Origin: Azospirillum baldaniorum
GTDB taxonomy: Bacteria; Pseudomonadota; Alphaproteobacteria; Azospirillales; Azospirillaceae
Reading direction: 5' to 3'
DNA length: 64,000 nt
NCBI RefSeq assembly: GCF_003119195.2
Contig: NZ_CP022262.1
Coordinates: forward strand, 330,501-394,500
Position 1 is the first letter of the stretch. Each line of letters opens with the position of its first letter. The position numbers and the translations under genes are program-made. Shown here piece after piece: positions 1 through 64,000 of this stretch. The notes beneath the pieces are model-generated. The model saw only the letters and a program-made list of their open reading frames with translations, was not told where the DNA came from and ran no database searches.

Positions 1-146
1 CCCTCGCACTGCCCGGCCTCCACCGCCGCCTCCAGCGCCTGCCGGTAGGCGGTGTCCGGGGGCGGGGAGGTCATCGCGCAGCCGCCCACCAGCAGGAGGA
101 CGCCCGCAAGGGCGGTTCCGGCAATAGCCTGTCTGTTGCGCGGCAT
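1..146 (-). CDS. Lipoprotein, 5' part only (runs off the window start)
   Basis: Reading the minus strand from ATG at 146 gives a lipoprotein start: positively charged MPRNRQ, a hydrophobic stretch and the lipobox LVGGC with the lipidated Cys at residue 23, followed by AMTSPPPD. GAGAGGAAACG just upstream is a good ribosome binding site. Only 48 codons lie inside the window, so the mature domain and function cannot be read. The product should be anchored to a membrane in the periplasm. The gene points away from the regulator at 502 and shares a 355-base intergenic region with it. Confidence 0.7.
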   Translation of the reverse strand, partial: MPRNRQAIAGTALAGVLLLVGGCAMTSPPPDTAYRQALEAAVEAGQCE

Positions 147-501
147 CGTTTCCTCTCTCCCGTTCGCATCCTCTCGCCACCAGTGAAATACAGCCGGGTT
201 AAAGCCCGGTTCAAGCCGAAGCGGGGAGGGCTGGGGAGGTGCGGTGTTGCGGGCAACTCGGGAGGAAAATGCTTCGAATTTCGAGGCAAAGAGCAGCCAA
301 GAATCTACGCCTTAACGGATATTAAAAGTCATATAAAAGCAGGCCGTAACATTATCCCTTGAGGTAAGCCGGATGGTTGACTCGCGGTACAGGAAGGCTA
401 TTACCTGAGGGTGTGAGAAAATAAAGCACTCGGAATTAAGGAAAATTTTAAGTGCCTTGTCCTCCCGCCCTCTAGTTGAAACCCCTGTTGCGGAGAATCC
501 C
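147..501. promoter_or_regulatory. Divergent intergenic region upstream of the flagellar regulator
   Basis: No convincing gene lies in these 355 bases. The stretch from about 300 to 460 is clearly richer in A and T than its surroundings, as expected of a promoter region. It holds TTAAAAG and ATAAAAG steps at 318-341 and the 14-mer GGAAAATTTTAAGT at 440-453. The same 14-mer occurs on the minus strand at 41368-41381 upstream of flgE. A 63-codon minus-strand frame at 312-503 has no family resemblance and is treated as chance. Confidence 0.5.
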
Positions 502-1296
502 ATGCGCGCTGTCCTGGTTGAACCGAACCCCCTGATCGCCGACGCGCTCGGCCGTCAGCTCGGCATGGGGAAGATCCGCTACGACCGCCAGGACTGGGCC
601 GGGCTGGAGGAGCTTCTGCAGGAGCAGGGGGCGGAAGGACTCGGCTACGACGCCATCGTCCTGGGCAGCGTCGACGATCCGGCGCGCTGTGTGGCGGCGC
701 TGCGGGCGCATCAGGTCGGGGCGGCGATCCTCTGCCTGCTCGACCGGCGCTGCGTGACGACGACGGTGGAGCTGCTGCACGCCGGGGCCGACGACGTGCT
801 GGTCAAGCCGGTGGTCAGCGCCGAGGTGCGGGCGCGCATCGAGGTGGCGCGGCGGCGCTCGCGCGGGTTGCTGAGCAACGCGGTGCGGGTCGGCCAGCTC
901 ACGGTGTTCCTCGACGGGCGCGACCCGGAGGTCGCCGGCGAGCGGCTGCGGCTGAGCCAGCGCGAGCACGCCATCCTCGGCGTGCTGGCCGCCCACCACC
1001 GCCGCGTCGTCTCCAAGGAGCACATCTACGACGAGGTCTACGGCCTGTCCGGCGCCGACCCGCTGGACAAGGTCATCGACGTCTACATCTGCAAGCTGCG
1101 CAAGAAGATCGCCGAGGCCACCGGCGGCGCCCGCTACATCGAGACCGTCTACGGCCGCGGCTACAAGTTCGAGGCCCCGCCCGAGCACGAAGAGGCTGTT
1201 TCGGCCGCCGCACCCGCCACCGCCGCCCGCCGCTTCCCGGCCATCCCCTTCGCCGCGTCCGGCCTGCACCCCGGCTGTCTCGTCGCCGCCGAGTGA
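502..1296 (+). CDS. ftcR: FtcR-like orphan OmpR-type flagellar transcription regulator
   Basis: 264 residues. Residues 1-125 form a receiver-like fold and residues 130-235 a winged-helix DNA-binding domain (LRLSQREHAIL, DVYICKLRKKI, YGRGYKF). The stretch VFLDGRDPEVAGE closely resembles FtcR/Rem, the orphan regulators that switch on flagellar genes in Brucella and Sinorhizobium. The receiver is degenerate: the position normally holding the phosphorylated Asp reads VLGS, and the acidic pair near the N-terminus is reduced to EPN, although the Lys of VKP is kept. It probably works without phosphorylation. The start at 502 is chosen for GGAG at 492-495; an upstream GTG at 457 lacks a comparable site. 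The gene precedes the flagellin gene and no histidine kinase is adjacent. Control of the lateral flagellar genes is inference. Confidence 0.75.
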   Translation: MRAVLVEPNPLIADALGRQLGMGKIRYDRQDWAGLEELLQEQGAEGLGYDAIVLGSVDDPARCVAALRAHQVGAAILCLLDRRCVTTTVELLHAGADDVLVKPVVSAEVRARIEVARRRSRGLLSNAVRVGQLTVFLDGRDPEVAGERLRLSQREHAILGVLAAHHRRVVSKEHIYDEVYGLSGADPLDKVIDVYICKLRKKIAEATGGARYIETVYGRGYKFEAPPEHEEAVSAAAPATAARRFPAIPFAASGLHPGCLVAAE

Positions 1297-1388
1297 CGGC
1301 GCCTTAATTTCAAAGTCCCGCCCTGCCTTCTGCTTCCGACATTTTGCCCCCGAAATTTTGAAAGACGCCATGGCCGCGGCCCTTCGGG

Positions 1389-1428
1389 GCACGGCGGCTG
1401 AACCGCCGTGCGCGGCAGCCGCATTTTT
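1389..1428 (+). terminator. Possible terminator after the FtcR-like gene
   Basis: GCACGGCGG (1389-1397) pairs with CCGCCGTGC (1403-1411) around CTGAA, giving a 9-bp stem. A second small dyad, GCATTTT/AAAATGC (1421-1437), supplies a T run. It lies about 95 bases past the stop codon of the regulator. Structure was read by eye; no folding energy was computed. Confidence 0.45.
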
Positions 1429-1445
1429 GTAAAATGCGCGATTAC

Positions 1446-1524
1446 TTTTAAAAACCGCACGGCTTTAAAAGATGAGTTTGTCACCCTGAAAAGGCTGCGG
1501 TTTTTTACTCCGGTTTAAACGGGG
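1446..1524 (+). promoter_or_regulatory. Candidate laf regulatory motif, two copies upstream of flagellin
   Basis: The 339-base gap 1297-1635 holds no gene. It carries two T/A-rich, CCGG-bearing motifs in an otherwise GC-rich setting: TTTTAAAAACCGCACGG running into CTTTAAAAG (1446-1471), and GCGGTTTTTTACTCCGG running into TTTAAACGGGG (1497-1524). The second ends 112 bases before the flagellin start. Very similar elements precede flgB, flhA and flgE in this window. The proposal that they bind the FtcR-like regulator is inference. Confidence 0.55.
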
Positions 1525-1635
1525 TCGGTCACAGTCGAATGGTCGGTTGCGCGCCCATAAAAACCAAGTGGGAAGGCCCGCGCACCCGGCCCCAGCGTCA
1601 GAAAGGCGCTCTGCATCTCGCGAATGGAGATACAC

Positions 1636-2880
1636 ATGGCCTCGATCATGACCAACACCTCGGCGATGACCGCGCTGCAGACGCTGCGCCGCGTGACCGA
1701 CGATCTGGCGACCACCCAGGATCGCATCTCGACCGGTCTCAAGGTCAACAACGCCAAGGACAACGCCGCCTACTGGTCCATCGCCACGACCATGCGCGCC
1801 GACGTCGCCGGCTTCAAGGCGGTGAAGGAATCGCTGGAACTGGGTTCGGGCACGACCAACACCGCGTCGGTGGCGTCCAAGAACATCGTCGAGAACCTGC
1901 AGACGCTGAAGGCCCGCGTCATTGCCGGCCAGACCAACGGCGTCGACAAGTCGCTGATCCAGAACGACATCGACCAGCTCGTCAAGCTGGTGAAGGGCGC
2001 CGCCGCCGACGCTTCCTTCAACGGCGACAACCTGCTGCGCATCACCTACTCCAACGACGGCACGGCCAAGGACCAGAACGTCGACATCCTGGCGTCGCTG
2101 AGCCGCAGCGCCGGCACGGTCGATCCGAGCTACATCAGCTTCCAGCGCCAGGACATGCAGGTCACCTCGATCGTCGGCAAGGCCACGATCGAGCAGCAGG
2201 TGGACTCCACCAACGACCTGAAGGCCAGCGTCGGCATCGCCATCGGTGCGCCGGACACCACCTTCATCGACGGCCAGAACCTGGGCCTGGGCAACCTGAC
2301 CCTGAACGTGACCAACGAGGCGGGCACCAAGACCGCCGTGACGGTGGACCTGTCGGGCATCGACTACACCACGGATCTGGCGACCACCCAGGGCCTGATC
2401 GAGACCGCGGTCAACACGGCCCTGACCGCGGCCGGCGGCGACTTCCAGGTGGCCTTCAACGGCGACAAGCTGGAATTCACCGACCAGGACCTGAACACCG
2501 ACGGCAACTTCACCGCCAAGGTGGACAGCCTGTGGGTCGGTTCGAAGGAAAGCGACGCCTTCGGCGGCTTGGCCGACCTGACGCAGATCGACGTGACCTC
2601 CAACGCCACCAAGTCGCTCGAGGTCATCAACGGCCTGCTCGACAAGGCCATCGGCAAGGCCGCGGTGATCGGTTCCATCGAGAACCGCGTGTCGGTGCAG
2701 AACGACTTCGTGTCGAAGCTGACCGACTCGATGAACAAGGGCATCGGCTCCCTGGTGGACGCCGACATGAACGAGGAATCGAGCCGCCTGCAGGCCCTCC
2801 AGGTCCAGCAGCAGCTCGCCACCCAGGCGCTGTCGATCGCCAACCAGGGTCCGCAGAACATTCTCTCGCTGTTCCGCTAA
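1636..2880 (+). CDS. laf1: Flagellin, probably the lateral flagellin Laf1
   Basis: 414 residues, about 43 kDa by length. The N-terminal D0/D1 region (MASIMTNTSAM, DRISTGLKVNNAKDNAAYWS) and the C-terminal D0 region (LQVQQQLATQALSIANQGPQ, ending in LFR) are the conserved filament-packing parts. The centre, roughly residues 170-300, is the variable surface region. There is no signal peptide, as expected for type III export. ATG at 1636 is preferred over ATG 1624 because GGAG sits about 7 bases before it. The size fits the Azospirillum lateral flagellin rather than the much larger glycosylated polar flagellin. flaF and flbT follow directly. The laf1 name rests on size and context. Confidence 0.85.
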   Translation: MASIMTNTSAMTALQTLRRVTDDLATTQDRISTGLKVNNAKDNAAYWSIATTMRADVAGFKAVKESLELGSGTTNTASVASKNIVENLQTLKARVIAGQTNGVDKSLIQNDIDQLVKLVKGAAADASFNGDNLLRITYSNDGTAKDQNVDILASLSRSAGTVDPSYISFQRQDMQVTSIVGKATIEQQVDSTNDLKASVGIAIGAPDTTFIDGQNLGLGNLTLNVTNEAGTKTAVTVDLSGIDYTTDLATTQGLIETAVNTALTAAGGDFQVAFNGDKLEFTDQDLNTDGNFTAKVDSLWVGSKESDAFGGLADLTQIDVTSNATKSLEVINGLLDKAIGKAAVIGSIENRVSVQNDFVSKLTDSMNKGIGSLVDADMNEESSRLQALQVQQQLATQALSIANQGPQNILSLFR

Positions 2881-2889
2881 CCCGGTCCG

Positions 2890-2928
2890 GCCGGCGTCCC
2901 TCTCCCGAGGGGGCGCCGGCCTCTTTTT
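2890..2928 (+). terminator. Rho-independent terminator of flagellin
   Basis: GCCGGCG (2890-2896) pairs with CGCCGGC (2914-2920), with an inner CCCTC/GAGGG pairing, followed at once by CTCTTTTT. It starts 10 bases after the flagellin stop codon. This is a textbook terminator for an abundant monocistronic transcript. Confidence 0.8.
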
Positions 2929-2991
2929 CCTTATTCGATCCAGCCCCAGCCCCATTCCGGCGCCCCCGTGCGCGTTGCATAAGGTGCGACC

Positions 2992-3384
2992 ATGAGCATC
3001 GCCGCCTACCAGCAGACGATGGCCGAGTGCGAAGACCCGCGCCGCATCGAATATCTGGTCTTCCTCCGCATCACCCTGGATCTGGAGGCCAACCGCGCCG
3101 CCGGCTGGCGGTCGGCGGCGCTGAAGGACGCGCTGTGGCGCAACCTGGAACTCTGGAACACGCTGCGCGCCGACCTTCTGGAGGACGGCAACGCGCTGCC
3201 CGAGGCGCTGCGCGCCGGGCTGGTCTCGCTGTCCTTCTCGGTGGCGCGCCAGACCACCCAGGTGCTGCGCGGCGAGGCCGACGCGGGCACGCTGATCGAC
3301 ATCAACCGGTCGGTCATGCGCGGCCTGCAGGGCGTGGCCCGCACGGAGGCTCCCGCCCCGATGGAGGCCTCCTATGGCGCTTAA
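2992..3384 (+). CDS. flaF: Flagellar biosynthesis regulator FlaF
   Basis: 130 residues matching the alphaproteobacterial FlaF family: start MSIAAYQQTM, then CEDPRRIEYLVFLRIT, LWNTLRADL and a C-terminal helix LIDINRSVMRGL. In Caulobacter, FlaF promotes flagellin synthesis or assembly and acts opposite FlbT. The order flagellin-flaF-flbT is the usual one. The 3' end overlaps flbT by 11 bases, so the two are translated together. A 111-base gap with a terminator separates it from the flagellin gene, so it probably has its own promoter or depends on read-through. Confidence 0.92.
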   Translation: MSIAAYQQTMAECEDPRRIEYLVFLRITLDLEANRAAGWRSAALKDALWRNLELWNTLRADLLEDGNALPEALRAGLVSLSFSVARQTTQVLRGEADAGTLIDINRSVMRGLQGVARTEAPAPMEASYGA

Positions 3385-3811
3385 GCTCCGCCTCAAGCCC
3401 TGCGAGCGCGTGGTCATCAACGGCTGTGTCGTGCAGAACGAGAACCGCCGCTACACCCTGACCGTCAGCAACTTCGCCCAGATCATCCGCGGCAGCGACA
3501 TCATGCAGGAGGACGAGGCCGACACCCCCGTCCGCCGCGCCTACTTCGTGATCCAGAGCATGCTCTTGGACCCCCAGGCCGCGGAACAGTACGGCAGCGT
3601 TGTCGCCGGCATGATGGCCAAGCTCTACACCGCCTTCATGCATCCCGAGATGCAGGACCGCATCATGCAGGCGATGAGCAACGTCAGCGACCGCGACTAC
3701 TACAAGGCGCTGGCCTGCCTGCGGCCGGTGATGGCCTACGAGGACGGGCTGCTGAACGCGCAGCGCGCCCCGCGGGACGAGCGCATTCCCGAGACTCGCG
3801 TGGAGGCGTGA
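3374..3811 (+). CDS. flbT: Flagellin synthesis repressor FlbT
   Basis: 145 residues, full length for FlbT. Diagnostic stretches are LKLRLKPCERVVINGCV, RRYTLTVSNFAQIIRG and PVRRAYFVIQSMLLDP. In Caulobacter, FlbT binds the 5' untranslated region of flagellin mRNA and lowers its translation or stability until the hook is finished. The gene overlaps flaF by 11 bases and is followed 4 bases later by the FlaG-like gene, so flaF-flbT-flaG-like-DUF1217 looks like one operon. Confidence 0.93.
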   Translation: MALKLRLKPCERVVINGCVVQNENRRYTLTVSNFAQIIRGSDIMQEDEADTPVRRAYFVIQSMLLDPQAAEQYGSVVAGMMAKLYTAFMHPEMQDRIMQAMSNVSDRDYYKALACLRPVMAYEDGLLNAQRAPRDERIPETRVEA

Positions 3812-3815
3812 CGCC

Positions 3816-4193
3816 ATGCCCGCACCCATCCAGGGACTGACCGGCGGCGTGTCCGGCGTCAACGGCGAGCGCGGCACCGCCAGCGCCGACCTGATCGCCG
3901 AAGCCCGCCAGCGCCAGGCCGACCGGCTGCGCGCCGCCCAGGCCGAGGCCGCCAAGGCCACCGAGGTGGTCGAGGAGGCCCGCGCGCCGGCGGAATCCGA
4001 CAACCGCCGCCAGCCCGACCCCATCCCGCCCTACCGCGTCAACCTCGACCCCGGCACGGGCCGCCTGTCCACCGAGGTGCTCGACACCCACACCGGCGAG
4101 GTGATCCTGCGCATTCCGCCCTCCTACGCCGACCCCGCGGAGGACGCGGCGGAGGAGAGCGGCCGGCCGGCGACCCCGGAGGTGAAGGCATGA
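3816..4193 (+). CDS. FlaG-like flagellar protein
   Basis: 125 residues. The N-terminal half is low-complexity and Ala/Gln/Arg-rich with a likely coiled coil (residues 25-55). The C-terminal part YRVNLDPGTGRLSTEVLDTH followed by TGEVILRIPP matches the FlaG signature, in which a DxxTG and a TGEVIRQIP-type element lie close together. In other bacteria FlaG influences filament length. The FlaG label rests on this short conserved segment and on the flagellar context. The last 4 bases overlap the next gene (ATGA). Confidence 0.65.
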   Translation: MPAPIQGLTGGVSGVNGERGTASADLIAEARQRQADRLRAAQAEAAKATEVVEEARAPAESDNRRQPDPIPPYRVNLDPGTGRLSTEVLDTHTGEVILRIPPSYADPAEDAAEESGRPATPEVKA

Positions 4194-4984
4194 GCACGCT
4201 CCAGGACTATCGCCAGATCGTCCGCAACCAGGACCGCTACGACGCGATGATCCGCTCGCGGCCCGACGTGAAGCGCAACATCGCCTATTTCGAGGCCAAC
4301 ATCGGCAAGATCTCCAGCGCCGAGGAGCTGCTGAAGGACGACAAGCTCTACCGCTTCGTCATGGTGGCCTTCGACCTGGAAAGCCAGACCTACGCACGTG
4401 CCCTCATCCGCAAGGTGCTGGACCAGGGGGTGAAGGACCCGGAGGCGCTGGCCAACCGCATGAACGACGCCAAGTTCAAGGAGATGGCAACCGTCCTGTC
4501 CTTCAAGGAGACGGGGGGCGCCACGCTGAAGGAGCCGGCGATCGTCAAGGCCATCGTCGACCGCTACGTCGACGTGTCGCTGGAGGTGAAGGCCGAGGAG
4601 AGCAACCCCGCCGTCCGTCTGGCGCTCTACTTCGACCGCAAGGCGCCGCGCATCACCAACTGGTATCAGGTGATGGCCGACCGCGCGCTGCAAAAGGTGG
4701 TCTTCACCGCGCTCGACATTCCCGAGCAGTCGGCGCTTGGCGACCTCGACCGGCTGGTCGACAAGCTGAAGAAGCGCTTCGACATCGCCGACTTCAAGGA
4801 CCCCGCCAAGCTCGGGAAGTTCCTGGACCGCTTCTCGGCCATGTACGACCTGAAGAACGGCGGGCCAGTGGGAGCCTCCACGAACCTCCCCTACATCGGG
4901 CCGATCAACAGCCGCGGACGCTCCTCGATCATCGCCATCGACCCGTCCATCACCATGTCGCTGCTGAACTTCCCGCGCTTCTGA
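4190..4984 (+). CDS. DUF1217 flagellar-associated protein
   Basis: 264 residues, soluble and mostly helical, with no signal peptide. The repeated themes ALIRKVLDQGVKDPEALANR, NDAKFKEMATVLSF and DKLKKRFDIADFKDPAKLGK are typical of the DUF1217 family found in alphaproteobacterial flagellar loci. The biochemical role is not established. Start ATG 4190 overlaps the stop of the FlaG-like gene, showing translational coupling. The C-terminal tail (residues 230-264, SRGRSSIIAIDPSITMSLLN) differs from the helical body and resembles the exposed tails of exported proteins, so a structural or export-related role is possible. Confidence 0.75.
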   Translation: MSTLQDYRQIVRNQDRYDAMIRSRPDVKRNIAYFEANIGKISSAEELLKDDKLYRFVMVAFDLESQTYARALIRKVLDQGVKDPEALANRMNDAKFKEMATVLSFKETGGATLKEPAIVKAIVDRYVDVSLEVKAEESNPAVRLALYFDRKAPRITNWYQVMADRALQKVVFTALDIPEQSALGDLDRLVDKLKKRFDIADFKDPAKLGKFLDRFSAMYDLKNGGPVGASTNLPYIGPINSRGRSSIIAIDPSITMSLLNFPRF

Positions 4985-5024
4985 GCGGCGGCGTTCCGGC
5001 AGGCCGAATTCCGGGAGATTGGCT

Positions 5025-6107
5025 GTGCAGCCGAGCCGACAGGCCAGGCCGCCGGGCACTTGGCCGCACGTCGTGGCCCTGCTGCCCGGCCCGGACGACC
5101 GGGACGAGGACACCGCCCGCGACTCCCTTCATATCCTGCCGATGACCATCCTGCCGCTGGAGACTCCGGGCCTGCGCCGGGCACGGCTGATCAAGAACGT
5201 CCGGCTCCAGACGGTGGTGGAGCTGTTCAACGACGTCCACGCCGGCAGCGGGCAGGTAATGCCCAGCCAGTTGCCGCTGCATTTCGGCAACCGCTCGCCC
5301 GAGCTGGACCGCGACCTCCTGATGATCGGGCAGATCGCCCAGGCCGCCAGCTTCGACGTCTATTCCCTGCGCATCGAGCTGCGCCGCCTGAAGATCGCGG
5401 TGGACGAGCACGCCGCGCTCCGCCTGTCGCAGCGCCGGAAGGACCAGCTCACCCGCTACATGCGCGTCTTCACCCGCCCGCTGATCGAAAGCGTCTACGG
5501 CAGCGACGACGTGCAGGTGCAGAATGTCGAGGACCTGATCCGCCTGTTTGCCGAACCCGATCTGGCGGAGGTGCGCCGCCGATTGACCATGATGGCCGAT
5601 CGGCTGGACATCGCCATGGCCGACATCCCGGCCTTCCTGGAGGAGTACGGCGACATCTTCCTGTCGCTGGCCTATTTCAAGCAGTGCCTGGACGAGATCG
5701 TGCCCGACGTGCAGGCCTTCCTGGCCTGGATGGACGCGGTGCGCGGCTTCAGCGAGGTCCGCCGCGACGCCCGTCACGCCCGGATGCTCGACGAGGTGGG
5801 CCGCGACCTGACGGAGATCGCCGCCTCGATCACCGGGCGGTTCGAGAGCTTCGACAACCGCTCCAAAGACTTCTGGCGCAACATCAACGCCCAGAGCTTC
5901 CGCAGCATCCGCGACCTGATCACCAACCACCACGTCACCATCGGCGGGGTGCTGTGCGGGCTGGCGGTGAAGATGGCCCTGTGGAAGGCCCGTTTCTCCA
6001 GTGGCGGCGGCCCGGTCCGCCGACTGGAGTTCATCCGCTCCGAAATCCTGCCGGGCCTGTCGCACATCCGCTCCCTGGAACGCTCGGCGCGGAGCGGGGG
6101 ACGCTGA
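5025..6107 (+). CDS. Protein of unknown function in the flagellar locus
   Basis: About 360 residues with no family I can name. It is soluble and alpha-helical, rich in Asp, Glu, Arg and Leu, without signal peptide or clear membrane segment; a short hydrophobic stretch VTIGGVLCGLAVKMALW lies near residue 315. The middle contains helical runs such as RRLTMMADRLDIAMADIPAF and EYGDIFLSLAYFKQCLDE. GTG at 5025 is chosen because GGGAG sits about 7 bases upstream; TTG 5019 is too close to that site and ATG 5142 is a later alternative. It follows the DUF1217 gene by 40 bases in the same direction, so a flagellar role is possible but unproven. Confidence 0.7.
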   Translation: MQPSRQARPPGTWPHVVALLPGPDDRDEDTARDSLHILPMTILPLETPGLRRARLIKNVRLQTVVELFNDVHAGSGQVMPSQLPLHFGNRSPELDRDLLMIGQIAQAASFDVYSLRIELRRLKIAVDEHAALRLSQRRKDQLTRYMRVFTRPLIESVYGSDDVQVQNVEDLIRLFAEPDLAEVRRRLTMMADRLDIAMADIPAFLEEYGDIFLSLAYFKQCLDEIVPDVQAFLAWMDAVRGFSEVRRDARHARMLDEVGRDLTEIAASITGRFESFDNRSKDFWRNINAQSFRSIRDLITNHHVTIGGVLCGLAVKMALWKARFSSGGGPVRRLEFIRSEILPGLSHIRSLERSARSGGR

Positions 6108-6122
6108 GGCCCCCCATCCCTC

Positions 6123-7319
6123 CTACCGGCGCCGCGCGGCGAGCTGCAGGGCGGTGGCCGCCGCGGCGACGGCGATGCCCAGACCGGTCACCGCGGTCCA
6201 GCCCCCGGCGTTCCAGGCCAGCGTCGCCGCACTCGACCCCAGCGCGCCGCCCAGGAACATGCCGCCCATGAAGATGGTGTTCAGCCGGGCGCGGGCTTCG
6301 GGGCGCAGGGCGTAGACGATGTGCTGGTTCGACACCAGCGCCGCCTGGACCGCGAAGTCGAGCAGGATCACCCCGGCAACCAGACCGGCGACCGACGTCC
6401 ACAGCCCGAACAGCAGCCAGGAGGCGAGCGTCAGCAGCGTGCCCAGCAGGATCACCCGGTGCGGCCCGCTGCGGTCGGCGATCCGCCCGGCCATCGGGGC
6501 GGCCAGGATGCCGACCGCGCCGACGATGCCGAACAGCCCCGCCGCGTCGGCGCCCAGGCCGAAGCGCGGCTCGGCCAGACGCAGCGCCAGGATGGTCCAG
6601 AAGGTGGTGAAGGCGGCGAACAGCAGCCCCTGGGTGACCGCGGCCAGCCGCAGGGCCGGGAACTCCCGCCACAGATGGACCAGCGAGCGCATCAGCGCCG
6701 GGTAGCGCAAGGACGCGTTCGGGTGGCTGCGCGGCAGCATGACGGCCATCAGCGCGGCGGCACCCAGCGCCAGCGGCACGGCCAGCCAGAACATGGCGCG
6801 CCAGCCCTCGTGCGTCCCGACGAAGCCGGCCAGCGTCCGGCTGAGCAGGATGCCGGTCAGCACCCCCGACATGACGGTCCCCACCGCCGCCCCGCGCCGC
6901 TGCGGCGAGGCGAGATGCGCGGCGAAGGGAACGATCTGCTGCGCCACCGTCGCCGAGACGCCGAGCAGCAGCGAGGCGGCGACCAGCAGGGCCGGACCCT
7001 GCGCCAGCGCCGTCGCGACCAGCGCCGCGGCGAGCAGCAGGAACTGCCCGACGATCAGCCGGCGACGCTCCACCAGATCGCCCAGCGGCACCAGCAGGAG
7101 CAGTCCGGCGGCGTAGCCGAGCTGCGTGGCGGTCGGGATCATGCCGGTCAGCGGGCCGGGCAGGTCGCCCTCGATCAGGCTCAGCATGGGCTGGTTGTAG
7201 TAGATGTTCGCGACGGCCAGCCCCGCGGCGGTCGCCATGGCGAAGGTCAGCCCGTGCCCGAGCCGGGTCTGTTCCGGTGTGTGGGTCGATGTGTGGGGCA
7301 TTGTGTCGGTGATGCTCAT
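6123..7319 (-). CDS. MFS transporter, probable drug or metabolite exporter
   Basis: 398 residues with about 12 hydrophobic segments. Motif A-like sequences occur after TM2 ([12 protein letters not shown]) and between TM8 and TM9 ([14 protein letters not shown]). The front end, [15 protein letters not shown], is characteristic of the YnfM/bicyclomycin-like exporters. The start ATG at 7319 (MSITDTM) begins the conserved protein; the same frame extends upstream to 7490 but that extension only translates a palindromic repeat and is rejected. It is divergent from the LysR gene at 7582, the usual arrangement for a LysR-controlled exporter. The substrate cannot be told. The gene ends 15 bases from the convergent unknown gene. 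Confidence 0.85.
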
Positions 7320-7342
7320 GACAGGGGGTCCTTTCCGACAAT

Positions 7343-7483
7343 CCCTCTCCCGCCCCGGGAGAGGGTGGCGCCGGAGGCGCCGGGTGAGGGTGCTGCCAAG
7401 GATCGAAGCGCTGATCCTTGGCGGCACCCTCACCCTCCCGCCGCAAGCGGCGGGCCCCTCCCTCTCCCGGGGCGGGAGAGGGG
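7343..7483. repeat. Palindromic intergenic repeat, family A copy 1
   Basis: A 141-base GC-rich dyad whose outer arms CCCTCTCCCG/CGGGAGAGGG are themselves palindromic and occur at both ends. Inside are GGGTGAGGGTGCTGCC and its near complement GGCAGCACCCTCACCC-like arm. A second copy of exactly the same length lies at 35287-35427. It fills most of the gap between the MFS and LysR genes, so it lies in or beside their promoters. It resembles dispersed palindromic (REP-like) units; no transposase is associated. Confidence 0.8.
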
Positions 7484-7581
7484 TTTTCAACGTGCGAAAA
7501 CCTTGAAACGGACCCTATCGCACTTTCACAATCCGCATCAGTCATGCAGAATGAACGGCCTGTACATCGGAATATGAAGCA

Positions 7582-8454
7582 ATGGACCTCGCCGGACTCG
7601 CCGTTCTGGTGGAAGCCGCCCAGGCCGGCAGCTTGGCCGGGGCGGCGCGGCGGCTGGGCATCTCGCCGCTGATGGCGACCCGGCGGCTGGCCGCGCTGGA
7701 GGAGGCCATGGGCGCGCGGCTGATGCAGCGGGCCACCCGCTCCCTCGCGCTGACGCCGGAGGGGGAGGCGATGCTGCCCTTCGCCCAGGCGATGCTGGAG
7801 AACGAGGCGGCGGCGCGGGCCAGCGTCCGACCGTCCTCCGCCGGGGCGTCGGGGCTGCTGCGGCTGACCGCCTCGGCCGCCTTCGGGCGCAAGGTGGTGG
7901 TGCCGGTGGTCGCCGACTTCCTGACGGACAACCCGCAGGTCTCGGTCGATCTGCTGCTGACCGACACGGTGGTGGACATCGTCGGGCAGGGCATCGACCT
8001 CGCCATCCGCATCGCCCATCTGAAGGACAGCGCGCTGATCGCGCGGCGGCTGGCCGACAACCCGCGGGGCCTCTACGCCACGCCCGGCTATCTGGCGGCC
8101 CGAGGGACACCCGCCGCCGCCGTCGATCTGGCGGAGCACGAGTGCCTGTGCCTGTCCGGCACGACCCATTGGAGCTTCGCAGGCGACGGGCGGGAGCGGC
8201 GCATCCGGGTGCGCGGCCGTTTCACCGCCAACTCCATCGAGGGGTTGCGGGACATCTGCCTCGCCGGGCTCGGCATCGCCGTCCTGTCCGAGTGGGACGT
8301 GCGGGAGGAGGTGGCGCGCGGCGCGCTGGTCGCGCTCCGCCTCTGCGATGGCGAGCTTGAGCCGCTGGCGGTGTGGGGCGTCCATCCCTCGGCGCGTTTC
8401 GTGCCGCCGAAGGTTCGGCTGTTCATGGACGCGCTGGCGAAGGCGCTGCGCTGA
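7582..8454 (+). CDS. LysR-family transcription regulator
   Basis: 290 residues. The N-terminal helix-turn-helix covers residues 1-60 (LAVLVEAAQAGSLAGAARRL, ATRRLAALEEAMGARLMQR), and a substrate-binding domain covers about 90-285. The effector domain has the pattern of the CrgA-like LysR subgroup (SGLLRLTAS, VDLLLTDTVVDIVGQGIDLA). It is divergent from the MFS exporter and most likely controls it in response to a small molecule. The ligand is not readable. Together with the MFS gene it forms a two-gene cassette in the middle of the flagellar locus. Confidence 0.88.
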   Translation: MDLAGLAVLVEAAQAGSLAGAARRLGISPLMATRRLAALEEAMGARLMQRATRSLALTPEGEAMLPFAQAMLENEAAARASVRPSSAGASGLLRLTASAAFGRKVVVPVVADFLTDNPQVSVDLLLTDTVVDIVGQGIDLAIRIAHLKDSALIARRLADNPRGLYATPGYLAARGTPAAAVDLAEHECLCLSGTTHWSFAGDGRERRIRVRGRFTANSIEGLRDICLAGLGIAVLSEWDVREEVARGALVALRLCDGELEPLAVWGVHPSARFVPPKVRLFMDALAKALR

Positions 8455-8460
8455 CCGGGG

Positions 8461-9069
8461 TCAGAGGCGGACGGCCGGGCGGTCCGCCGGCTGGGTGGCG
8501 TGCAGCTCGTACAGCTTCGCGAGGATTTGCGGGGCGGGCTGCTCCGCCTTGGGCGCCGCCTTGTCCGCCTTATCCGCGGCGTCGTCGGTGCTCGGCGTCT
8601 TGCGGGCGAGCGCTTCCGCCAGCACGGCGGGGGACGGGCGATGGTCCGCCGGCGGCTCCTGCGCCGCGCCGGCAAGGAAGGGCAGGGGTGGAGCGTTGGA
8701 CGGCACGTCCTTTGCCGGGGCCTTCGTCTCTTCCGCGCCGCCCTCAGCCAGCGTGACGAGGTGGCCGAGCGGGTCGTCGCCGGTCACCGCCTCGAAGGCG
8801 GCCATCGCGGCGCTGCCCAGCAAGCCGATGGGGCCGCCGAACAGGAAGCCGCCAGCCAGCCGCGCCGGCAGGCCGATCTCGTCGCCGGTGGCATGGCGGT
8901 AGACCTGCGACACCCCCGGCAGATGTTGGAGCGGATTCACTGCGTCCAGCAGGTCTCCGAAATCCAGACTGAGATCCGCCGTCTCCTGTTTGGTCGGGGC
9001 CTTCACGGCGTCCCGTGCGGCGGTCGTCGGGGCAAGCGCGCGGGTGGCGAGCGCGGTGGCGTTGGTCAT
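8461..9069 (-). CDS. Unknown protein coupled to fliI
   Basis: 202 residues, no family name known to me. The centre contains a conserved-looking block, LLDAVNPLQHLPGVSQVYRH with TGDEIGLPARLAGGF and FGGPIGLLGSAAMAAFEAVT, which has Gly-rich and weakly hydrophobic segments around residues 65-95. The N- and C-terminal parts are low-complexity, rich in Ala, Lys, Asp and Pro. The ATG overlaps the fliI stop codon by 4 bases, so it is translationally coupled to the export ATPase. Its position is where other bacteria often keep FliJ or FliK, but neither family is recognisable. It ends 6 bases from the convergent LysR gene. Confidence 0.65.
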   Translation of the reverse strand: MTNATALATRALAPTTAARDAVKAPTKQETADLSLDFGDLLDAVNPLQHLPGVSQVYRHATGDEIGLPARLAGGFLFGGPIGLLGSAAMAAFEAVTGDDPLGHLVTLAEGGAEETKAPAKDVPSNAPPLPFLAGAAQEPPADHRPSPAVLAEALARKTPSTDDAADKADKAAPKAEQPAPQILAKLYELHATQPADRPAVRL

Positions 9070-10406
9070 GGGACAACTCCGGCGGGAACGGCGAGGATGC
9101 GGTCGAGGAAACGGAAGGAGTCGAGGGATGGCGTGGCGTCGTCCTTGCCCTGGCGCAGGAACTCCTCCAGCGCCGGGTTCAGCGCGACGGCGTCGTCCAC
9201 CTCCGCGTCGGTGCCCTGCTTGTAGGCGCCGATGCGCACCAGCTCCCGCATGTTGTCGTAGGTGGCTGCGAGGCTCCGCGCGCGGCGCAGCAGGGTGTTC
9301 TGCTCCGCCGTGTGGCAGCCGGGCAGCAGGCGCGACACGCTGCGCAGCACGTTGACGGCGGGGTAGCGCCCCTGCTCCGCGATGCGGCGGTCCAGCACGA
9401 CATGGCCGTCCAGGATGCCGCGCACCGCGTCGGCGATCGGCTCGTCATGGTCGTCGCCGTCCACCAGCACGGTGAAGATGCCGGTGATGTCGCCTTGGCC
9501 CTCTTGTCCCGGCCCGGCGCGCTCCATCAGTTTGGGGAGTTCGGCGAAGACGCTGGGCGGGTAGCTCTTGGCGGTCGGCGGCTCCCCGGCGGCCAAGCCG
9601 ATCTCGCGCTGGGCCATGGCGAAGCGCGTCACGCTGTCGATCAGGCAGAGGACGTGCAGGCCGCGGTCGCGCAGCTCCTCCGCCACGGTCAGGCAGAGAT
9701 ATGCTGCCTGCCGGCGCATCAGCGGCGGCTCGTCCGAGGTGGCGACGATGACGACGGAGCGGGCGAGGCCGTCCGCCCCCAGATCGTCCTGGATGAACTC
9801 CTGCACCTCGCGCCCGCGCTCGCCGACCAGCCCGATCACGATGGCGTCGGCCCCGGCGTGGCGGGCGACCATCGACAGCAGCGTCGACTTGCCGACGCCC
9901 GACCCGGCGAAGACGCCCATGCGCTGGCCGCGGCAGATCGGCGTGAAGACGTCGATGGCGCGCACGCCGGTGTCCATCTTCGCCCCCACCCGGCGGCGCG
10001 CGTAGGCCGGCGGCGGGGCGGCGCGCAACGGGCGGGCGTGGTGGCCGTTGCGCAAGGGGCCGCGCCCGTCGATCGGTTCGCCCAGCGCGTTGACGACGCG
10101 GCCCAGCCAGCCGGGGCCGGGGCGCAGCGTGAAGGCGGTGTCGTCGGTGACGGCGGCGCAGCCCTCCGCCACGCCGTCCAGATTGTCGAAGGCCATCAGC
10201 AGCGTGCGGCCCTGGCGGAAGCCGATCGTCTCGCACAGCAGCCGTTGGCCGCGCGCCGTCTCCGCCCAGCATTTGTCGCCCACCGCCAGGACGCGGCGCA
10301 GCCCCTCCACCTCCAGCGTCATGCCGGTGGCGCTGCGAATCTCGCCGCGCCAGGATCGGGTCGGCATCCGCTCGATCTCGGACAGAAGGTTGGAAAGCAC
10401 GCGCAT
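9066..10406 (-). CDS. fliI: Flagellum-specific ATP synthase FliI (export ATPase)
   Basis: 446 residues, the usual FliI length. The Walker A motif GSGVGKST is at residues 168-175, LVGERGREVQEF follows, and the Walker B region LCLIDSVTRFA and SYPPSVFAELPKLMERAG are the expected FliI signatures. It hydrolyses ATP at the cytoplasmic face of the flagellar export gate and helps unload substrates. It is transcribed away from flgB; the 125-base gap holds a candidate laf regulatory motif that may act in both directions. FliH and FliJ are not next to it. Confidence 0.95.
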   Translation of the reverse strand: MRVLSNLLSEIERMPTRSWRGEIRSATGMTLEVEGLRRVLAVGDKCWAETARGQRLLCETIGFRQGRTLLMAFDNLDGVAEGCAAVTDDTAFTLRPGPGWLGRVVNALGEPIDGRGPLRNGHHARPLRAAPPPAYARRRVGAKMDTGVRAIDVFTPICRGQRMGVFAGSGVGKSTLLSMVARHAGADAIVIGLVGERGREVQEFIQDDLGADGLARSVVIVATSDEPPLMRRQAAYLCLTVAEELRDRGLHVLCLIDSVTRFAMAQREIGLAAGEPPTAKSYPPSVFAELPKLMERAGPGQEGQGDITGIFTVLVDGDDHDEPIADAVRGILDGHVVLDRRIAEQGRYPAVNVLRSVSRLLPGCHTAEQNTLLRRARSLAATYDNMRELVRIGAYKQGTDAEVDDAVALNPALEEFLRQGKDDATPSLDSFRFLDRILAVPAGVVP

Positions 10407-10452
10407 CGCCGGGACGTCTCCGCCGTGTCGGAATGCGGTGATCCTGCCACGA

Positions 10453-10483
10453 GGATTTTAAATCCGGTTTTAAACGGCGGGCG
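10453..10483 (+). promoter_or_regulatory. Candidate laf regulatory motif between fliI and flgB
   Basis: GGATTTTAAATCC is an odd-length palindrome centred on one T. It leads directly into CCGGTTTTAAACGGCGGGCG. The motif ends about 50 bases before the flgB start and begins 47 bases from the fliI start. The spacing of TTTTAAA blocks (one helical turn) suggests two half-sites for a dimeric regulator. It matches the elements at 1497-1524, 12934-12959 and 41325-41353. Confidence 0.6.
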
Positions 10484-10531
10484 TCATCTTGGCCCTGCCT
10501 TGCTTTCCGGCTTTGCGATAGGGCCGTTCCA

Positions 10532-10924
10532 ATGGATTTTAGTAATATTTCGGTGTTCCGGCTGACCGGCGCGCGCCTCGATTACTTGGCGGAGCGGCAG
10601 AAGCTGATCGCCGCCAACGTCGTGAACGCCAACACGCCCGGCTACCAGCCGAAGGACCTGAAGCCCTTCGCGGCGCTGATGGACGGCCCGCAGACGGTGG
10701 CGCCCGCGCTCACCTCGCCCATGCACCTGACGGGCTTCAACCCGTCCGGCGCGGTGCAGGAAGCGCGCAAGCCCGAGCAGTGGGAAACCACGCCGGACGG
10801 CAACGCCGTGTCGCTGGAGCAGGAGATGACCAAGGGCAGCGAGACGCGCGACGCCTTCGCACTGACCGCCGGCCTGTTCCAGCGCAACCTGCAAATCCTG
10901 CGCGCCGCCTGGCGCGCCGGTTGA
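10532..10924 (+). CDS. flgB: Flagellar proximal rod protein FlgB
   Basis: 130 residues. The N-terminal rod signature is RLDYLAERQKLIAANVVNAN followed by TPGYQPKDLKPF, and the C-terminal part QRNLQILRAAWR is the conserved D0 helix. FlgB forms the first rod layer joined to the MS ring and is exported without a signal peptide. It opens the operon flgB-flgC-fliE-fliQ and is followed 20 bases later by flgC. The likely ribosome site is weak, which is unusual for the first gene of the operon. Confidence 0.93.
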   Translation: MDFSNISVFRLTGARLDYLAERQKLIAANVVNANTPGYQPKDLKPFAALMDGPQTVAPALTSPMHLTGFNPSGAVQEARKPEQWETTPDGNAVSLEQEMTKGSETRDAFALTAGLFQRNLQILRAAWRAG

Positions 10925-10944
10925 CGATTTCCGGAGTCCTTCCC

Positions 10945-11364
10945 ATGCTCACCGATCCCCTGGCCGCGACGATGCGGATCGCCAGTTCGGGCCTGCAGGC
11001 GCAGGGCACCCGGCTGCGCGTGGTCGCCGAGAACATCGCCAACTCCGATTCCACCGCCATGACCGCGGGCGGCGATCCCTACCGCCGCAAGACCGTCTCC
11101 TTCGCGACCACGATGGACCGCGCCGCCGGGTCGGAGATCGTGAAGGTCAAGCAGATCGGGCGCGACCGCAGCGACTTCCAGCTCGTCTACGAGCCCTCGC
11201 ACCCCGCCGCCGACGAGAAGGGCTACGTCAAGCGCCCGAACGTCCAGCCGCTGATCGAGATGATGGACATGCGCGAGGCCAGCCGGTCCTTCGAGGCGAG
11301 CGTCAACGTCATCGAGCAGTCGCGCAGCATGATGAGCCGCATGATCGACCTTCTGCGCGGCTGA
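10945..11364 (+). CDS. flgC: Flagellar proximal rod protein FlgC
   Basis: 139 residues, standard length. It contains the rod-family N-terminus (MRIASSGLQAQGTRLRVVAE, NIANSDS) and the C-terminal VKRPNVQPLIEMMDMREASR then SFEASVNVIEQSR. GGAG at 10932-10935 precedes ATG 10945 at a normal distance. FlgC sits above FlgB in the rod. It is followed 13 bases later by fliE. Confidence 0.94.
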   Translation: MLTDPLAATMRIASSGLQAQGTRLRVVAENIANSDSTAMTAGGDPYRRKTVSFATTMDRAAGSEIVKVKQIGRDRSDFQLVYEPSHPAADEKGYVKRPNVQPLIEMMDMREASRSFEASVNVIEQSRSMMSRMIDLLRG

Positions 11365-11377
11365 GGAGACCCAGAGC

Positions 11378-11740
11378 ATGATCGAACCCATCGGCCGCGC
11401 CGCCGCCGCCTACGGCCTCCACCGCGCGCCCCTGGCCCAGCCGTCCCCCGCTGCGTCGCTCGCCACCCCGCCCGCCGCGGCGGCTGCGGCCTCGCCGTCC
11501 GGCGAGACGGCGGCGTCGGCGGAGAGCAGCTTCGGCGCCTTCCTCGACCGTCAGGTGTCGCAGGCGGTGGAGACGCTGAACGAGGGCGAGCGCATGTCCG
11601 TCGCCGCCGTCGCCGGCAAGGCCGGCACGCACGAGGTCGTGCGCTCCGTGCTCGCCGCCGAGATGACCGTGCAGACGGTCGTGTCGATCCGCGACCGCAT
11701 GGTGCAGGCCTATCAGGACGTTATGCGGATGGCGATCTGA
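11378..11740 (+). CDS. fliE: Hook-basal body adaptor protein FliE
   Basis: 120 residues. The Ala/Pro-rich N-terminal third is variable, while residues 50-120 carry the FliE core (SSFGAFLDRQVSQAVETLNE, HEVVRSVLAAEMTVQTVVSI, RDRMVQAYQDVMRM). FliE links the MS ring to the rod and helps open the export gate. AGGAGACC lies just upstream. The next gene, fliQ, comes only after a 103-base palindromic repeat. Confidence 0.92.
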   Translation: MIEPIGRAAAAYGLHRAPLAQPSPAASLATPPAAAAAASPSGETAASAESSFGAFLDRQVSQAVETLNEGERMSVAAVAGKAGTHEVVRSVLAAEMTVQTVVSIRDRMVQAYQDVMRMAI

Positions 11741-11760
11741 GCGCGTGTGTTGGGACGCAT

Positions 11761-11863
11761 TGCCCCCTCCCTAACCCTCCCCCGCTTCGCAGGGGAGGGG
11801 ATGACCTCCCTCCCTTGCGAAGCGGGGGAGGGAAGGGACCCGCGAAGCGGGAAGGGTGGGGGC
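11761..11863. repeat. Palindromic intergenic repeat, family B copy 1
   Basis: 103 bases made of complementary arms TGCCCCCTCCCTAACCCTCC and a GGGAAGGGTGGGGGCA end, with internal CCCCCGCTTCGCAGGGGAGG and its complement TTGCGAAGCGGGGGAGG. Other copies are at 53192-53294 and 63340-63425. This copy sits inside the flagellar operon between fliE and fliQ, and its RNA should form a long hairpin that could affect expression of fliQ and the genes after it. Confidence 0.8.
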
Positions 11864-11887
11864 AACACGCTCCCTAGGAGAACCCCC

Positions 11888-12154
11888 ATGAACGAAGCCG
11901 ACGTGCTGGAAGTCCTGCGCACGGGCATCTGGACGATGCTGCTGATCGCCGCGCCGCCGCTGGTCATCGCGGTCCTGGTGGGCGTGGCGATCTCGCTCGT
12001 CCAGGCGCTGACCCAGGTGCAGGAGATGACGCTGACCTTCGTGCCGAAGATCGTCGCCATCCTGGTCACCACCGTGCTGGCGCTGCCCTTCATGTACGGC
12101 GCGCTCACCACCTACGCCGACCGGCTGGGCAGCCTGATCGTCTCGGTGCGGTGA
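11888..12154 (+). CDS. fliQ: Flagellar export gate protein FliQ
   Basis: 88 residues with two hydrophobic helices, the standard FliQ architecture. Conserved stretches are MNEADVLEVLRTGIWTMLLI, VGVAISLVQALTQVQEMTLT and FVPKIVAI. FliQ is part of the FliP-FliQ-FliR channel in the inner membrane. AGGAG lies 8 bases before ATG 11888. The next gene begins 1 base after the stop. Confidence 0.95.
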   Translation: MNEADVLEVLRTGIWTMLLIAAPPLVIAVLVGVAISLVQALTQVQEMTLTFVPKIVAILVTTVLALPFMYGALTTYADRLGSLIVSVR

Positions 12155-12155
12155 C

Positions 12156-12926
12156 ATGCGGCGGCTGGCCGGACTGGCGGCGCTGCTCCTGGCCGGGACC
12201 GCGACCGCCGCGGACGTGAAGCCGCAGGCCGCGCAGATCGGCACCTGGTCCACCGCTCTCTACGCGCCGCGGGTCCTGCCCGCGCGCAGCCTGCCGCCGG
12301 AGGCCGCCTGCATCGACGCCATCCTGGCGGCGGAGCGGGAGGCGGGGGTGACCGACCACATGCTCCTCGCCATGGGCTTCACCGAGGCCGGGCGGATGAC
12401 CGCCGACCGGCTGTTCACCGTCTGGCCCTGGACCGTCAACACCGAAGGCGCCTCCCAGTACTTTCCGACGCGCGAGGAGGCCATCGCCTTCGTGCGCGCC
12501 GCGCAGGCGCGGGGCACGCGCTCCATCGACGTCGGCTGCCTCCAGGTGAACCTTAAATGGCACCCCGACGCCTTTCCCGACCTTGAGACCGCCTTCGACC
12601 CGCGCGCCAACGCCCGCTACGCCGCGCGCTTCCTGGGCGACCTGCACCGCGCGCAGGGATCGCTGGACGCCGCCATCGCCCGCTACCACTCCGCCCAGTC
12701 GGAGCGCGGAGCGGCCTACCGCGAGCGGGTCGGCGGCAACCGGCGCTGGGTGGCCGGCGCCATGGATTACCTGAAGACGCTGGCCGCCGGCCCCCAAGTG
12801 GCCACTTCCCAAGCCGCCCCCGGTGCGCTGCCCGCCTGGGGCCGGGCGGAGCTGGGCCGCTTGTCCTTCCTGTCCAGCCTCTACGCCAACGCGGCGGTGA
12901 AACCCCTCCTGCCGGGCGCGGACTGA
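12156..12926 (+). CDS. Periplasmic lytic transglycosylase-like protein in the flagellar operon
   Basis: 256 residues with an N-terminal signal peptide (MRRLAGLAALLLAGTATAAD). Residues 45-210 resemble an SLT domain: a catalytic-type Glu in GFTEAGR, then SIDVGCLQVNLKWHP, FDPRANARYAARFLGDL and the alternating IARYHSAQSERG. Such enzymes cut peptidoglycan to let the rod pass. It starts 1 base after fliQ, so it belongs to the operon. The rod-binding FlgJ-like protein of this window lacks a hydrolase domain, so this enzyme may supply that activity; that link is inference. Confidence 0.8.
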   Translation: MRRLAGLAALLLAGTATAADVKPQAAQIGTWSTALYAPRVLPARSLPPEAACIDAILAAEREAGVTDHMLLAMGFTEAGRMTADRLFTVWPWTVNTEGASQYFPTREEAIAFVRAAQARGTRSIDVGCLQVNLKWHPDAFPDLETAFDPRANARYAARFLGDLHRAQGSLDAAIARYHSAQSERGAAYRERVGGNRRWVAGAMDYLKTLAAGPQVATSQAAPGALPAWGRAELGRLSFLSSLYANAAVKPLLPGAD

Positions 12927-12933
12927 CCCCGAC

Positions 12934-12959
12934 GTAAAAGCCGGTTTTACCGCGGGACG
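12934..12959 (+). promoter_or_regulatory. Candidate laf regulatory motif upstream of flhA
   Basis: GTAAAAGCCGGTTTTAC is a palindrome with one mismatch, followed by CGCGGGACG. It lies in the 70-base gap before flhA and ends 38 bases from its ATG. The CCGGTTTTA core is shared with the flgB and laf1 elements. It suggests that flhA-fliR-flhB has its own promoter as well as possible read-through from fliQ. Confidence 0.5.
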
Positions 12960-12996
12960 CTAGCGTACCAACGGTGCCGCACCCTGGAGTTCCCGC

Positions 12997-15090
12997 ATGG
13001 CTTTCACGGACACCCTTCGGAACCGGATGACCAGCCTCGGCGATGCCGGGCTGGCGAACCGCGACGTGCTGTTCGCGCTGGCCATCGTGCTGGTGCTGGC
13101 CGTGCTGTTCCTGCCGGTGCCGACCTGGTTCCTCGACCTCGGGCTGGCGCTGTCGCTGGCGGTCAGCGTGCTGATCCTGATGGTCTCGCTGTGGATCTCC
13201 CGGCCGCTGGACTTCTCGTCCTTCCCGACGGTGCTGCTGGTCGTCACGGTGCTGCGGCTGGCGCTGAACATCGCGTCCACCCGCCTGATCCTCAGCCACG
13301 GGCACACCGGCCCGTCCGCCGCCGGCCATGTGATCGAGGGCTTCAGCCAGTTCATCATGGGCGGCAACTTCGTGATCGGCGTGGTGATCTTCGCCATCCT
13401 GATCGTCATCAACTTCGTGGTCATCACCAAGGGCGCCACCCGCATCGCGGAGGTCGGCGCGCGCTTCACGCTGGACGCCATCCCCGGCAAGCAGATGGCC
13501 ATCGACGCCGACCTGTCCGCCGGCATGATCGACGACGTCGAGGCCCGCCGCCGCCGCAAGGAACTGGAGGACGAGAGCACCTTCTTCGGCGCCATGGACG
13601 GCGCGTCGAAGTTCGTGCGCGGCGACGCGGTGGCCGGGCTGGTCATCACCGCCATCAACGTGCTGGGCGGCATGGCCATCGGCATGGCGCAGCAGGGCAT
13701 GTCCTTCGAATCCGCGGCGTCGGTCTACACCATCCTGACGGTGGGCGACGGTTTGGCGACGCAGATTCCGGCGCTGGTCGTCTCGCTGGCCGCTGGCCTG
13801 CTGGTGACCAAGGGCGGCAACGTCGGCTCCGCCGATCAGGCGGTGCTCGCCCAGCTCGGCGGCTATCCCAAGGCGCTGATGGTGGCGGGCGGGCTGCTCT
13901 GCACGCTGGGCGTGACGCCGGGCCTGCCGGCCGCCCCCTTCGTCCTGCTCGGCGGCGGCTTCGGCGCGGCGGGCTGGTACGCGATGCGCGGCAAGATGCG
14001 CCGCGCCGCACTCGCCCGGCTGGAGGAAAGCCGCAAGGCGCCCACCGCCCCGGCCGAGGAGGCGGTGGAGGACATGCTGAAGGTGGACGAGGTGAAGGTG
14101 GAGGTCGGCAACCACCTCGTCCCGCTGATCCTCAACAAGAACGGCCCGCTGACCGGCAAGGTGAAGACGCTGCGCAAGCGTTTCGCCAAGGAATTCGGCT
14201 TCATCCTGCCGTCGGTGCGCATCAAGGACAGCAGCTTCCTGCCGCCCAAAGGCTATGTGGTCAGTGTGATGGGCGTCGAGGTGGCGAGCGGCGAGGTGCG
14301 GCCCAAGCAGCTGCTCGCCATCGACCCGTCCGGCGGGGCGGCCCCCGACCTGCCCGGCGAGGCGACGCGGGAGCCGACCTTCAACCTTCAGGCCCGCTGG
14401 ATCGACCCGGCGCGCCACGAGGAGGCTATCGCCAAGGGCTACACGGTGGTCGACCCGGAAAGCGTCATCACCACCCACCTGACCGAGGTCATCAAGGACC
14501 ATCTCTCCACCCTGCTGACTTTCGCCGCCATGCAGAAGCTGCTCGACGGGCTGGGGCGGGAGTACCAGAAGCTGATCGCCGACATGGTGCCGTCGCGCAT
14601 TACCTTGGTGGTGGTGCAGCGCGTGCTCCAGGCGCTGCTGGCGGAGCGGGTGTCGATCCGCAACCTGCCGGCCATCGTCGAGGCCATCGCCGAGGCGGTA
14701 AACTGGACGCGCAACATCACGCTGGTCACCGAGCATGTGCGGGCGCGGCTCGGCCAGCAGATCTGCCAGTCGCTGACGGCACCCGACGGCTTCGTCCCGG
14801 TCATCGTCCTGACCCCGCGCTGGGAGCAGGCGCTCCAGCAGAGTGTCATCGCGGAGGGCGAGGATCGCCGCTTCGCCATGCCGCCGACCCAGGTGCAGGA
14901 GTTCCTGACGGCGCTGCGCATCACCATCCAGAAGCACGCCACGCCGCAGGTCTGGCCGGCGCTGCTGGTCGGGGCGGAGGTGCGGCCCTTCGTGCGCTCC
15001 CTGCTGGAGCGGGTCAGCCCGATGACCCCGGTCATCAGCCACGCCGAGCTGCACCGCAAGGTGTCCGTCAAGACGATCGACCAGGTTTGA
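12997..15090 (+). CDS. flhA: Flagellar export gate protein FlhA
   Basis: 697 residues, full length. The first 330 residues hold about eight membrane helices and the conserved loop (RIAEVGARFTLDAIPGKQMA, IDADLSAGMIDD), then TVGDGLATQIPALVVSLAAG. The cytosolic part (residues 350-697) carries GYVVSVMGVEVASGEVRPKQ and ATREPTFNLQARWID. FlhA forms a nine-subunit ring that docks export substrates and chaperones and uses proton flow. It starts the flhA-fliR-flhB group. Confidence 0.97.
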   Translation: MAFTDTLRNRMTSLGDAGLANRDVLFALAIVLVLAVLFLPVPTWFLDLGLALSLAVSVLILMVSLWISRPLDFSSFPTVLLVVTVLRLALNIASTRLILSHGHTGPSAAGHVIEGFSQFIMGGNFVIGVVIFAILIVINFVVITKGATRIAEVGARFTLDAIPGKQMAIDADLSAGMIDDVEARRRRKELEDESTFFGAMDGASKFVRGDAVAGLVITAINVLGGMAIGMAQQGMSFESAASVYTILTVGDGLATQIPALVVSLAAGLLVTKGGNVGSADQAVLAQLGGYPKALMVAGGLLCTLGVTPGLPAAPFVLLGGGFGAAGWYAMRGKMRRAALARLEESRKAPTAPAEEAVEDMLKVDEVKVEVGNHLVPLILNKNGPLTGKVKTLRKRFAKEFGFILPSVRIKDSSFLPPKGYVVSVMGVEVASGEVRPKQLLAIDPSGGAAPDLPGEATREPTFNLQARWIDPARHEEAIAKGYTVVDPESVITTHLTEVIKDHLSTLLTFAAMQKLLDGLGREYQKLIADMVPSRITLVVVQRVLQALLAERVSIRNLPAIVEAIAEAVNWTRNITLVTEHVRARLGQQICQSLTAPDGFVPVIVLTPRWEQALQQSVIAEGEDRRFAMPPTQVQEFLTALRITIQKHATPQVWPALLVGAEVRPFVRSLLERVSPMTPVISHAELHRKVSVKTIDQV

Positions 15091-15100
15091 GGGATCGGTG

Positions 15101-15859
15101 ATGGACACGCTCGCCGACCTGCTCAGCCTGGAGGTCTACCGCGCCTTCCTGGTCTTCGCCCGCGTCGCGGCGGCGGTCAGCCTGCTGCCCGGCTTCGGCG
15201 AGCTGGCGGTGCCGCCGCGCGTCCGGCTGTGCATCGCGATTCCGGTGGCGCTGGCGCTGACCCCGACCGTGCCCGGTCTGCCCGACCGGCTGCCCCCCGA
15301 CGCCGCGGTGATGCTGGAGCAGATCTTCGCGGAAACGGTGGCCGGCGCCTTCCTCGGGCTGGGGGCCAAGCTGTTCCTGGCGTCGCTCCAGGTCGCCGGC
15401 AACATCGCCGCCCAGGCGATGGGCCTCGCCAACCCCTTCGGCACCGACGCGGCGGGGTTCGAGAGCGGGTCGATCCTGTCGGGCACGCTGGTCATCGCCG
15501 GGCTGGCTCTGCTGTTCGCGCTCGATCTGCATTACCTGATGATCGATGCGCTGGTGCGCTCCTACGGAAGCTGGCCGGCGGCGACGCTGCCCGATCCCGG
15601 CATGGTGGCGGGGCGCTACGCCCAGCTCGTCGGCGTCACCTTCCGGCTGGGGGTGCAGATGGCGGCGCCGTTCCTGGTGTTCGGCATGATCGCCAACATG
15701 GCGCTGGCTCTGGTCAACCGGGTGATGCCCTCTATGCCCGTCTATTTCGTTGCCACCCCGGCGATGGTCGGCGGCGGGATGCTGGTCTTCCTGGTGACGG
15801 CGGGGGCCATGGTCACCGCCGCGCTCGCCGCAATGGCCGGCTGGCTCGGCGGGCGATGA
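15101..15859 (+). CDS. fliR: Flagellar export gate protein FliR
   Basis: 252 residues with about six hydrophobic helices. Recognisable segments are FLVFARVAAAVSLLPGFGEL, VPPRVRLCIAIPVALALTP and VAGNIAAQAMGLANPFGTDA, typical of FliR. It forms the FliPQR pore. ATG 15101 is preferred to the adjacent GTG 15098. It lies 10 bases after flhA and 24 bases before flhB. Confidence 0.95.
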   Translation: MDTLADLLSLEVYRAFLVFARVAAAVSLLPGFGELAVPPRVRLCIAIPVALALTPTVPGLPDRLPPDAAVMLEQIFAETVAGAFLGLGAKLFLASLQVAGNIAAQAMGLANPFGTDAAGFESGSILSGTLVIAGLALLFALDLHYLMIDALVRSYGSWPAATLPDPGMVAGRYAQLVGVTFRLGVQMAAPFLVFGMIANMALALVNRVMPSMPVYFVATPAMVGGGMLVFLVTAGAMVTAALAAMAGWLGGR

Positions 15860-15883
15860 GAAGGGGGCGGTGAGGAGGCGGCG

Positions 15884-16984
15884 ATGTCCGACAACACCCA
15901 GGACGAGGAACAGAAAACCGAGGAGCCGACCGAGAAGCGTCTGCGCGAGGCGATGGAGAAGGGCGACGTCCCCCGCGCCCGCGACGTCGGTCTGGCCGCC
16001 ACCATGGCGGCGGCCTGGCTGATCGCCGCGGCGGGCGGGCCGCTCGCCGCCTCGCGCATCGCCGAGGTGCTGCTGCCGCTGATCGAGAATCCGAACGACA
16101 TCCGGCTCGACGGCGGTCCCTACGACGTGATGAACAGCCTGCGCTGGCTGATCGGCGGGGTGGCGGTGGCGATGCTACCGGTGCTGGGCCTGCTGGTCGG
16201 CGGGGCGGTGGTGTCGGCGGTGGGGCAAGGGCCGCTGCTCGCCGCCAGCGACCGCATCCGGCCCAAGCTGTCGCACCTGTCGCCGCTCAGCGGCTGGCGG
16301 CGCATCTTCGCGCGCCACGCGCTGGTCGAATTCGTGAAGAGTCTCGTGAAACTGGCGATCATCGCCTGCGCCGTCTGGTTCGCCGTGGCGCCCTACATCG
16401 ATTGGACGGAGGGGATCGTGGGCATGGACGTTGCGGCGCTTCCCGACCTGCTGCGGGACCTGACCCTGCGGCTGCTGCTGGCCGTCCTTCTAGCGACGGT
16501 GGTGATGGCCGCCGTGGACGTGCTGTGGAACCGGCTGGAATGGCGGCGCCGCCTGCGCATGACCTTCCAGGAGTTGAAGGACGAGTTCAAGCAGACCGAG
16601 GGCGATCCGCACCTGAAGGCGAAGCTGCGCGAGATCCGGCGCGACCGCTCGAAGCGCCGCATGATGGCGAACGTGCCGCGCGCCACGGTGGTCATTGCCA
16701 ACCCGACCCACTTTGCGGTGGCGCTGGAGTATGACCGCGCCAAGATGCCGGCGCCGGTCTGCCTCGCCAAGGGGGCCGACCTCGTGGCGCTGCGCATCCG
16801 CGCGGTGGCCGAGGAGAACGGGGTCCCGGTGATCGAGAACCCGCCGCTGGCCCGCGCCCTCTACGCCGCGTCGGAGGTCGACGCGGTGATCCCGCTCCAG
16901 CATTACCAGGCGGTGGCCGAGGTGATGATGTATGTGCTGCGCCTGAAGAACGGCGGGGCCGCGCAGCCGGCGCAACGGGCGTGA
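15884..16984 (+). CDS. flhB: Flagellar export specificity switch protein FlhB
   Basis: 366 residues. It has the polar start EEQKTEEPTEKRLREAMEKG, four membrane helices (residues 30-215) and a cytosolic domain with the self-cleavage motif NPTH at residues 273-276. Cleavage between Asn and Pro is what switches export from rod and hook proteins to filament proteins. The family segments RMMANVPRATVVIANPTH and GADLVALRIRAVAEENGVPV are intact. It is the last recognisable flagellar gene of this block. AGGAGGCG gives a strong ribosome site. Confidence 0.96.
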   Translation: MSDNTQDEEQKTEEPTEKRLREAMEKGDVPRARDVGLAATMAAAWLIAAAGGPLAASRIAEVLLPLIENPNDIRLDGGPYDVMNSLRWLIGGVAVAMLPVLGLLVGGAVVSAVGQGPLLAASDRIRPKLSHLSPLSGWRRIFARHALVEFVKSLVKLAIIACAVWFAVAPYIDWTEGIVGMDVAALPDLLRDLTLRLLLAVLLATVVMAAVDVLWNRLEWRRRLRMTFQELKDEFKQTEGDPHLKAKLREIRRDRSKRRMMANVPRATVVIANPTHFAVALEYDRAKMPAPVCLAKGADLVALRIRAVAEENGVPVIENPPLARALYAASEVDAVIPLQHYQAVAEVMMYVLRLKNGGAAQPAQRA

Positions 16985-17098
16985 CGGGGCGGGCCTGATC
17001 GGGCGAACGCCGGATGGATTGGAAGTCCGCTTAATGTCTTCTCAACGGGTTTGGCGGTAGACGAAAGGAATCCTCCCCTTCCGCGGCGCATCACGGCA

Positions 17099-17638
17099 AT
17101 GAGCGACGGCGACGACCTGTTCGAGATGTACCGCTCCGACCGCGCCGCCTCCGGCGCGCTGAAGGGGGAGGCGCTGGCCGCCGCGCTGGCCGACAACGTG
17201 CGGCGCAGCTTCGCCGAGATGGACCGGCTGATCCCGGAGGTGACCCAGGCGCTCGCCCAGGCCCGCTACACGCTGCGCCTCGCCCCCGCGGTGGTGGACC
17301 GCAGCGCCTACGTCCAGCACGACCGCTCGTCCGAGAGCTTCCGTGATTACCTGCGCCTGTGGAGCCACCGCCGCGCCGAGGCGGGCAGCGGCGGGATGCA
17401 TTGGGAAGCGAAGATCCTGGTCACCGACAGCCGCCGCCGCACGGCGGAACTCGGGCTCGGCGTCGCCGTCGAATGGCCGACCGCGGACCGTGCGGCCGAT
17501 TGCGCCTTCGTGGAGTTCTGGACGACCGGCCAGGGGGTGAACCTGCCCTCCGAGGGCCGCAACTTCCAGCGCGCCCTGGTCGCCTGCCTGCGGCGGCTGG
17601 AAGAGGCGGGGGAAATCACGCCCGCCGGGAAGCGCTGA
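17099..17638 (+). CDS. Unknown soluble protein after flhB
   Basis: 179 residues, no family recognised. It starts with the acidic MSDGDDLFEMYRSD and has a helical first half, then a beta-rich second half (MHWEAKILVTDSRRRTAELG, LGVAVEWPTADR, CAFVEFWTTGQGVNLPSEGR). No signal peptide or membrane segment. ATG 17099 is chosen; TTG 17051 would add 16 residues, and neither has a strong ribosome site. It follows flhB by 114 bases in the same direction and may or may not belong to the flagellar system. Confidence 0.6.
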   Translation: MSDGDDLFEMYRSDRAASGALKGEALAAALADNVRRSFAEMDRLIPEVTQALAQARYTLRLAPAVVDRSAYVQHDRSSESFRDYLRLWSHRRAEAGSGGMHWEAKILVTDSRRRTAELGLGVAVEWPTADRAADCAFVEFWTTGQGVNLPSEGRNFQRALVACLRRLEEAGEITPAGKR

Positions 17639-17668
17639 CCGCGGCATTCGGGCGGCCATCACCTCCCC

Positions 17669-18097
17669 TCACCGCTCGAACTTCGTCGCCATGATGATCG
17701 ACGAGGTCGTGCGCTCGATGCCGTCGATGGCGCCGATGCGGTCGATCAGCGCGTCCATCTCCTCCATGGTTCCAGTCCGCACCACAGCGATCAGGTCGTG
17801 CGCGCCGCTGATGGCGTGGAGCGCCCGCACCTCCGGAATCCGCTTCAGCGCCTGGACCACGGCGGCGGTCAGCTTGGGCGACAGGTTGAGGGAGACGTGG
17901 GCGCGGATCATCCGGCGCGCCGTTTCGTCTGACAGCCGCACCGTGTAGCCGGCGATCACCCCACGCTCCTCCAGCCGCTGGATGCGGCTCTGCACCGTGC
18001 TGCGCGACACCCGCAGGCGGCGGGCCAGCGCGGCGGTGGGCTCCCGCGCGTTGTCCTGAAGCGCGTCGAGAAGCTGCTGATCCAGCTCGTCCATCAT
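17669..18097 (-). CDS. Lrp/AsnC-family transcription regulator
   Basis: 142 residues. An N-terminal AsnC-type helix-turn-helix (LDQQLLDALQDNAREPTAAL, RRLRVSRSTVQSRIQRLEER) is joined to a RAM ligand-binding domain (VRALHAISGAHDLIAVVRTG). This family senses amino acids. It is divergent from the saccharopine dehydrogenase-like gene at 18230, which points to control of lysine or a related amino acid. ATG 18097 is chosen for GGAAAGG upstream; the same frame runs on to 18163 without a better site. Confidence 0.88.
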   Translation of the reverse strand: MMDELDQQLLDALQDNAREPTAALARRLRVSRSTVQSRIQRLEERGVIAGYTVRLSDETARRMIRAHVSLNLSPKLTAAVVQALKRIPEVRALHAISGAHDLIAVVRTGTMEEMDALIDRIGAIDGIERTTSSIIMATKFER

Positions 18098-18229
18098 ATC
18101 GCCGGCCTTTCCGTCAATCTGCCGAGCATAGTCGGGCGTTTCGGCACCCTGCACCCTGCACATCGACAGGCCGTCCGGTCAAGATTGCGCCATAACGACG
18201 CAAACCAAAGAAGCAGGGGGTACGGGACG

Positions 18230-19357
18230 ATGCGCGACATTCTTCTGATGGGCGGCGGCAAGATCGGCGAGACCATCGGCGACTTCCTGAAGGCCACGGG
18301 CGATTACCGGGTGACCGTCGCCGACCGTTCGGCGGAGGCGCTGGAGCGGCTGCCGACGCACCCGCGGATGGAGACGCGCGTGGTGGACGCCGCCGACCCG
18401 GCCGAACTCGCCGAGGCCATGCGCGGCAAGTTCGCGGTGCTGAGCGCGCTGCCCTACCACCTGACGGTCGGCGTGGCGGAGGCGGCGCGGGACGCCGGCA
18501 CCCACTACCTCGACCTGACCGAGGACGTGGCGAGCACGCGGCGCGTCAAGGAGCTGGCCGACGGCGCGCCCTGCGCCTTCATCCCGCAATGCGGGCTGGC
18601 GCCGGGCTTCATCTCCATCGTCGCCAACGACGTGGCCTCGCGCTTCGACACGCTGGACACGGTGCGGATGCGCGTCGGCGCGCTGCCGAAGTACCCGTCC
18701 AACGCCCTGAACTACAACCTGACCTGGAGCACCGAGGGCGTCATCAACGAGTATCTGGAGCCCTGCGAGGCCATCGTCGAAGGCCGCCTCGTCTCCGTGC
18801 CGCCGCTGGAGGAGCGCGAGGAGTTCTCCCTCGACGGCGTGCTGTACGAGGCGTTCAACACCTCGGGCGGGCTGGGCACGCTGTGCGAGACGCTGGCGGG
18901 CAAGGTGCGGACGCTGAATTACCGCTCCGTCCGCTATCCGGGGCACCGCGACCTGATGAAGGCGCTGCTGCATGACCTGCGGCTGGGCAGCCGGCGGGAG
19001 CTGCTGAAGGACATCCTGGAACACTCGATTCCGGCAACGCTCCAGGACGTCGTGCTGATCTTCGTGACGGTGACCGGGACGAAGCGGGGGCGGCTGCTCC
19101 AGGAAACCTACGCCAACAAGATCTACGGGCGGGAGATCGGCGGCACCTTCTACAACGGCATCCAGATCACCACCGCGTCGGGCATGTGCGCCGTGCTCGA
19201 CCTGCTGGCCGACGGCACGCTGCCGCAGCGGGGTTTCGTGAAGCAGGAGGAGGTGCGCTACGCCGACTTCATCGCCAACCGCTTCGGGCGCAACTACGCG
19301 ATGACCGACGCGGCACCCCAGCAAGGCGCTCAGCAGGGGGTGGGGCGCGCCGCCTGA
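18230..19357 (+). CDS. Saccharopine dehydrogenase-family oxidoreductase
   Basis: 375 residues. The N-terminal Rossmann fold has ILLMGGGKIGETIGDFL (residues 3-19) and VTVADRSAEALERL. The family segments HYLDLTEDVASTRRVKEL, IPQCGLAPGFISIVANDV and YNLTWSTEGVINEYLEPC are clear. Members interconvert saccharopine, glutamate and aminoadipate semialdehyde in lysine metabolism, although many bacterial homologs act on other substrates. The adjacent Lrp-type regulator supports an amino-acid catabolic role. Substrate assignment is inference. Confidence 0.82.
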   Translation: MRDILLMGGGKIGETIGDFLKATGDYRVTVADRSAEALERLPTHPRMETRVVDAADPAELAEAMRGKFAVLSALPYHLTVGVAEAARDAGTHYLDLTEDVASTRRVKELADGAPCAFIPQCGLAPGFISIVANDVASRFDTLDTVRMRVGALPKYPSNALNYNLTWSTEGVINEYLEPCEAIVEGRLVSVPPLEEREEFSLDGVLYEAFNTSGGLGTLCETLAGKVRTLNYRSVRYPGHRDLMKALLHDLRLGSRRELLKDILEHSIPATLQDVVLIFVTVTGTKRGRLLQETYANKIYGREIGGTFYNGIQITTASGMCAVLDLLADGTLPQRGFVKQEEVRYADFIANRFGRNYAMTDAAPQQGAQQGVGRAA

Positions 19358-19387
19358 GCGGGCGCCTCACCCCCACCGGGCCGCGTC

Positions 19388-21142
19388 TTAGATCACCTCG
19401 CGGGCGCGGCCCTTGAAGACGGTGGCGGCGATCTTCAGGGCGTCGGGGGTGCCGCGGGCCAGCGCCTCGGTGAAGTGCAGCGCCTGCTTGGCCTGGACCT
19501 TCGGCGGCATCGGCGGCTCGTTGGTGTCGACGAGGCAGTCGACCACCACCGGCCCCGGATGGGCCAGCGCGGCGTCCAGCGTGGCGCCGCAGTCCTTCGG
19601 ATCGGTGATGGTGAAACCCCGGCCGCCGCAGGCCTCCGCCACCTTGGCGAAGTCGATGGGCTGGAGGTCGCAGACATACTCGGGGTTGCCAAGCATGGCG
19701 ATCTGCTCCCACTTGATCTGGCCGAGCGAGTTGTTGTTGCTGATGATGACCTTGATCGGCAGCTTGTACTTCACCGCCGTGGCGAAGTCGGCCATCAGCA
19801 TGGAAAAGCCGCCGTCCCCGACATAGGCGACCACCTGCCGTCCGGGATGGGCGAGCTGCGCCGCGATGGCGTAGGGGACGCCCGGCGCCATGGTGGCGAG
19901 ATTGCCGGACAGGGAGTGCATCTGGCCGCGCCGCGCCGGGATCTGCCGCGCCCACCAGGTGGCGATGGTGCCGCTGTCGCAGGCGACGATGGCCGTGTCG
20001 GACAGGCGCTTGCCCAGCTCCCACGCGACGACCTGCGGCTTCATCGGCAGGTCGGGGCGGGTGCCGCGCTCCTCCATCAGCTTCATCCACTCCGCCTTGC
20101 CCGCCTGCGCCGTCTTCAGGAAGGAGCGGTCCTCGTGCCGCCGCACCCGCTCGGTCAGGATGTCCAGCGCCAGCCCGCAATCGCCGACCAGCCCAGCCTC
20201 CACTGGGTAGCGCAGGCCGATGCGCGCCGCGTCGATGTCGATCTGGATGGCGCGGGCCTGCCCCGGCTTCGGGTAATACTCGATGTAGGGGAAGGTCGAG
20301 CCAGCGATCAGCAGCGTGTCGCAGGTCTCCAGCGCCTCCTGCGAGGGGGCGGTGCCGAGCAGGCCGACCTGACCGGTGGTGAAGGGGCTGTCGTCCGGCA
20401 CCGCGGCCTTGCCCAGCAGCGCCTTGACGATCACCGCGCCCAGCTTGTCGGCCAGCCGTTCGAGCTGGTCGGTCGCCTTCAGCGCGCCCTGCCCGGCCAG
20501 GATGACGACGCGCTTGCCGGCGTCGAGGATTTCCACGGCGCGGCGGGTCTGCGCCTCCGACGGGACGGGAAGCTGGGGGGCGAACAGGGCGGTGTTGTGG
20601 CCCTTCACGTTGCGCGGCGCCCGCATGTCGGCGCCGATGCCCTGCTCCTGCAAATCGACGGGGATGGTGATGTGTGACACGCCGCGGTGGGCGAGCGCGG
20701 TGCGGCAGGCCAGATTGGCGATGTTGCGGACATGCGCCGCCCCCATGACGCGCTGGTTGTAGAGCGCGACGTCCTGGAACACCTTGTCCAGCTCCACGTC
20801 CTGCTGGGTGTAGGTGCCGACGAGGTCGTGGTATTGCAGCCCGGTGATCGCCAGCACCGGCTGGTGGTCCAGCTTGGCGTCGTAGAGACCGTTCAGCAGA
20901 TGCAGCCCGCCGGGGCCGGAGGTGGCGATGCACACGCCCAGCCGCCCGGTGAACTTGGCGTAGCCGCAGGCGGCAAAGGCCGCCGCCTCCTCGTGACGGA
21001 CCTGGATGAAGCGGATCTCGTCCTGGCGGCGGCGCAACGCTTCGACGATGCCGTTGATGCCGTCGCCGGGCATGCCGAAGATCGTGTCCACACCCCAGTC
21101 CACCAGAACATCCACCAGGATGTCGGAAGCCGTGCTCGCCAT
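19388..21142 (-). CDS. Thiamine diphosphate-dependent PoxB-like enzyme
   Basis: 584 residues, the length of pyruvate oxidase/quinone-linked pyruvate dehydrogenase. Domains in order: N-terminal TPP-binding Pyr domain (WGVDTIFGMPGDGINGIVEA, RHEEAAAFAA with the catalytic Glu), a central nucleotide-binding domain and the C-terminal PP domain with the Mg/TPP motif (YVGDGGFSMLMADFATAVKY, NNNSLGQIKWEQ). FAD-linked decarboxylation of pyruvate to acetate and CO2 is the expected reaction of PoxB. The family also contains other 2-oxo acid enzymes, and the segment TNEPPMPPKV resembles YdaP-type proteins. The C-terminal membrane-binding peptide of E. coli PoxB is not evident. ATG 21142 has GGAG 8 bases upstream. 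Confidence 0.8.
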   Translation of the reverse strand: MASTASDILVDVLVDWGVDTIFGMPGDGINGIVEALRRRQDEIRFIQVRHEEAAAFAACGYAKFTGRLGVCIATSGPGGLHLLNGLYDAKLDHQPVLAITGLQYHDLVGTYTQQDVELDKVFQDVALYNQRVMGAAHVRNIANLACRTALAHRGVSHITIPVDLQEQGIGADMRAPRNVKGHNTALFAPQLPVPSEAQTRRAVEILDAGKRVVILAGQGALKATDQLERLADKLGAVIVKALLGKAAVPDDSPFTTGQVGLLGTAPSQEALETCDTLLIAGSTFPYIEYYPKPGQARAIQIDIDAARIGLRYPVEAGLVGDCGLALDILTERVRRHEDRSFLKTAQAGKAEWMKLMEERGTRPDLPMKPQVVAWELGKRLSDTAIVACDSGTIATWWARQIPARRGQMHSLSGNLATMAPGVPYAIAAQLAHPGRQVVAYVGDGGFSMLMADFATAVKYKLPIKVIISNNNSLGQIKWEQIAMLGNPEYVCDLQPIDFAKVAEACGGRGFTITDPKDCGATLDAALAHPGPVVVDCLVDTNEPPMPPKVQAKQALHFTEALARGTPDALKIAATVFKGRAREVI

Positions 21143-21243
21143 GAGGGAGTCTCCGTCGCAAACGGTCGTGATGAAGTCGCTCGATCCATCGGCAACCGAG
21201 CGGAGCCGGGACGGTTCCCCGAACGGTGGAACGTTCTTAGCCC

Positions 21244-21274
21244 TTGACCTCAAGTTAAGTTGAGGTTTTAGAGT
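21244..21274 (+). promoter_or_regulatory. SoxR-type operator and promoter
   Basis: CCTCAAGTTAAGTTGAGG at 21248-21265 is an almost perfect dyad and matches the known SoxR box (CCTCAAGTTARCTTGAGG) nearly base for base. It lies between a -35 element TTGACC (21244-21249) and a -10 element TAGAGT (21269-21274) with a 19-base spacer. That long spacer is the hallmark of MerR-family-activated promoters. The promoter points to the iron-sulfur reductase gene starting at 21389. No soxR gene is in the window. Confidence 0.75.
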
Positions 21275-21388
21275 GACGCTTAATGTATCTGGCATGCCAG
21301 CGATGCCCCGTTCAGTCCGGGCGTCCAAAGGCAGGCCGGAGTGCAGGATGGAGTGCAGGATGGAGCAACCACCGGGGCGGGCGAAAGA

Positions 21389-22372
21389 ATGACGACAACC
21401 GGTCTAAGGGAGAATGCGCAGCGGTCGGCGGCGACGACGCGGTCGATGCGCGTCCATCATATGGCGCGCGTCACACCGCAAGTGCTGCTGGTGGAGCTTC
21501 GCGACCCGGACGGCGAGGAGCTGCCGCCCTACGAGCCGGGCGCGCACATCGACGTGCATCTGCCGGACGGGGCGGTGCGCTCCTACTCATTGTGCGGCGA
21601 CCCGGCGGATCGCTCCGCCTATCGGATCGCCGTTTTGAATCTGCCGGGCGGGCGGGGATCGCGCTTCATCCATGGGGAATTGCGGCTCGGCACCACAGTG
21701 ACCATCAGTCCCCCCCGGAACAACTTCCGCTTCGACGCCGCCCAGCGCTACCGGTTCATCGCCGGGGGTATCGGCATCACGCCTCTGCTGCCGATGATCC
21801 GCGAGGCGTCGCGCCGGGGAGCGGACTGGGTCCTGCATTACTGCGTGCGCAGCGCGGCCGAGGCGCCATTCCTCGCCGAGCTTCGCGATCTGGCCAACGG
21901 CGAGGTGGTGGTCCACGCCGCGGACGAAGGCCGGCGGCTGGCGGTTGCCGACCTGCTCGCGGCGACGCCTGACGATGCCCTCGTCTACTGCTGCGGCCCG
22001 CAGCGCTTGATGGACGCGGTCGCGGATGCGGCGCGGCCGTCGCAGGACGTGCGCTTCGAATGGTTCACGCCGCGCGCGGATGCGGGGCGTGACGCGGCGC
22101 CGGACGATCGCTTCGAGGTCGTCTGCGCCCGCTCCGGCGTGACCGTCGCGGTGAAGGAGGGGGTGAGCGTGCTCGACGCGCTCGACGCCGCCGGCGTCGC
22201 GGTCGACTCCTCGTGCGAGCAGGGCATCTGCGGCACCTGCGAGACGGCGGTGCTGGAGGGGGAGCCCGACCATCGCGACAGCGTCCTGTCCGACGCCGAA
22301 CGCGCCGCCGGAAAGACGATGATGATCTGCGTGTCGCGCGCCCGCAGCGCACGCCTGGTTCTGGACATTTGA
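21389..22372 (+). CDS. FMN/2Fe-2S oxidoreductase of the vanillate demethylase reductase type
   Basis: 327 residues. An FMN-binding domain (RSYSLCGDP, residues 70-80), an NAD-binding domain (YRFIAGGIGITPLLPMIREA, YCCGPQRLMDAV) and a C-terminal plant-type 2Fe-2S domain with the cluster motif CEQGICGTCE and a distal Cys in MMICVSR. Such class IA reductases pass electrons from NADH to a Rieske oxygenase. No oxygenase lies nearby, so the partner is unknown. It sits behind a SoxR-type promoter, which suggests response to redox-active compounds. ATG 21389 has only a modest GAAAG ribosome site. The PAS gene follows 28 bases later. Confidence 0.85.
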   Translation: MTTTGLRENAQRSAATTRSMRVHHMARVTPQVLLVELRDPDGEELPPYEPGAHIDVHLPDGAVRSYSLCGDPADRSAYRIAVLNLPGGRGSRFIHGELRLGTTVTISPPRNNFRFDAAQRYRFIAGGIGITPLLPMIREASRRGADWVLHYCVRSAAEAPFLAELRDLANGEVVVHAADEGRRLAVADLLAATPDDALVYCCGPQRLMDAVADAARPSQDVRFEWFTPRADAGRDAAPDDRFEVVCARSGVTVAVKEGVSVLDALDAAGVAVDSSCEQGICGTCETAVLEGEPDHRDSVLSDAERAAGKTMMICVSRARSARLVLDI

Positions 22373-22400
22373 CCGAAACACAGGGACGAGGGGGGAACTC

Positions 22401-22826
22401 ATGACCGAGAACGATCTGCAACGGCTGGGGCTGGCGCTGCTGAACAGCCCGGCCGAGGCCATCGCCTATTCCGACCGGGACGGCATCATCCGCTTTTGGA
22501 ACGCGGGGGCGGAGCGCGTGTTCGGCTTCACCGCCGACGAGGCGCTCGGCCAGTCGCTGGACATCATCATTCCGGACCGTCAACGCCAACGCCATTGGGA
22601 CGGCTACGATCAGGTGATGAAGACGGGCGAGAGCCGTTACGGCAGCGGCGACCTGCTGTCTGTGCCGGCGACGCGCAAGGACGGAACCCGCATCTCGGTC
22701 GAGTTCACCATCGTGCCGCTGAAGGACGCCGACGGGGCGATGCTCGGGATGGCGGCGGTCATGCGCGACGTCACCGCGCGGTTCGACGAACTGAAGGCCC
22801 TGCGCCGCCAGGCCGCCGGACGCTGA
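22401..22826 (+). CDS. Single-domain PAS protein
   Basis: 141 residues made almost entirely of one PAS domain: SPAEAIAYSDRDGIIRFWNA, GAERVFGFTADEALGQSLDI, then the PAC part VPLKDADGAMLGMAAVMRDV. No kinase, cyclase or other output domain. It follows the reductase gene by 28 bases with AGGGACGAGGGGG upstream, so it is probably co-transcribed. It may sense redox state or a ligand and act on a separate protein. The cofactor is not readable from the sequence. Confidence 0.8.
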   Translation: MTENDLQRLGLALLNSPAEAIAYSDRDGIIRFWNAGAERVFGFTADEALGQSLDIIIPDRQRQRHWDGYDQVMKTGESRYGSGDLLSVPATRKDGTRISVEFTIVPLKDADGAMLGMAAVMRDVTARFDELKALRRQAAGR

Positions 22827-22857
22827 AACGCCCATGGGTGTCCGGGGTTTCGAAATC

Positions 22858-22882
22858 GGAACCCTCCCGGACCGGGCCCGTT
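22858..22882 (+). promoter_or_regulatory. EcfG-type general stress promoter
   Basis: GGAAC (22858-22862), 16 bases, then CGTT (22879-22882): an exact match to the alphaproteobacterial EcfG consensus GGAAC-N16/17-CGTT. It lies 44 bases upstream of the small lipoprotein gene at 22926. Transcription should start about 8-10 bases after CGTT. Confidence 0.75.
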
Positions 22883-22925
22883 GAGAAGGGCTGTACCTTC
22901 AAGACCTCAGCGTAGGGAGTGCGTC

Positions 22926-23255
22926 ATGCGCAATCTGATGATCGCGGCGTCGGCCGCGATGCTTCTGGCCGCCTGTTCGGGCATGGACGGCGGCGGAACG
23001 GGCAGCAGCGGGATGAACAGCGGCGGCCCCGGCAGCGGCCTGACGGGCGGCGGCACGTCCGGCAGCCAGGGCGTGGACGAGCCCAACGTCAACCCGAACG
23101 GGACCAGTTCCAGCCCCGGCCCCTATAACGGCGGTTCTTACGGCGGGTCGGGCGTGAGCGAGCCGCAAAGCCGCACGCGGTCGCCCAACGAGTCCGGCAT
23201 GGACCAGGGCATGACGCGCCAATCCCTGCCGAACCGCTCCGGCACCGGGTGGTAA
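22926..23255 (+). CDS. Small Gly/Ser-rich lipoprotein
   Basis: 109 residues. Signal peptide MRNLMIAASAAMLLAACSG with a lipobox LAAC, Cys at residue 17. The mature part is low-complexity, rich in Gly, Ser, Asn and Pro, with no recognisable domain and almost certainly disordered. It stands alone behind an EcfG-type promoter, which suggests an envelope protein made in stationary phase or stress. Function is unknown. Confidence 0.75.
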   Translation: MRNLMIAASAAMLLAACSGMDGGGTGSSGMNSGGPGSGLTGGGTSGSQGVDEPNVNPNGTSSSPGPYNGGSYGGSGVSEPQSRTRSPNESGMDQGMTRQSLPNRSGTGW

Positions 23256-23326
23256 CCCGCAACGGCACGGCCATCCCGCGGAATTCCGGACTCGGGCGAA
23301 TAGGGGGAGCCTGACCGGCCTGCGCT

Positions 23327-23351
23327 GGAACCTGCGGCGGTCCGCGAGGTT
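23327..23351 (+). promoter_or_regulatory. Probable EcfG-type promoter upstream of the DUF1328 gene
   Basis: GGAAC (23327-23331), 16 bases, then GGTT (23348-23351), one base from the EcfG consensus. The same stretch is also a dyad, GGAACCT with AGGTTCC. It ends 51 bases before the ATG at 23403. This is the second such element within 500 bases. Confidence 0.6.
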
Positions 23352-23402
23352 CCTACCCTGCCGGACGTGCCGGCTGGGTTTCAGAACGCGCAGGAGCGGT
23401 CC

Positions 23403-23576
23403 ATGCTGAAATGGGCGTTGATCTTTTTCGTGGTGTCTCTGGTCGCTGGCGCGCTCGGCTTCACCAACGTGTCGTCGGCCACCGCGGGAGTCGCGAAGAT
23501 CCTCTTCGGGATCGCGCTGATCATCTTCCTGGTCTTCCTCGTGCTCGCCCTGCTGGCCGGCGAGGTGATCTTCTGA
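23403..23576 (+). CDS. DUF1328/YtjA-family small membrane protein
   Basis: 57 residues with two hydrophobic helices ([20 protein letters not shown] and the segment [17 protein letters not shown]), the full length of the DUF1328 family. The Gly-Phe turn between the helices is conserved. These inner-membrane proteins are common in general stress regulons, but their activity is unknown. It sits behind an EcfG-like promoter and ends 3 bases from the convergent protease gene. Confidence 0.88.
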
Positions 23577-23579
23577 TCC

Positions 23580-24785
23580 TCAGCGGGACCGGAGAATGGA
23601 CAGCGCGCGGGCGAAGGCCTGATCGTTGGCCGCGTTGGGGATGCCGTTGGACGGCGGGGCGGATTGCCCGTCCTCCGCGGCCGGCTCCGCGATGGTCTCG
23701 TCGGGCTGGATGCCGATCTGGTGAATGGACTGGCCCGACGGCGTGTAGTAGCGCGCCGTGGTCAGCTTCAGCGCCCCGCTGTCGAAGGGGATGACGCTCT
23801 GGATGATCCCCTTGCCGAAGGTCGTCGTGCCGATCACCGTGGCGCGCCGGTGGTCCTTGAGCGCCCCGGTCAGGATCTCCGCGGCCGAGGCGGATTTCGC
23901 GTTCACCAGCACCACCAGCGGCAGGCCGTCCGTCTCGTCGCCGGGGGTGGCGGTGTAGGTCTTGTCCGCCCCGCGCCCGGGACCGCGGGCGGTCAGAATC
24001 GTTCCCTTGTCGAGGAAGGCGTCGGCGACGCGGACGCTCGCCTGCACCAGCCCGCCGGGATTGTCGCGCACATCGATGATGAAGCCGCCGATGTCCGGCC
24101 CGATCCGCTCGCGCAGTGAGCGGATGGCCGTGCTGACCCCGGTGGCGGTCTGGCGGTCGAAGCGGGTGATGCGGATGTAGCCCACCGTCCCGACGGCGGC
24201 CAGCCGGACCGAGGGGATGCGCAGCTTGCCGCGGACCACGCTGACCTCGAAGGGGTCCGGCGTCCCGGCGCGCAGGACGGTCAGAGACACCGCCGCCCCT
24301 TCCGGCCCGCTCAGCATCTGCTTGACGGTCGCCAGCTCCGCCCCGCCCACCGGCTGCTGGTCCACCGCAAGGATCACGTCGCCGGAGCGCAGCCCGGCGG
24401 CCTCCGCGGGGGACTCGGGAACGGTTTCGGCGATGCGGACTCGGGTGCCGTGGGCCTCGTAGCGGATGCCCAGCCCGGCGAAGGCGCCGTCGTTCGACGC
24501 CTGCAACTGGCGGTATTCACCGTCGTCGAGATAAGCGGAGTAGCGGTCCCGCCCGGCCATCGCCTTGATGGCGATGTCCACCAACTCGCGGTCGGTCAGC
24601 GGTTCGACATACTGGCCGCGGATGGTGCGCAGCGCCCGCAGGAAGCGGTCGACCTCTTCCGCCTCCGTGCTGTGGCCATAGGGGGTGGAGTCGCCCGCGG
24701 CCTGTGCGCTCCGTCCGGTGGTCATGCCCCCCGGGATCGCGAGGAAGGCGCAAAGGGCGGCGGCGGTGACGAGGCGCAGCTTCAC
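23580..24785 (-). CDS. S41-family carboxyl-terminal processing protease (CtpA-like)
   Basis: 401 residues. Signal peptide (residues 1-30), an N-terminal helical region, a PDZ domain at about 90-170 (VPESPAEAAGLRSGDVILAV), and the S41 catalytic domain with the Ser in VNAKSASAAEILTGAL and the Lys in TTFGKGIIQSVIP four to five turns later. It cleaves C-terminal tails of periplasmic proteins. Length and motif order are normal for CtpA. It appears monocistronic, with an 86-base A/T-rich gap before the LysR gene on the same strand. Confidence 0.9.
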   Translation of the reverse strand: MKLRLVTAAALCAFLAIPGGMTTGRSAQAAGDSTPYGHSTEAEEVDRFLRALRTIRGQYVEPLTDRELVDIAIKAMAGRDRYSAYLDDGEYRQLQASNDGAFAGLGIRYEAHGTRVRIAETVPESPAEAAGLRSGDVILAVDQQPVGGAELATVKQMLSGPEGAAVSLTVLRAGTPDPFEVSVVRGKLRIPSVRLAAVGTVGYIRITRFDRQTATGVSTAIRSLRERIGPDIGGFIIDVRDNPGGLVQASVRVADAFLDKGTILTARGPGRGADKTYTATPGDETDGLPLVVLVNAKSASAAEILTGALKDHRRATVIGTTTFGKGIIQSVIPFDSGALKLTTARYYTPSGQSIHQIGIQPDETIAEPAAEDGQSAPPSNGIPNAANDQAFARALSILRSR

Positions 24786-24871
24786 GGCGGCAATCTCTCG
24801 GGATCGGAGCGGCGATGCTTCGAAATTAGCCGTGAATTGGTTTATGTACCGTTAACCATAACCGGGGCGTG

Positions 24872-25804
24872 TTAGTCTTCGCCCAGGCCGACGGACCGCC
24901 GCCACGCCGGCTCCGACAGGCGCTCGACCAGGAAGTCGGCCAGGACCCCGACCTTCGCCGGGCGTGTGCGGGCTGACGGCGTGACGAAGTAGAGCCCGCC
25001 TTTCGGCAGCGACCAGTCGGTCAGGATGGCGGTCAGTCGCCCGTCCGCCACATGCTCCGCGGCCATGAACTCCGGCAGTTCGGCGATCGCCAACCCCTCC
25101 AGCAGCATCGGCACCAGGGCGTCGGCGTTGGTCACGCGCAGCGGGCCGGACGGAGTCACGCTCTCCTCCTCGCCGGCGCCGTTGGTGAAGTGCCAGATGT
25201 CCTGGCGCCGCCGGTACGCGTAGCCCAGGCAATGATGGTCCTTCAGGTCACGCGGATGCCGGGGCAGGCCGTGGCGGGCGATGTAGGCGGGGGCGGCAAG
25301 GACGACGGGAGCGATGGGGCACAGCCGCCGGGCCACCAGCGAGCTGTCCGGCAGCACGGCGATCCGCAGCGCTGCGTCGAAACCTTCGCCCACCAGATCG
25401 ACGGTCGCGTCGCTCAGATGCAGGTCGATGGAAATCTCCGGATAGAGACGGAAGAAGTCCGGCAGCAGGGGCGCCACCCAGCGCAACCCGAACGACATCG
25501 GCACCGCCAGACGGATCAGACCGCGCGGGCGGCTGGACAGTTCGCGCGCCGCGTTCTCGACCGCCTCCGCCTCGTCGTAAAGGCGCATCGCGCGCTCGGC
25601 CAGGGAATGGCCGAAATCGGTCAAGGCCAGCCGGCGCGAGGTGCGGTTGAACAGCCGTCCGCCCAACCGCTCCTCCAGCCGACCGACCGCGCGCGATACC
25701 GTGGCGACCGACACCCCCATGGCGCGGGCCGCACCGGCGAAGGAGCGCTCCTCCACCACCTTGGCGAACATCGCCAGCCCTTCGAAATCCGGCAGCTTCG
25801 ACAT
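24872..25804 (-). CDS. LysR-family transcription regulator
   Basis: 310 residues. Helix-turn-helix at residues 8-65 ([40 protein letters not shown]) and the CrgA-like effector domain ([40 protein letters not shown]). ATG 25804 has AGGA 7 bases upstream and is preferred to TTG 25810. It is divergent from the SDR gene at 25908 with a 103-base gap, the classical LysR-target arrangement. Confidence 0.88.
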
Positions 25805-25907
25805 CGCCAATCCTGCAACGATGGTTTTCAGCCGTTTCTATTTCGATGTGTGCCTGCCGTCGATAGCTTTGTCTCCAGCGAACAACCCAGTCCCAAGGAG
25901 ACTTCCG

Positions 25908-26672
25908 ATGTCACGCAAGCTCGACGGCAAGATCGCCCTCGTCACCGGCGCCACCAGCGGCATCGGCCTCGCCGCGGCCAAGCGCTTCGCCGCCGAAGGT
26001 GCGGCCGTCTACCTCACCGGCCGCCGCCAATCCGAACTGGAGGCCGCGGTCACGGCGATCCGGGACGCCGGCGGCACGGCGACGGGGGTGCAGGCCGACT
26101 CCTCCAATCTGGCCGATCTCGACCGGCTCTATGCCCGGATCGAGAGCGAGGCGGGCCGTCTCGACGTGCTGTACGCCAACGCTGGCGGCGGCGGCATGCT
26201 GCCGCTGGGCGCCATCACCGAGGAGCAGTACGAGGACACGTTCAACCGCAATGTGAAGGGCGTGCTGTTCACCGTGCAGAAGGCCCTGCCGCTGCTCGGC
26301 CGGGGCGCGTCGGTGATCCTCGCCGGGTCCACCGCCGGCAGCATGGGCACGGCGGCCTTCAGCGTCTACAGCGCCAGCAAGGCGGCGGTCCGCAACTTCG
26401 CCCGCAGCTGGATCCTGGACCTGAAGGACCGCGGCATCCGCGTCAACACGCTCAGCCCCGGCCCGATCCGCACGCCGGGTCTGGTCGGTTTGGCCGGTCC
26501 GGACGCGGCGCAGCAGGAAGGCTTGGTGGATTATCTGGCGGCACAGGTGCCGCTGGGCCGCGTCGGCGATCCCGACGAAATCGCCAAGGCCGCCGTCTTC
26601 CTGGCGTCCGACGACAGCAGCTTCGTCAACGGCGTGGAACTGTTCGCCGACGGCGGCATGGCCCAGGTTTGA
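25908..26672 (+). CDS. Short-chain dehydrogenase/reductase (SDR)
   Basis: 254 residues, classical SDR. Cofactor motif TGATSGIG (residues 14-21) followed by a TGRR turn that favours NADP; NAG in YANAGGGG; the catalytic Ser in ILAGSTAG, then the YxxxK as [11 protein letters not shown]-terminal [12 protein letters not shown]. Substrate cannot be predicted. The strong AAGGAG ribosome site is at 25895-25900. It is probably controlled by the divergent LysR gene. Confidence 0.9.
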
Positions 26673-26680
26673 GCCAGGGT

Positions 26681-26709
26681 GCGGGGGGAGCGGCTTTCGC
26701 TCCCCCCGC
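26681..26709. terminator. Bidirectional terminator between SDR and DUF47 genes
   Basis: GCGGGGGGAGCG (26681-26692) and CGCTCCCCCCGC (26698-26709) form a perfect 12-bp stem with a GCTTT loop. It lies between two convergent genes. There is no clear T run on either side, so it may rely on stem strength or Rho. Confidence 0.65.
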
Positions 26710-26728
26710 CCGTGGGCGAGAACCGCCC

Positions 26729-27376
26729 TTACGCCTGATCCAGGGTGATGCCTTCGATGAGGTCGCCCACGTCGTCGCAGCGGTCGGTGACGGCTTCCAG
26801 CAGCTCGTAGACCTCGCGGCGGCCCAGGAAGTCGATCATCTCCGGACGCTCGGCGATCAGGGACTTCATGGCGTCGCGCAGGATCTCGTCGGCCTCGTCC
26901 TCCAGGTCGGAGATCTGGCCGCAGATGTGCAGGATGCGGTCGGCGTGGACGGAGATTTTGGTCAGCAGCGGCATGACCTCGGACAGCAGGGCCGCTTGGC
27001 GGCGGCCGATCGCCGCCATGCGCATCATCCGGTCGTCGAAGGTCTCGATGCCGTAGAGCGCGGCGAGGCGCGGCACCTCGTCCATCAGGTCGATGCAATC
27101 ATCCAGCGCGTTGATCAGCGCCTGGATCTCCGACCGGTCGAAGGGGGTGATGAAGGCGCGGTGCAACCCGCGCCCGGCGTCCTTGGCGACGCGGTCGGCG
27201 TCCTTCTCGATCCGCTTCAGCGTCGCGGTGCGGTCGGCGCGCTCCTCCGGACCGGCCTGCATGACGGCTTCCAGGGCGGCGGAGGCGTCGACGATGTGCC
27301 GGGCCTGCTCGATGAATTGCTCAATGACCCGCTCTTCCTTCGGCATCATGGAGCGGATGGCGCGCAGCAGCAGCAT
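26729..27376 (-). CDS. DUF47 (PhoU-like) family protein
   Basis: 215 residues, all helical. The PhoU-like pattern of acidic metal-binding helices is present: EKDADRVAKDAGRGLHRAFI then TPFDRSEIQALINALDD, DLEDEADEILRDAMKSLI, and ELLEAVTDRCDDVGDLIEGI. DUF47 proteins usually sit beside a Pit phosphate permease and modulate phosphate transport. No pit gene is adjacent here, so it is an orphan copy or its partner lies elsewhere. Confidence 0.85.
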   Translation of the reverse strand: MLLLRAIRSMMPKEERVIEQFIEQARHIVDASAALEAVMQAGPEERADRTATLKRIEKDADRVAKDAGRGLHRAFITPFDRSEIQALINALDDCIDLMDEVPRLAALYGIETFDDRMMRMAAIGRRQAALLSEVMPLLTKISVHADRILHICGQISDLEDEADEILRDAMKSLIAERPEMIDFLGRREVYELLEAVTDRCDDVGDLIEGITLDQA

Positions 27377-27470
27377 GGAAACGGTTCTCTCGGTCGGTTC
27401 TGCCGTTTCCTCTTAACGCCGGGCGTCATGAATTTGCAGCAAAAACGTCATACGGGCAGGACAGGGCAGA

Positions 27471-27498
27471 CAGGCCGGGGGAGAAACGCCCCGGCCTG
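27471..27498 (-). terminator. Terminator-like hairpin after the IorB-type gene
   Basis: CAGGCCGGGG (27471-27480) pairs perfectly with CCCCGGCCTG (27489-27498) around GAGAAACG; flanking bases extend the dyad imperfectly. It begins 18 bases after the minus-strand stop codon of the oxidoreductase gene. On the minus strand no long T run follows. Confidence 0.5.
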
Positions 27499-27516
27499 CC
27501 GTGTCCTGTGCCGTCC

Positions 27517-29721
<2,205 letters not shown>

Positions 29722-29724
29722 GGC

Positions 29725-30183
29725 TCAGGCCCCCATCGCCTTGGCGGCGTCCTTGATGGCCGCGCGGATGCGCGGGTAGGTGGCACAGCGGCAGACGTTG
29801 CCGTCCATCGCCGCGTCGATGTCGTCGTCCGTGGGGTTGCGGTTGTCGGTCAGCAGCGCCACGGCGCTCATGATCTGGCCGGACTGGCAGTAGCCGCACT
29901 GCACGACGTCCAGCTTCTGCCAGGCGGCCTGGACGGCCTGGGCGACCGTGCCGGACACACCCTCGATGGTGGTGATCTTGGTGCCGGCTGCGGATTCCGC
30001 CGGGGTCTGGCAGGCGCGGATCGGCGTGCCGTCCATATGGACGGTGCAGGCGCCGCACTGGGCGATGCCGCAGCCGAACTTGGTGCCGGTCAGGTTCAGC
30101 TCGTCCCGCAGGACCCACAGAAGCGGCATGTCGCCGGGCACGTCGACGTCCCGGTCCTGCCCGTTGATGTTCAAACGAATCAT
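29725..30183 (-). CDS. 2Fe-2S small subunit of the molybdenum hydroxylase (IorA type)
   Basis: 152 residues. Two cluster motifs: a plant-type set in [18 protein letters not shown] and Cys in RACQTP, then the helical-domain set CGYCQSGQ and the pair in [12 protein letters not shown]. This is the complete eight-Cys pattern of the family. It passes electrons from the molybdenum site to an external acceptor. No FAD subunit gene is next to it, which fits the two-subunit IorAB type rather than the three-subunit CoxLMS type. ATG 30183 is chosen; the frame extends upstream without a good start. Confidence 0.9.
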
Positions 30184-30460
30184 CGGATGATCCCTGTCTC
30201 TCGACTCTGCCTGTCGGGTATTATGGTGCGGGCCTTCGGCGGGCAATTCCTGCGTGAATCCCAGCCACGAAAAGACCGTGTGCAGTGTGGTCGCGTCCGG
30301 CGGGTTCGGCAAACAACCCAGCGTGGGAGTCGGTCTTCCGTTGAAGCGCACGACCTGTCCGTTTGTTCGGCCCGCAAACGTGACCACGATCATCCTAACC
30401 GCTTCGCTGCGAGCCGAATAGCCGGTACAATCCGCTTGAGCTTATGAATTTGGTGCATGA

Positions 30461-31354
30461 ATGAACCGGAACGACCTCAGCGATTTGGCGGCCTTCGCCG
30501 TCGTGGCGGAGGAGGGGAGCTTCACGCGGGCGGCGGCCCGGCTGGGCATGTCCCAATCCGCGCTCAGCCACGCCATGAAGGCGCTGGAGGACCGGCTGGG
30601 CCTGCGCCTGCTGGCCCGCACGACCCGCAGCGTGTCCACGACGGAAGCCGGACTGCGGCTGCTCCGCACGCTGCGGCCAGCGCTGGACGACATCGCCGCC
30701 GGGCTGGCGGCGGTGGGGGAACTGCGCGAGAAGCCCGCCGGCACGCTGCGCATCACCACTGGCAAGCACGCCGCCGTCCGGGTGCTGTGGCCCGTGCTGT
30801 CGCGCTTCCTCGCCGACTATCCGGAGGTGCAGGTGGAGTTGTCCATCGACAGCAGCTTGACCGACATCGTGGCCAGCCGCTTCGACGCCGGGGTCCGGCT
30901 GGGCGAGCAACTCGAAAAGGACATGATCGCGGTGCGCATCGGCCCGGACATCCGGGCGGCCATCGTCGGGGCGCCCTCCTACTTCGCGCAGCGTCCGGTG
31001 CCTTGCGCCCCGCAGGATCTGGCCGGGCACGATTGCATCAACTACCGCTTCACCACGTCCGGCGCCGTCTATGTCTGGGAGTTCGAGGAGGACGGCCATC
31101 CGGTGAACGTCCGGGTGTCGGGATCGCTGGTGTCCAACGACATGGACGTCATCATGGCCGCCGTTCTGGACGGGAGGGGGCTGGCCTACATCTTCGAGGA
31201 CGAGGTGGCGGAGCACGTCGCCGCCGGACGGCTGGTCCGCGTGCTGGACGACTGGTGCACACCGTTTCCCGGCTATTACCTCTACTACCCCAGCCGCCGG
31301 CAGATCCCCCCGGCCCTGGCCGCCCTGGTCGACGCGCTGCGCTATCGACTGTAG
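30461..31354 (+). CDS. LysR-family transcription regulator
   Basis: 297 residues. Helix-turn-helix in residues 5-65 (LAAFAVVAEEGSFTRAAARL, SALSHAMKALEDRLGLRLLA) and a LysR effector domain (GTLRITTGKHAAVRVLWPVL, TDIVASRFDAGVRLGEQLEK). It is divergent from the IorA-type gene with a 277-base gap that contains no other gene and presumably both promoters. Control of the hydroxylase operon is inference from position. Confidence 0.88.
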   Translation: MNRNDLSDLAAFAVVAEEGSFTRAAARLGMSQSALSHAMKALEDRLGLRLLARTTRSVSTTEAGLRLLRTLRPALDDIAAGLAAVGELREKPAGTLRITTGKHAAVRVLWPVLSRFLADYPEVQVELSIDSSLTDIVASRFDAGVRLGEQLEKDMIAVRIGPDIRAAIVGAPSYFAQRPVPCAPQDLAGHDCINYRFTTSGAVYVWEFEEDGHPVNVRVSGSLVSNDMDVIMAAVLDGRGLAYIFEDEVAEHVAAGRLVRVLDDWCTPFPGYYLYYPSRRQIPPALAALVDALRYRL

Positions 31355-31481
31355 CAACCGTGCAACTTACGCATGCCGATTCCGCGCTCCGGATGGATCC
31401 GAAAAAGGATTATTAACGTACCAAAAGATTAAGGTAATCGGATCAAGCGGCGTCGAGCCGCCGGAACGGGATGAACGCCGG

Positions 31482-33866
31482 ATGATGCGTGTGTATGCCT
31501 GCATAACCCAGCAGCACGATCTGTGGCTCGTGCTGCTGGCGGGGGCGGTCTGTGGATTCGGTGCCTGGGTGTCCCTGAACCTTGCCCGCCGCGCCGCGGC
31601 GGCGGTGGGACGGGCGCGCCGGGGCTGGCTGGCCGGTGCCGCGACGGCGACCGGCGGCGGCGTGTGGGCGACCCATTTCATCGCCATGCTGGCGTTCCAG
31701 ACGAGCCTGCCCACGGGCTACGACGTCGGCCTGACGGTCCTGTCGAGCCTGATCGCCATCGGCGGCGCCGCGGTGGGCATCCGCCACGCCATCGGCGGCG
31801 GGCGGCTGGCCGCCCCGCTGGGCGGCGCCATCGCCGGGGCCGCGGCGACGGCGATGCACTTCACCGGCATGGCGGCGCTCCAGGTGCCGGCCAACCTGCA
31901 TTATGATCCGATTTACGTTGCTGTGGCGCTGGGCCTGGGCGTCCTGCTCGCCGGGGCGGGCTTCACCGCCGCCCTGCGGATCGGATCGCTGAAGGGGCTG
32001 GCGGCGGGGGCGGCCCTGCTGGCGCTGGGCATCTGCGGGCTGCATTTCACCGGCATGGCCGGCGTCACGCTGATCCCCGATCCGCTGCACGACATGTCCG
32101 ACCAGATCATGGAGCCGGGCCTGCTGGCGGTCGCCATCGCGGTGACGGCCACGGTGGTGATGGCTCTGGGCCTCGCCGGGGCCATCGTCGACCAGCGGCT
32201 GGCCGCCAGGACGGCGCACGAGGCGGCGCGGCTGCGGGCCAGCGAGGAGCGGTTCCGCCAGCTCGCTGACGCCACCACGGAAGGCATCGTGATCCACCGC
32301 GACGGCGTGGTTCTCGACGTCAACCGTGCCATGGCGGAGCTGCTGGGCAAGCCGCAGGCGCAGTTCATCGGCCAGTCCATGCTGCGCTTCGTGGTGCAGA
32401 ACCGCCGCTCCGACATTGAGCGCAAGCTGGCCCAACCGACCTCCGAGCGGGTGGAGCTGGACCTGCTGCACGACGACGGCACCTTGGTGATGGTCGAGGC
32501 GCACGGACAGGACATCACGCACGAGGGCCGTCCCGCCCGCGTGGTCGCCGTGCGCGACATCCGCGAGCGCAAGCGGGCGGAGGAGCGCATCCGCCATATG
32601 GCCCATCACGACCTGCTGACCGGCCTGCCGAACCGCTCCCTGTTCCTCGACCGGCTGAACGGCGCGCTGGCCAGCGCGGGGCGGGCGCGCACCGGGGTGG
32701 CGGTGCTTTATCTGGATCTCGACCGCTTCAAGGCGGTGAACGACCTGCTGGGCCACCCGGCGGGCGACCGGCTGCTGCAGGAGATGGCGCGCCGCATGCT
32801 GGAGGCGGTGCCCAGCCACGACACCGTGGCGCGGCTGAGCGGCGACGAGTTCGCCGTGCTGCACCGCATCGCCCAGCCCGGCGAGGCGCTGGCCCTGGCC
32901 GACCGGCTGGTGAAGGCGCTGGGCGCCCCGGCCGAGCTGGACGGCCAGCGGATGGTGGTCGGGACGAGCGTCGGCATCGCCCTGTTCCCGCAGGACGGCA
33001 GCAGCGCGGAAGCGCTGCTCCAGCACGCCGACACCGCCCTCTACCGCGCCAAGTCGGAGGGGCGGGGCACCTTCCGCTTCTTCGAGGCGGCGATGGACGA
33101 GCGGCTGCAGGCCCGCCGCGGCCTGGAGCGCGACCTGCGTCAGGCGCTGAGCGACGGCGCGCTCAGCGTCCATTACCAGCCGCTGGAGGATTGCCGGACG
33201 CACCGCATCCTGGGCTTCGAGGCGCTGGTGCGCTGGAATCATCCGGAGCGCGGCATGATCCCCCCGTCGGAGTTCGTGCCGCTGGCCGAGGAGAGCGGGC
33301 TGGTCATGCAGCTCGGCGAGTTCGTGCTGCGCACCGCCTGCCGGGACGCCCGGAACTGGCCGGACCCGGTCAAGGTGGCGGTGAACCTGTCGCCGATCCA
33401 GTTCCGCCACTCCGACCTCCCGGCCACGATTCTCGGCATCCTGGAGGAGGAGGGGCTGCCGCCGCACCGGCTGGAGATCGAGGTGACCGAGGGGGTGATG
33501 ATCGACGACACCGAACGCGCCCTGGCGGCGCTGACCGCCCTGAAGGCCGCGGGGGTGCGCATCGCCCTGGACGATTTCGGCACAGGCTATTCCAGCCTCA
33601 GCTACCTTCAGAAATTCACCTTCGACAAGCTGAAGATCGACCGATCCTTCGTCCAGCTGATGGCGGAGAACCGCGAGTCCCTGTCGATCATCCGCACCAT
33701 CCTGGCCCTCGCGAAGAGCCTGGACATTGCGGTCACGGCGGAGGGTGTGGAGACGGAGGAGCAGCGGACCCTGTTGAAGAACGAGTCCTGCAACCAGCTC
33801 CAGGGCTATCTGATCGGGCGCCCGGTTCCGGCGTGCGAGCTGGCACGCTTCTACGAGCCGGCGTGA
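31482..33866 (+). CDS. MHYT-PAS-GGDEF-EAL cyclic-di-GMP protein
   Basis: 794 residues. The N-terminal 230 residues hold seven hydrophobic helices with three MHYT motifs (WATHFIAM, AMHFTGM, LHFTGM), proposed to bind copper and sense O2, CO or NO. Then a PAS domain (about 250-365), GGDEF domain (about 375-530) with active-site variant SGDEF, and EAL domain (about 545-790) with FEALVRWNHPE and DDFGTGYSSLS. The EAL site looks complete, so phosphodiesterase activity is likely; Ser for the first Gly of GGDEF is tolerated in some cyclases. It could set the balance between swarming by lateral flagella and attachment; that is inference. Confidence 0.92.
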   Translation: MMRVYACITQQHDLWLVLLAGAVCGFGAWVSLNLARRAAAAVGRARRGWLAGAATATGGGVWATHFIAMLAFQTSLPTGYDVGLTVLSSLIAIGGAAVGIRHAIGGGRLAAPLGGAIAGAAATAMHFTGMAALQVPANLHYDPIYVAVALGLGVLLAGAGFTAALRIGSLKGLAAGAALLALGICGLHFTGMAGVTLIPDPLHDMSDQIMEPGLLAVAIAVTATVVMALGLAGAIVDQRLAARTAHEAARLRASEERFRQLADATTEGIVIHRDGVVLDVNRAMAELLGKPQAQFIGQSMLRFVVQNRRSDIERKLAQPTSERVELDLLHDDGTLVMVEAHGQDITHEGRPARVVAVRDIRERKRAEERIRHMAHHDLLTGLPNRSLFLDRLNGALASAGRARTGVAVLYLDLDRFKAVNDLLGHPAGDRLLQEMARRMLEAVPSHDTVARLSGDEFAVLHRIAQPGEALALADRLVKALGAPAELDGQRMVVGTSVGIALFPQDGSSAEALLQHADTALYRAKSEGRGTFRFFEAAMDERLQARRGLERDLRQALSDGALSVHYQPLEDCRTHRILGFEALVRWNHPERGMIPPSEFVPLAEESGLVMQLGEFVLRTACRDARNWPDPVKVAVNLSPIQFRHSDLPATILGILEEEGLPPHRLEIEVTEGVMIDDTERALAALTALKAAGVRIALDDFGTGYSSLSYLQKFTFDKLKIDRSFVQLMAENRESLSIIRTILALAKSLDIAVTAEGVETEEQRTLLKNESCNQLQGYLIGRPVPACELARFYEPA

Positions 33867-33903
33867 GTCGCCGTCACGGACGTTTTTCGCGGCGTGGCGC
33901 GGG

Positions 33904-34068
33904 TCAGCGGATCTCGATGAGGTCCGTCAACTCGCGCACGACCAGTTCCAGGCTGTCGGCCACGGCCTCGCACGACACCCGCTCCTCCGGGGTGGTGAAG
34001 TCGGCGGAGCGCAGGGTGGCGATCTGCTCCTTCAACCGGCCGATGTAGGCAATCAGCTTTTCTTCCAT
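33904..34068 (-). CDS. Small acidic helical protein
   Basis: 54 residues read from ATG 34068 to TGA 33904. The sequence starts MEEKLIAYIGRLKEQIATLR and ends in LELVVRELTDLIEIR. Heptad-like Leu/Ile spacing suggests a short coiled coil. GGGGTCCGGGC before the ATG is only a moderate ribosome site. No family is recognised. It lies between the convergent cyclic-di-GMP gene and the heptosyltransferase-like gene. Codon use (third-position G/C) fits real coding. Confidence 0.55.
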   Translation of the reverse strand: MEEKLIAYIGRLKEQIATLRSADFTTPEERVSCEAVADSLELVVRELTDLIEIR

Positions 34069-34195
34069 GCCCGGACCCCGTGGTGCGAGAGGCTTCCCGC
34101 AACCATAACAGGCGAGCGGGGGCTTTGGCCCTGGAATTCTCCGTCGGCGGGTTTGCGGAGTGGGGACGGCCGGCTGAACGAAAGCCGAGGGCGGC

Positions 34196-35197
34196 TCACG
34201 AACGGATCAGCGCCTCGACCTCCCGGATCGCCGCATCGGCGGGAATGCGCTCCATCTCGCGGCCGCCGAAGGCGGCGGCGGTCAGCACCGCGCCCCGCGT
34301 CACCTTGGGGCGCAGCTTCTCCGCGATGGTCGGGCCGTAGAGGGTCAGCAGCGGCACATCGGCGAGGCCGAACAGGTGGCTGGTCCCGCTGTCGTTGGCG
34401 ACCGCCGCGGCGCAGCGCCGGGTCAGCGCGATGGTCCGGACCGGGGAATAGCGCGGCTCCGCCAGTTCGGCGTCCTGGAGCGGGAACAGCGCCTGCGGCA
34501 CCGCGGCGCGCAGCTCGGGCAGCCAGTCCAGCTCCGCCGGGCCGAGGATGAAGACCGGCACCCGCCCATCGGCGACCTGGGCGCGGGCCAACTCCACGAA
34601 GCGGTCCAGCGGCCAGCACTTCACGCGCTTGCCCGCCCCCGGCGCGATGGCGACATAGCCCGGCCCGTCGGGCAGGACGGCGCGCGCCTCGGCCTCAGCC
34701 TCGGCCGGGATGGGCACGGCCATGTCCAGCGGGGGGCGGCGTCCGCCGGCCACCTCCAGCAGGTCGAACAAGCGGTCCAGCACGTGCCGCGGCTCCTTGT
34801 AGCCGGGGGGTGGACGGCGGTCCGACAGGCGGTAGCCGGCGCAGGCCGAGACGAACAGGTCGTGCTTCAGCCGCCGCGCCAACAGCGTCCGCCAGGGCAG
34901 CGCCTGGGTGTCCAGCACCAGCGAGAAGCGATCCTTGATGGGCATGGGCTTCAGCAGGCCGAGCGGACTGCGCCCGATGCCGGTGTCGGCCCGGAACTCG
35001 TCGATCAGCCCATCCATCATCGGGCGCAGCGTGGTCGCCAGATGGGTGCCCTCGGTGGTGATCCAGGTGATCCGGTGGTCCGGGAACAGACCCCGCAGGG
35101 CGCGCACGAAGGGAATCTTGATGAGCGCGTCGCCGATCAGTTCGCCATGGGTGAAGACGGCGAGCGACGGGGAGCCGGCGCGGTCGTTTGCGGGCAT
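34196..35197 (-). CDS. Glycosyltransferase family 9 (heptosyltransferase-like)
   Basis: 333 residues. GT9 features: N-terminal LAVFTHGELIGDALIKIPFV, HRITWITTEGTHLATTL, the nucleotide-sugar region YVAIAPGAGKRVKCWPLDRF, and a C-terminal NDSGTSHLFGLADVPLLTLY. The N-terminal Asp of the family is replaced by Glu-Leu (GELIGD), with D retained later. It probably adds a sugar to lipopolysaccharide core or another surface glycan. Since it lies next to the late flagellar operon, a role in flagellar glycosylation is an alternative. ATG 35197 has AAGG upstream. Confidence 0.75.
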   Translation of the reverse strand: MPANDRAGSPSLAVFTHGELIGDALIKIPFVRALRGLFPDHRITWITTEGTHLATTLRPMMDGLIDEFRADTGIGRSPLGLLKPMPIKDRFSLVLDTQALPWRTLLARRLKHDLFVSACAGYRLSDRRPPPGYKEPRHVLDRLFDLLEVAGGRRPPLDMAVPIPAEAEAEARAVLPDGPGYVAIAPGAGKRVKCWPLDRFVELARAQVADGRVPVFILGPAELDWLPELRAAVPQALFPLQDAELAEPRYSPVRTIALTRRCAAAVANDSGTSHLFGLADVPLLTLYGPTIAEKLRPKVTRGAVLTAAAFGGREMERIPADAAIREVEALIRS

Positions 35198-35286
35198 GCG
35201 GAAGCCTTGGGAAGATGCGGCCAAGCGGACGCCGGACTATAGCGGCCCGCATCCGGCGGCGGAACCCTTGGCAAGGCGCTTTCACT

Positions 35287-35427
35287 CCCTCTCCCGTCCC
35301 GGGAGAGGGAAGGGGCCCACGCGGAAGCGTGGGAAGGGTGAGGGTGCTGCCGAGAATCGGCCCCTTGATCCTTGGACGACCCTCACCCGGCGCCGTCGGC
35401 GCCACCCTCTCCCGGGGCGGGAGAGGG
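35287..35427. repeat. Palindromic intergenic repeat, family A copy 2
   Basis: 141 bases, same length and outline as 7343-7483: outer arms CCCTCTCCCG and CGGGAGAGGG at both ends, internal GGGTGAGGGTGCTGCC and GATCCTTGG. The central part differs between copies but the pairing is kept, which indicates selection for structure or a common mobile origin. It separates the heptosyltransferase-like gene from the end of the flagellar operon. Confidence 0.8.
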
Positions 35428-35446
35428 AACTCCAATTCGGCTGGGC

Positions 35447-35974
35447 CTACAGCTCCGCGTTCAGGCCCGACGCCGACAGCTCGACCGGGCGCACCGCGTG
35501 GCCGGAGGGGGCGTAGAGGCCGTCGCTGGCCGCCTTCTCCAGGGCCACCAGAAGGCTGCGGTTGATCGACAGCACGGCCTTGCGCATGGCGACCAGCCCC
35601 GCCGCGTTGTCGTTGATGGCGCGGTCCAGCCGCTCCACCCGCTCCAGGATCATCGCGCGCAGGTCGTCGTTCAGCCGCAGCGTGCCCGACTGCGCCTGGG
35701 TCATGATGCCGCCCAGCCGGTCGGCCATCGCCTGCTTGCGCCGGGCGTAAACCTCCAGCCCCTCCAGTTCGCCAGCGGCGAGCGCCGCCGTCTCCTCGTC
35801 CAGCAGGACGCTCAGTTCGGCCACCGTGTCGAGGAACTCCGTCATCACCACGGCGGTCGGCCCGTCGGCCAGCGCGGGGATCTCAGGTTCCGCGGCGGCG
35901 ACGGGGGCGGCGTCCGCCTCCGGCTTGGCGTCGGGGGCGAATTCGCGGATCAGGTCCTTGAAACGGCGGCTCAT
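35447..35974 (-). CDS. FlgN-like flagellar export chaperone
   Basis: 175 residues. After an acidic, Ala/Pro-rich leader (residues 10-40) comes a helical core (TEFLDTVAELSVLLDEETAA, LAAGELEGLEVYARRKQAMA) typical of the FlgN family, which binds hook-filament junction proteins FlgK and FlgL before export. It is the last gene of an operon containing flgK and flgL, exactly where FlgN is expected. The start overlaps the stop of the FlgJ-like gene by 4 bases. Sequence similarity in this family is low, so the call leans on context. Confidence 0.7.
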   Translation of the reverse strand: MSRRFKDLIREFAPDAKPEADAAPVAAAEPEIPALADGPTAVVMTEFLDTVAELSVLLDEETAALAAGELEGLEVYARRKQAMADRLGGIMTQAQSGTLRLNDDLRAMILERVERLDRAINDNAAGLVAMRKAVLSINRSLLVALEKAASDGLYAPSGHAVRPVELSASGLNAEL

Positions 35975-36291
35975 CCCTTGGCTCCTTCGCTCGTCTGGCC
36001 GTAGAGGCGGGCCACATCGGCCTCGACCATGCGGCCGATCCCCAGAGTGCCGGCCTCGGCGATGGCCTTGCCATATTCCTGGAGCATGAAGCTGCGCCAC
36101 GTCCGCTCGCCCTGGCCGCCGCTGAAGGCGCTGCCGGTCTCCACGCCGGCGAACATGGATTCCAGCATCTGCCCGACCATCAGCGCCTCGAATTCCTGTC
36201 CGGCCTTCTTGGCGGAGTGGTTTTGGGTGGCGGGTTTCGCGGCGGCGGAACGCGCGGTTTGGGCGGTCGGGGAAAGGGGGGAGATGTCCAT
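35971..36291 (-). CDS. flgJ: Rod-binding protein, FlgJ N-terminal type
   Basis: 106 residues. The core KKAGQEFEALMVGQMLESMF, then GERTWRSFMLQEYGKAIAEA and GTLGIGRMVEADVARLY, is the rod-capping domain of FlgJ. The C-terminal muramidase domain of enterobacterial FlgJ is absent, as usual in alphaproteobacteria. A separate lytic transglycosylase is encoded at 12156-12926. It lies 24 bases after flgI and overlaps the FlgN-like gene. Confidence 0.85.
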   Translation of the reverse strand: MDISPLSPTAQTARSAAAKPATQNHSAKKAGQEFEALMVGQMLESMFAGVETGSAFSGGQGERTWRSFMLQEYGKAIAEAGTLGIGRMVEADVARLYGQTSEGAKG

Positions 36292-36315
36292 CGCGTCGTC
36301 GTCCAGCCGGAGGTG

Positions 36316-37497
36316 TCAGATGATTTCCAGGTCGGCGTGCAGCGCGCCCGCCGCCTTGATCGCCTGGAGGATGGCGACCATGTCGCGCGGCCCGACGCCC
36401 AGCGCGTTCAGACCGTTGACGAGCTGTTGCAGGCTGACGTTGCCGCCGATGGTGACGAACTGGCGCCCGTTGCCCTCCTGCACCTGCACGTCGGTACGCG
36501 GCACCACCACGGTCTGCCCGTCGGAGAAGGGCTGCGGCTGCGACACCTGGGGCGTCTCCACCACGCGGACAGTCAGGTTGCCCTGGGTGATGGCGACGCG
36601 GCTGATGCGCACATCGTCGCCAATGACCACGGTGCCGCTGCGCTCGTCCACCACCACCCGCGCGATGCCGTCCGGGCGCACGGTGAGCTGCTCGATGTCG
36701 CCGATCAGCCGGGCGACCGCGCCGGTGTAGCGGGGCGGGATGCGCACATCGACGGTGGTCGCGTCCAGCACATGGACGGCGCTGCTGCCCAGCCGCACCG
36801 CCACCGCGTCGGCGATGCGGTTGGCGGTGGTGAAGTCGGGGTTGCGCAGCGCCATGCGCACGCCGGTCGTCTCGTCCAGCGCGAATTTCAGCTCGCGCTC
36901 CACGATGGCGCCGTTGGCGATGCGGGCGCTGGTCGGCACGCCCTTGGTCACGTTGGCGGCCACCCCGCCAGCCGAGAAGCCGCTGACCGACAGCGACCCC
37001 TGGGCCACGGCGTAGGCCTGCCCGTCGGCGCCCAGCAGCGGCGTGACCAGCAGCGTGCCGCCGAGCAGGCTGGTGGCGTCGCCCAGCGCCGACACGGTGA
37101 TGTCGATGGTCGTGCCCTGGCGGGCGAAGGGCGGCAGCGAGGCTGTGACCATCACCGCCGCGGCGTTGCGGGTGCGCAGCACCTCGTCGCGGGTGTTGAT
37201 GCCCAGCCGCTCCAGCATGCCCTTCAGGCTCTGCTCGGTGAAGGGCGTGTTGATCAGCCGGTCGCCCGAGCCGTTCAGCCCGACCACGAGGCCATAGCCG
37301 ATGAGCTGGTTGCGGCGCACCCCGTCGAAGGTGACGAGATCCTTCACCCGCGTCTGGGCCAGCCCCTCCTCTGCCACGGCGGCGGCGGCCAGCAGGCAGG
37401 CCATGGCGAGCGCCAAGGCGCGGAGGGTGCGGCGGATCGGGCCATGCTTCGTCGGGCCGTGCTTCGTCGGGCCGTGCGTCATCAGACCGTCTTTCAT
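36316..37497 (-). CDS. flgI: Flagellar P-ring protein FlgI
   Basis: 393 residues. A signal peptide with hydrophobic core LALAMACLLAAAAVAEE is followed by the mature start TRVKDLVTFDGVRRNQLIGY and GLVVGLNGSGD, then TPFTEQSLKGMLERLGIN and PPFARQGTTIDITVSALGDA, all classical for FlgI. It forms the periplasmic P ring around the rod. Before the signal peptide there is an unusual tandem repeat THGPTKHGPTKHGP. No flgH or flgA gene is adjacent. Confidence 0.95.
   Translation of the reverse strand: MKDGLMTHGPTKHGPTKHGPIRRTLRALALAMACLLAAAAVAEEGLAQTRVKDLVTFDGVRRNQLIGYGLVVGLNGSGDRLINTPFTEQSLKGMLERLGINTRDEVLRTRNAAAVMVTASLPPFARQGTTIDITVSALGDATSLLGGTLLVTPLLGADGQAYAVAQGSLSVSGFSAGGVAANVTKGVPTSARIANGAIVERELKFALDETTGVRMALRNPDFTTANRIADAVAVRLGSSAVHVLDATTVDVRIPPRYTGAVARLIGDIEQLTVRPDGIARVVVDERSGTVVIGDDVRISRVAITQGNLTVRVVETPQVSQPQPFSDGQTVVVPRTDVQVQEGNGRQFVTIGGNVSLQQLVNGLNALGVGPRDMVAILQAIKAAGALHADLEII
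37439..37483 (-). repeat. Three 15-bp tandem repeats in the flgI leader
   Basis: GGGCCATGCTTCGTC, GGGCCGTGCTTCGTC and GGGCCGTGCGTCATC follow each other without gap (plus-strand reading). They encode the repeated pentapeptide KHGPT/THGPT before the signal peptide of FlgI. The unit is a multiple of three, so copy-number change would keep the reading frame. Confidence 0.85.
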
Positions 37498-37519
37498 CGT
37501 CCCGTGGGAAAGAGGCTTC

Positions 37520-38584
37520 CTACAGGTAATTGGTGAGGCTCATGCGGGCGATGCGGGCGGTGGCCGCCGCGGTCGCCTCGATCTGCACTTCGAGCTGGTT
37601 CATGCGCAGGCTGGCCTCCGCCGGATCGACGCTTTCCATCGCGTCGAGCTGGTCGTTGAGGATGCGCAGCTGCGTCGTGTTCATCGCCGCGATGTCGTCG
37701 AGCTGCGCGCGGTGGATGCCCAGTTGCGCGGTGGCGTCGCGCACCCCCTCGATGCCGCCCGACACCTTGGCGACCGCGGCCTCCATGTAGGGCTTGTAGG
37801 CGTCCAGCGGCAGCTGGCTGGTGTCGACGCTGGCCAGCATGTAGAGGCCCTGGAGCAGGTCCCGCATGGCCGGGTCGTTGCCCTGGATGCCGTAGGGGAT
37901 CTCGGTCGTGCGGTCGAGCCGGGCGCTGAGGCGCGGCGCGGTCGAGGGCGCCCCCTGGTAGAACCCGCCCTCGAAGCCGAGCGGCGAGGCCGACGGCGTG
38001 GCGAACAGGTCGTCCAGCGCCGCCACGGCGGCAGCGGTCTCGGCCGGAGTCTGCGGCGATGACGTGCCTCCGGTGGCCGCGGCAATGGCGTCCTGCACGA
38101 TCTGGATGGGCGAGGGCAGGCCGGACTCGTCGCCCTGCACGGCGCGCATGGGGGCGGTCTTCACCTCCACCCCGCCGAACAGGTAGCCGTTGCCGGAGGA
38201 GGCGTTGAGCATGCCCACCACCTGCTCCAGCATGGCGCGGGCCCGCACCTGGAGCGAGCTGCCGGTGGGCGAGGGCTGGCCCAGCCCGACCGAGGCGGCG
38301 GCCAGCACGTCCTGCCCGGCGGACAGGATGTTGGTCAGTGCGCTGTCCATGGTGCCCAGCCGCCCCTGCAGCAGGGCGGTGGATTTCAGGGTCTGGTCGG
38401 TCTCGTCATACAGGTTGCGCAGCGCGATGGCCTGCCCGGTGCGCGCACCCAGCGCCTTGGCGACGTCGAAATGCTTGCCGCTGGCGATCTCGTCGTTGTT
38501 GCGCAGCCGCTCGAGCTGAAGCTCGGTGTTGGCGGTCTGCAGGCGCTTGGACAGGCCGAGGGTGGAGACGGCGTTGTAGAGCAT
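37520..38584 (-). CDS. flgL: Hook-filament junction protein FlgL
   Basis: 354 residues. It shows flagellin-like N-terminal helices (LQTANTELQLERLRNNDEIA, SGKHFDVAKALGARTGQAIA) and the C-terminal part ESVDPAEASLRMNQLEVQIE followed by TAAATARIARMSLTNYL. FlgL joins the hook cap region to the filament. Just 4 bases separate it from flgK and 22 from flgI in the same operon. Its export chaperone is probably the FlgN-like protein at the operon end. Confidence 0.9.
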   Translation of the reverse strand: MLYNAVSTLGLSKRLQTANTELQLERLRNNDEIASGKHFDVAKALGARTGQAIALRNLYDETDQTLKSTALLQGRLGTMDSALTNILSAGQDVLAAASVGLGQPSPTGSSLQVRARAMLEQVVGMLNASSGNGYLFGGVEVKTAPMRAVQGDESGLPSPIQIVQDAIAAATGGTSSPQTPAETAAAVAALDDLFATPSASPLGFEGGFYQGAPSTAPRLSARLDRTTEIPYGIQGNDPAMRDLLQGLYMLASVDTSQLPLDAYKPYMEAAVAKVSGGIEGVRDATAQLGIHRAQLDDIAAMNTTQLRILNDQLDAMESVDPAEASLRMNQLEVQIEATAAATARIARMSLTNYL

Positions 38585-38588
38585 GGCG

Positions 38589-39986
38589 TCAGTTCCGGAT
38601 CTGGAGCAGCGTGTCGAGCATCCGCCCGGCGGCCTGGAGCACCTGGGCGCTGGCGCCGTAGCTCTGCTCGATCAGCAGCAGCTTCTGCATTTCGTCGTCG
38701 ACGTTCACGCCGTCGCGGTTGAGACGCGCCGACTGCAGCGCGTCGGCGCTGATCTTGCGGGTCTTCATCTCGGACTCGGCGGTGGTGCGGTAGCCCTGCT
38801 GGGTGGAGACCATGCCGGTGGCGTAGTCGCCCAGCGTGGCCGAGGAGGGCAGGTCCGCCGCGGCGAAGCTGCGGGTGGCCGAGAAGGCGTTCAGGAAGCG
38901 GTCGATCTGCGTGGTGTCGCCCGACGCCAGCGGAGCGCCCGCCTGGACGCCGCTCTGCACCATCCAGGGGTGGCTTCGCACGCTGCCGTTGACGGCGATG
39001 CGCGAGGCCAGCCCTTCCGTCGCGCCATAGGCGGCGCCGGCGTCGGTGAACAGGCCGGGCTGGGTGGGGTCGGCCTCCGCCGCCTGGAACTGCTGCACGA
39101 TGCCCGCCGCCAGCTCGTCGAGCTGGGCCAGCGCCCGCGGCATGTCCTGGTGGGCGGTCTGGACATAGCCCATGATGCGCCCGCTCTGGATGTCCTGGTC
39201 CGGGTTGTCGGAGATGATCTTGCCGCCGGCCACCAGATCGCCGCCGACGAGCTGAAGCGGCTGGGCGCCCGCCGGCAGCTCACGGTCGAGCAGCGTCTGG
39301 CCGTTGCGGGTCATCACCACGACCTCCCCGCTCTCGCGGGTGTGGGTGCGGATGCCGATCTCGCTCGACACCTGATCGAGCAGCCGGTCGCGCTCGTCCA
39401 TCAGGTCGCCGGTCTCGGCGCCCTTGGCCTTCTGGGTGGCGATGGTGCTGTTCAGCTCCCCGATGCGGACGAGCGAGCGGTTGACCTCGTCGACGGAGGA
39501 CTGGAGCCGCGCCTTGGCGTCGTTCTGCACGGTGATGGCCGCGGCGGCGGTGTCGTGCAGGCGGCGCACCAGCGATTCCGCGGAATCCACCACGGCGGTG
39601 CGCGCCGCCTCGTTGTCCGCCTGGTTGCGGAGCTGGCTGAAGGACTGCTGGAGCTTGGCCAAGGCGGTGGAGACGGACCGCTCGTCCTGCGGCTGGCCCA
39701 GCGCGGTGGCGTAGTCGGCCAGCGCCGAGGCGCGGGTTTCCTGCGCGGTGTAGCGGCTCTGTTCGAACCGGGCGTCGCGGATCAGGAACTCGTCCACGCT
39801 GCGCAGCACGCCGTCGACGCGCACGCCCTGGCCGCGCCCGCCGCCGATCGCGGTGGAGACGGCCAGATCCTTGCGGACGAAGCCCGCGGTGGTGGCGTTG
39901 GTGATGTTGTGCGAGACCAGCGCGGCTTGCTGCTGGGTCGCGCGCAGCCCGGACAGGGCGGCGCTGAGGGCCAGTTGGAGGCTCAT
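38589..39986 (-). CDS. flgK: Hook-filament junction protein FlgK
   Basis: 465 residues. N-terminus MSLQLALSAALSGLRATQQQ with SHNITNATTAGFVRKD is the FlgK rod/hook signature, and the C-terminus (DEEMQKLLLIEQSYGASAQV then LQAAGRMLDTLLQIR) is the conserved D0 helix. FlgK is the first junction protein above the hook. It lies 25 bases after flgE and 4 bases before flgL. Confidence 0.95.
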   Translation of the reverse strand: MSLQLALSAALSGLRATQQQAALVSHNITNATTAGFVRKDLAVSTAIGGGRGQGVRVDGVLRSVDEFLIRDARFEQSRYTAQETRASALADYATALGQPQDERSVSTALAKLQQSFSQLRNQADNEAARTAVVDSAESLVRRLHDTAAAAITVQNDAKARLQSSVDEVNRSLVRIGELNSTIATQKAKGAETGDLMDERDRLLDQVSSEIGIRTHTRESGEVVVMTRNGQTLLDRELPAGAQPLQLVGGDLVAGGKIISDNPDQDIQSGRIMGYVQTAHQDMPRALAQLDELAAGIVQQFQAAEADPTQPGLFTDAGAAYGATEGLASRIAVNGSVRSHPWMVQSGVQAGAPLASGDTTQIDRFLNAFSATRSFAAADLPSSATLGDYATGMVSTQQGYRTTAESEMKTRKISADALQSARLNRDGVNVDDEMQKLLLIEQSYGASAQVLQAAGRMLDTLLQIRN

Positions 39987-40011
39987 GGCGGGCTATCCCC
40001 TTTCCCGTCCG

Positions 40012-41244
40012 TCAGCGCTTCAGACGGGTGGTCTCGTCCACCATCTCGTCGGCGGTGCGCACCAGCGTGGCGTTCGAGGAGTAGGCGCGCTGCGTCTCGA
40101 TCAGCGACACCAGTTCCTCCGCGATGTCGACGTTCGACTGCTCCAGCGCGTAGCCGGCGACCGAGCCGGCGGTGCCGCTGTTGCCGTTGCTCAGCGTCAT
40201 CGTGCCGCTGTCGATGCCCAGCGTGTAGGTGTTGCCGTCCTGCGGGACCAGACCGCCGGGGTTGACCACGTCGGCGACCGGCACCTGATAGAGCGGCTGG
40301 CGGGCGCCGTTGTCGTAGACGGCCCACAGCGTGCCCGCCTTGTCGATGTCCACGGTGCTGACGCGGCCGGCGCGGGCGCCGTCGCCCATGAACTGCGGCA
40401 CGTAGTCGCCGTTGAGCTGCGTCAGGTTGCCGACCGTGACGTTGACGGTGTCCGGCGTCGGGTTGGCCGGCGAGGTCAGCGTGATCTGCGGCAGGGCGCC
40501 CGCCGGCAGGCCGGCGTTGGCGCCCGTGGTGTTGAAGGTGACGGTGCTGGTCGACAGCGTCGCGGTGTAGCCGGCGGGCGGCGTGACCGACAGCGTCCAT
40601 TCGTTCGGGTTGGCCGTCTTCGTCCAGGTCATCGTGACGTCGAGCGGGTTGCCGAGCCCGTCATAGAGCGAGGTGGAGGTGTCGAAGCTGGTGCCGTCCG
40701 TGGCCTGGGCCGGCAGGTTGCCGGCGAAGCTCATCTGCGTCGTCTTGCTGCCGCCATAGGCCAGCCCGGCGATGGAGACGGCGCTCAGCCCGTCGAAGCT
40801 GCTGCGGTTCACCGCGGGCAGGCTGCCGTCCGGACCCAGCTTCCAGGCCTGGAGATACTGGCCGGCGCTGTTGCGCAGGAAGCCCTGGTCGTCAGGCAGG
40901 AAGCTGCCGGCGCGGGTCAGCGCGTAGCCGGGCGAGGTTCCGGTGGTGCCGGCGTTGTCGGCGACGACGAAGAAGCCGCGCCCCTCGATGGCCATGTCGG
41001 TGGCGGACTGGGTGCCCTGGATGGTCCCGTCCTTCAACACCTGATAATGCACGTTGGAGCGGACGCCGCCCGCGGAGTAGTTGCTCGTCGAGCCGGAGGA
41101 GGTCATCAGCGTCGAGAAGTCGACCGCGGCGCGCTTGTAGCCGATGGTGGCGGAGTTGCTGATGTTGTCCGAAATGGCGGCCATCCGCGAGCTTTGCGCG
41201 GACATGCCGCTCACACCGGACCGCATGGCGCTGAACAGGCTCAT
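40012..41244 (-). CDS. flgE: Flagellar hook protein FlgE
   Basis: 410 residues. N-terminus MSLFSAMRSGVSGMSAQSSR then DNISNSATIGYKRAAVDF; middle DMAIEGRGFFVV and the hook domain; C-terminus SNVDIAEELVSLIETQRAYS and TADEMVDETTRLKR. It polymerises into the hook after export through FlhA/FlhB. It is the first gene of the late operon flgE-flgK-flgL-flgI-flgJ-flgN-like. A candidate laf regulatory motif lies 80 bases upstream. The hook cap gene flgD and length-control gene fliK are not adjacent. Confidence 0.95.
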   Translation of the reverse strand: MSLFSAMRSGVSGMSAQSSRMAAISDNISNSATIGYKRAAVDFSTLMTSSGSTSNYSAGGVRSNVHYQVLKDGTIQGTQSATDMAIEGRGFFVVADNAGTTGTSPGYALTRAGSFLPDDQGFLRNSAGQYLQAWKLGPDGSLPAVNRSSFDGLSAVSIAGLAYGGSKTTQMSFAGNLPAQATDGTSFDTSTSLYDGLGNPLDVTMTWTKTANPNEWTLSVTPPAGYTATLSTSTVTFNTTGANAGLPAGALPQITLTSPANPTPDTVNVTVGNLTQLNGDYVPQFMGDGARAGRVSTVDIDKAGTLWAVYDNGARQPLYQVPVADVVNPGGLVPQDGNTYTLGIDSGTMTLSNGNSGTAGSVAGYALEQSNVDIAEELVSLIETQRAYSSNATLVRTADEMVDETTRLKR

Positions 41245-41324
41245 CGGGAGATCCTCATCCTAAATCGGTTGGGCCGGAAGCGAGCCACGGGATTCTCCGC
41301 GATGGACTTCGGAGGGGAGAGTAC

Positions 41325-41353
41325 AGGGCGGCTTTTAAAGCGGATTTAAAGAG
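41325..41353 (-). promoter_or_regulatory. Candidate laf regulatory motif upstream of flgE
   Basis: On the minus strand: CTTTAAATCCGC followed by TTTAAAAGCCGCCC, 80 bases before the flgE start. This is the same TTTAAA-5 bases-TTTAAA layout as at flgB. About 15 bases further upstream lies GGAAAATTTTAAGT (41368-41381), identical to the 14-mer before the FtcR-like gene. The 291-base gap 41245-41535 also holds the promoter of the divergent cold-shock gene and no other gene. Confidence 0.55.
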
Positions 41354-41535
41354 CGTTTTTGTGCGTTTACTTAAAATTTTCCGCTCTTTTGCTGCGGTGG
41401 TCCGTTGGACCGGCGGCCGGGGGCGCCTCTTTCCCGTGGGAAAGGGTGAAACCGAAGTGCGATTGCGGGGGCGGCGAACGGATGCCGCATTGCGCGGATC
41501 GACAAATCCGGTCACTGTTGGACCGGTTGTCCTCC

Positions 41536-42162
41536 ATGCATCGAGTGTCCAGAGTGAGCGAAGAGCAAAAGCAGCAGGTTACGGCGGTCGTCAAATGGTA
41601 CAAGGCCGACAAGGGCTTCGGCTTCGTCCGCTTCGCCGACGGAAGCGGTGAGGCGTTTCTGCATTCCCGGGTTCTCGCCTCGCTGGGCGAGGTGTCGCTG
41701 ACCGAGGGCACCGGCCTCGTCTGCGACATCGCCGAGACCCCGAAGGGGCCGCAGGTCGTGGCCATCCATTCCATCACCCCCGCCGACCCGGCGGAGGCCA
41801 AGCCGGCCCGCGCGCCGAAGCAGCGCCGCCAGCGCCAGCCGGAGGGCGGCGACCCCCAGGCCGTGCGCCCCGCCGCCCCGGCGGCCATCCGCGAGCCCAA
41901 GCCGCGGCGCGAGCGGTCGGCCCCGACCCTGATGCCGGTGCCCACCGGTGAGATGATCTACGGCACCGTGCGTTGGTACAATCTGGACAGCCAGTCCGGC
42001 CTGATCGACCCGTGGGACGACGAGACGGGCATCGGCGTCTATTTCGACCGCGCGATCCTGCGCCAGTCCGGGCTGGAAGTGGTGGCCGACGGGGAGGACG
42101 TGCGTTTTGTCGCCGTGCCGGGCGATGGCGGCCCGACCGCGCTGCGCGTCGAACTGGTCTGA
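41536..42162 (+). CDS. Double cold-shock-domain protein
   Basis: 208 residues. The first cold-shock domain (residues 10-78) has the RNP1-like KADKGFGFVRF and AFLHSRVL. A basic, Pro/Arg-rich linker (about 85-140) carries KQRRQRQP and KPRRERS. A second, diverged domain (141-208) reads GTVRWYNLDSQSGLIDP and VYFDRAIL. Two-domain cold-shock proteins are common in alphaproteobacteria, where they bind single-stranded nucleic acid and affect RNA structure. The second domain lacks the aromatic KGFGF motif, so it may bind weakly or serve another role. ATG 41536 and GTG 41554 are both possible starts; neither has a strong ribosome site. Confidence 0.82.
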   Translation: MHRVSRVSEEQKQQVTAVVKWYKADKGFGFVRFADGSGEAFLHSRVLASLGEVSLTEGTGLVCDIAETPKGPQVVAIHSITPADPAEAKPARAPKQRRQRQPEGGDPQAVRPAAPAAIREPKPRRERSAPTLMPVPTGEMIYGTVRWYNLDSQSGLIDPWDDETGIGVYFDRAILRQSGLEVVADGEDVRFVAVPGDGGPTALRVELV

Positions 42163-42176
42163 GCCGACAGGACTCG

Positions 42177-42207
42177 GGCGCCGTCGGGGTCTCTGCCCGG
42201 CGGCGCC
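42177..42207. terminator. Bidirectional terminator between the cold-shock gene and the HTH gene
   Basis: GGCGCCGTCGGG (42177-42188) pairs with CCCGGCGGCGCC (42196-42207), one G-T pair, loop GTCTCTG. It lies between convergent genes, 15 bases after the plus-strand stop codon. Confidence 0.65.
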
Positions 42208-42237
42208 TGATTCAGACCGGAACCCTGGCTGACGCGA

Positions 42238-42561
42238 TCAGCGGGGGGTGAAGGACCGCGAGGGACGGCGCTCCACGACCACCGGCGGGCGCTGGTCCAT
42301 GCCGCCGGAGGGGCGGGACGGGTAGTGGCCGCGGGATTCGGAGGAGTCCATCCGCCCGGCGGCCTCGCGCACCTCGAAGATGCGGCGTTCGACCGGCAGG
42401 CTCTCCGCCAGGACGATGACGGTGTTGAGCGAGATCCGGTCGATCGCCGGCTCCATCCGGTCGGCGCGCAGCCGGCCCGCCTGCACAAGTTCCTCCACCT
42501 CGGCTTCCGAGCACTTCAGCCAGGCCGCCGCCTCGGCGATGGAGAGTGACTGGTCGCGCAT
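42238..42561 (-). CDS. Small MerR/excisionase-type HTH protein
   Basis: 107 residues. The start MRDQSLSIAEAAAWLKCSEA followed by EVEELVQAGRLRADRMEPAI looks like a winged helix-turn-helix of the excisionase/HTH_17 type that reads DNA. The C-terminal 40 residues are polar and probably disordered (RGHYPSRPSGGMDQRPP). No integrase or phage gene is near, so it is more likely a small transcription regulator. ATG 42561 has GGAG 9 bases upstream. Confidence 0.65.
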   Translation of the reverse strand: MRDQSLSIAEAAAWLKCSEAEVEELVQAGRLRADRMEPAIDRISLNTVIVLAESLPVERRIFEVREAAGRMDSSESRGHYPSRPSGGMDQRPPVVVERRPSRSFTPR

Positions 42562-42690
42562 CGAAGAAGCTCCAAGACTGGGGTGGGGACAGGAAACCGG
42601 GTTGCCAATAGGGGTGTACCCGATTTCCGCGCCGAACAACAGGGTGGCGAAGGGGCGTCCCGTCACAAGACGGCCGGGAACCGCCTCTTT

Positions 42691-43734
42691 TTACTCCTTG
42701 GTCACGCTCCGGCAGCGCTGCTGGAGCAGGGTGACGGCCTGGGCGGCCTCGTCGCCCTGCAGGGTGAAGGCCCGCTCGTCCAGCAGCCGCCCGTCGGCGT
42801 TGAAGGCGCGGACAAACAGGCCGTGCGCGGTGCTGGTCACCACCGCGTCCACCACGGCGTCCGCCGTCTCGTCGCTCGCCACGTCGATGAAGGAGGCGAG
42901 TTCCGCCAGTTCGCCATTGTCCGTCCAATCGGCCTCGGCGATCAGGTCGAGCAGGTCGTTCAGCCCACCGGCCGGCTCGCAGCGCTGGACGCGCGGGTCG
43001 GCGCCCTGGATGGCCGCCGTGAAGCGGGCCAGCGCTTCGCGGATGCGGGTCTCCTCGGCGGGGTCGAGTTCGGGTTCGCCGTCCTCGCCGATGCGGGCCA
43101 GCCCGAGGAAATCGGGAACCGCATCCTCGCCGGCGGCCTCGACGGCTTCCGCCTCCTCCTCGATCAGCCCGACGACGCCGACCAGACGGGTGCCGACGTC
43201 CGCCGGATCGGCCAGCAGGTCGCCCTCGCGGACGAAGCGCAGCGCCGCGTCGGTCGAGTCCAGCATGCGCCGCAGCAGGGTGCGGCGGTCGGCGGCCTCC
43301 AGATAGACCAGCGCTTCCGGCTCCAGCCAGACCGGCAGCAGGCGTGTGTCGGCGGCGGTCTCCAGCAGGCCGGTGGAATCCAGCGCCTCTTCGATGGTCT
43401 CCACGGCGGGCGGCTGCGACAGGTCGCCGGACACCTCCACCGCCAGCCAGAAGAGGGTAGCGATCATGTCGTCGCCCTGGGCGTCGGTGCGGCGGACGGA
43501 TTCGGCGATGGTCTCCACCTCGTCGAGGAATTCCGGCTGTTCCTCCTCGCGCAGCTTGTCCAGCGCGGCTTCCAGCACCGCCTGGCGGCCGGCGTCCAGC
43601 GTCTCGTCGAGCAGTTCGTCGAAGCGGCGGTCGCTGTTGCGCCAATAGCGGACCAGGCGCTCCGCCGGCGTGCCCGTGAAGGTTCCGGAGGCCGGCTTGT
43701 CCGCGCCGTTCCGCCCGTTGCCTGTCTTTGCCAT
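42691..43734 (-). CDS. Large acidic protein of unknown function
   Basis: 347 residues, very acidic (many Glu/Asp, for example DKLREEEQPEFLDEVETIAE and EEEAEAVEAAGEDA). No signal peptide or membrane segment and no family recognised. The first 25 residues are basic and flexible (MAKTGNGRNGADKPASGTFT); then two similar helical halves follow, and the end carries a beta-rich stretch (TSTAHGLFVRAFNADGRLLD, ERAFTLQGDEAAQAV). ATG 43734 is chosen because AGGAGAGG lies at the right distance; the frame extends far upstream as a chance antisense reading. Divergent from the small gene at 43927. Confidence 0.65.
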   Translation of the reverse strand: MAKTGNGRNGADKPASGTFTGTPAERLVRYWRNSDRRFDELLDETLDAGRQAVLEAALDKLREEEQPEFLDEVETIAESVRRTDAQGDDMIATLFWLAVEVSGDLSQPPAVETIEEALDSTGLLETAADTRLLPVWLEPEALVYLEAADRRTLLRRMLDSTDAALRFVREGDLLADPADVGTRLVGVVGLIEEEAEAVEAAGEDAVPDFLGLARIGEDGEPELDPAEETRIREALARFTAAIQGADPRVQRCEPAGGLNDLLDLIAEADWTDNGELAELASFIDVASDETADAVVDAVVTSTAHGLFVRAFNADGRLLDERAFTLQGDEAAQAVTLLQQRCRSVTKE

Positions 43735-43926
43735 GCTGCCTCTCCTGACTGGTCCGCCGGCGCCATCGGGCGCGGGGGTGACGATACGGGCAGTGACCGT
43801 AGTGGCCGCGGGGCGCGCTGGCAAGCCGCCTGTCAAGCCGTTGTCTTGCGCTTTCAGGGCACTCGACAGCGGCGCCCGTCCTGCGGCAGGCTGGGGCCCG
43901 CAATCAAAAGCCGGAGGGCAGGGCCC

Positions 43927-44130
43927 GTGACGACGCGCGATGAGACCGAGGTCCTGCTGGCGGAGCTTCGCAAAGGCTTCGGGGTGGCCTCGAACAGTGA
44001 GCTTCTGCACCTGCTCGCCGCGCTGGGGCGGGTCGTTCTGGACGAATCCAGCCGCGACGAGCGCGGGCGCCGCGTGCTGAAGATCGTCGGCAAGGGCGGG
44101 CGCGAACGCCAGATCGTGATCTCGGAGTAA
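43927..44130 (+). CDS. Small unknown protein next to the IS element
   Basis: 67 residues from GTG 43927 with GGAGGG 10 bases upstream. Sequence: VTTRDETEVLLAELRKGFGV, then helical LLHLLAALGRVVLDESSRDE and a beta hairpin RRVLKIVGKGGRERQIVISE. Charged and compact, no family known. Its stop codon TAA is also the left copy of the target duplication of the insertion element that follows, so the coding region is intact. It may once have been continuous with sequence now beyond the element. Confidence 0.55.
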   Translation: MTTRDETEVLLAELRKGFGVASNSELLHLLAALGRVVLDESSRDERGRRVLKIVGKGGRERQIVISE

Positions 44131-44982
44131 GAGTGCGTAACAAAACCGGCTGGGAACGGTTGGTAGGGGCATGGCAGCCCCTCTTGTTTGCGACGCCTTG
44201 TGGGCGATCATCGAACCTCTGATCCCGCCGGAGCCGCCCAAGCCGAAAGGCGGACGGCCCCGGCTGTGCGATCGTGCTGCGCTGACCGGCATCCTGTTCG
44301 TGCTGCGCACGGGTATTCCTTGGGAGCTTCTGCCGGTGGAGATGGGCTGCGGCTCGGGTATGACCTGCTGGCGGCGTCTGCACGAGTGGCATCGGGCTGG
44401 CGTGTGGGAACGGCTGCATCGTGTGCTGCTCGACCGTCTCGGCTATGCCAACGCCATCAACTGGGATCGTGCGGCGGTGGACAGCGCCAGCGTCCCGGCA
44501 AAAAGGGGGGTGAGGAGACCGGCCCGAACCCGACGGATCGCGGCAAGCCGGGCTCCAAGCGCCACATCCTCGTCGATGCTAACGGCATCCCGCTCGCCCT
44601 GAGGATCTCGCCAGCCAACCGGCACGACAGCAAGCTGCTGGAGGCGCTGGTCGATGCCGTGCCGGCGATCCGCCAGTGTGCGGGCCGGCCCCGGCGGCGA
44701 CCGGCCAAGCTGCATGCCGACAAGGGCTACGACTTCGCTCACTGCCGGCGGGCGCTGCGCCAACGAGCGATCATTCCGCGGATTGCCCGGCGTGGCGTCG
44801 AAAGCAGCGAGCGTCTCGGCCGATATCGATGGGTGGTCGAGCGTACGCTCGCTTGGTTTGCCCGCTTCCGCCGCATCGCCGTCCGCTACGAACGGCGCGC
44901 CGACATCTTCACTGCCTTTCACCATATCGCGGCCAGCCTCATCTGCTGGCGCTTCGTCCAGAGATGGTTCTGTTAGGCGCTC
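44131..44982 (+). mobile_element. IS5-family insertion sequence (IS427-like group), complete
   Basis: 852 bases. Terminal inverted repeats: left GAGTGCGTAACAAAACC, right (complement) GAGCGCCTAACAGAACC, 14 of 17 identical. Flanking TAA occurs at 44128-44130 and 44983-44985, a 3-base target duplication. One transposase is encoded in two overlapping frames. The intact ends and duplication point to a fairly recent insertion, at the stop codon of the small gene. Confidence 0.9.
44171..44976 (+). CDS. IS5-family DDE transposase, made by -1 frameshift
   Basis: Frame 1 starts at ATG 44171 (MAAPLVCDALWAIIEPLIPP) and frame 2 ends at 44976. The switch is at a slippery run AAAAAGGGGGG (44500-44510), where frame 1 reads VPAKRGVRR and frame 2 reads KKGGEETG. 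A -1 slip joins them into about 268 residues. Catalytic residues follow the DDE order: Asp in AAVDSASV, Asp in LHADKGYD and Glu in VVERTLAW. Frameshifting is known in this IS group, so the element should be active; a real mutation is the alternative. Confidence 0.88.
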
Positions 44983-44989
44983 TAAAGGA

Positions 44990-45031
44990 GAAACGCCCTT
45001 CCCCGCGCACCGCCGCGGGGAAGGGCGTTTC
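44990..45031 (-). terminator. Strong hairpin after the chemoreceptor gene
   Basis: A perfect 18-bp stem: GAAACGCCCTTCCCCGCG (44990-45007) with CGCGGGGAAGGGCGTTTC (45014-45031), loop CACCGC. It begins 2 bases past the minus-strand stop codon of the chemoreceptor gene. On the minus strand the bases after it, CTCCTTTAG, give only a weak T run, and 3 of these bases are the IS target duplication, so the original tail may have been altered by the insertion. Confidence 0.75.
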
Positions 45032-45033
45032 CG

Positions 45034-47232
45034 TCAGCTCGCGCGGACGCGCTGCAGGAAGCCGGACAGCTCGCGGTTGAGCGCGTTGGCGCCGTCGGCG
45101 AGGTCGTGGGCCTTGTCGAGGAGCGTGCGGGCGGCGGTGCCGCTGCGGTCGGCGGCGGCGTTGACGCCGGCGATGGTCTGCGTCACCTCGGTGGTGCCCA
45201 GCGCCGCCTGATGGACGTTGCGGGCGATCTCCTTGGTGGCCGCGCTCTGCTGCTCCACCGCCGCGGCGACGGTGGCGCCGATGGTGCCGACGCGGGTGAC
45301 CACCTGGACGACCGCCTGGATCTCCTGCACGGCCTCGCCGGTCGCGCTCTGGATGCCCGCGGCCTGGGCGGCGATCTCGCCGGTGGCGCGGGCGGTCTGG
45401 GCGGCCAGCGCCTTCACCTCGTTGGCGACGACGGCGAAGCCCTTGCCGGCCTCGCCGGCGCGGGCCGCCTCGATGGTGGCGTTGAGCGCCAGCAGGTTGG
45501 TCTGGCTGGCGATGTCGTTGATGAGATCGACGACGCGCCCGATGCTCTGCACGGAGTCCGCCAGTCCGCCGATCTGCCCGTTGGCGCGTTCGGCCAGCGT
45601 CATCGCCTCGCGGACGATGTTGGTGGATTCGGTGATCTGGCGGGTGATCTCCTCGATGGAGCTGGTGAGCTGCTCCGACGCGGCGGCGACCGTCTCCACG
45701 TTGGCCGAGGTCTGCTCGGTGGCGGCGGCGACGCTGGTGGCGAGGCGGTTGGTCTCCTCAGCCGTGGCCGACATGCTGCGGGCGCTTTCCTCCATTTCGG
45801 TGGATTCCGCCACGAAGCGGCTGACCACGCTGCCGACGGCCCCCTCGAAGCTGCTGGCGATCTCCTCCAGCGAGCGCTTGCGGTCCTCTTCGGCGCGGCG
45901 GGCGGATTCGATCTGCTCGGCCTCCAGCCGGCGCTTGGCGAGGGCGTTCTCGCGGAAGACCTCCACCGTGCGGGCCATGGCGGAGATCTCGTCGCGGCCG
46001 CCGGCGGGAACCGTCACGTCGAGGTCGCCGGCGGCGATCTTCTCCATCCCGCCCTGAAGGGTGAGCAGGCGGCGCACCACCATCCGGCGCACGAAGACCA
46101 GAACGACCAGCGCCGACAGCAGCAGGCTGACCACGCCGACCCCGATTTGAAGGAGCGTGCCGTTGGACAGCGCCTTCTCACTGTCCTCGGCGGCGGTGGT
46201 GATGGCGCCCTCCTGCGTGTGCACGAGGTTGACCACCGCCATGGACAGCGCTTCGGACAGGCTCAGGTTGTTGGTCAGCAGGTCCCGCTGCGCCTTCAGG
46301 ATCTCCAGCTCGGCCAGACGGGTGGGAATCAGCCCGTTCGGCTCGATCGAGAGGGTTTCGATCGCCTTCAGCGGCTCGGCCATCGCCTCGCGCGAGGCTT
46401 CGGGCAGCTGTCCGGAGTTGGCGGTCATCGTGGTGACGAGGATGCGCGTCTGCGCCTCGATGATCGACAGCCGGTTTTCGTCGGAGCTGGCGGCGGCTTC
46501 GGTCAGCAGGCCGCGGACGGTGGTGGCACCGTCGTCGATGCCGCGGACGATGGCGAGCTGCTCCTCGGTCTGGAGATACTCCTCGCCGGCCTTCAGCCGT
46601 TCCTCCGCCGGGCGGGTGTCGTCCCGGAAGGCGGCGCGCTGCATGTCCACGCCGCTGCCGTGGATCGATTTCCAGGGCGCCACGAGTTGGGACAGGCGCC
46701 GCGTGGCGACGACCACCTGCTCCAGCAGTTCGGAGCGGCGGTCGCTCAGCCCGATCCGCTTGTCCGCCGCCTGATCGAGCAGCGTGACGTTGGCGAGCAG
46801 GGCCTGGGCGGCGTTGCTGGCGGCGGCGGTTTCGGACGGACCGCCGGCGTGGGACGCGGCGTTGGTGCTGTTCTGCTCCAGCTCGGTCAGATCGCGCAGC
46901 TCGCGTTCGAAGTCGTGCCGTTCCATCGCGATGCGCGCCGCGAGATCGGCCTTCTCCTCCTTGCTGGTGACGGAGCGGAAGGCCGGAGCCAGCGCGTCGA
47001 TGCGCCCCGCGTGCTGGGCCGCCCGCAGGGCGCCGAGCGCGGACGGCACGGCCTCCGCGGTGATGACCTGCAGCGTCCGGCCGAAGCCGGCGTATCCGGT
47101 CAGCGCCACCCCGATGGCGACCAGCGTGCAGCACATCACGGCGCCGACACCGGTGAACAGGCGCCCCTGAACGCCCCCCAGCCGGCTTGGGCGCACCACC
47201 TTATCCTGGGCAATTCCTAACGGTTTGGACAT
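45034..47232 (-). CDS. Methyl-accepting chemotaxis protein
   Basis: 732 residues. A cytoplasmic N-tail of about 28 residues, TM1 (about 29-50), a large helical periplasmic sensor region (about 50-370), TM2 (about 375-395, [20 protein letters not shown]), HAMP (about 395-450) and the signalling domain. The hairpin tip [20 protein letters not shown] followed by [13 protein letters not shown] is the CheA/CheW contact. There is no CheR-tethering pentapeptide at the C-terminus. The ligand is unknown. No other che gene is in the window. Confidence 0.93.
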
Positions 47233-47315
47233 GTCATCTCTTCCCCAACGGCGGTCTTGCTTCTCGTTGGCCCCGCCGCACGCCGTCCGCGGCAGGCCTT
47301 ATCCCTGTCTTCCCG

Positions 47316-47993
47316 TCAGCCGAGCCAGGCCGTGTGGGCCAGAACCTCGTTCGAGCCCCGCCAGACCATGTCGAGCGCAACATAAGTGATGATCGCAAGA
47401 CCGATCCAACCAATCCAGCGATGTTTGTGCAGAACACGTGCAATTACGTTCGCGGCGGCGCCCATCAACGCCACCGAGAGCAGCAGGCCGAGCACAAGCA
47501 CGGTCGGATGCTCCTTGGCAGCACCGGCCACCGCCAGCACATTGTCAAGAGACATCGACACGTCGGCCACCACGATCTGCCAGACGGCGGCGCCCACCGA
47601 GACGCTGCCGGCGGCGGCCACCGCCGCGTTGCTGCTGAAGGAGGCTGTTGCGGGCAGGACGTCGGGGGCCTCCAGAGCCTCCTCCGGCGTGACCTCGTCG
47701 GCGCCCTGGGAGCGCAGTTCGCGGAACATCTTCCAGCAGACCCAGAGCAGAAGCACGCCGCCGGCCAGCGTCAGCCCGATGATGGCGAGAAGCTGCGTGG
47801 TCATCAGCGCGAAGATGATGCGCAGCACGATGGCGGCGCTGATGCCCCACAGGATGACCCGGCGCCGCTGCTCCGCCGGGACGGCGGCGGCGGCCATGCC
47901 GACCACGATGGCGTTGTCGCCGGCCAGAACGAGGTCGATGGCGACCACCTGCCCGAAAGCGACGAGTTGCGGCCAGAGTTCGGCGGTCATCAT
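47316..47993 (-). CDS. TerC/YjbE-family membrane protein
   Basis: 225 residues with seven hydrophobic helices. Family motifs with metal-binding acidic residues: VVAIDLVLAGDNAIVVGMAA in TM1 and VVADVSMSLDNVLAVAG in TM5. YjbE-type TerC proteins export manganese or load it into secreted proteins. A cytoplasmic loop (about 95-130) is acidic (EVTPEEALEAPD). GGAG lies 7 bases before ATG 47993. Confidence 0.88.
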   Translation of the reverse strand: MMTAELWPQLVAFGQVVAIDLVLAGDNAIVVGMAAAAVPAEQRRRVILWGISAAIVLRIIFALMTTQLLAIIGLTLAGGVLLLWVCWKMFRELRSQGADEVTPEEALEAPDVLPATASFSSNAAVAAAGSVSVGAAVWQIVVADVSMSLDNVLAVAGAAKEHPTVLVLGLLLSVALMGAAANVIARVLHKHRWIGWIGLAIITYVALDMVWRGSNEVLAHTAWLG

Positions 47994-48010
47994 GATTCGT
48001 CTCCATTGCA

Positions 48011-48040
48011 GCGGGGCGCCCGATGATCGGAGCGCCCCGC
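48011..48040 (-). terminator. Terminator-like hairpin after dctM
   Basis: GCGGGGCGC (48011-48019) pairs with GCGCCCCGC (48032-48040), loop of 12 bases that itself holds CGAT/ATCG. It lies 43 bases after the dctM stop codon on the minus strand. No T run follows. Confidence 0.5.
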
Positions 48041-48082
48041 GGTATCCATTGTGTGCAGTCGGGGGCGGTTGGGGGCGCCCGG

Positions 48083-49366
48083 TCAGCGCATGAGCATGTG
48101 CGGGAGCCAGAGGGAGAAGGTCGGGACGTAGGTGACGAGGAGGAGGGTGACGAAGAGGGCACCGTAGAAGGGTGTGATGGAGCGCATGACCTGCCCGACC
48201 GAGACTTCGCCGATGGCGCAGCCGATGAACTGGGTGGTGCCGACCGGCGGCGTGTTGAGGCCGAGCGCGCAGTTGATCAGCATGACGATGCCGAACTGCA
48301 CCGGGTCCATGCCGTACTGCATGGCGATCGGCAGGAAGATCGGCGTGCAGATCAGGATCGTGCTCGCCATGTCCATGAAGGTGCCGAGCAGGAACAGGAT
48401 GATGTTGATCAGCAGGAAGATGACCAGCGGGTTGGTCGAGATGCCCGCCATCAGCTCGCCGGTGATCTCGGCCACCTGATACAGCCCCATGATGTATTGG
48501 AACATCGTGGAGACGCCGATCAGCAGCAGGACCACGCCGGTCGTCTTGACCGTCTTGGCGGCGGCGGCCAGGAAGTGGTCCCAGGTCAGCGTGCGGTAGA
48601 CGAAGGTGGTGAGCAGCAGCGCGTAGATCACCGCGATGGAGGCGGACTCGGTGGCGGTGAAGACGCCCGACGTGATGCCGGCCAGGATGATCACGACGAT
48701 GAGCAGGCCCGGCGCGGCGGCGGCGAAGGAGCGGCCCAGGATGGACCAGCCGGGGAAGGTGCCGGGGGGATAGCCGCGCTTGACCGCGACGTAGTAGGCC
48801 GCACCCAGGTTGCAGACCATCAGCAGCAGGGCGGGGACGATGCCCGCGGCGATCAGCGCGCCGATGGAGGCTTTGCCGCCGGCGGCCAGCGCGTAGATGA
48901 TCATGTTGTGGCTGGTCGGCATCAGCGCGCCGACGAGGGCGGCGTGGGTGGTGACGTTGACGGCGTAGTCGGCGTGGTAGCCCTCGCGCTTCATCATCGG
49001 GATCATCACGGCGCCCATGGCCGAGACGTCGGCGACGGGGGAGCCGGCGACGCCGCCGAAGAGCGTGCAGGCGACGACGTTGGACATGCCCAGGCCGCCG
49101 CGGATGTGGCCGACCATGTTCTTGGCGGTGGCGACGATCTTGTCGGCCACACCGCCGTGGAGCATCAGCTCGCCGGAGAAGACGAAGAAGGGGATGGCGA
49201 GGAAGGAGAAGACGTTCATGCCGGACATCATCTGCTGGAAGATGACGGCGACGGGGAGGCCCTCGTAGAGGATGGTGCAGAGCGCCGACAGGCCGATGGC
49301 GAAGGCGACCGGGATGCCCAGGACGAGGAAGCCGAAGAAGGTGACGGCGAGAATGGTCAGTTCCAT
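48083..49366 (-). CDS. dctM: TRAP transporter large membrane subunit (DctM type)
   Basis: 427 residues with about 12 membrane helices. The DctM pattern is clear: GIPVAFAIGLSAL, FFVFSGELMLHGGVADKIVA, GGLGMSNVVACTLFGGVAGS with PVADVSAMGAVMIPMM, and LGTFMDMASTILICTPIFLP. It carries solute with a sodium gradient. Start ATG 49366 overlaps the end of dctQ by 10 bases. Confidence 0.94.
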   Translation of the reverse strand: MELTILAVTFFGFLVLGIPVAFAIGLSALCTILYEGLPVAVIFQQMMSGMNVFSFLAIPFFVFSGELMLHGGVADKIVATAKNMVGHIRGGLGMSNVVACTLFGGVAGSPVADVSAMGAVMIPMMKREGYHADYAVNVTTHAALVGALMPTSHNMIIYALAAGGKASIGALIAAGIVPALLLMVCNLGAAYYVAVKRGYPPGTFPGWSILGRSFAAAAPGLLIVVIILAGITSGVFTATESASIAVIYALLLTTFVYRTLTWDHFLAAAAKTVKTTGVVLLLIGVSTMFQYIMGLYQVAEITGELMAGISTNPLVIFLLINIILFLLGTFMDMASTILICTPIFLPIAMQYGMDPVQFGIVMLINCALGLNTPPVGTTQFIGCAIGEVSVGQVMRSITPFYGALFVTLLLVTYVPTFSLWLPHMLMR

Positions 49367-49896
49367 GACGGCGCGACCTCCTCGCCGCGGATGATGGCGA
49401 CGACGTGTTCGATGGCGAAAAGCACGATCAGGACGCCGGAGAGCACGAGCGGGATGTAGCGGACGGCTTCGGAGACGTGCAGGTTGGGGATGTAGTAGGC
49501 GGCGACGGAGGTGCCGAGGAGCCAGCCGTTGTAGGCCATGCAGGCGCCGAAGACGCCGACGAGGGCGTAGATGACGATCTCGACCTTGCGGCGGATGGCG
49601 TCGGGCAGCATGACGAGGAAGGATTCCAGGCCGATGTGGCCGGCGTCGCGCACCCCGACGGCGGCGCCGATGAGGGTGACGTAGAGGACCAGCACGATGG
49701 CCAGGCTCTCCGCCCAGGTCGGCGAGTCGTTCAGCACGTAGCGGCCGAAGACCTGATAGAACACCACACAGACGATGGCCATCAGGCCGACCATCGCCAC
49801 GCACATCCCCGACCACGCCAGACGCGCGTTCACCCGCGTCAACAAGCGTGGGGCGGCGAGGGGGCGGACCTCTTCCAATTCAAGTTCGATGCTCAT
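49357..49896 (-). CDS. dctQ: TRAP transporter small membrane subunit (DctQ type)
   Basis: 179 residues with four hydrophobic helices (about 25-45, 65-85, 107-127, 147-170), the standard DctQ layout. The family segment YVLNDSPTWAESLAIVLVLY holds the conserved W-E pair. It pairs with DctM in the inner membrane. It lies 64 bases after dctP, a gap filled by a stable hairpin. Confidence 0.9.
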   Translation of the reverse strand: MSIELELEEVRPLAAPRLLTRVNARLAWSGMCVAMVGLMAIVCVVFYQVFGRYVLNDSPTWAESLAIVLVLYVTLIGAAVGVRDAGHIGLESFLVMLPDAIRRKVEIVIYALVGVFGACMAYNGWLLGTSVAAYYIPNLHVSEAVRYIPLVLSGVLIVLFAIEHVVAIIRGEEVAPSWN

Positions 49897-49919
49897 GATG
49901 CCGTCCTTCCCGCGGGGGT

Positions 49920-49949
49920 GCGGCGCCGGCCGGACTTGGCCGGCGCCGC
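49920..49949 (-). promoter_or_regulatory. Intercistronic hairpin between dctP and dctQ
   Basis: GCGGCGCCGGCC (49920-49931) and GGCCGGCGCCGC (49938-49949) form a perfect 12-bp stem around GGACTT. It starts 11 bases after the dctP stop. In transport operons such hairpins often protect the upstream mRNA or cause partial termination, giving much more binding protein than membrane subunits. No T run follows on the minus strand, so protection or pausing is likelier than full termination. Confidence 0.65.
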
Positions 49950-49960
49950 GACCGCGTGCC

Positions 49961-50947
49961 TTACTTCGTGTCCTGGATGCGTTGGACGAGGCCCTGCAGC
50001 TTCGGCGTGTTCGCGAACTTGGCGAAGACGGGCTTCATCGCATCGATGAATTCCTGCTTGTTCTTCACGTCGCTGATCTGGGAACCGGCCTTCTCGACGA
50101 TGGCGCGGGAGGCCTCCTCACGCTCCGTCCACAGCTTGCGCATGTAGGGGACGGAGTCCTTGGCGGCCTTGCGGATGGCGGCCTGATCGTCCTTGGACAG
50201 GCGGTCCCAGGTGACCTTGGAGAAGACCAGCACTTCCGGCGCCATCGCATGCTCGGTGCGGGTGAAGTACTTGGCGGCCTCGAAATGGCGCGAGGATTCG
50301 TAGGACGGGTAGTTGTTCTCCGCCGCGTCGATGATGCCGGTCTTCAGGCCGGTGTAGACCTCGCCCATCGGCATCGGCGTCGGGTTGGCGCCCAGCGCCT
50401 CGATCATCGACACGAACAGGTCCGACTGCTGGACGCGGATCTTCATGCCCTTCAGGTCGGCCAGAGACGACACGGGCTTCTTGGAATAGAGCGAGCGTGA
50501 GCCGCTGTCGTAGAAGGCCAGACCGATCAGCCCTTGGCTTTCCATGGCGGCGAGGATCTCGTCGCCGATCGGGCCGTCCAGAACGGCGTGCATGTGGTCG
50601 GTGTCGCGGAAAATGAAGGGCAGGGCGACGACCATCGATTCCGGCACCACGTTGTTCAGCGGCGCCACGTTGATGCGCATCATGTCGAGGCCGCCGATCT
50701 TGATCTGTTCGATCGTGTCGCGCTCGTTGCCCAGCGCGCCGTTCGGGTAGACCTTGACGCCGAGCTTGCCGTTGCTGCGCTCGCTCAGCAGCTTGCCCAT
50801 GTATTTGACCGCCTCGACGGTCGGGTAGTCGCCGGGGTGGATGTCGGCCGACCGGAAGTCGCGGGCCGAGACCGGGGCGGCGAGCAGCGCGCCCGCGGCG
50901 CAGGCGGCCAGCAGCGCCATGCCGAGGCGGCGGAAAGTGTTCTTCAT
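49961..50947 (-). CDS. dctP: TRAP transporter solute-binding protein (DctP type)
   Basis: 328 residues. Signal peptide (RRLGMALLAACAAGALLAAP, cleavage near SARD). The mature protein has the DctP pattern: KLLSERSNGKLGVKVYPNGA, LGNERDTIEQIKIGGLDMMR, the Arg-containing LKGMKIRVQQSD that binds the carboxylate, and GEVYTGLKTGIIDAAENNYP. It captures an organic acid in the periplasm; the exact acid (C4-dicarboxylate, sugar acid or other) is not readable. ATG 50947 has AGGAG 8 bases upstream; the frame extends upstream without a comparable start. The adjacent GntR gene is the likely regulator. Confidence 0.94.
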   Translation of the reverse strand: MKNTFRRLGMALLAACAAGALLAAPVSARDFRSADIHPGDYPTVEAVKYMGKLLSERSNGKLGVKVYPNGALGNERDTIEQIKIGGLDMMRINVAPLNNVVPESMVVALPFIFRDTDHMHAVLDGPIGDEILAAMESQGLIGLAFYDSGSRSLYSKKPVSSLADLKGMKIRVQQSDLFVSMIEALGANPTPMPMGEVYTGLKTGIIDAAENNYPSYESSRHFEAAKYFTRTEHAMAPEVLVFSKVTWDRLSKDDQAAIRKAAKDSVPYMRKLWTEREEASRAIVEKAGSQISDVKNKQEFIDAMKPVFAKFANTPKLQGLVQRIQDTK

Positions 50948-51377
50948 GGACCGTACTCCTGCCTTAGGAGAAGTGCCTGTTGGAGCGGAGGCGGGGTGTC
51001 GGCCCGCCGAAAATGGACAAACGAATAAATTGCAGAGTTCGGAAGAAGCCCCGGCTGTTCGGCTGTGCGCTTCGAATAACAGCGCTGCGAAGGCTAGGGC
51101 AAAAAAGAACCCCGAAGGGTATGAGGGCGCAAAATCCCGGCGCCATCGGCGTGTGCCGACGGGGGTGAAGCTGGGCGGTTCTTGTCCTTTGTTCCGAAGC
51201 GGCCGCGGTGTTCTTCCGCGCGGCTGCCCTGGTGTTGTCTGATGAGCGGGCGGCGTCGGTTGTTCACGTCCGTGCCACATCCCGCTGCGCTAGTTATATT
51301 AATATATCAGCTTTCGAGGCAAGCACAAAACGGAGGCCGGAAAGCGTGACGCCAAAATGTCGCAAGCCGGGTGTGGA
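50948..51377 (-). promoter_or_regulatory. 430-base region upstream of dctP
   Basis: No convincing gene. It contains the dctP promoter and operator at 51291-51324, followed by a leader of more than 300 bases. In the leader, on the minus strand, ACCC-TTCG-GGGT followed by TTCTTTTTT (51120-51101) looks like a short terminator with a very stable UUCG loop, raising the possibility of attenuation. The 60-codon minus frame at 50964-51146 has no ribosome site and is treated as chance. Confidence 0.5.
51291..51324 (-). promoter_or_regulatory. Candidate GntR operator in the dctP promoter
   Basis: Minus-strand reading: GCTTGCCTCGAAAGCTGATA then TATTAATATAACTA. TTGCCT can serve as -35 and TATAAC as -10 with 18 bases between, and the dyad CTGATATATTAATAT lies in the spacer, where a repressor would block polymerase. 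The pyk promoter has the same arrangement at 56817-56849. TATATTAATATA is a perfect palindrome. Confidence 0.6.
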
Positions 51378-52136
51378 TTAAAGCCTGGGCGGGGTTTGAC
51401 GCCCCGCGGCGGTGGGCGCGTCGGTGAAATAAAGCGGTGCGACGGCGCGCAAATCGTCGATGGCCAGACGCAATCCGTCGAGATGGGCGCCGAGCGCCAG
51501 GACGCTTCCTTCCCGGTCGTGGGCGGCGATGGCCTCCACGATGGCGTCGTGTTCGGCGATGACCTTGGCCATCTGGCCGGGGACGGGCAGGGTCAGGCGC
51601 CGGCAGCGGTCGACCTGCACCTTCACCTGTTCCACCAGCGCCCAGAAGCCGGGGAATCCCGCGATCTCGGCGAGCAGGGCGTGGAAGCTCTCGTCGGCCT
51701 CGTGGAAGCCGTCGCGGTCGCAGGCGGCGCAGAGGTCGCGCTGCTCCTCCAGTGCGGCACGCAACTGCGCGATGTCGCCGGGGGTGGCGCGGATGGCGGC
51801 CATCCGCACGGTGGCCTCCTCCAGCGCCTTGCGGATCACCCCGGCCTCCGGCAGGGCGGCGACCGGGATCAGGGACACATAGGTGCCCGACTGCGGGAAG
51901 ACGTCGATCAGCCCCTCGTCGGCCAGCCGCAGCACCGCCTCGTGCACGGGGGTGCGGCTGACGCCGTAGGCCGCGGCGATGCGGGCCTCGGCGATGGGCT
52001 CGCCGGGTCGTCGGCGCATTCCCAGGATGTCGTTCCGCAGGTCACGGTAGATGGGAGAGGCGGAGCGCGGTGCGGGCCGGACCGTGGCGAGCCGGCGCTG
52101 CCGCGGCGGGGCGGCGGTGAGGGAGTCCGATGGCAT
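51378..52136 (-). CDS. GntR-family regulator (FadR/FCD subfamily)
   Basis: 252 residues. A winged helix-turn-helix (about 28-92: IYRDLRNDILGMRRRPGEPI, AAAYGVSRTPVHEAVLRLAD) and an all-helical FCD effector domain (about 105-235) with candidate metal-binding His/Asp residues in FHEADESFHALL and VIAEHDAIVEAI. FCD regulators usually sense organic acids or sugar acids. It lies between the TRAP transporter it probably controls and the EamA gene. A dyad at 52195-52220 suggests autoregulation. Operators at dctP and pyk suggest a wider regulon. Confidence 0.9.
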   Translation of the reverse strand: MPSDSLTAAPPRQRRLATVRPAPRSASPIYRDLRNDILGMRRRPGEPIAEARIAAAYGVSRTPVHEAVLRLADEGLIDVFPQSGTYVSLIPVAALPEAGVIRKALEEATVRMAAIRATPGDIAQLRAALEEQRDLCAACDRDGFHEADESFHALLAEIAGFPGFWALVEQVKVQVDRCRRLTLPVPGQMAKVIAEHDAIVEAIAAHDREGSVLALGAHLDGLRLAIDDLRAVAPLYFTDAPTAAGRQTPPRL

Positions 52137-52194
52137 GAGCCACCTCGTCAGACAGGCGGGTCGCGCGGGCGTGGGCCGGCGCCCCGGTGAACAT

Positions 52195-52220
52195 GTGAAA
52201 GCTAATATATTAGTGTTTGC
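52195..52220 (-). promoter_or_regulatory. Candidate GntR operator upstream of gntR
   Basis: CTAATATATTAG is a perfect 12-base palindrome inside GTGAAAGCTAATATATTAG followed by TGTTTGC. The stretch AAAGCTRATATATTARTRT is shared with the dctP element. It sits about 65 bases upstream of the gntR start and overlaps the stop codon of the EamA gene, so that stop TAA is part of the operator. Confidence 0.6.
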
Positions 52221-53157
52221 GCCCGGTGCTGAGTGGCAAAGTGTGGGACATGTCGGGCGAAGTGTCGCACGTCTCCGCTTCGGCCCGGCGGCGCGTCTCG
52301 CGGATCAGGATCAGCAGGCCGCTGGCGATGACGATGGCGGCCCCGGCCAGCACATGGGTTCCCGGCCAGTCGCCCCAGAACAGCCAGCCGAACAGGCAGG
52401 CCCAGAGGATTCCGGCGTAGTTGAACGGGCTGATGACCGCCGCCGGGGCCAGCGCGTAGGCGCGGGTGGCGAAGTACTGGGCGCCGCCGCCGACCAGCCC
52501 CATCGCCGCCATCAGCGCGAAGCCCTCCGCCGTCGGCATCGTCCAGACGAAGGGCAGGGCGACGGCGCTGAGCAGCGTGGAGAAGGCGGTGAAGTAGAAG
52601 ACGGTGGTGACCGGCGCCTCCGTCCGCCCCAGCTGCCGCATCGCCATCATGGCGAAGGCGTAGGCGACGGCAGCGCTCAGCCCGACCAGCGCGCCGGTGT
52701 TCAGCATGCCGCGTCCCGGCTGCACGATGACCAGCACCCCGGCGAAACCCACCGCCACCGCCCCCCAGCGGTAGGGGCCGACCCGCTCCCCCAGCACCGG
52801 CACGGACAGCGCGGTCAGGAACAGCGGGGCGGAGAAGGACAGCGCCACCGCGTCGGCCATCGGCATCAGGTGGTAGGACAGGAACAGCAGCACCATCGAG
52901 GTCAGGCCGATCGCCGCCCGCCAGAAATGACCGCCGAGATGCTCCGTCCGCAGGCTGCGCCAGCCGCCGGCGCGGGCCAGCATGGCGGTGGCGGGCAGCA
53001 GGGCGAAGGCGTTTCGGAAGAAGGTCACCTCGGCCAGCGGGTACTCCGCCGCGAGGTGCTTCGCCAGCGCGTTCAGCACCGCGTAGAGGAACACCGCCAG
53101 CAGCATGGAGACGATGCCGCTGCGCGCCTGCAGATGGCTGGGGATGGGTTGGGCCAT
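52210..53157 (-). CDS. EamA/DMT-family exporter
   Basis: 315 residues with ten hydrophobic helices in two EamA repeats (about 12-150 and 160-290). Typical segments are FLYAVLNALAKHLAAEYPLA, EVTFFRNAFALLP and PFNYAGILWACLFGWLFWGD. Such proteins export amino acids or other metabolites; the substrate is unknown. The C-terminal tail after the last helix is polar (RRRAEAETCDTSPDMSHTLP). It lies 73 bases before gntR on the same strand, so read-through could couple them. Confidence 0.85.
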   Translation of the reverse strand: MAQPIPSHLQARSGIVSMLLAVFLYAVLNALAKHLAAEYPLAEVTFFRNAFALLPATAMLARAGGWRSLRTEHLGGHFWRAAIGLTSMVLLFLSYHLMPMADAVALSFSAPLFLTALSVPVLGERVGPYRWGAVAVGFAGVLVIVQPGRGMLNTGALVGLSAAVAYAFAMMAMRQLGRTEAPVTTVFYFTAFSTLLSAVALPFVWTMPTAEGFALMAAMGLVGGGAQYFATRAYALAPAAVISPFNYAGILWACLFGWLFWGDWPGTHVLAGAAIVIASGLLILIRETRRRAEAETCDTSPDMSHTLPLSTGRKH

Positions 53158-53191
53158 GGGCGCCCCGGGGGTTGGGGGAACGGGTTGACCT

Positions 53192-53294
53192 TGCCCCCAC
53201 CCCGGCCCTCCCCCGCTGACGCAGGGGAGGGAGTTTGTCGCGAAGCGGCGGCAGTCCCCTCCCCTGCGCAGCGGGGGAGGGTTAGGGAGGGGGC
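53192..53294. repeat. Palindromic intergenic repeat, family B copy 2
   Basis: 103 bases, same length as 11761-11863, inverted relative to it. Arms TGCCCCCACCCCGGCCCTCC and a GGTTAGGGAGGGGGCA end; internal CCCCCGCTGACGCAGGGGAGG-type dyads. It lies between focA and the EamA gene. Confidence 0.8.
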
Positions 53295-53306
53295 AAACAA
53301 CGCCGC

Positions 53307-54224
53307 TCAATGCGCCGTACGGCGGCTCGGGCGGCGGTAGATGAACCAGTAGACGGCGCCGACCAGCACCGCTCCGCCGAACCAGTTGCCCAGCGTCACC
53401 GCGGCGAGGTTCAGCAGGAACTGCCCGACCGGGATGACCGGCGCGGCGCGGCCCAGGTCGGCCCAGAAGGAGGCGGGGGCGCCCCATTCGATCAGCAGGC
53501 CCAGCGGCACGAAATACATGTTGGCGACGCAGTGCTCGAAGCCGGCGGCGACGAAGGCGCTGACCGGGAAGACGATGGCCATGATCTTGTCGGTCACGCT
53601 GCGTGCGCCGAGCGCCAGCCACACCGCCAGGCAGACCAGCACGTTGCACAGGATGCCCAGGAAGAAGGCCTGTCCGGCGGGCAGCCCGGCCTTGGCCGTG
53701 GCGAAGTAGAGCGCCGAGGCGCCCACCGCCCCGTGGCCGAAGGCGTACTGCCCGGACAGGAAGACCAGCAGCGCCGTGCCGGCGGCGCCGACGAAGTTGC
53801 CGAGCCACACCATGGTCCAGACCTGGAGCATCCGCCCGGTCTTCACCCGCCCGCTGGCCCAGGCCATGACCATCAGCGCGTCGCCGGTGAAGAGCTGCGC
53901 GCCGCCGACGATGACCAGGATCAGCCCCAGCGAGAAGACCAGACCGCCGAGCAGCCGGGTCACCCCGTAGGGCAGCATGCCCTCCGCCCCCGACATGGCG
54001 ACGGTGGCGAACAGACCGCCCAGCGCGATGAAGGCGCCGGCCAGGACGGCCAGGGCGAACAGCGTCGCACCGTCGTAATTGGCCTTCTTGACGCCCAGAT
54101 TCTCCGCCGCGAGCGCGATGGCGTCGGGCATCAGCGCGTCGAGAGAGGACGCGGGCGGGGCGGCAATCGGGGAGATGGCCGGGGAGGCGTGTGGGTTTGC
54201 CTCCGGAAGGGAATGCGTGTCCAT
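53307..54224 (-). CDS. focA: Formate/nitrite-family channel (FocA-like)
   Basis: 305 residues with six main hydrophobic helices. The family segments GALFIALGGLF-like (LAGAFIALGGLFATVAM), GGAQLFTGDALMVMAWASGR, NFVGAAGTALLVFLSGQYA and FEHCVANMYFVPLGLLIEWG (with the conserved pore His) fit the FNT family. With pflA upstream, formate is the likely solute. The N-terminal 30 residues are a polar Pro/Ala-rich tail. GAGGAG lies before ATG 54224. It is last in pyk-pflA-focA. Confidence 0.88.
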   Translation of the reverse strand: MDTHSLPEANPHASPAISPIAAPPASSLDALMPDAIALAAENLGVKKANYDGATLFALAVLAGAFIALGGLFATVAMSGAEGMLPYGVTRLLGGLVFSLGLILVIVGGAQLFTGDALMVMAWASGRVKTGRMLQVWTMVWLGNFVGAAGTALLVFLSGQYAFGHGAVGASALYFATAKAGLPAGQAFFLGILCNVLVCLAVWLALGARSVTDKIMAIVFPVSAFVAAGFEHCVANMYFVPLGLLIEWGAPASFWADLGRAAPVIPVGQFLLNLAAVTLGNWFGGAVLVGAVYWFIYRRPSRRTAH

Positions 54225-54256
54225 GAAGGTGCTCCTCGTCTCGGACGGCGTCTCTC

Positions 54257-55036
54257 TCACACGACCTTGAGGCCCTGCGTCCGGAAGACGCCGCGCACCC
54301 GCTCGGTCAGCTCCGGCGGGGGAGGTTCGGTGTTGGCCAGCGCGTAGGGCAGGCCGAGCTGCTTCCATTTGAACTCGCCCATCTTGTGGAAGGGCAGGAC
54401 GTCCACCCGCTCCACCACCTCCAGGCCGGCGGCGAATTCCGCCAGCCCCTCGATCTCGTCGAGATGATCGGTCAGGCCGGGAACCAGCACGTAGCGCAGC
54501 CAGATCGGCTTGCGCATCGCGGACAGCCGTTCGGCGAATTCCAGGGTCGGGCGCAGCGGCACACCGGTCACCGCGCGGTAGGTGGCTTCCTTGAACGCCT
54601 TGATGTCCAGCAGCACCAGATCGACGTCGGCCAGCAGATGGTCGTCGGCGTGACTGCCCAGGAAGCCCGAGGTGTCCAGCGCGGTGTGCAGGCCGAGTTG
54701 CTTGGCGCCGCGGTAGATGGCCGCACAGAATTCCGGCTGGACCAGCGGCTCGCCGCCGCTGAGGGTCAGGCCGCCATGGGCGCGGTGCAGGAAATCGGCG
54801 TAGGTGGCGATGTCGGCCAGCACGTCCGAGGACTGGGCCGGCGACCCGTCGTGCATGTGGCGGGTGTCGGGGTTGTGGCAGTACTGGCAGCGCAGCGGGC
54901 ATCCGGCCAGGAACAGGACGTAGCGCAAACCCGGCCCATCGACCGTGCCGCCCGTCTCCACCGAATGGACCCAGCCGCGGACCGATGCGCCCGTCCCGGC
55001 GGCGTGCGCGGGTTGGGGGGTAATCGGGCTGAGCAT
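54257..55036 (-). CDS. pflA: Pyruvate formate-lyase activating enzyme (radical SAM)
   Basis: 259 residues. The radical SAM cluster motif is CPLRCQYC, in the diagnostic context VETGGTVDGPGLRYVLFLAG; SAM-binding GGLTLSGGEPLVQPEF follows. It makes the glycyl radical on pyruvate formate-lyase using S-adenosylmethionine and a 4Fe-4S cluster. Its usual substrate gene pflB is not beside it or elsewhere in the window. It lies 66 bases after pyk and 32 before focA. Confidence 0.92.
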   Translation of the reverse strand: MLSPITPQPAHAAGTGASVRGWVHSVETGGTVDGPGLRYVLFLAGCPLRCQYCHNPDTRHMHDGSPAQSSDVLADIATYADFLHRAHGGLTLSGGEPLVQPEFCAAIYRGAKQLGLHTALDTSGFLGSHADDHLLADVDLVLLDIKAFKEATYRAVTGVPLRPTLEFAERLSAMRKPIWLRYVLVPGLTDHLDEIEGLAEFAAGLEVVERVDVLPFHKMGEFKWKQLGLPYALANTEPPPPELTERVRGVFRTQGLKVV

Positions 55037-55102
55037 GAGGCACCTCGTGAATGGGCGCCGGTGTCCGCTTCATGCGGCACCGGCGCTGTGTGCCATCCTA
55101 TG

Positions 55103-56629
55103 TCACGCCCCGGCGTCGGCCATGACCGGGGTCAATTGATCTGACCGCGACTCTTGCGCGTACTGCGTGTATCCTCCGGCCGGAAGGACGGGGCGCTCCA
55201 CCCAGGCGATGCGCAGGATGTTGGTCGATCCCGGCATGCCGAAGGGCACGCCCGCGGTGATGACCAAGCGCTGCCCGTCCTCCGCCAGGCCGTGGGCGTA
55301 GGCGATGCGGGTCGCCTTGTGCACCATGTCGGAGAAGTTCTGGATGTCCTCGGTCAGCACGCTGTGCACGCCATAGGCCAGCACCAGGCGGCGCGAGGCG
55401 GCGACGGTCGCGGTCAGGCAGAGGATCGGCACCTCCGGCCGTTCGCGGGCGGCGCGCAGGGTGGTCGAGCCGCTGGTGGTGTAGGTGACGATGGCCGCCG
55501 CGTGGATGGTGTGGGCGACCTGCCGCGCTGCCGCGGTGATGGCGTCGGCGGCCGTCTCCTGCGGGTCGGCGTGCTGGGCGTCCATCATCGTGCGGTAAAG
55601 GTCGTCGTGCTCGACCCGGCGGGCGATGCGGTCCATCATCGACACCGCCTCCACCGGGTAGGCACCCGACGCGGTCTCCGCCGACAGCATCACCGCGTCG
55701 GCGCCGTCGAAGACGGCGGTGGCGACGTCCGACGCCTCGGCGCGGGTCGGGGCGGGGGCGCCGATCATCGATTCCAGCATCTGGGTGGCGACGATCACCG
55801 GCTTTCCGGCCTTGCGCGCCTCGCGGATGATCCTCTTCTGGATGCTCGGAACGTCCTCCGGCGGCATTTCCACGCCGAGGTCGCCGCGGGCGACCATGAC
55901 GCCGTCCGACAGCTCGACGATGCGCTCCAGATGCTGGATGGCCAGCGGCTTCTCCAGCTTGGACATCAGGGCGGCGCGCCCGGCGATCAGCTTGCGCGCC
56001 TCGGCCACATCCTCCGGCCGCTGCACGAAGGACAGCGCCACCCAGTCCACCTCCTGGTCCAACGCGAAGACGAGGTCGGCGCGGTCCTTCGCGGTCAGGG
56101 GCGACAGCGGCAGCAGCACGTCGGGCACGTTCACGCCCTTGCGGTCGGACAGCTTCGTTCCGGCCACGACGACGGTGTCGGCGTGCTCCGGGCTGCACGC
56201 GGCGATGCGCAGCCGCACCTTGCCGTCGTCGAGCAGCAGGTCGGTGTCGGGGCGCAGGGCGGCGAAGATTTCCGGGTGGGGCATGCCGACGCGGGTGGCG
56301 TCGCCCGGCTCGGTGGAGAGGTCGAGGCGGAAGGGCTGGCCCACCGTCAGTTCCACCGAACCGTCGGCGAAGCGGCCGAGCCGCAGCTTCGGCCCCTGGA
56401 GGTCGGCCATGATGGCGATGGGCCGCTCCAGCTCGCGCTCCAGGGCGCGGATGGCGCGCACGCGGGCGCCGTGGTCGTCGTGGGAGCCGTGGCTGAAATT
56501 GAGGCGGAAGACGTCCACGCCCGCCTCGAACAGCGCGCGGATCATGTCCGGCGAGGAGGAGGACGGACCCAGCGTGGCGACGATCTTCGTCTGCCGGAAG
56601 CGGCGGATCGGGGAGGTGGGGGCGGTCAT
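55103..56629 (-). CDS. pyk: Pyruvate kinase
   Basis: 508 residues. Catalytic barrel: KIVATLGPSSSSPDMIRALF, FRLNFSHGSHDDH, IMADLQGPKLRLG, the active-site MVARGDLGVEMPPEDVPSIQ, then KPVIVATQMLESMI. The C-terminal regulatory domain follows from about residue 365. It converts phosphoenolpyruvate and ADP to pyruvate and ATP. The start ATG 56629 (MTAPTSPIRRFRQTK) is near the normal start; the frame runs up to 56896 through non-conserved sequence. As first gene before pflA and focA it feeds pyruvate into a fermentative branch. Confidence 0.95.
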   Translation of the reverse strand: MTAPTSPIRRFRQTKIVATLGPSSSSPDMIRALFEAGVDVFRLNFSHGSHDDHGARVRAIRALERELERPIAIMADLQGPKLRLGRFADGSVELTVGQPFRLDLSTEPGDATRVGMPHPEIFAALRPDTDLLLDDGKVRLRIAACSPEHADTVVVAGTKLSDRKGVNVPDVLLPLSPLTAKDRADLVFALDQEVDWVALSFVQRPEDVAEARKLIAGRAALMSKLEKPLAIQHLERIVELSDGVMVARGDLGVEMPPEDVPSIQKRIIREARKAGKPVIVATQMLESMIGAPAPTRAEASDVATAVFDGADAVMLSAETASGAYPVEAVSMMDRIARRVEHDDLYRTMMDAQHADPQETAADAITAAARQVAHTIHAAAIVTYTTSGSTTLRAARERPEVPILCLTATVAASRRLVLAYGVHSVLTEDIQNFSDMVHKATRIAYAHGLAEDGQRLVITAGVPFGMPGSTNILRIAWVERPVLPAGGYTQYAQESRSDQLTPVMADAGA

Positions 56630-57130
56630 ATCGAAACGGGCTCCGCAAAAGAGGGCGGGGACGGTGGGCGCGGCGCGCGGGCGCTCATCGGTAAGACCGC
56701 CGCGCCAGGGCCGGCGTGACAGGTGCGGCGCGCGGCGGTCGGTGCGGTTCTCGGGGATGCGCTCGCGGCGCGGGCGGGCTTGGGCCGGCCGGGCTGCGCG
56801 TCTGTCCTTCGCAAAATAAAATACTAGTATATCAGATTGAAAGGCAAGCCTGTTTCGCGGGGCGGGGCGGCCCTTCGGCCAAAATGCCGCAGGCACACCC
56901 GCCCAATGGATTGGCCGGCGTGTAGGGCTTTTTGCCGAGGGGGATGGTATTGGACCCCCTTCGATTTTGGATTATTTTACCGACACGACGTGCTTTAAGA
57001 CCGCTTCGGTGTGTTGGCATGGAATAAGCCAAGGGATCGGCAAATCATCGGCCCACCCGGCTGCATGGGACAAATTTGAGGAACGCCGGAACAATGACGA
57101 TGGTGACCGAATGACGCGGGTGGTGCGGCT
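56630..57130. promoter_or_regulatory. 501-base divergent region between pyk and the bacteriophytochrome
   Basis: No convincing gene. The pyk-proximal half is GC-rich leader; the operator at 56817-56849 and an A/T-rich stretch from 56940 to 57000 (GATTTTGGATTATTTTACCG) mark promoter zones for the two divergent genes. The A/T stretch is about 150 bases before the phytochrome start and may carry its promoter. Confidence 0.45.
56817..56849 (-). promoter_or_regulatory. Candidate GntR operator in the pyk promoter
   Basis: Minus-strand reading: GCTTGCCTTTCAATCTGATA then TACTAGTATTTTA. GCTTGCCT and CTGATATA are identical to the dctP element at the same spacing, and TATTTT can serve as -10, 18 bases from TTGCCT. 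ATACTAGTAT is a palindrome. It lies about 190 bases upstream of pyk. Confidence 0.55.
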
Positions 57131-59692
57131 ATGAACGGTGGCGTAGACTTGAGCAATTGCGACCGGGAGCCGATCCATCTCGTCGGGTCCATCCAACCGA
57201 GCGGATTCCTGATCGCGCTGTCGACGGATTGGATCGTCAAGCACGCCTCGTCCAACATTGGGGCGTGGCTGGGTGTGGAGCCCGACGCTCTGCTGGGGCT
57301 TCCCCTGAGCGAGGTGATGGACGAGGAGGCGCTGCACGCCATCCGCGGGCGGCTCCAGCTCTCCCTCATCAACGGGTCGGTGGAGCGCGCCTTCCGGGTG
57401 AAGCTGTCGGCCAGCGCGCTGCCTCTGGACATCGCGGTCCATCTGTCCGGACAGTCGATCATCATCGAGGCGGAGCCGAGCGAGCCGGACAGCGAGCTGG
57501 ACGTCGGTTCCATGGTCCGCGCGATGATCGGACGGCTTCAGCGCACCGCCGACTTCGACGCCTGCTGCCGGGAAGCGGCGCGGCAGCTGCGGTCGCTGAC
57601 CGGCTTCGATCGGGTGATGATCTACCGCTTCGACCGTGACGGTGCGGGCGAGGTGATCGCGGAATCCGCGGTGCGCGGCATGCCCTCCTATCTGGGGCTG
57701 CGCTACCCGGCGTCGGACATCCCGAAGCAGGCCCGCGCGCTGTACGAGCGGAACTGGCTGCGCTGCATCAACGACGTGGACGCCCCGTCCGCGGCCATCC
57801 TGCCGCCCTTCGGACCGGAGGGCGAACCGCTCGACCTGTCGATGAGCGTTCTGCGCAGCGTGTCGCCCATCCATTGCGAATATTTGCGCAACATGGGCGT
57901 CGCGGCCTCGATGTCGGTGTCGATCCTGCGTCGCGGCAAGCTGTGGGGCCTGTTCGCCTGCCACAACATGGTGCCGCGGCGGCTGTCGCTGGAGCGGCGT
58001 ACGGCGGCCGAGCTGTACGGCCAGATGTTCTCCTTCCTTCTGGAGGGCGTCGAGCGCGACCGCGAGGAGGCCTACGAGGCCAAGGCGCACCTGCTCCACA
58101 CCCGCATCATGGCGGTGATGGCGGACGGTGCCTCCTCCATGGAGAATTTGGAGCGGTTGCGCGGCGAGGTCGGCCACTACATCCGCAGCGACGGCTTCGC
58201 CATCGTGCTGGGCGGCCAGACCCTTGTGGACGGCAGCACCCCGACGCCGGAGGAGTTGCTCGGGCTGGTGCGCATGCTCAACCGCGCGCACGCCAGCCGC
58301 GTCTTCGCCACCAGCGAGATCGCGCAGGTCCACCAACCCGGGATGGACTTCGCCGAGCGCGCTGCCGGCATGCTGGCCATCCCGGTGTCGCGCAAGCCGC
58401 GCGACTACATCATCTTCTTCCGCAAGGAGTCGGTCCGCACCGTCACCTGGGCCGGCAACCCGGACAAGCCGGTGGAGGCCGGCCCCAACGGGCAGCGGCT
58501 GACCCCGCGCAAGAGCTTCGAGGCGTGGAAGGAGACGGTCCTCGGCCAGTCGGAACCCTGGACGGAGGCCGATCTGCGCATCGCCGACTCCCTGCGGATC
58601 ACGCTGATGGAGGTGGTGCTGCGGCTGGCCGACCAAGCGGAGGAGGAGCGCCGGACGGCCCGCGAGCGGCAGGAGCTGCTGATCGCCGAGTTGAACCACC
58701 GGGTCCGCAACATCCTCAGCCTCGTCCGCGCGCTGCTGGCCCAGAGCCGGGCCGGGGTCACCCGTGTCGAGGAGTTCGCGGAGATCGTCGGCGGGCGCAT
58801 CCAGGCGTTGGCGCGGGCGCACGACCAGTTGACCGCGGAGAACTGGAAACCCTCCCCCCTTCGCCCGCTGATCGCGGCGGAGGTCGACGCCTATCTGGGC
58901 CACCGGGCGGAGCGGGTGGTCCTGTCGGGGCCGGAGGTGCTGCTGTCGCCGCCGGCCCTGTCGGTGATGGCGCTGATCATGCACGAGTTGGTGACCAACG
59001 CCGCCAAATACGGCGCCTTCGCCGACAGCGGCGGCCGGGTGAAGGTCCGTTGGAGCCTGGACGACCAGGACGCGTTGGAACTCTGCTGGGAGGAAAGCGG
59101 CGGGCCGCCGGTGCAGGCGCCGACGCGCCAGGGCTTCGGCACCACCATCATCGAGCGTTCGGTCCCGCACGAGCTGAAGGGCGAGGCGACGGTGACCTAC
59201 GCCCTGGCCGGGCTGAGGGCGCGCTTCACCATACCGGCCATCCATGTCAGCCTGGCGCCGGAACGTCCGGCGGTGGTCGAAGCGGCGGTGACGCCCTGCG
59301 CGGCGGCGGACATTCCGCTGGGCGGGACGGTGCTGCTTCTGGAAGACAACATGATCATCGCGATGAGCGCGGAGGACATGCTGCTGAAGCTGGGCGCCGA
59401 CCGGGTGGAGACGGTGGCGAGCGTCCGTCAGGCGCTGGTCGCCATCGCCGACGATCCGCCGGGCATGGCGCTTCTCGACGTCAATCTGGGAACCGAGACC
59501 TCCTTCCCGGTGGCGGAGCGGCTGCGCGAGCTGGGCATCCCCTTCCTGTTCGCCACCGGCTACGGCGAGTCCGCGATCTTCCCGGAGGAGTTCCGCGACG
59601 TGCTGGTCCTGCGCAAGCCCTACGATTCGGAGCAGGTGCGGCGGGGCCTCCAGACGGTGCGGGGGGCTGTAGCCGGTCGTCGGGAGGACTGA
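57131..59692 (+). CDS. bphP: Bacteriophytochrome histidine kinase with fused receiver
   Basis: 853 residues. PAS (about 10-115) with biliverdin-attaching Cys10 in SNCDREP; GAF (about 130-310) with PASDIP at 193-198, whose Asp contacts the chromophore; PHY (about 325-500) with tongue motif PRKSFEAW; HWE/HisKA_2-type kinase with ELNHRVRNILS; and a C-terminal receiver (about 735-850) with LLEDN and phosphorylation Asp in LLDVNLG. It senses red/far-red light. All key chromophore residues are present. HWE type with an attached receiver suggests phosphate passes to the receiver or an unlinked regulator. The ribosome site is weak (GGTGGTG). Confidence 0.93.
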   Translation: MNGGVDLSNCDREPIHLVGSIQPSGFLIALSTDWIVKHASSNIGAWLGVEPDALLGLPLSEVMDEEALHAIRGRLQLSLINGSVERAFRVKLSASALPLDIAVHLSGQSIIIEAEPSEPDSELDVGSMVRAMIGRLQRTADFDACCREAARQLRSLTGFDRVMIYRFDRDGAGEVIAESAVRGMPSYLGLRYPASDIPKQARALYERNWLRCINDVDAPSAAILPPFGPEGEPLDLSMSVLRSVSPIHCEYLRNMGVAASMSVSILRRGKLWGLFACHNMVPRRLSLERRTAAELYGQMFSFLLEGVERDREEAYEAKAHLLHTRIMAVMADGASSMENLERLRGEVGHYIRSDGFAIVLGGQTLVDGSTPTPEELLGLVRMLNRAHASRVFATSEIAQVHQPGMDFAERAAGMLAIPVSRKPRDYIIFFRKESVRTVTWAGNPDKPVEAGPNGQRLTPRKSFEAWKETVLGQSEPWTEADLRIADSLRITLMEVVLRLADQAEEERRTARERQELLIAELNHRVRNILSLVRALLAQSRAGVTRVEEFAEIVGGRIQALARAHDQLTAENWKPSPLRPLIAAEVDAYLGHRAERVVLSGPEVLLSPPALSVMALIMHELVTNAAKYGAFADSGGRVKVRWSLDDQDALELCWEESGGPPVQAPTRQGFGTTIIERSVPHELKGEATVTYALAGLRARFTIPAIHVSLAPERPAVVEAAVTPCAAADIPLGGTVLLLEDNMIIAMSAEDMLLKLGADRVETVASVRQALVAIADDPPGMALLDVNLGTETSFPVAERLRELGIPFLFATGYGESAIFPEEFRDVLVLRKPYDSEQVRRGLQTVRGAVAGRRED

Positions 59693-59722
59693 TTGTAGGG
59701 AGCGTTGGCCCGCTCCGCACCG

Positions 59723-62488
59723 TCACGCGGCGGTGCCGGTCTGGCGGGTCAGGGCCTCCTGGAGCAGGCGGGCGGTCACCGGCTTGAACATCACGCCGAT
59801 CCCGTGCCGTTCGGCCTCCTGCATCACGTCGGGGCCGGAATCGCCGGTCAGCAGGACGGCGGGAACCGGCGCTCCGGCCAGTTCACGGATCTTCAGGATG
59901 GCCTCGGTGCCCACCTTGTGCTCGCGCAGGCGGTAGTCGGCGACCATCACATCGGGCCGCCGGCCCGCCGCCCGCAGGCGGGCCAGCGCCTCCTCGGTGG
60001 ATGAGGCGACGATGGTGTCGTAGCCCCAGTCCTGGAAGATCGAGCGCAGCCCCATCAGGACGATGGCGTCGTCGTCGATCAGGACGGCCAGCCGCCCGCG
60101 CTCCGTTTCGCGGGGTGGAAGAGCCGGGGCCGGGCTTTCCGTGGCGTCGCCGAGGGGGACGGAGATGCGGAACACCGACCCCTTGCCGAGTTCGGAGCGC
60201 ACCTCCACCGGATGGCCGAGCAGAGCCGACAGCTTCTGCACGATGGCGAGGCCGAGACCGAGCCCCTGGTTGCGGTCCCGCTCGGGGTTGCCGACCTGAT
60301 AGAACTCCTCGAAGATCCAGGACATCTGCTCGCCGGAGATGCCGATCCCGGTGTCGCGCACCTGGATGCCGGCGTGGCCGTCCAGGGGGTGGCACTCCAG
60401 GCGGATCACCCCGCGCTCGGTGTAGCGGATGGCGTTCTCCACCAGATTGCGGACCATGCGTCCCAGCAGGTTGCGGTCGCTGCGCACGGTCAGGTCGTGA
60501 TGGTTCACCACCTGGAGATCGAGACCCTTGGCGGCGGCGACCGGGGCGTAGGAGGACCCGATATCGTCGAGCAGCGGCTTGACCGCGATGTCCTCGATCC
60601 GCGGCTCGATCACCCCGGCGTCCAGCTGCGAGACGTCCAGCAGGCTGTCGAGCAGGCCCTTCAGCGTCTCCATCCCGCGCTCCAGCATCGCCAGGGCGTC
60701 GCGCCCGCGCGGGGAATGGACGTGGCTGTGCAGCGCCTCGGCGAAGAAGAACATGGACTGCATGGGCTGGCGCAGGTCGTGGCTGGCGGCGGCCAGGAAG
60801 CGGCTCTTGGAGCGGTCGGCCTGCTCCGCCGCCTCGCGGGCCATGCGGCTGTCGTGCACGTCCACCGCGGTGCCGACCCAGGCGATGATCTGACCGTTCT
60901 GGCGCATCGGGTTGATCCGGCAGACGTGCCAGCGGTAGGCCCCGTCGTGGCGCTGCATGCGCACGTCGAAGCCGTAGGATTCGCCCGCGGCGATGCCGCG
61001 CTCGCGGCAGTCGAGCAGCCGTGGATAATCAGCGGGGTGGATGTAGGACCAGCGCTCCCCATGCTCCAGGCTGCGCCCTGTGTAGGAGCGCCAAGCGGCG
61101 TTGTAGTATTCCCGGCCGCCGTCCGGCCGGTTGATCCACATCATCACAGGGGTGTTCTCGACCAGTTCGCGGAAGCGGGTCTCGCTCCGCCGCAGGGCTT
61201 CCTCGCCGGTCTTGCGCTCGGTGATGTCGGTCAGGGTGACGACGGCCAGCGTGATGCAGCCGTCGGAGTCGCGCACCGGCTCGGCGTCGGCCAGACAGGT
61301 GATGGGACCGGCCGGGGTGTCGCGGCGCAGTTCCTCCTGCCGCACGACCGTGCCGTCGCGCAGGGCGCGGACCAGCGGCAGTTCCGAAGAACCTTCCGAC
61401 GGGCTGCCTGTGAAGGGGCGGGGGTAGTCCTCGATGCGGTCGATCCGGCCCAGAGGCTGGCCGATCAGCCGTTCCGCGGCGCTGTTGTGCAGAATCATCC
61501 GCCCGGTGGGCGCCTCCGCCACCACCACGCCGGCGCGCAGATGCTCCAGCACCGCCTTCAGCAGAGACCGCTCCGTCTCGCGCTGGCGGGTCAGGCGTCC
61601 GATGGCCCAGGCGGTCCCGGTCAATGTGAACAGAAGAATGAGCAGGAAGGGGAACCACGACCACAGCGCGGAGACGTCGACGGTGCGCAGCGCGGCGGCC
61701 CGGTCGATCCCCACGGCGATGGCGAGGCCGCTGCCATTGGCGCCCGGCGGGGAGTAGGCGGTGACTCGGGCCACCCCGTCCAACCCTTCGGTCAGCGCCG
61801 TCGCCGTCTCCGCGCCGCTGAGATACAGGCCGAGCCGCTCGGGAAGCGGCTGGCCGACGATTCCCTGAAGGTCCGGCACGCGGACGAGGACGGTCCCGGC
61901 GCGGTCGGCCAGAAGGACGGTCACGTTCGGCGGCAGGGGCTTGCGCGCCTGATACTGGCGCAGCCAGTCGAGGTCGAGCAGGGCGGTGACGACCGCCGGT
62001 CCGCTCCCCCCCTCCTTGCCGCTCTCGCCGCCGTTCCGTGCGTAGGGCAGGGCGAAGGGCAAAACGCGGTGGCGCGGCCCCTCGGTGGCGACATATTCCC
62101 CCACCGAGAAGAGGCCGGTCGTCAGGGCCTGACGGATCTGCGGCTGGTCGGCGCTCCCGGTCCCGACGGTCTGCCGGTCGGTGGAGCACAGGACAATTCC
62201 GGACCGGGCGGCGAAGCCCAGCGTCAGGTAGCTGGGCAGGCGCTGGCGCAGCCGCTCCATCGTCTCCTGGCAGGCCGGGCCGGCGATGTCCGCCTCCGCC
62301 AGCGTGGCCAGGATGTGTTCGATGTCGTCGACGATCCGCTGCTGTTCGGTCTGGATCAGGTCGAGCAGGCGCAACGCCTCCTGACCGAGTTCGGCCTCCC
62401 GCTCCGCCCGCAGCCGGGTGTGGGAATAGACCTCGAACCCGATCAGCGGGGCCAGGGTGAAGACGAGCAGCAGAAGCCAGCGAACCAT
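59723..62488 (-). CDS. Hybrid sensor histidine kinase/response regulator
   Basis: About 921 residues. TM1 (about 4-20), a periplasmic sensor region (about 25-280), TM2 (about 285-305, LWSWFPFLLILLFTLTGTAW), two PAS domains (about 320-435 and 445-565; the second with a typical PAC end), HisKA with phospho-His in FLAAASHDLRQPMQSM, HATPase with NLVENAIRY, DTGIGI and GLGLGLAIVQKLS, and a C-terminal receiver with IDDDAIVL and phospho-Asp in MVADYRLREH. The AASHDLRQPMQ class often includes kinases controlling carbon use. ATG 62488 is preferred to GTG 62494. It converges with the phytochrome gene, 30 bases apart. Ligand unknown. Confidence 0.92.
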   Translation of the reverse strand: MVRWLLLLVFTLAPLIGFEVYSHTRLRAEREAELGQEALRLLDLIQTEQQRIVDDIEHILATLAEADIAGPACQETMERLRQRLPSYLTLGFAARSGIVLCSTDRQTVGTGSADQPQIRQALTTGLFSVGEYVATEGPRHRVLPFALPYARNGGESGKEGGSGPAVVTALLDLDWLRQYQARKPLPPNVTVLLADRAGTVLVRVPDLQGIVGQPLPERLGLYLSGAETATALTEGLDGVARVTAYSPPGANGSGLAIAVGIDRAAALRTVDVSALWSWFPFLLILLFTLTGTAWAIGRLTRQRETERSLLKAVLEHLRAGVVVAEAPTGRMILHNSAAERLIGQPLGRIDRIEDYPRPFTGSPSEGSSELPLVRALRDGTVVRQEELRRDTPAGPITCLADAEPVRDSDGCITLAVVTLTDITERKTGEEALRRSETRFRELVENTPVMMWINRPDGGREYYNAAWRSYTGRSLEHGERWSYIHPADYPRLLDCRERGIAAGESYGFDVRMQRHDGAYRWHVCRINPMRQNGQIIAWVGTAVDVHDSRMAREAAEQADRSKSRFLAAASHDLRQPMQSMFFFAEALHSHVHSPRGRDALAMLERGMETLKGLLDSLLDVSQLDAGVIEPRIEDIAVKPLLDDIGSSYAPVAAAKGLDLQVVNHHDLTVRSDRNLLGRMVRNLVENAIRYTERGVIRLECHPLDGHAGIQVRDTGIGISGEQMSWIFEEFYQVGNPERDRNQGLGLGLAIVQKLSALLGHPVEVRSELGKGSVFRISVPLGDATESPAPALPPRETERGRLAVLIDDDAIVLMGLRSIFQDWGYDTIVASSTEEALARLRAAGRRPDVMVADYRLREHKVGTEAILKIRELAGAPVPAVLLTGDSGPDVMQEAERHGIGVMFKPVTARLLQEALTRQTGTAA

Positions 62489-62551
62489 TGACACGATCGA
62501 CCGTCCCGGCCCGGAGGCCGTTGGGATGAAGGAAGCGATCGTGTGAACCCT

Positions 62552-62569
62552 AACATACCGAAGTATGTT
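62552..62569. promoter_or_regulatory. TetR-type operator candidate upstream of the hybrid kinase
   Basis: AACATACCGAAGTATGTT is a perfect inverted repeat with a 4-base centre. ACATAC/GTATGT half-sites are typical of AcrR-like TetR regulators. It lies 64 bases upstream of the kinase start and 63 bases after the TetR gene stop, in the 143-base gap between them. Confidence 0.55.
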
Positions 62570-62631
62570 GCAACGCCTGTCCTTCGGTCCTAACGCTTTC
62601 CTCGCCCGCCCGTGCCGTCCTCAGCCCAAGG

Positions 62632-63309
62632 TCAGTGCTTCGCAATGGGGCGGGCGCCCGTCAGGAAGAGGGCGACGGCCCGTCCGACGTAACGCTCCGT
62701 CTCCTCCCTGGAGAAGGATTGTTCCGGCAGAATCAGGCGGCGCAGCAGGATGTTGCCGGTGATCATGCCGATGAAGCCGCGGGCGGCGGCCTCCGGCTCC
62801 GCGACGGACAAGGCGCCGGCGGCGGTCTGCCGCGCCAGATAGTCGGCCAGCCGCCGCTGGGCGGTTTCCGGGCCGATGCGGAAGAAGGCTTCGGCGATGT
62901 CGGGGATGCGCCCGCCTTCCGACACCAGCACGCGGATGATGGCCATGGTGCGGTCGTCGAACAGCGCCGCGACGATGTGCAGGGCGAAGCGGGCCAGCCC
63001 GTCCTCCGGTGCTGCCCGCTCGTCCGCCTGGATGGCGGCGAGCCCTTCCTGGATGCGGGCGCTGTTCTCCTCCATCATCGCGCGGAACAGCCCCTCCTTG
63101 TCGCCGAAATGCTCGTAGAGGGTGGCGCGGGAGCCGCCGGCCCGGCCGATGATGTCGGTCAGCGTGGTCTTCTCGAAGCCCTTCTCGACGAACAGCGCCG
63201 CCGCCGCGTCGAGCAGGGCCTGCCGGCGCGCCCGGCCGCGCGGGCCGACCGTGGATGAGTCTTTGTCGGTTGTCCTGTCCGTCAATTCCCTGGCGTTTCC
63301 CCGGTCCAT
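62632..63309 (-). CDS. TetR-family transcription regulator
   Basis: 225 residues. A basic N-tail is followed by the TetR helix-turn-helix (about 25-75: RRQALLDAAAALFVEKGFEK, TTLTDIIGRAGGSRATLYEH, FGDKEGLFRAMMEEN). The C-terminal ligand domain has AIIRVLVSEGGRIPDIAEAF, closely matching its neighbour at 63514. AAGGAAAA lies before ATG 63309. The nearby palindrome 62552-62569 may be its operator. No efflux gene is adjacent, so the target may be the kinase or genes beyond the window. Confidence 0.88.
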   Translation of the reverse strand: MDRGNARELTDRTTDKDSSTVGPRGRARRQALLDAAAALFVEKGFEKTTLTDIIGRAGGSRATLYEHFGDKEGLFRAMMEENSARIQEGLAAIQADERAAPEDGLARFALHIVAALFDDRTMAIIRVLVSEGGRIPDIAEAFFRIGPETAQRRLADYLARQTAAGALSVAEPEAAARGFIGMITGNILLRRLILPEQSFSREETERYVGRAVALFLTGARPIAKH

Positions 63310-63339
63310 CGGTTTTTTCCTTAGGCGCTGGCGGTCCTC

Positions 63340-63425
63340 GCCCCCACCCCGGCCCTCCCCCGCTGGGCGGAGGAGGGAGAATATGTCCCCTCCCCTGCGA
63401 AGCGGGGGAGGGTTAGGGTGGGGGC
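63340..63425. repeat. Palindromic intergenic repeat, family B copy 3
   Basis: 86 bases; arms GCCCCCACCCCGGCCCTCCC and GGGTTAGGGTGGGGGC, internal CTCCCCTGCGAAGCGGGGGAG. It is a shortened version of the copies at 11761-11863 and 53192-53294. It lies between the two TetR genes. Confidence 0.75.
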
Positions 63426-63513
63426 AACCACTGCCAGCGTGCGCATCGTCGCGGGAGCTATGACCCGTGCCGCCCCCGCTGGCAAGACGGCAATACGCCG
63501 CTCTCCATCAGGG

Positions 63514-64000
63514 TCAGGGCCGCGTCCCTGCGAGGAACAACCGCACGGACTGGCGGACGTAACGCTCCAACTCCTCCATCGAGACGGGCTCGTCCGGAAG
63601 GATCAGCCGCTTGGTCAGCAGGTCGCCGACCACCATGCCGATGAAGGCGTGGGCGGCCCCCTCCGGATCGTCGATGCGCAGGCGCCCCGCCTCGGACAGT
63701 TCGCGGAAGCAGTCGGCGAGCCAGCCGATGGTCTTCTCCGGGCCGACCTGGAAGAAGGCCTGGGCGATGTCGGGAATGCGCCCGCCTTCCGACACCAGGA
63801 TGCGCAGGATGGCGGTGGTTTCCGGCATGGTCAGCGTGCCGGCGATGTGCAGGCCGACGCGGTACAGATTCTCTTCGAGCTCCTCGGCCATCGCCGCCGG
63901 GCCGGCGGCGTGCATCGCCGACATCTCCTCCAGCACGCGGTCGCAGTGGCGTTCCATCACCGCGCGGAACAGCCCCTCCTTGTCGCCGAAATGCTCGTAG
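63514..64000 (-). CDS. TetR-family regulator, 3' part (runs off the window end)
   Basis: 162 codons are present from the window edge. The edge reads YEHFGDKEGLFRAVMERH, so the cut is inside the helix-turn-helix and only about 50 N-terminal residues are missing. The ligand domain AILRILVSEGGRIPDIAQAF then FQVGPEKTIGWLADCF mirrors the TetR at 62632. Two paralogs in tandem indicate local duplication with later divergence. Confidence 0.85.
   Translation of the reverse strand, partial: YEHFGDKEGLFRAVMERHCDRVLEEMSAMHAAGPAAMAEELEENLYRVGLHIAGTLTMPETTAILRILVSEGGRIPDIAQAFFQVGPEKTIGWLADCFRELSEAGRLRIDDPEGAAHAFIGMVVGDLLTKRLILPDEPVSMEELERYVRQSVRLFLAGTRP

What the first reader, a model, noticed from the sequence alone, without database searches (positions are those of the whole stretch)
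1446..41353. Shared TTTAAA/CCGGTTTTAAA motif before four flagellar transcription units
At laf1 (1497-1524), flgB (10453-10483), flhA (12934-12959) and flgE (41325-41353) the same A/T-rich half-sites with a CCGG or CCGC centre occur in an otherwise GC-rich sequence, 38-112 bases from the start codon. Two TTTTAAA blocks lie one helical turn apart. This looks like the binding site of a dimeric laf regulator, most simply the FtcR-like protein. I know of no published motif of this form for Azospirillum.
Basis: partly seen in the sequence, partly recalled or inferred. Interest (0 to 1): 0.72.

Follow-up and report, generated by a model that had tools for sequence, protein, structure and literature searches.

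The report
Shared switch for Azospirillum lateral flagella
The same short DNA switch sits in front of the main gene sets that build the side flagella of Azospirillum, and it looks like the docking site of a dedicated relative of the cell-cycle regulator CtrA encoded next to the flagellin gene, which would give these flagella a master regulator of their own.

Summary
Confirmed and extended. All seven TTTAAA in the window lie at the laf1, flgB and flgE promoters (0.26 expected); flhA has a variant. In genus loci read, the element stands at laf1 22/22, flgB 19/19, flhA 17/17 and flgE 30/30, with a -10-like hexamer at a fixed distance. A matrix from these four promoters, run on the replicon, next picked the laf flgF operon, a second copy of the FtcR-like gene and the laf fliF operon. 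Fifty-six sites of six promoters align without gaps: two TTWA half-sites 11 bp apart plus a -10 with invariant A and T. A model finds six places in the 7.7-Mb genome, all laf promoters, and follows laf and the FtcR-like gene across genus and family. It is a CtrA-type box without a -35. The likeliest binder is the FtcR-like orphan regulator: CtrA-like recognition helix, acceptor Asp replaced by Gly. Binding is untested and CtrA remains the main rival. Brucella FtcR has another published motif. Two copies of the regulator look homogenised by gene conversion.

The parts
1500..1539 (+). laf1 promoter element: half-sites 1503-1508 and 1514-1519, -10-like hexamer 1530-1535
   Evidence: (22 of 22 loci read)
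10455..10494 (+). flgB promoter element: half-sites 10457-10462 and 10469-10474, -10-like hexamer 10485-10490; near-palindromic, may also serve divergent fliI (inferred)
   Evidence: (19 of 19)
12931..12970 (+). flhA promoter element: half-sites 12934-12939 and 12945-12950, -10-like hexamer 12961-12966
   Evidence: (17 of 17); weakest of the four in this strain
41314..41353 (-). flgE promoter element: half-sites 41350-41345 and 41339-41334, -10-like hexamer 41323-41318; exact TTAA-N7-TTAA
   Evidence: (30 of 30)
502..1296 (+). FtcR-like orphan regulator (copy A): pseudo-receiver plus OmpR/CtrA-type winged helix; proposed binder
312..325 (.). TTAA-N6-TTAA upstream of the FtcR-like gene, the same in G000, G014 and G035 and in a variant in G027 and G009 (the five printed); possible regulatory site
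   Evidence: function inferred only
1636..2880 (+). laf1 lateral flagellin (target)
9066..10406 (-). fliI export ATPase, divergent from flgB
   Evidence: Pfam ATPase of type III export; named fliI from context
10532..12926 (+). flgB-flgC-fliE-fliQ and a downstream ORF (target unit)
12997..16984 (+). flhA-fliR-flhB (target unit)
36316..41244 (-). flgE-flgK-flgL-flgI (target unit)

Best explanation
The element is the core promoter of the lateral-flagellar (laf) regulon: a CtrA-type box of two direct half-sites (consensus TTTAAAnCC, TTWA to TTWA 11 bp apart) at the place of the -35 box, upstream of a -10 hexamer with invariant A and T and without a -35. An activator of the OmpR/CtrA family binds the tandem half-sites head to tail and recruits housekeeping RNA polymerase. 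The activator is most likely the FtcR-like orphan regulator encoded beside laf1, which probably works without phosphorylation because its acceptor Asp is replaced by Gly, so that laf output is set by how much of it is made. Shown: the element, its architecture, conservation and specificity. Inferred: which protein binds, the direction (activation), and the sigma factor.
For: Architecture: 56 sites of 6 promoters align ungapped with A8, T16, A19, A32 and T36 invariant. Blind test: a matrix from four promoters ranks laf flgF, FtcR-like copy B and laf fliF 5th to 7th on the replicon; the fliF site is then the top hit at -86/87 in 30 of 30 genus loci read, and the flgF site at -53/54 is there in 30 of 30, top hit in 29. 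Specificity: 6 hits at E<=10 in the own genome, all laf promoters. The second, presumably polar, fliF, flgE and flgF loci and the ctrA locus score 9.7, -3.7, 5.6 and 4.3 against 33.8-40.9 at three laf loci (the matrix was trained on laf sites). Co-occurrence: 37 of 45 genus genomes have a laf-type FliF (76% identity or more) and all 37 have 6-10 model hits at E<=1; the other 8 have 0-2, best E 0.126. Other genera: at E<=5, 8 of 9 genomes with the FtcR-like gene have 5-12 hits (by my count 4-8 each at E<=0.1); 10 of 10 without it have 0-2, best E 0.354. 21 of the 25 such hits that were read lie just upstream of a laf-type flagellar gene. Protein: KVIDVYICKLRKK invariant in 16 of 16; the CtrA of this genome has KIIDVFVCKLRKK. 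Gly55 invariant in 16 of 16 at the place of the acceptor Asp (matched to CtrA by eye); receiver plus winged-helix model. Geometry resembles CtrA-activated promoters: full motif at -39 of ctrA P2 (PMC4287350, passages), invariant A at -11 (PMC6180460, passages).
Against: No binding, expression or start-site data. The near-identical recognition helix means that CtrA could read the box. Two genomes with an FtcR-like gene lack good hits: G022 (0, one at E 1.25), which also lacks laf-type FliF, and G057 (0), not checked for laf. In the 36 loci L317-L353 (without L346), nearly all named as Rhodobacteraceae, with an FtcR-like relative the model found nothing at E<=1. The upstream region of FtcR-like copy B is a matrix hit but not a model hit. 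Passages say that an rpoN mutant of A. brasilense lacks both kinds of flagella and that an ECF41 sigma factor, RpoE10, regulates lateral flagella (PMC12826043). The own-genome model hits are partly by construction, since the training set holds orthologues of these promoters. Not every model hit in the genus was annotated.
Confidence: 0.7

Rival explanations
1. The box is bound by the chromosomal CtrA, which drives laf directly; the FtcR-like protein acts elsewhere or as a modulator.
For: The box has CtrA spacing and flgE is an exact TTAA-N7-TTAA; nearly the same recognition helix; CtrA drives a second flagellar system (fla2) in R. sphaeroides (PMC6180460, passages).
Against: Each of the 45 genus genomes has a 39-42% match that looks like CtrA (two read as CtrA), but good model hits only occur with laf and the FtcR-like gene. 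This is partly expected, since a genome without laf genes has no laf promoters. Of 33 exact TTAA-N7-TTAA sites outside this replicon 24 have TTAAC next to a half-site by my count, and 15 of 15 loci read (13 distinct places) lack TTTAAA. But the pattern is only moderately above its control (35 against 24), so these are not shown to be CtrA sites. The ctrA and presumed polar loci have no element.
Confidence: 0.18
2. laf transcription is driven by sigma54 or an ECF41 sigma factor and the A/T blocks are secondary, such as an UP element or nucleoid-protein site.
For: Passages tie sigma54 and RpoE10 to laf (PMC8429497; PMC12826043). laf1 has a GG-N10-GC at -67 to -71 in most loci read. An ECF-type sigma gene lies two genes after FtcR-like copy B.
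Against: No GG-N10-GC is common to flgB, flhA and flgE loci. The ECF41 consensus, recalled, has 0 matches in the window, 0.07 expected. The -10 keeps exactly A and T, as in sigma70 promoters (recalled), at a fixed distance from the box.
Confidence: 0.08
3. Another, unidentified regulator binds the element.
For: Only co-occurrence and helix similarity link the FtcR-like gene to it.
Against: The FtcR-like gene is next to laf-type genes in most loci read, and the box is of the class its helix predicts.
Confidence: 0.04

Closest known systems
CtrA-activated promoters (Caulobacter; R. sphaeroides fla2)
   Same: Tandem TTAA-type half-sites 11 bp apart near -35, invariant A at -11 in fla2 promoters, flagellar targets (PMC4287350 and PMC6180460, passages).
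   Different: Half-sites read TTTAAAnCC rather than TTAA/TTAACCAT; follows an orphan CtrA relative and laf; no element at the presumed polar flagellar and ctrA loci examined.
LafR of Bradyrhizobium, Rem of Sinorhizobium, FtcR of Brucella
   Same: OmpR-type regulators of a flagellar system; LafR is an orphan that drives lateral flagella without phosphorylation (PMC8429497, passages).
   Different: Published FtcR motif is TGTGGGCA, absent from the window; the same review says that A. brasilense does not encode rem; orthology was not tested.
PhoB and pho box
   Same: Same DNA-binding fold (1gxp among Foldseek matches); 11-bp direct repeats taking the place of -35 (recalled).
   Different: Half-site sequence; no acceptor Asp.

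Membership tests
CtrA-type promoter box | Two TTAA-like half-sites 11 bp apart | tested here: met
   A8, T16 and A19 invariant in 56 of 56 aligned sites; exact TTAA-N7-TTAA on this replicon only at flgE and FtcR-like copy B
CtrA-type promoter box | Box lies over -35 of a mapped start site | tested here: inconclusive
   The box begins at about -38 only if the -10 is right; no start site was mapped
CtrA-type promoter box | Bound by CtrA | not testable with these tools
   Distribution argues against
CtrA orthologue (the FtcR-like protein) | Passes the CtrA family cut-off and keeps the acceptor Asp | tested here: not met
   128.8 of 350 bits; Gly55 invariant in 16 of 16
FtcR/Rem/LafR group | OmpR-type regulator with degenerate receiver next to flagellar genes | tested here: met
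FtcR/Rem/LafR group | Orthology by tree | not tested
   no FtcR, Rem or LafR sequence was fetched
FtcR (Brucella) regulon | TGTGGGCA motif | tested here: not met
   0 matches in the window, 2.2 expected by chance
sigma54 promoter | GG-N10-GC at a common place in the laf promoters | tested here: not met
   (laf1, flgB, flhA, flgE loci); a weak one is kept at laf1

The most novel reading that the evidence does not exclude
The lateral flagella of Azospirillaceae have their own master switch: a CtrA paralogue freed from phosphorylation, reading its own dialect of the CtrA box (TTTAAAnCC). In the brasilense group it is made from two copies on one replicon, one beside the flagellin cluster and one beside the fliF cluster, kept nearly identical by gene conversion while their promoters stay different, so that two different inputs feed one output. 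This would replace the sigma54-only picture of laf control.
Probability: 0.5. Interest if true: 0.62.

Novelty: new variant of a known kind. Interest (0 to 1): 0.52.

Why it matters
How Azospirillum turns on its swarming flagella is open: a review passage says that the species encodes neither visNR nor rem and points to sigma54 (PMC8429497). Here the regulon, its promoter code and a candidate master regulator are named, so the question can be settled with a double deletion and a gel shift. It also offers a natural case of two paralogous regulators, CtrA and a pseudo-receiver relative, with nearly the same recognition helix in one cell.

Tried and rejected
Rejected: CCGG as the core of the motif. 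An inverted-repeat dimer site as the main reading: TTTAAA is itself palindromic, so direct and inverted repeats look alike, but the -10 on one side gives a direction. Sigma54 as the common promoter. ECF41 consensus, recalled. Brucella FtcR motif. The third genome-wide TTTAAA pair, C2:880883, was not examined further; it is not a model hit. A possible site before the lipoprotein-like gene divergent from the regulator (window 215, minus strand; 14.8 bits) lacks the invariant A of the -10 at the usual spacing and is not counted.

Limits. Leave-one-out failed for flhA: it is not in the ten rows printed, the lowest of which is 13.4 bits. The fliF hit (16.5 bits) is barely above the best of five second-order Markov simulations (16.4), so its case rests on position and conservation. 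Model E-values are rough. In the own-genome search 150 of 739 first-look candidates were scored; the genus search used stricter filters. A1 holds 56 of the 108 sites printed, picked by me for spread; that list had also caught reverse readings of flgE sites, which I left out. In one search I gave 20 of the 82 family genomes (G022 and 19 outside the genus). Loci were returned for at most 30 genomes per search, so 22, 19, 17, 30, 30 and 30 count loci read, not all 37 laf genomes. In one search the G027 A-B identity of 0.752 comes from an ungapped comparison across a length change. A2 does not contain CtrA; CtrA was matched to it by eye. After re-checking I lowered the main confidence from a drafted 0.72 to 0.70 and the novel case from 0.55 to 0.50, because the chromosomal TTAA-N7-TTAA sites are only moderately above their control.
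Full report
What was claimed.

The sequences are where stated. In this 69% GC window TTTAAA occurs 7 times, at laf1 (3), flgB (2) and flgE (2), against 0.26 expected. The 19-base paired form gives 3 matches against 0.01 expected. CCGGTTTTAAAC alone is not unusual. In the whole 7.68-Mb genome two TTTAAA 4-7 bases apart occur at three places only: flgB, flgE and one site on another replicon. In the first 400 kb of the replicon, 7.5 kb of it masked, there are 16 TTTAAA; by my reading, 11 of the 16 lie at laf promoter regions.

The setting. Pfam supports laf1, flaF, flbT, an export ATPase (fliI), flgB, flgC, fliE, fliQ, flhA, fliR, flhB and flgI, flgL, flgK, flgE in the window. An OmpR-type regulator gene, 502-1296, lies directly before laf1. 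The window lies on C7, a 740-kb contig of a genome in 7 contigs. The closest named relatives are Azospirillum brasilense strains.

Footprint in the genus. All 45 genus genomes held were searched for the regulator and for FlgE, and stretches of about 20 kb were read around the regulator gene. Gene order is largely kept. The element is in every locus read: laf1 22 of 22, flgB 19 of 19, flhA 17 of 17, flgE 30 of 30. Counted from half-site 2, it is 16 bp to a hexamer such as TATCGT, CATCGT, TACTCT or CATCCT. The first flhA half-site is TTTAAA in 6 of 17, CTTAAA in 8 and GTAAAA, as in this strain, in 3 (my count).

Blind extension. A matrix from these four promoters, scanned over C7 (27.5 kb masked), puts the four sites first (46.9, 43.9, 41.9, 24.4 bits). 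The next three are at C7:158483, 122915 and 130975 with 18.6, 18.1 and 16.5 bits; the best of five simulations is 16.4. They lie before a flgF operon (Pfam rod/hook type; flgG, flgA and flgH named by eye), a second copy of the regulator gene, and a fliF operon with fliG and fliP. In genus loci read, the fliF site is the top hit at -86/87 in 30 of 30, and the flgF site at -53/54 is present in 30 of 30, the top hit in 29. Leave-one-out recovers laf1, flgB and flgE but not flhA.

One architecture. Fifty-six sites from six promoters align without a gap over 40 columns. Invariant are A8, T16, A19, A32 and T36; T4 is 55 of 56 and C11 53 of 56. So two TTWA half-sites lie 11 bp apart, and a hexamer [TC]AnnnT starts 15 bp after T16. 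A at its second and T at its sixth place are what sigma70-type polymerase needs (recalled). If the hexamer is the -10, the first half-site begins at about -38 and there is no -35 box. In Caulobacter the full TTAA-N7-TTAA motif lies at -39 of ctrA P2, which CtrA activates (PMC4287350, passages), and R. sphaeroides fla2 promoters under CtrA have an invariant A at -11 (PMC6180460, passages). The element looks and probably works like such a promoter.

Specificity. A sequence-only covariance model of the 56 sites finds 6 hits at E<=10 in the own genome: the six laf promoters. Copy B of the regulator gene is not among them. In the genus, 37 of 45 genomes have a laf-type FliF, and all 37 have 6-10 hits at E<=1; the other eight have 0-2, best E 0.126. 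I did not annotate every one of these hits. The regulator gene is found, whole or as an end fragment, in all 37 and in one of the eight, G022. Outside the genus I gave 19 of 37 family genomes: 9 have the regulator, and 8 of these have 5-12 hits at E<=5 (4-8 at E<=0.1 by my count; G057 none); 10 lack it and have 0-2 hits, best E 0.354. These 8 genomes hold 60 hits, of which 25 came back as loci; 21 of the 25 lie just upstream of flgB, fliI, flhA, flgI, fliF, flgF or laf1 in the right direction, and one more lies before a gene that looks like motA (by eye). None of these genomes was in the training set.

Further out. Among 53 named loci with an FtcR-like relative, 7 have hits at E<=1. Five are in the same family. 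The other two are Tepidicaulis marinus and a Rhodobiaceae MAG, whose regulator is 42-43% identical; there the hit (E about 1e-4) lies before flgI, divergent from the regulator. In four Parvularcula-type loci similar sequences stand there, but their scores do not exceed shuffles. The 36 loci L317-L353 without L346, nearly all named as Rhodobacteraceae, have no hit; some have TTAACC-type pairs before the flagellin (by eye).

Which protein. The regulator's best NCBIfam model is CtrA at 128.8 bits, cut-off 350. All 16 aligned relatives (copy B included) keep KVIDVYICKLRKK in the recognition helix, and all 16 have Gly55 where CtrA of this genome has the acceptor Asp by my reading. AlphaFold2 (mean pLDDT 76.1, pTM 0.58) gives a receiver-type domain plus winged helix with Gly55 just after strand 51-54. 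Foldseek finds OmpR/PhoB-family regulators, among them an entry titled as an atypical phosphorylation-independent orphan regulator, 2hqr. A CtrA-like helix predicts TTAA-type half-sites, which is what is seen. CtrA itself is the rival. Against it: every genus genome has a 39-42% match that looks like CtrA (two of 45 read), but good model hits only come with laf. This is partly expected, because a genome without laf genes has no laf promoters; the lack of other good sites in genomes with CtrA is the more telling part. Exact TTAA-N7-TTAA occurs 35 times in the own genome against 24 for the reversed control; 33 lie outside C7, 24 of them with TTAAC next to a half-site (my count), and 15 of 15 loci read (13 places) lack TTTAAA. 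That they are CtrA sites is not shown. The presumed polar fliF, flgE and flgF loci and the ctrA locus carry no element.

Two copies. Copy B at C7:123083 is 97-98% identical in DNA over the ORF, with no match outside it. Within genomes, A and B are 96.5-99.7% identical over 690 bases in 10 of 11 genomes (G027 excepted, a length change). Between the brasilense-group genomes compared, the figure is 94.3-96.7%, and about 86-87% to G009. In the tree A and B of one genome pair in 9 of 11; in G007 and G008 they do not. The upstream regions printed for five genomes are each conserved and differ between A and B. This is what recurrent gene conversion gives. The copy B promoter has three TTAA spaced 10 and 11 bp in G000, so it may be autoregulated (inferred).

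Against the literature. A review passage says A. brasilense encodes neither visNR nor rem and points to sigma54 (PMC8429497); another paper's passages name RpoN and an ECF41 factor, RpoE10, as needed for or regulating lateral flagella (PMC12826043). No common sigma54 box is found. Both could act through the regulator gene. Searches listed no paper whose title or abstract start tells of a laf promoter motif in Azospirillum; the ECF41 paper and the original laf1 papers are not held.

Verdict. The element is real, laf-specific and old within the family. It is a CtrA-type box in what looks like a dialect of its own. The FtcR-like protein is the likeliest reader.

Noticed in passing
502-1296 and C7:123083-123805 (L040:3083-3805): Two FtcR-like genes 208 kb apart stay 96.5-99.7% alike within 10 of 11 genomes, mostly more than between species, while flanks are unrelated: concerted evolution. 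Four relatives with draft assemblies (G004, G018, G038, G042) show only end fragments of the gene.
   Followed up: partly
1540-1635: The laf1 leader between promoter and start codon is very strongly conserved across the genus loci read, with flaF and flbT downstream: possible leader for post-transcriptional control by FlbT (recalled function). It also holds a GG-N10-GC near -67 in most of them.
   Followed up: no
C7:124335-125231 (L040:4335-5231): An ECF-type sigma factor gene of 298 residues lies two genes after FtcR-like copy B, in the region of the laf fliF cluster; it may bear on the reported RpoE10 effect on lateral flagella.
   Followed up: partly
C1:1108995-1109031 (L358): Four TTAA in a row at 11-bp steps (three overlapping TTAA-N7-TTAA) on another contig: a possible CtrA-type array near an unidentified gene.
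   Followed up: no
L308-L353: A relative of the FtcR-like gene sits between flgI and flgL in many Rhodobacteraceae and Parvularcula loci, but the loci L317-L353 lack this element; its role there is unknown.
   Followed up: partly
L253 (G022) and L246 (G057): FtcR-like genes in genomes without good model hits. In G022 laf-type FliF is absent too, and a relative of the lipoprotein-like gene stands divergent from the regulator, as in the window.
   Followed up: no
L078-L081, L087, L093, about 290 bp upstream of the regulator gene: TTAACCAT, a published CtrA motif variant (PMC6180460), in 6 of 7 genus loci of this group printed (L083 has TTAACCAA): CtrA might act on the regulator gene or on a divergent neighbour.
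   Followed up: no
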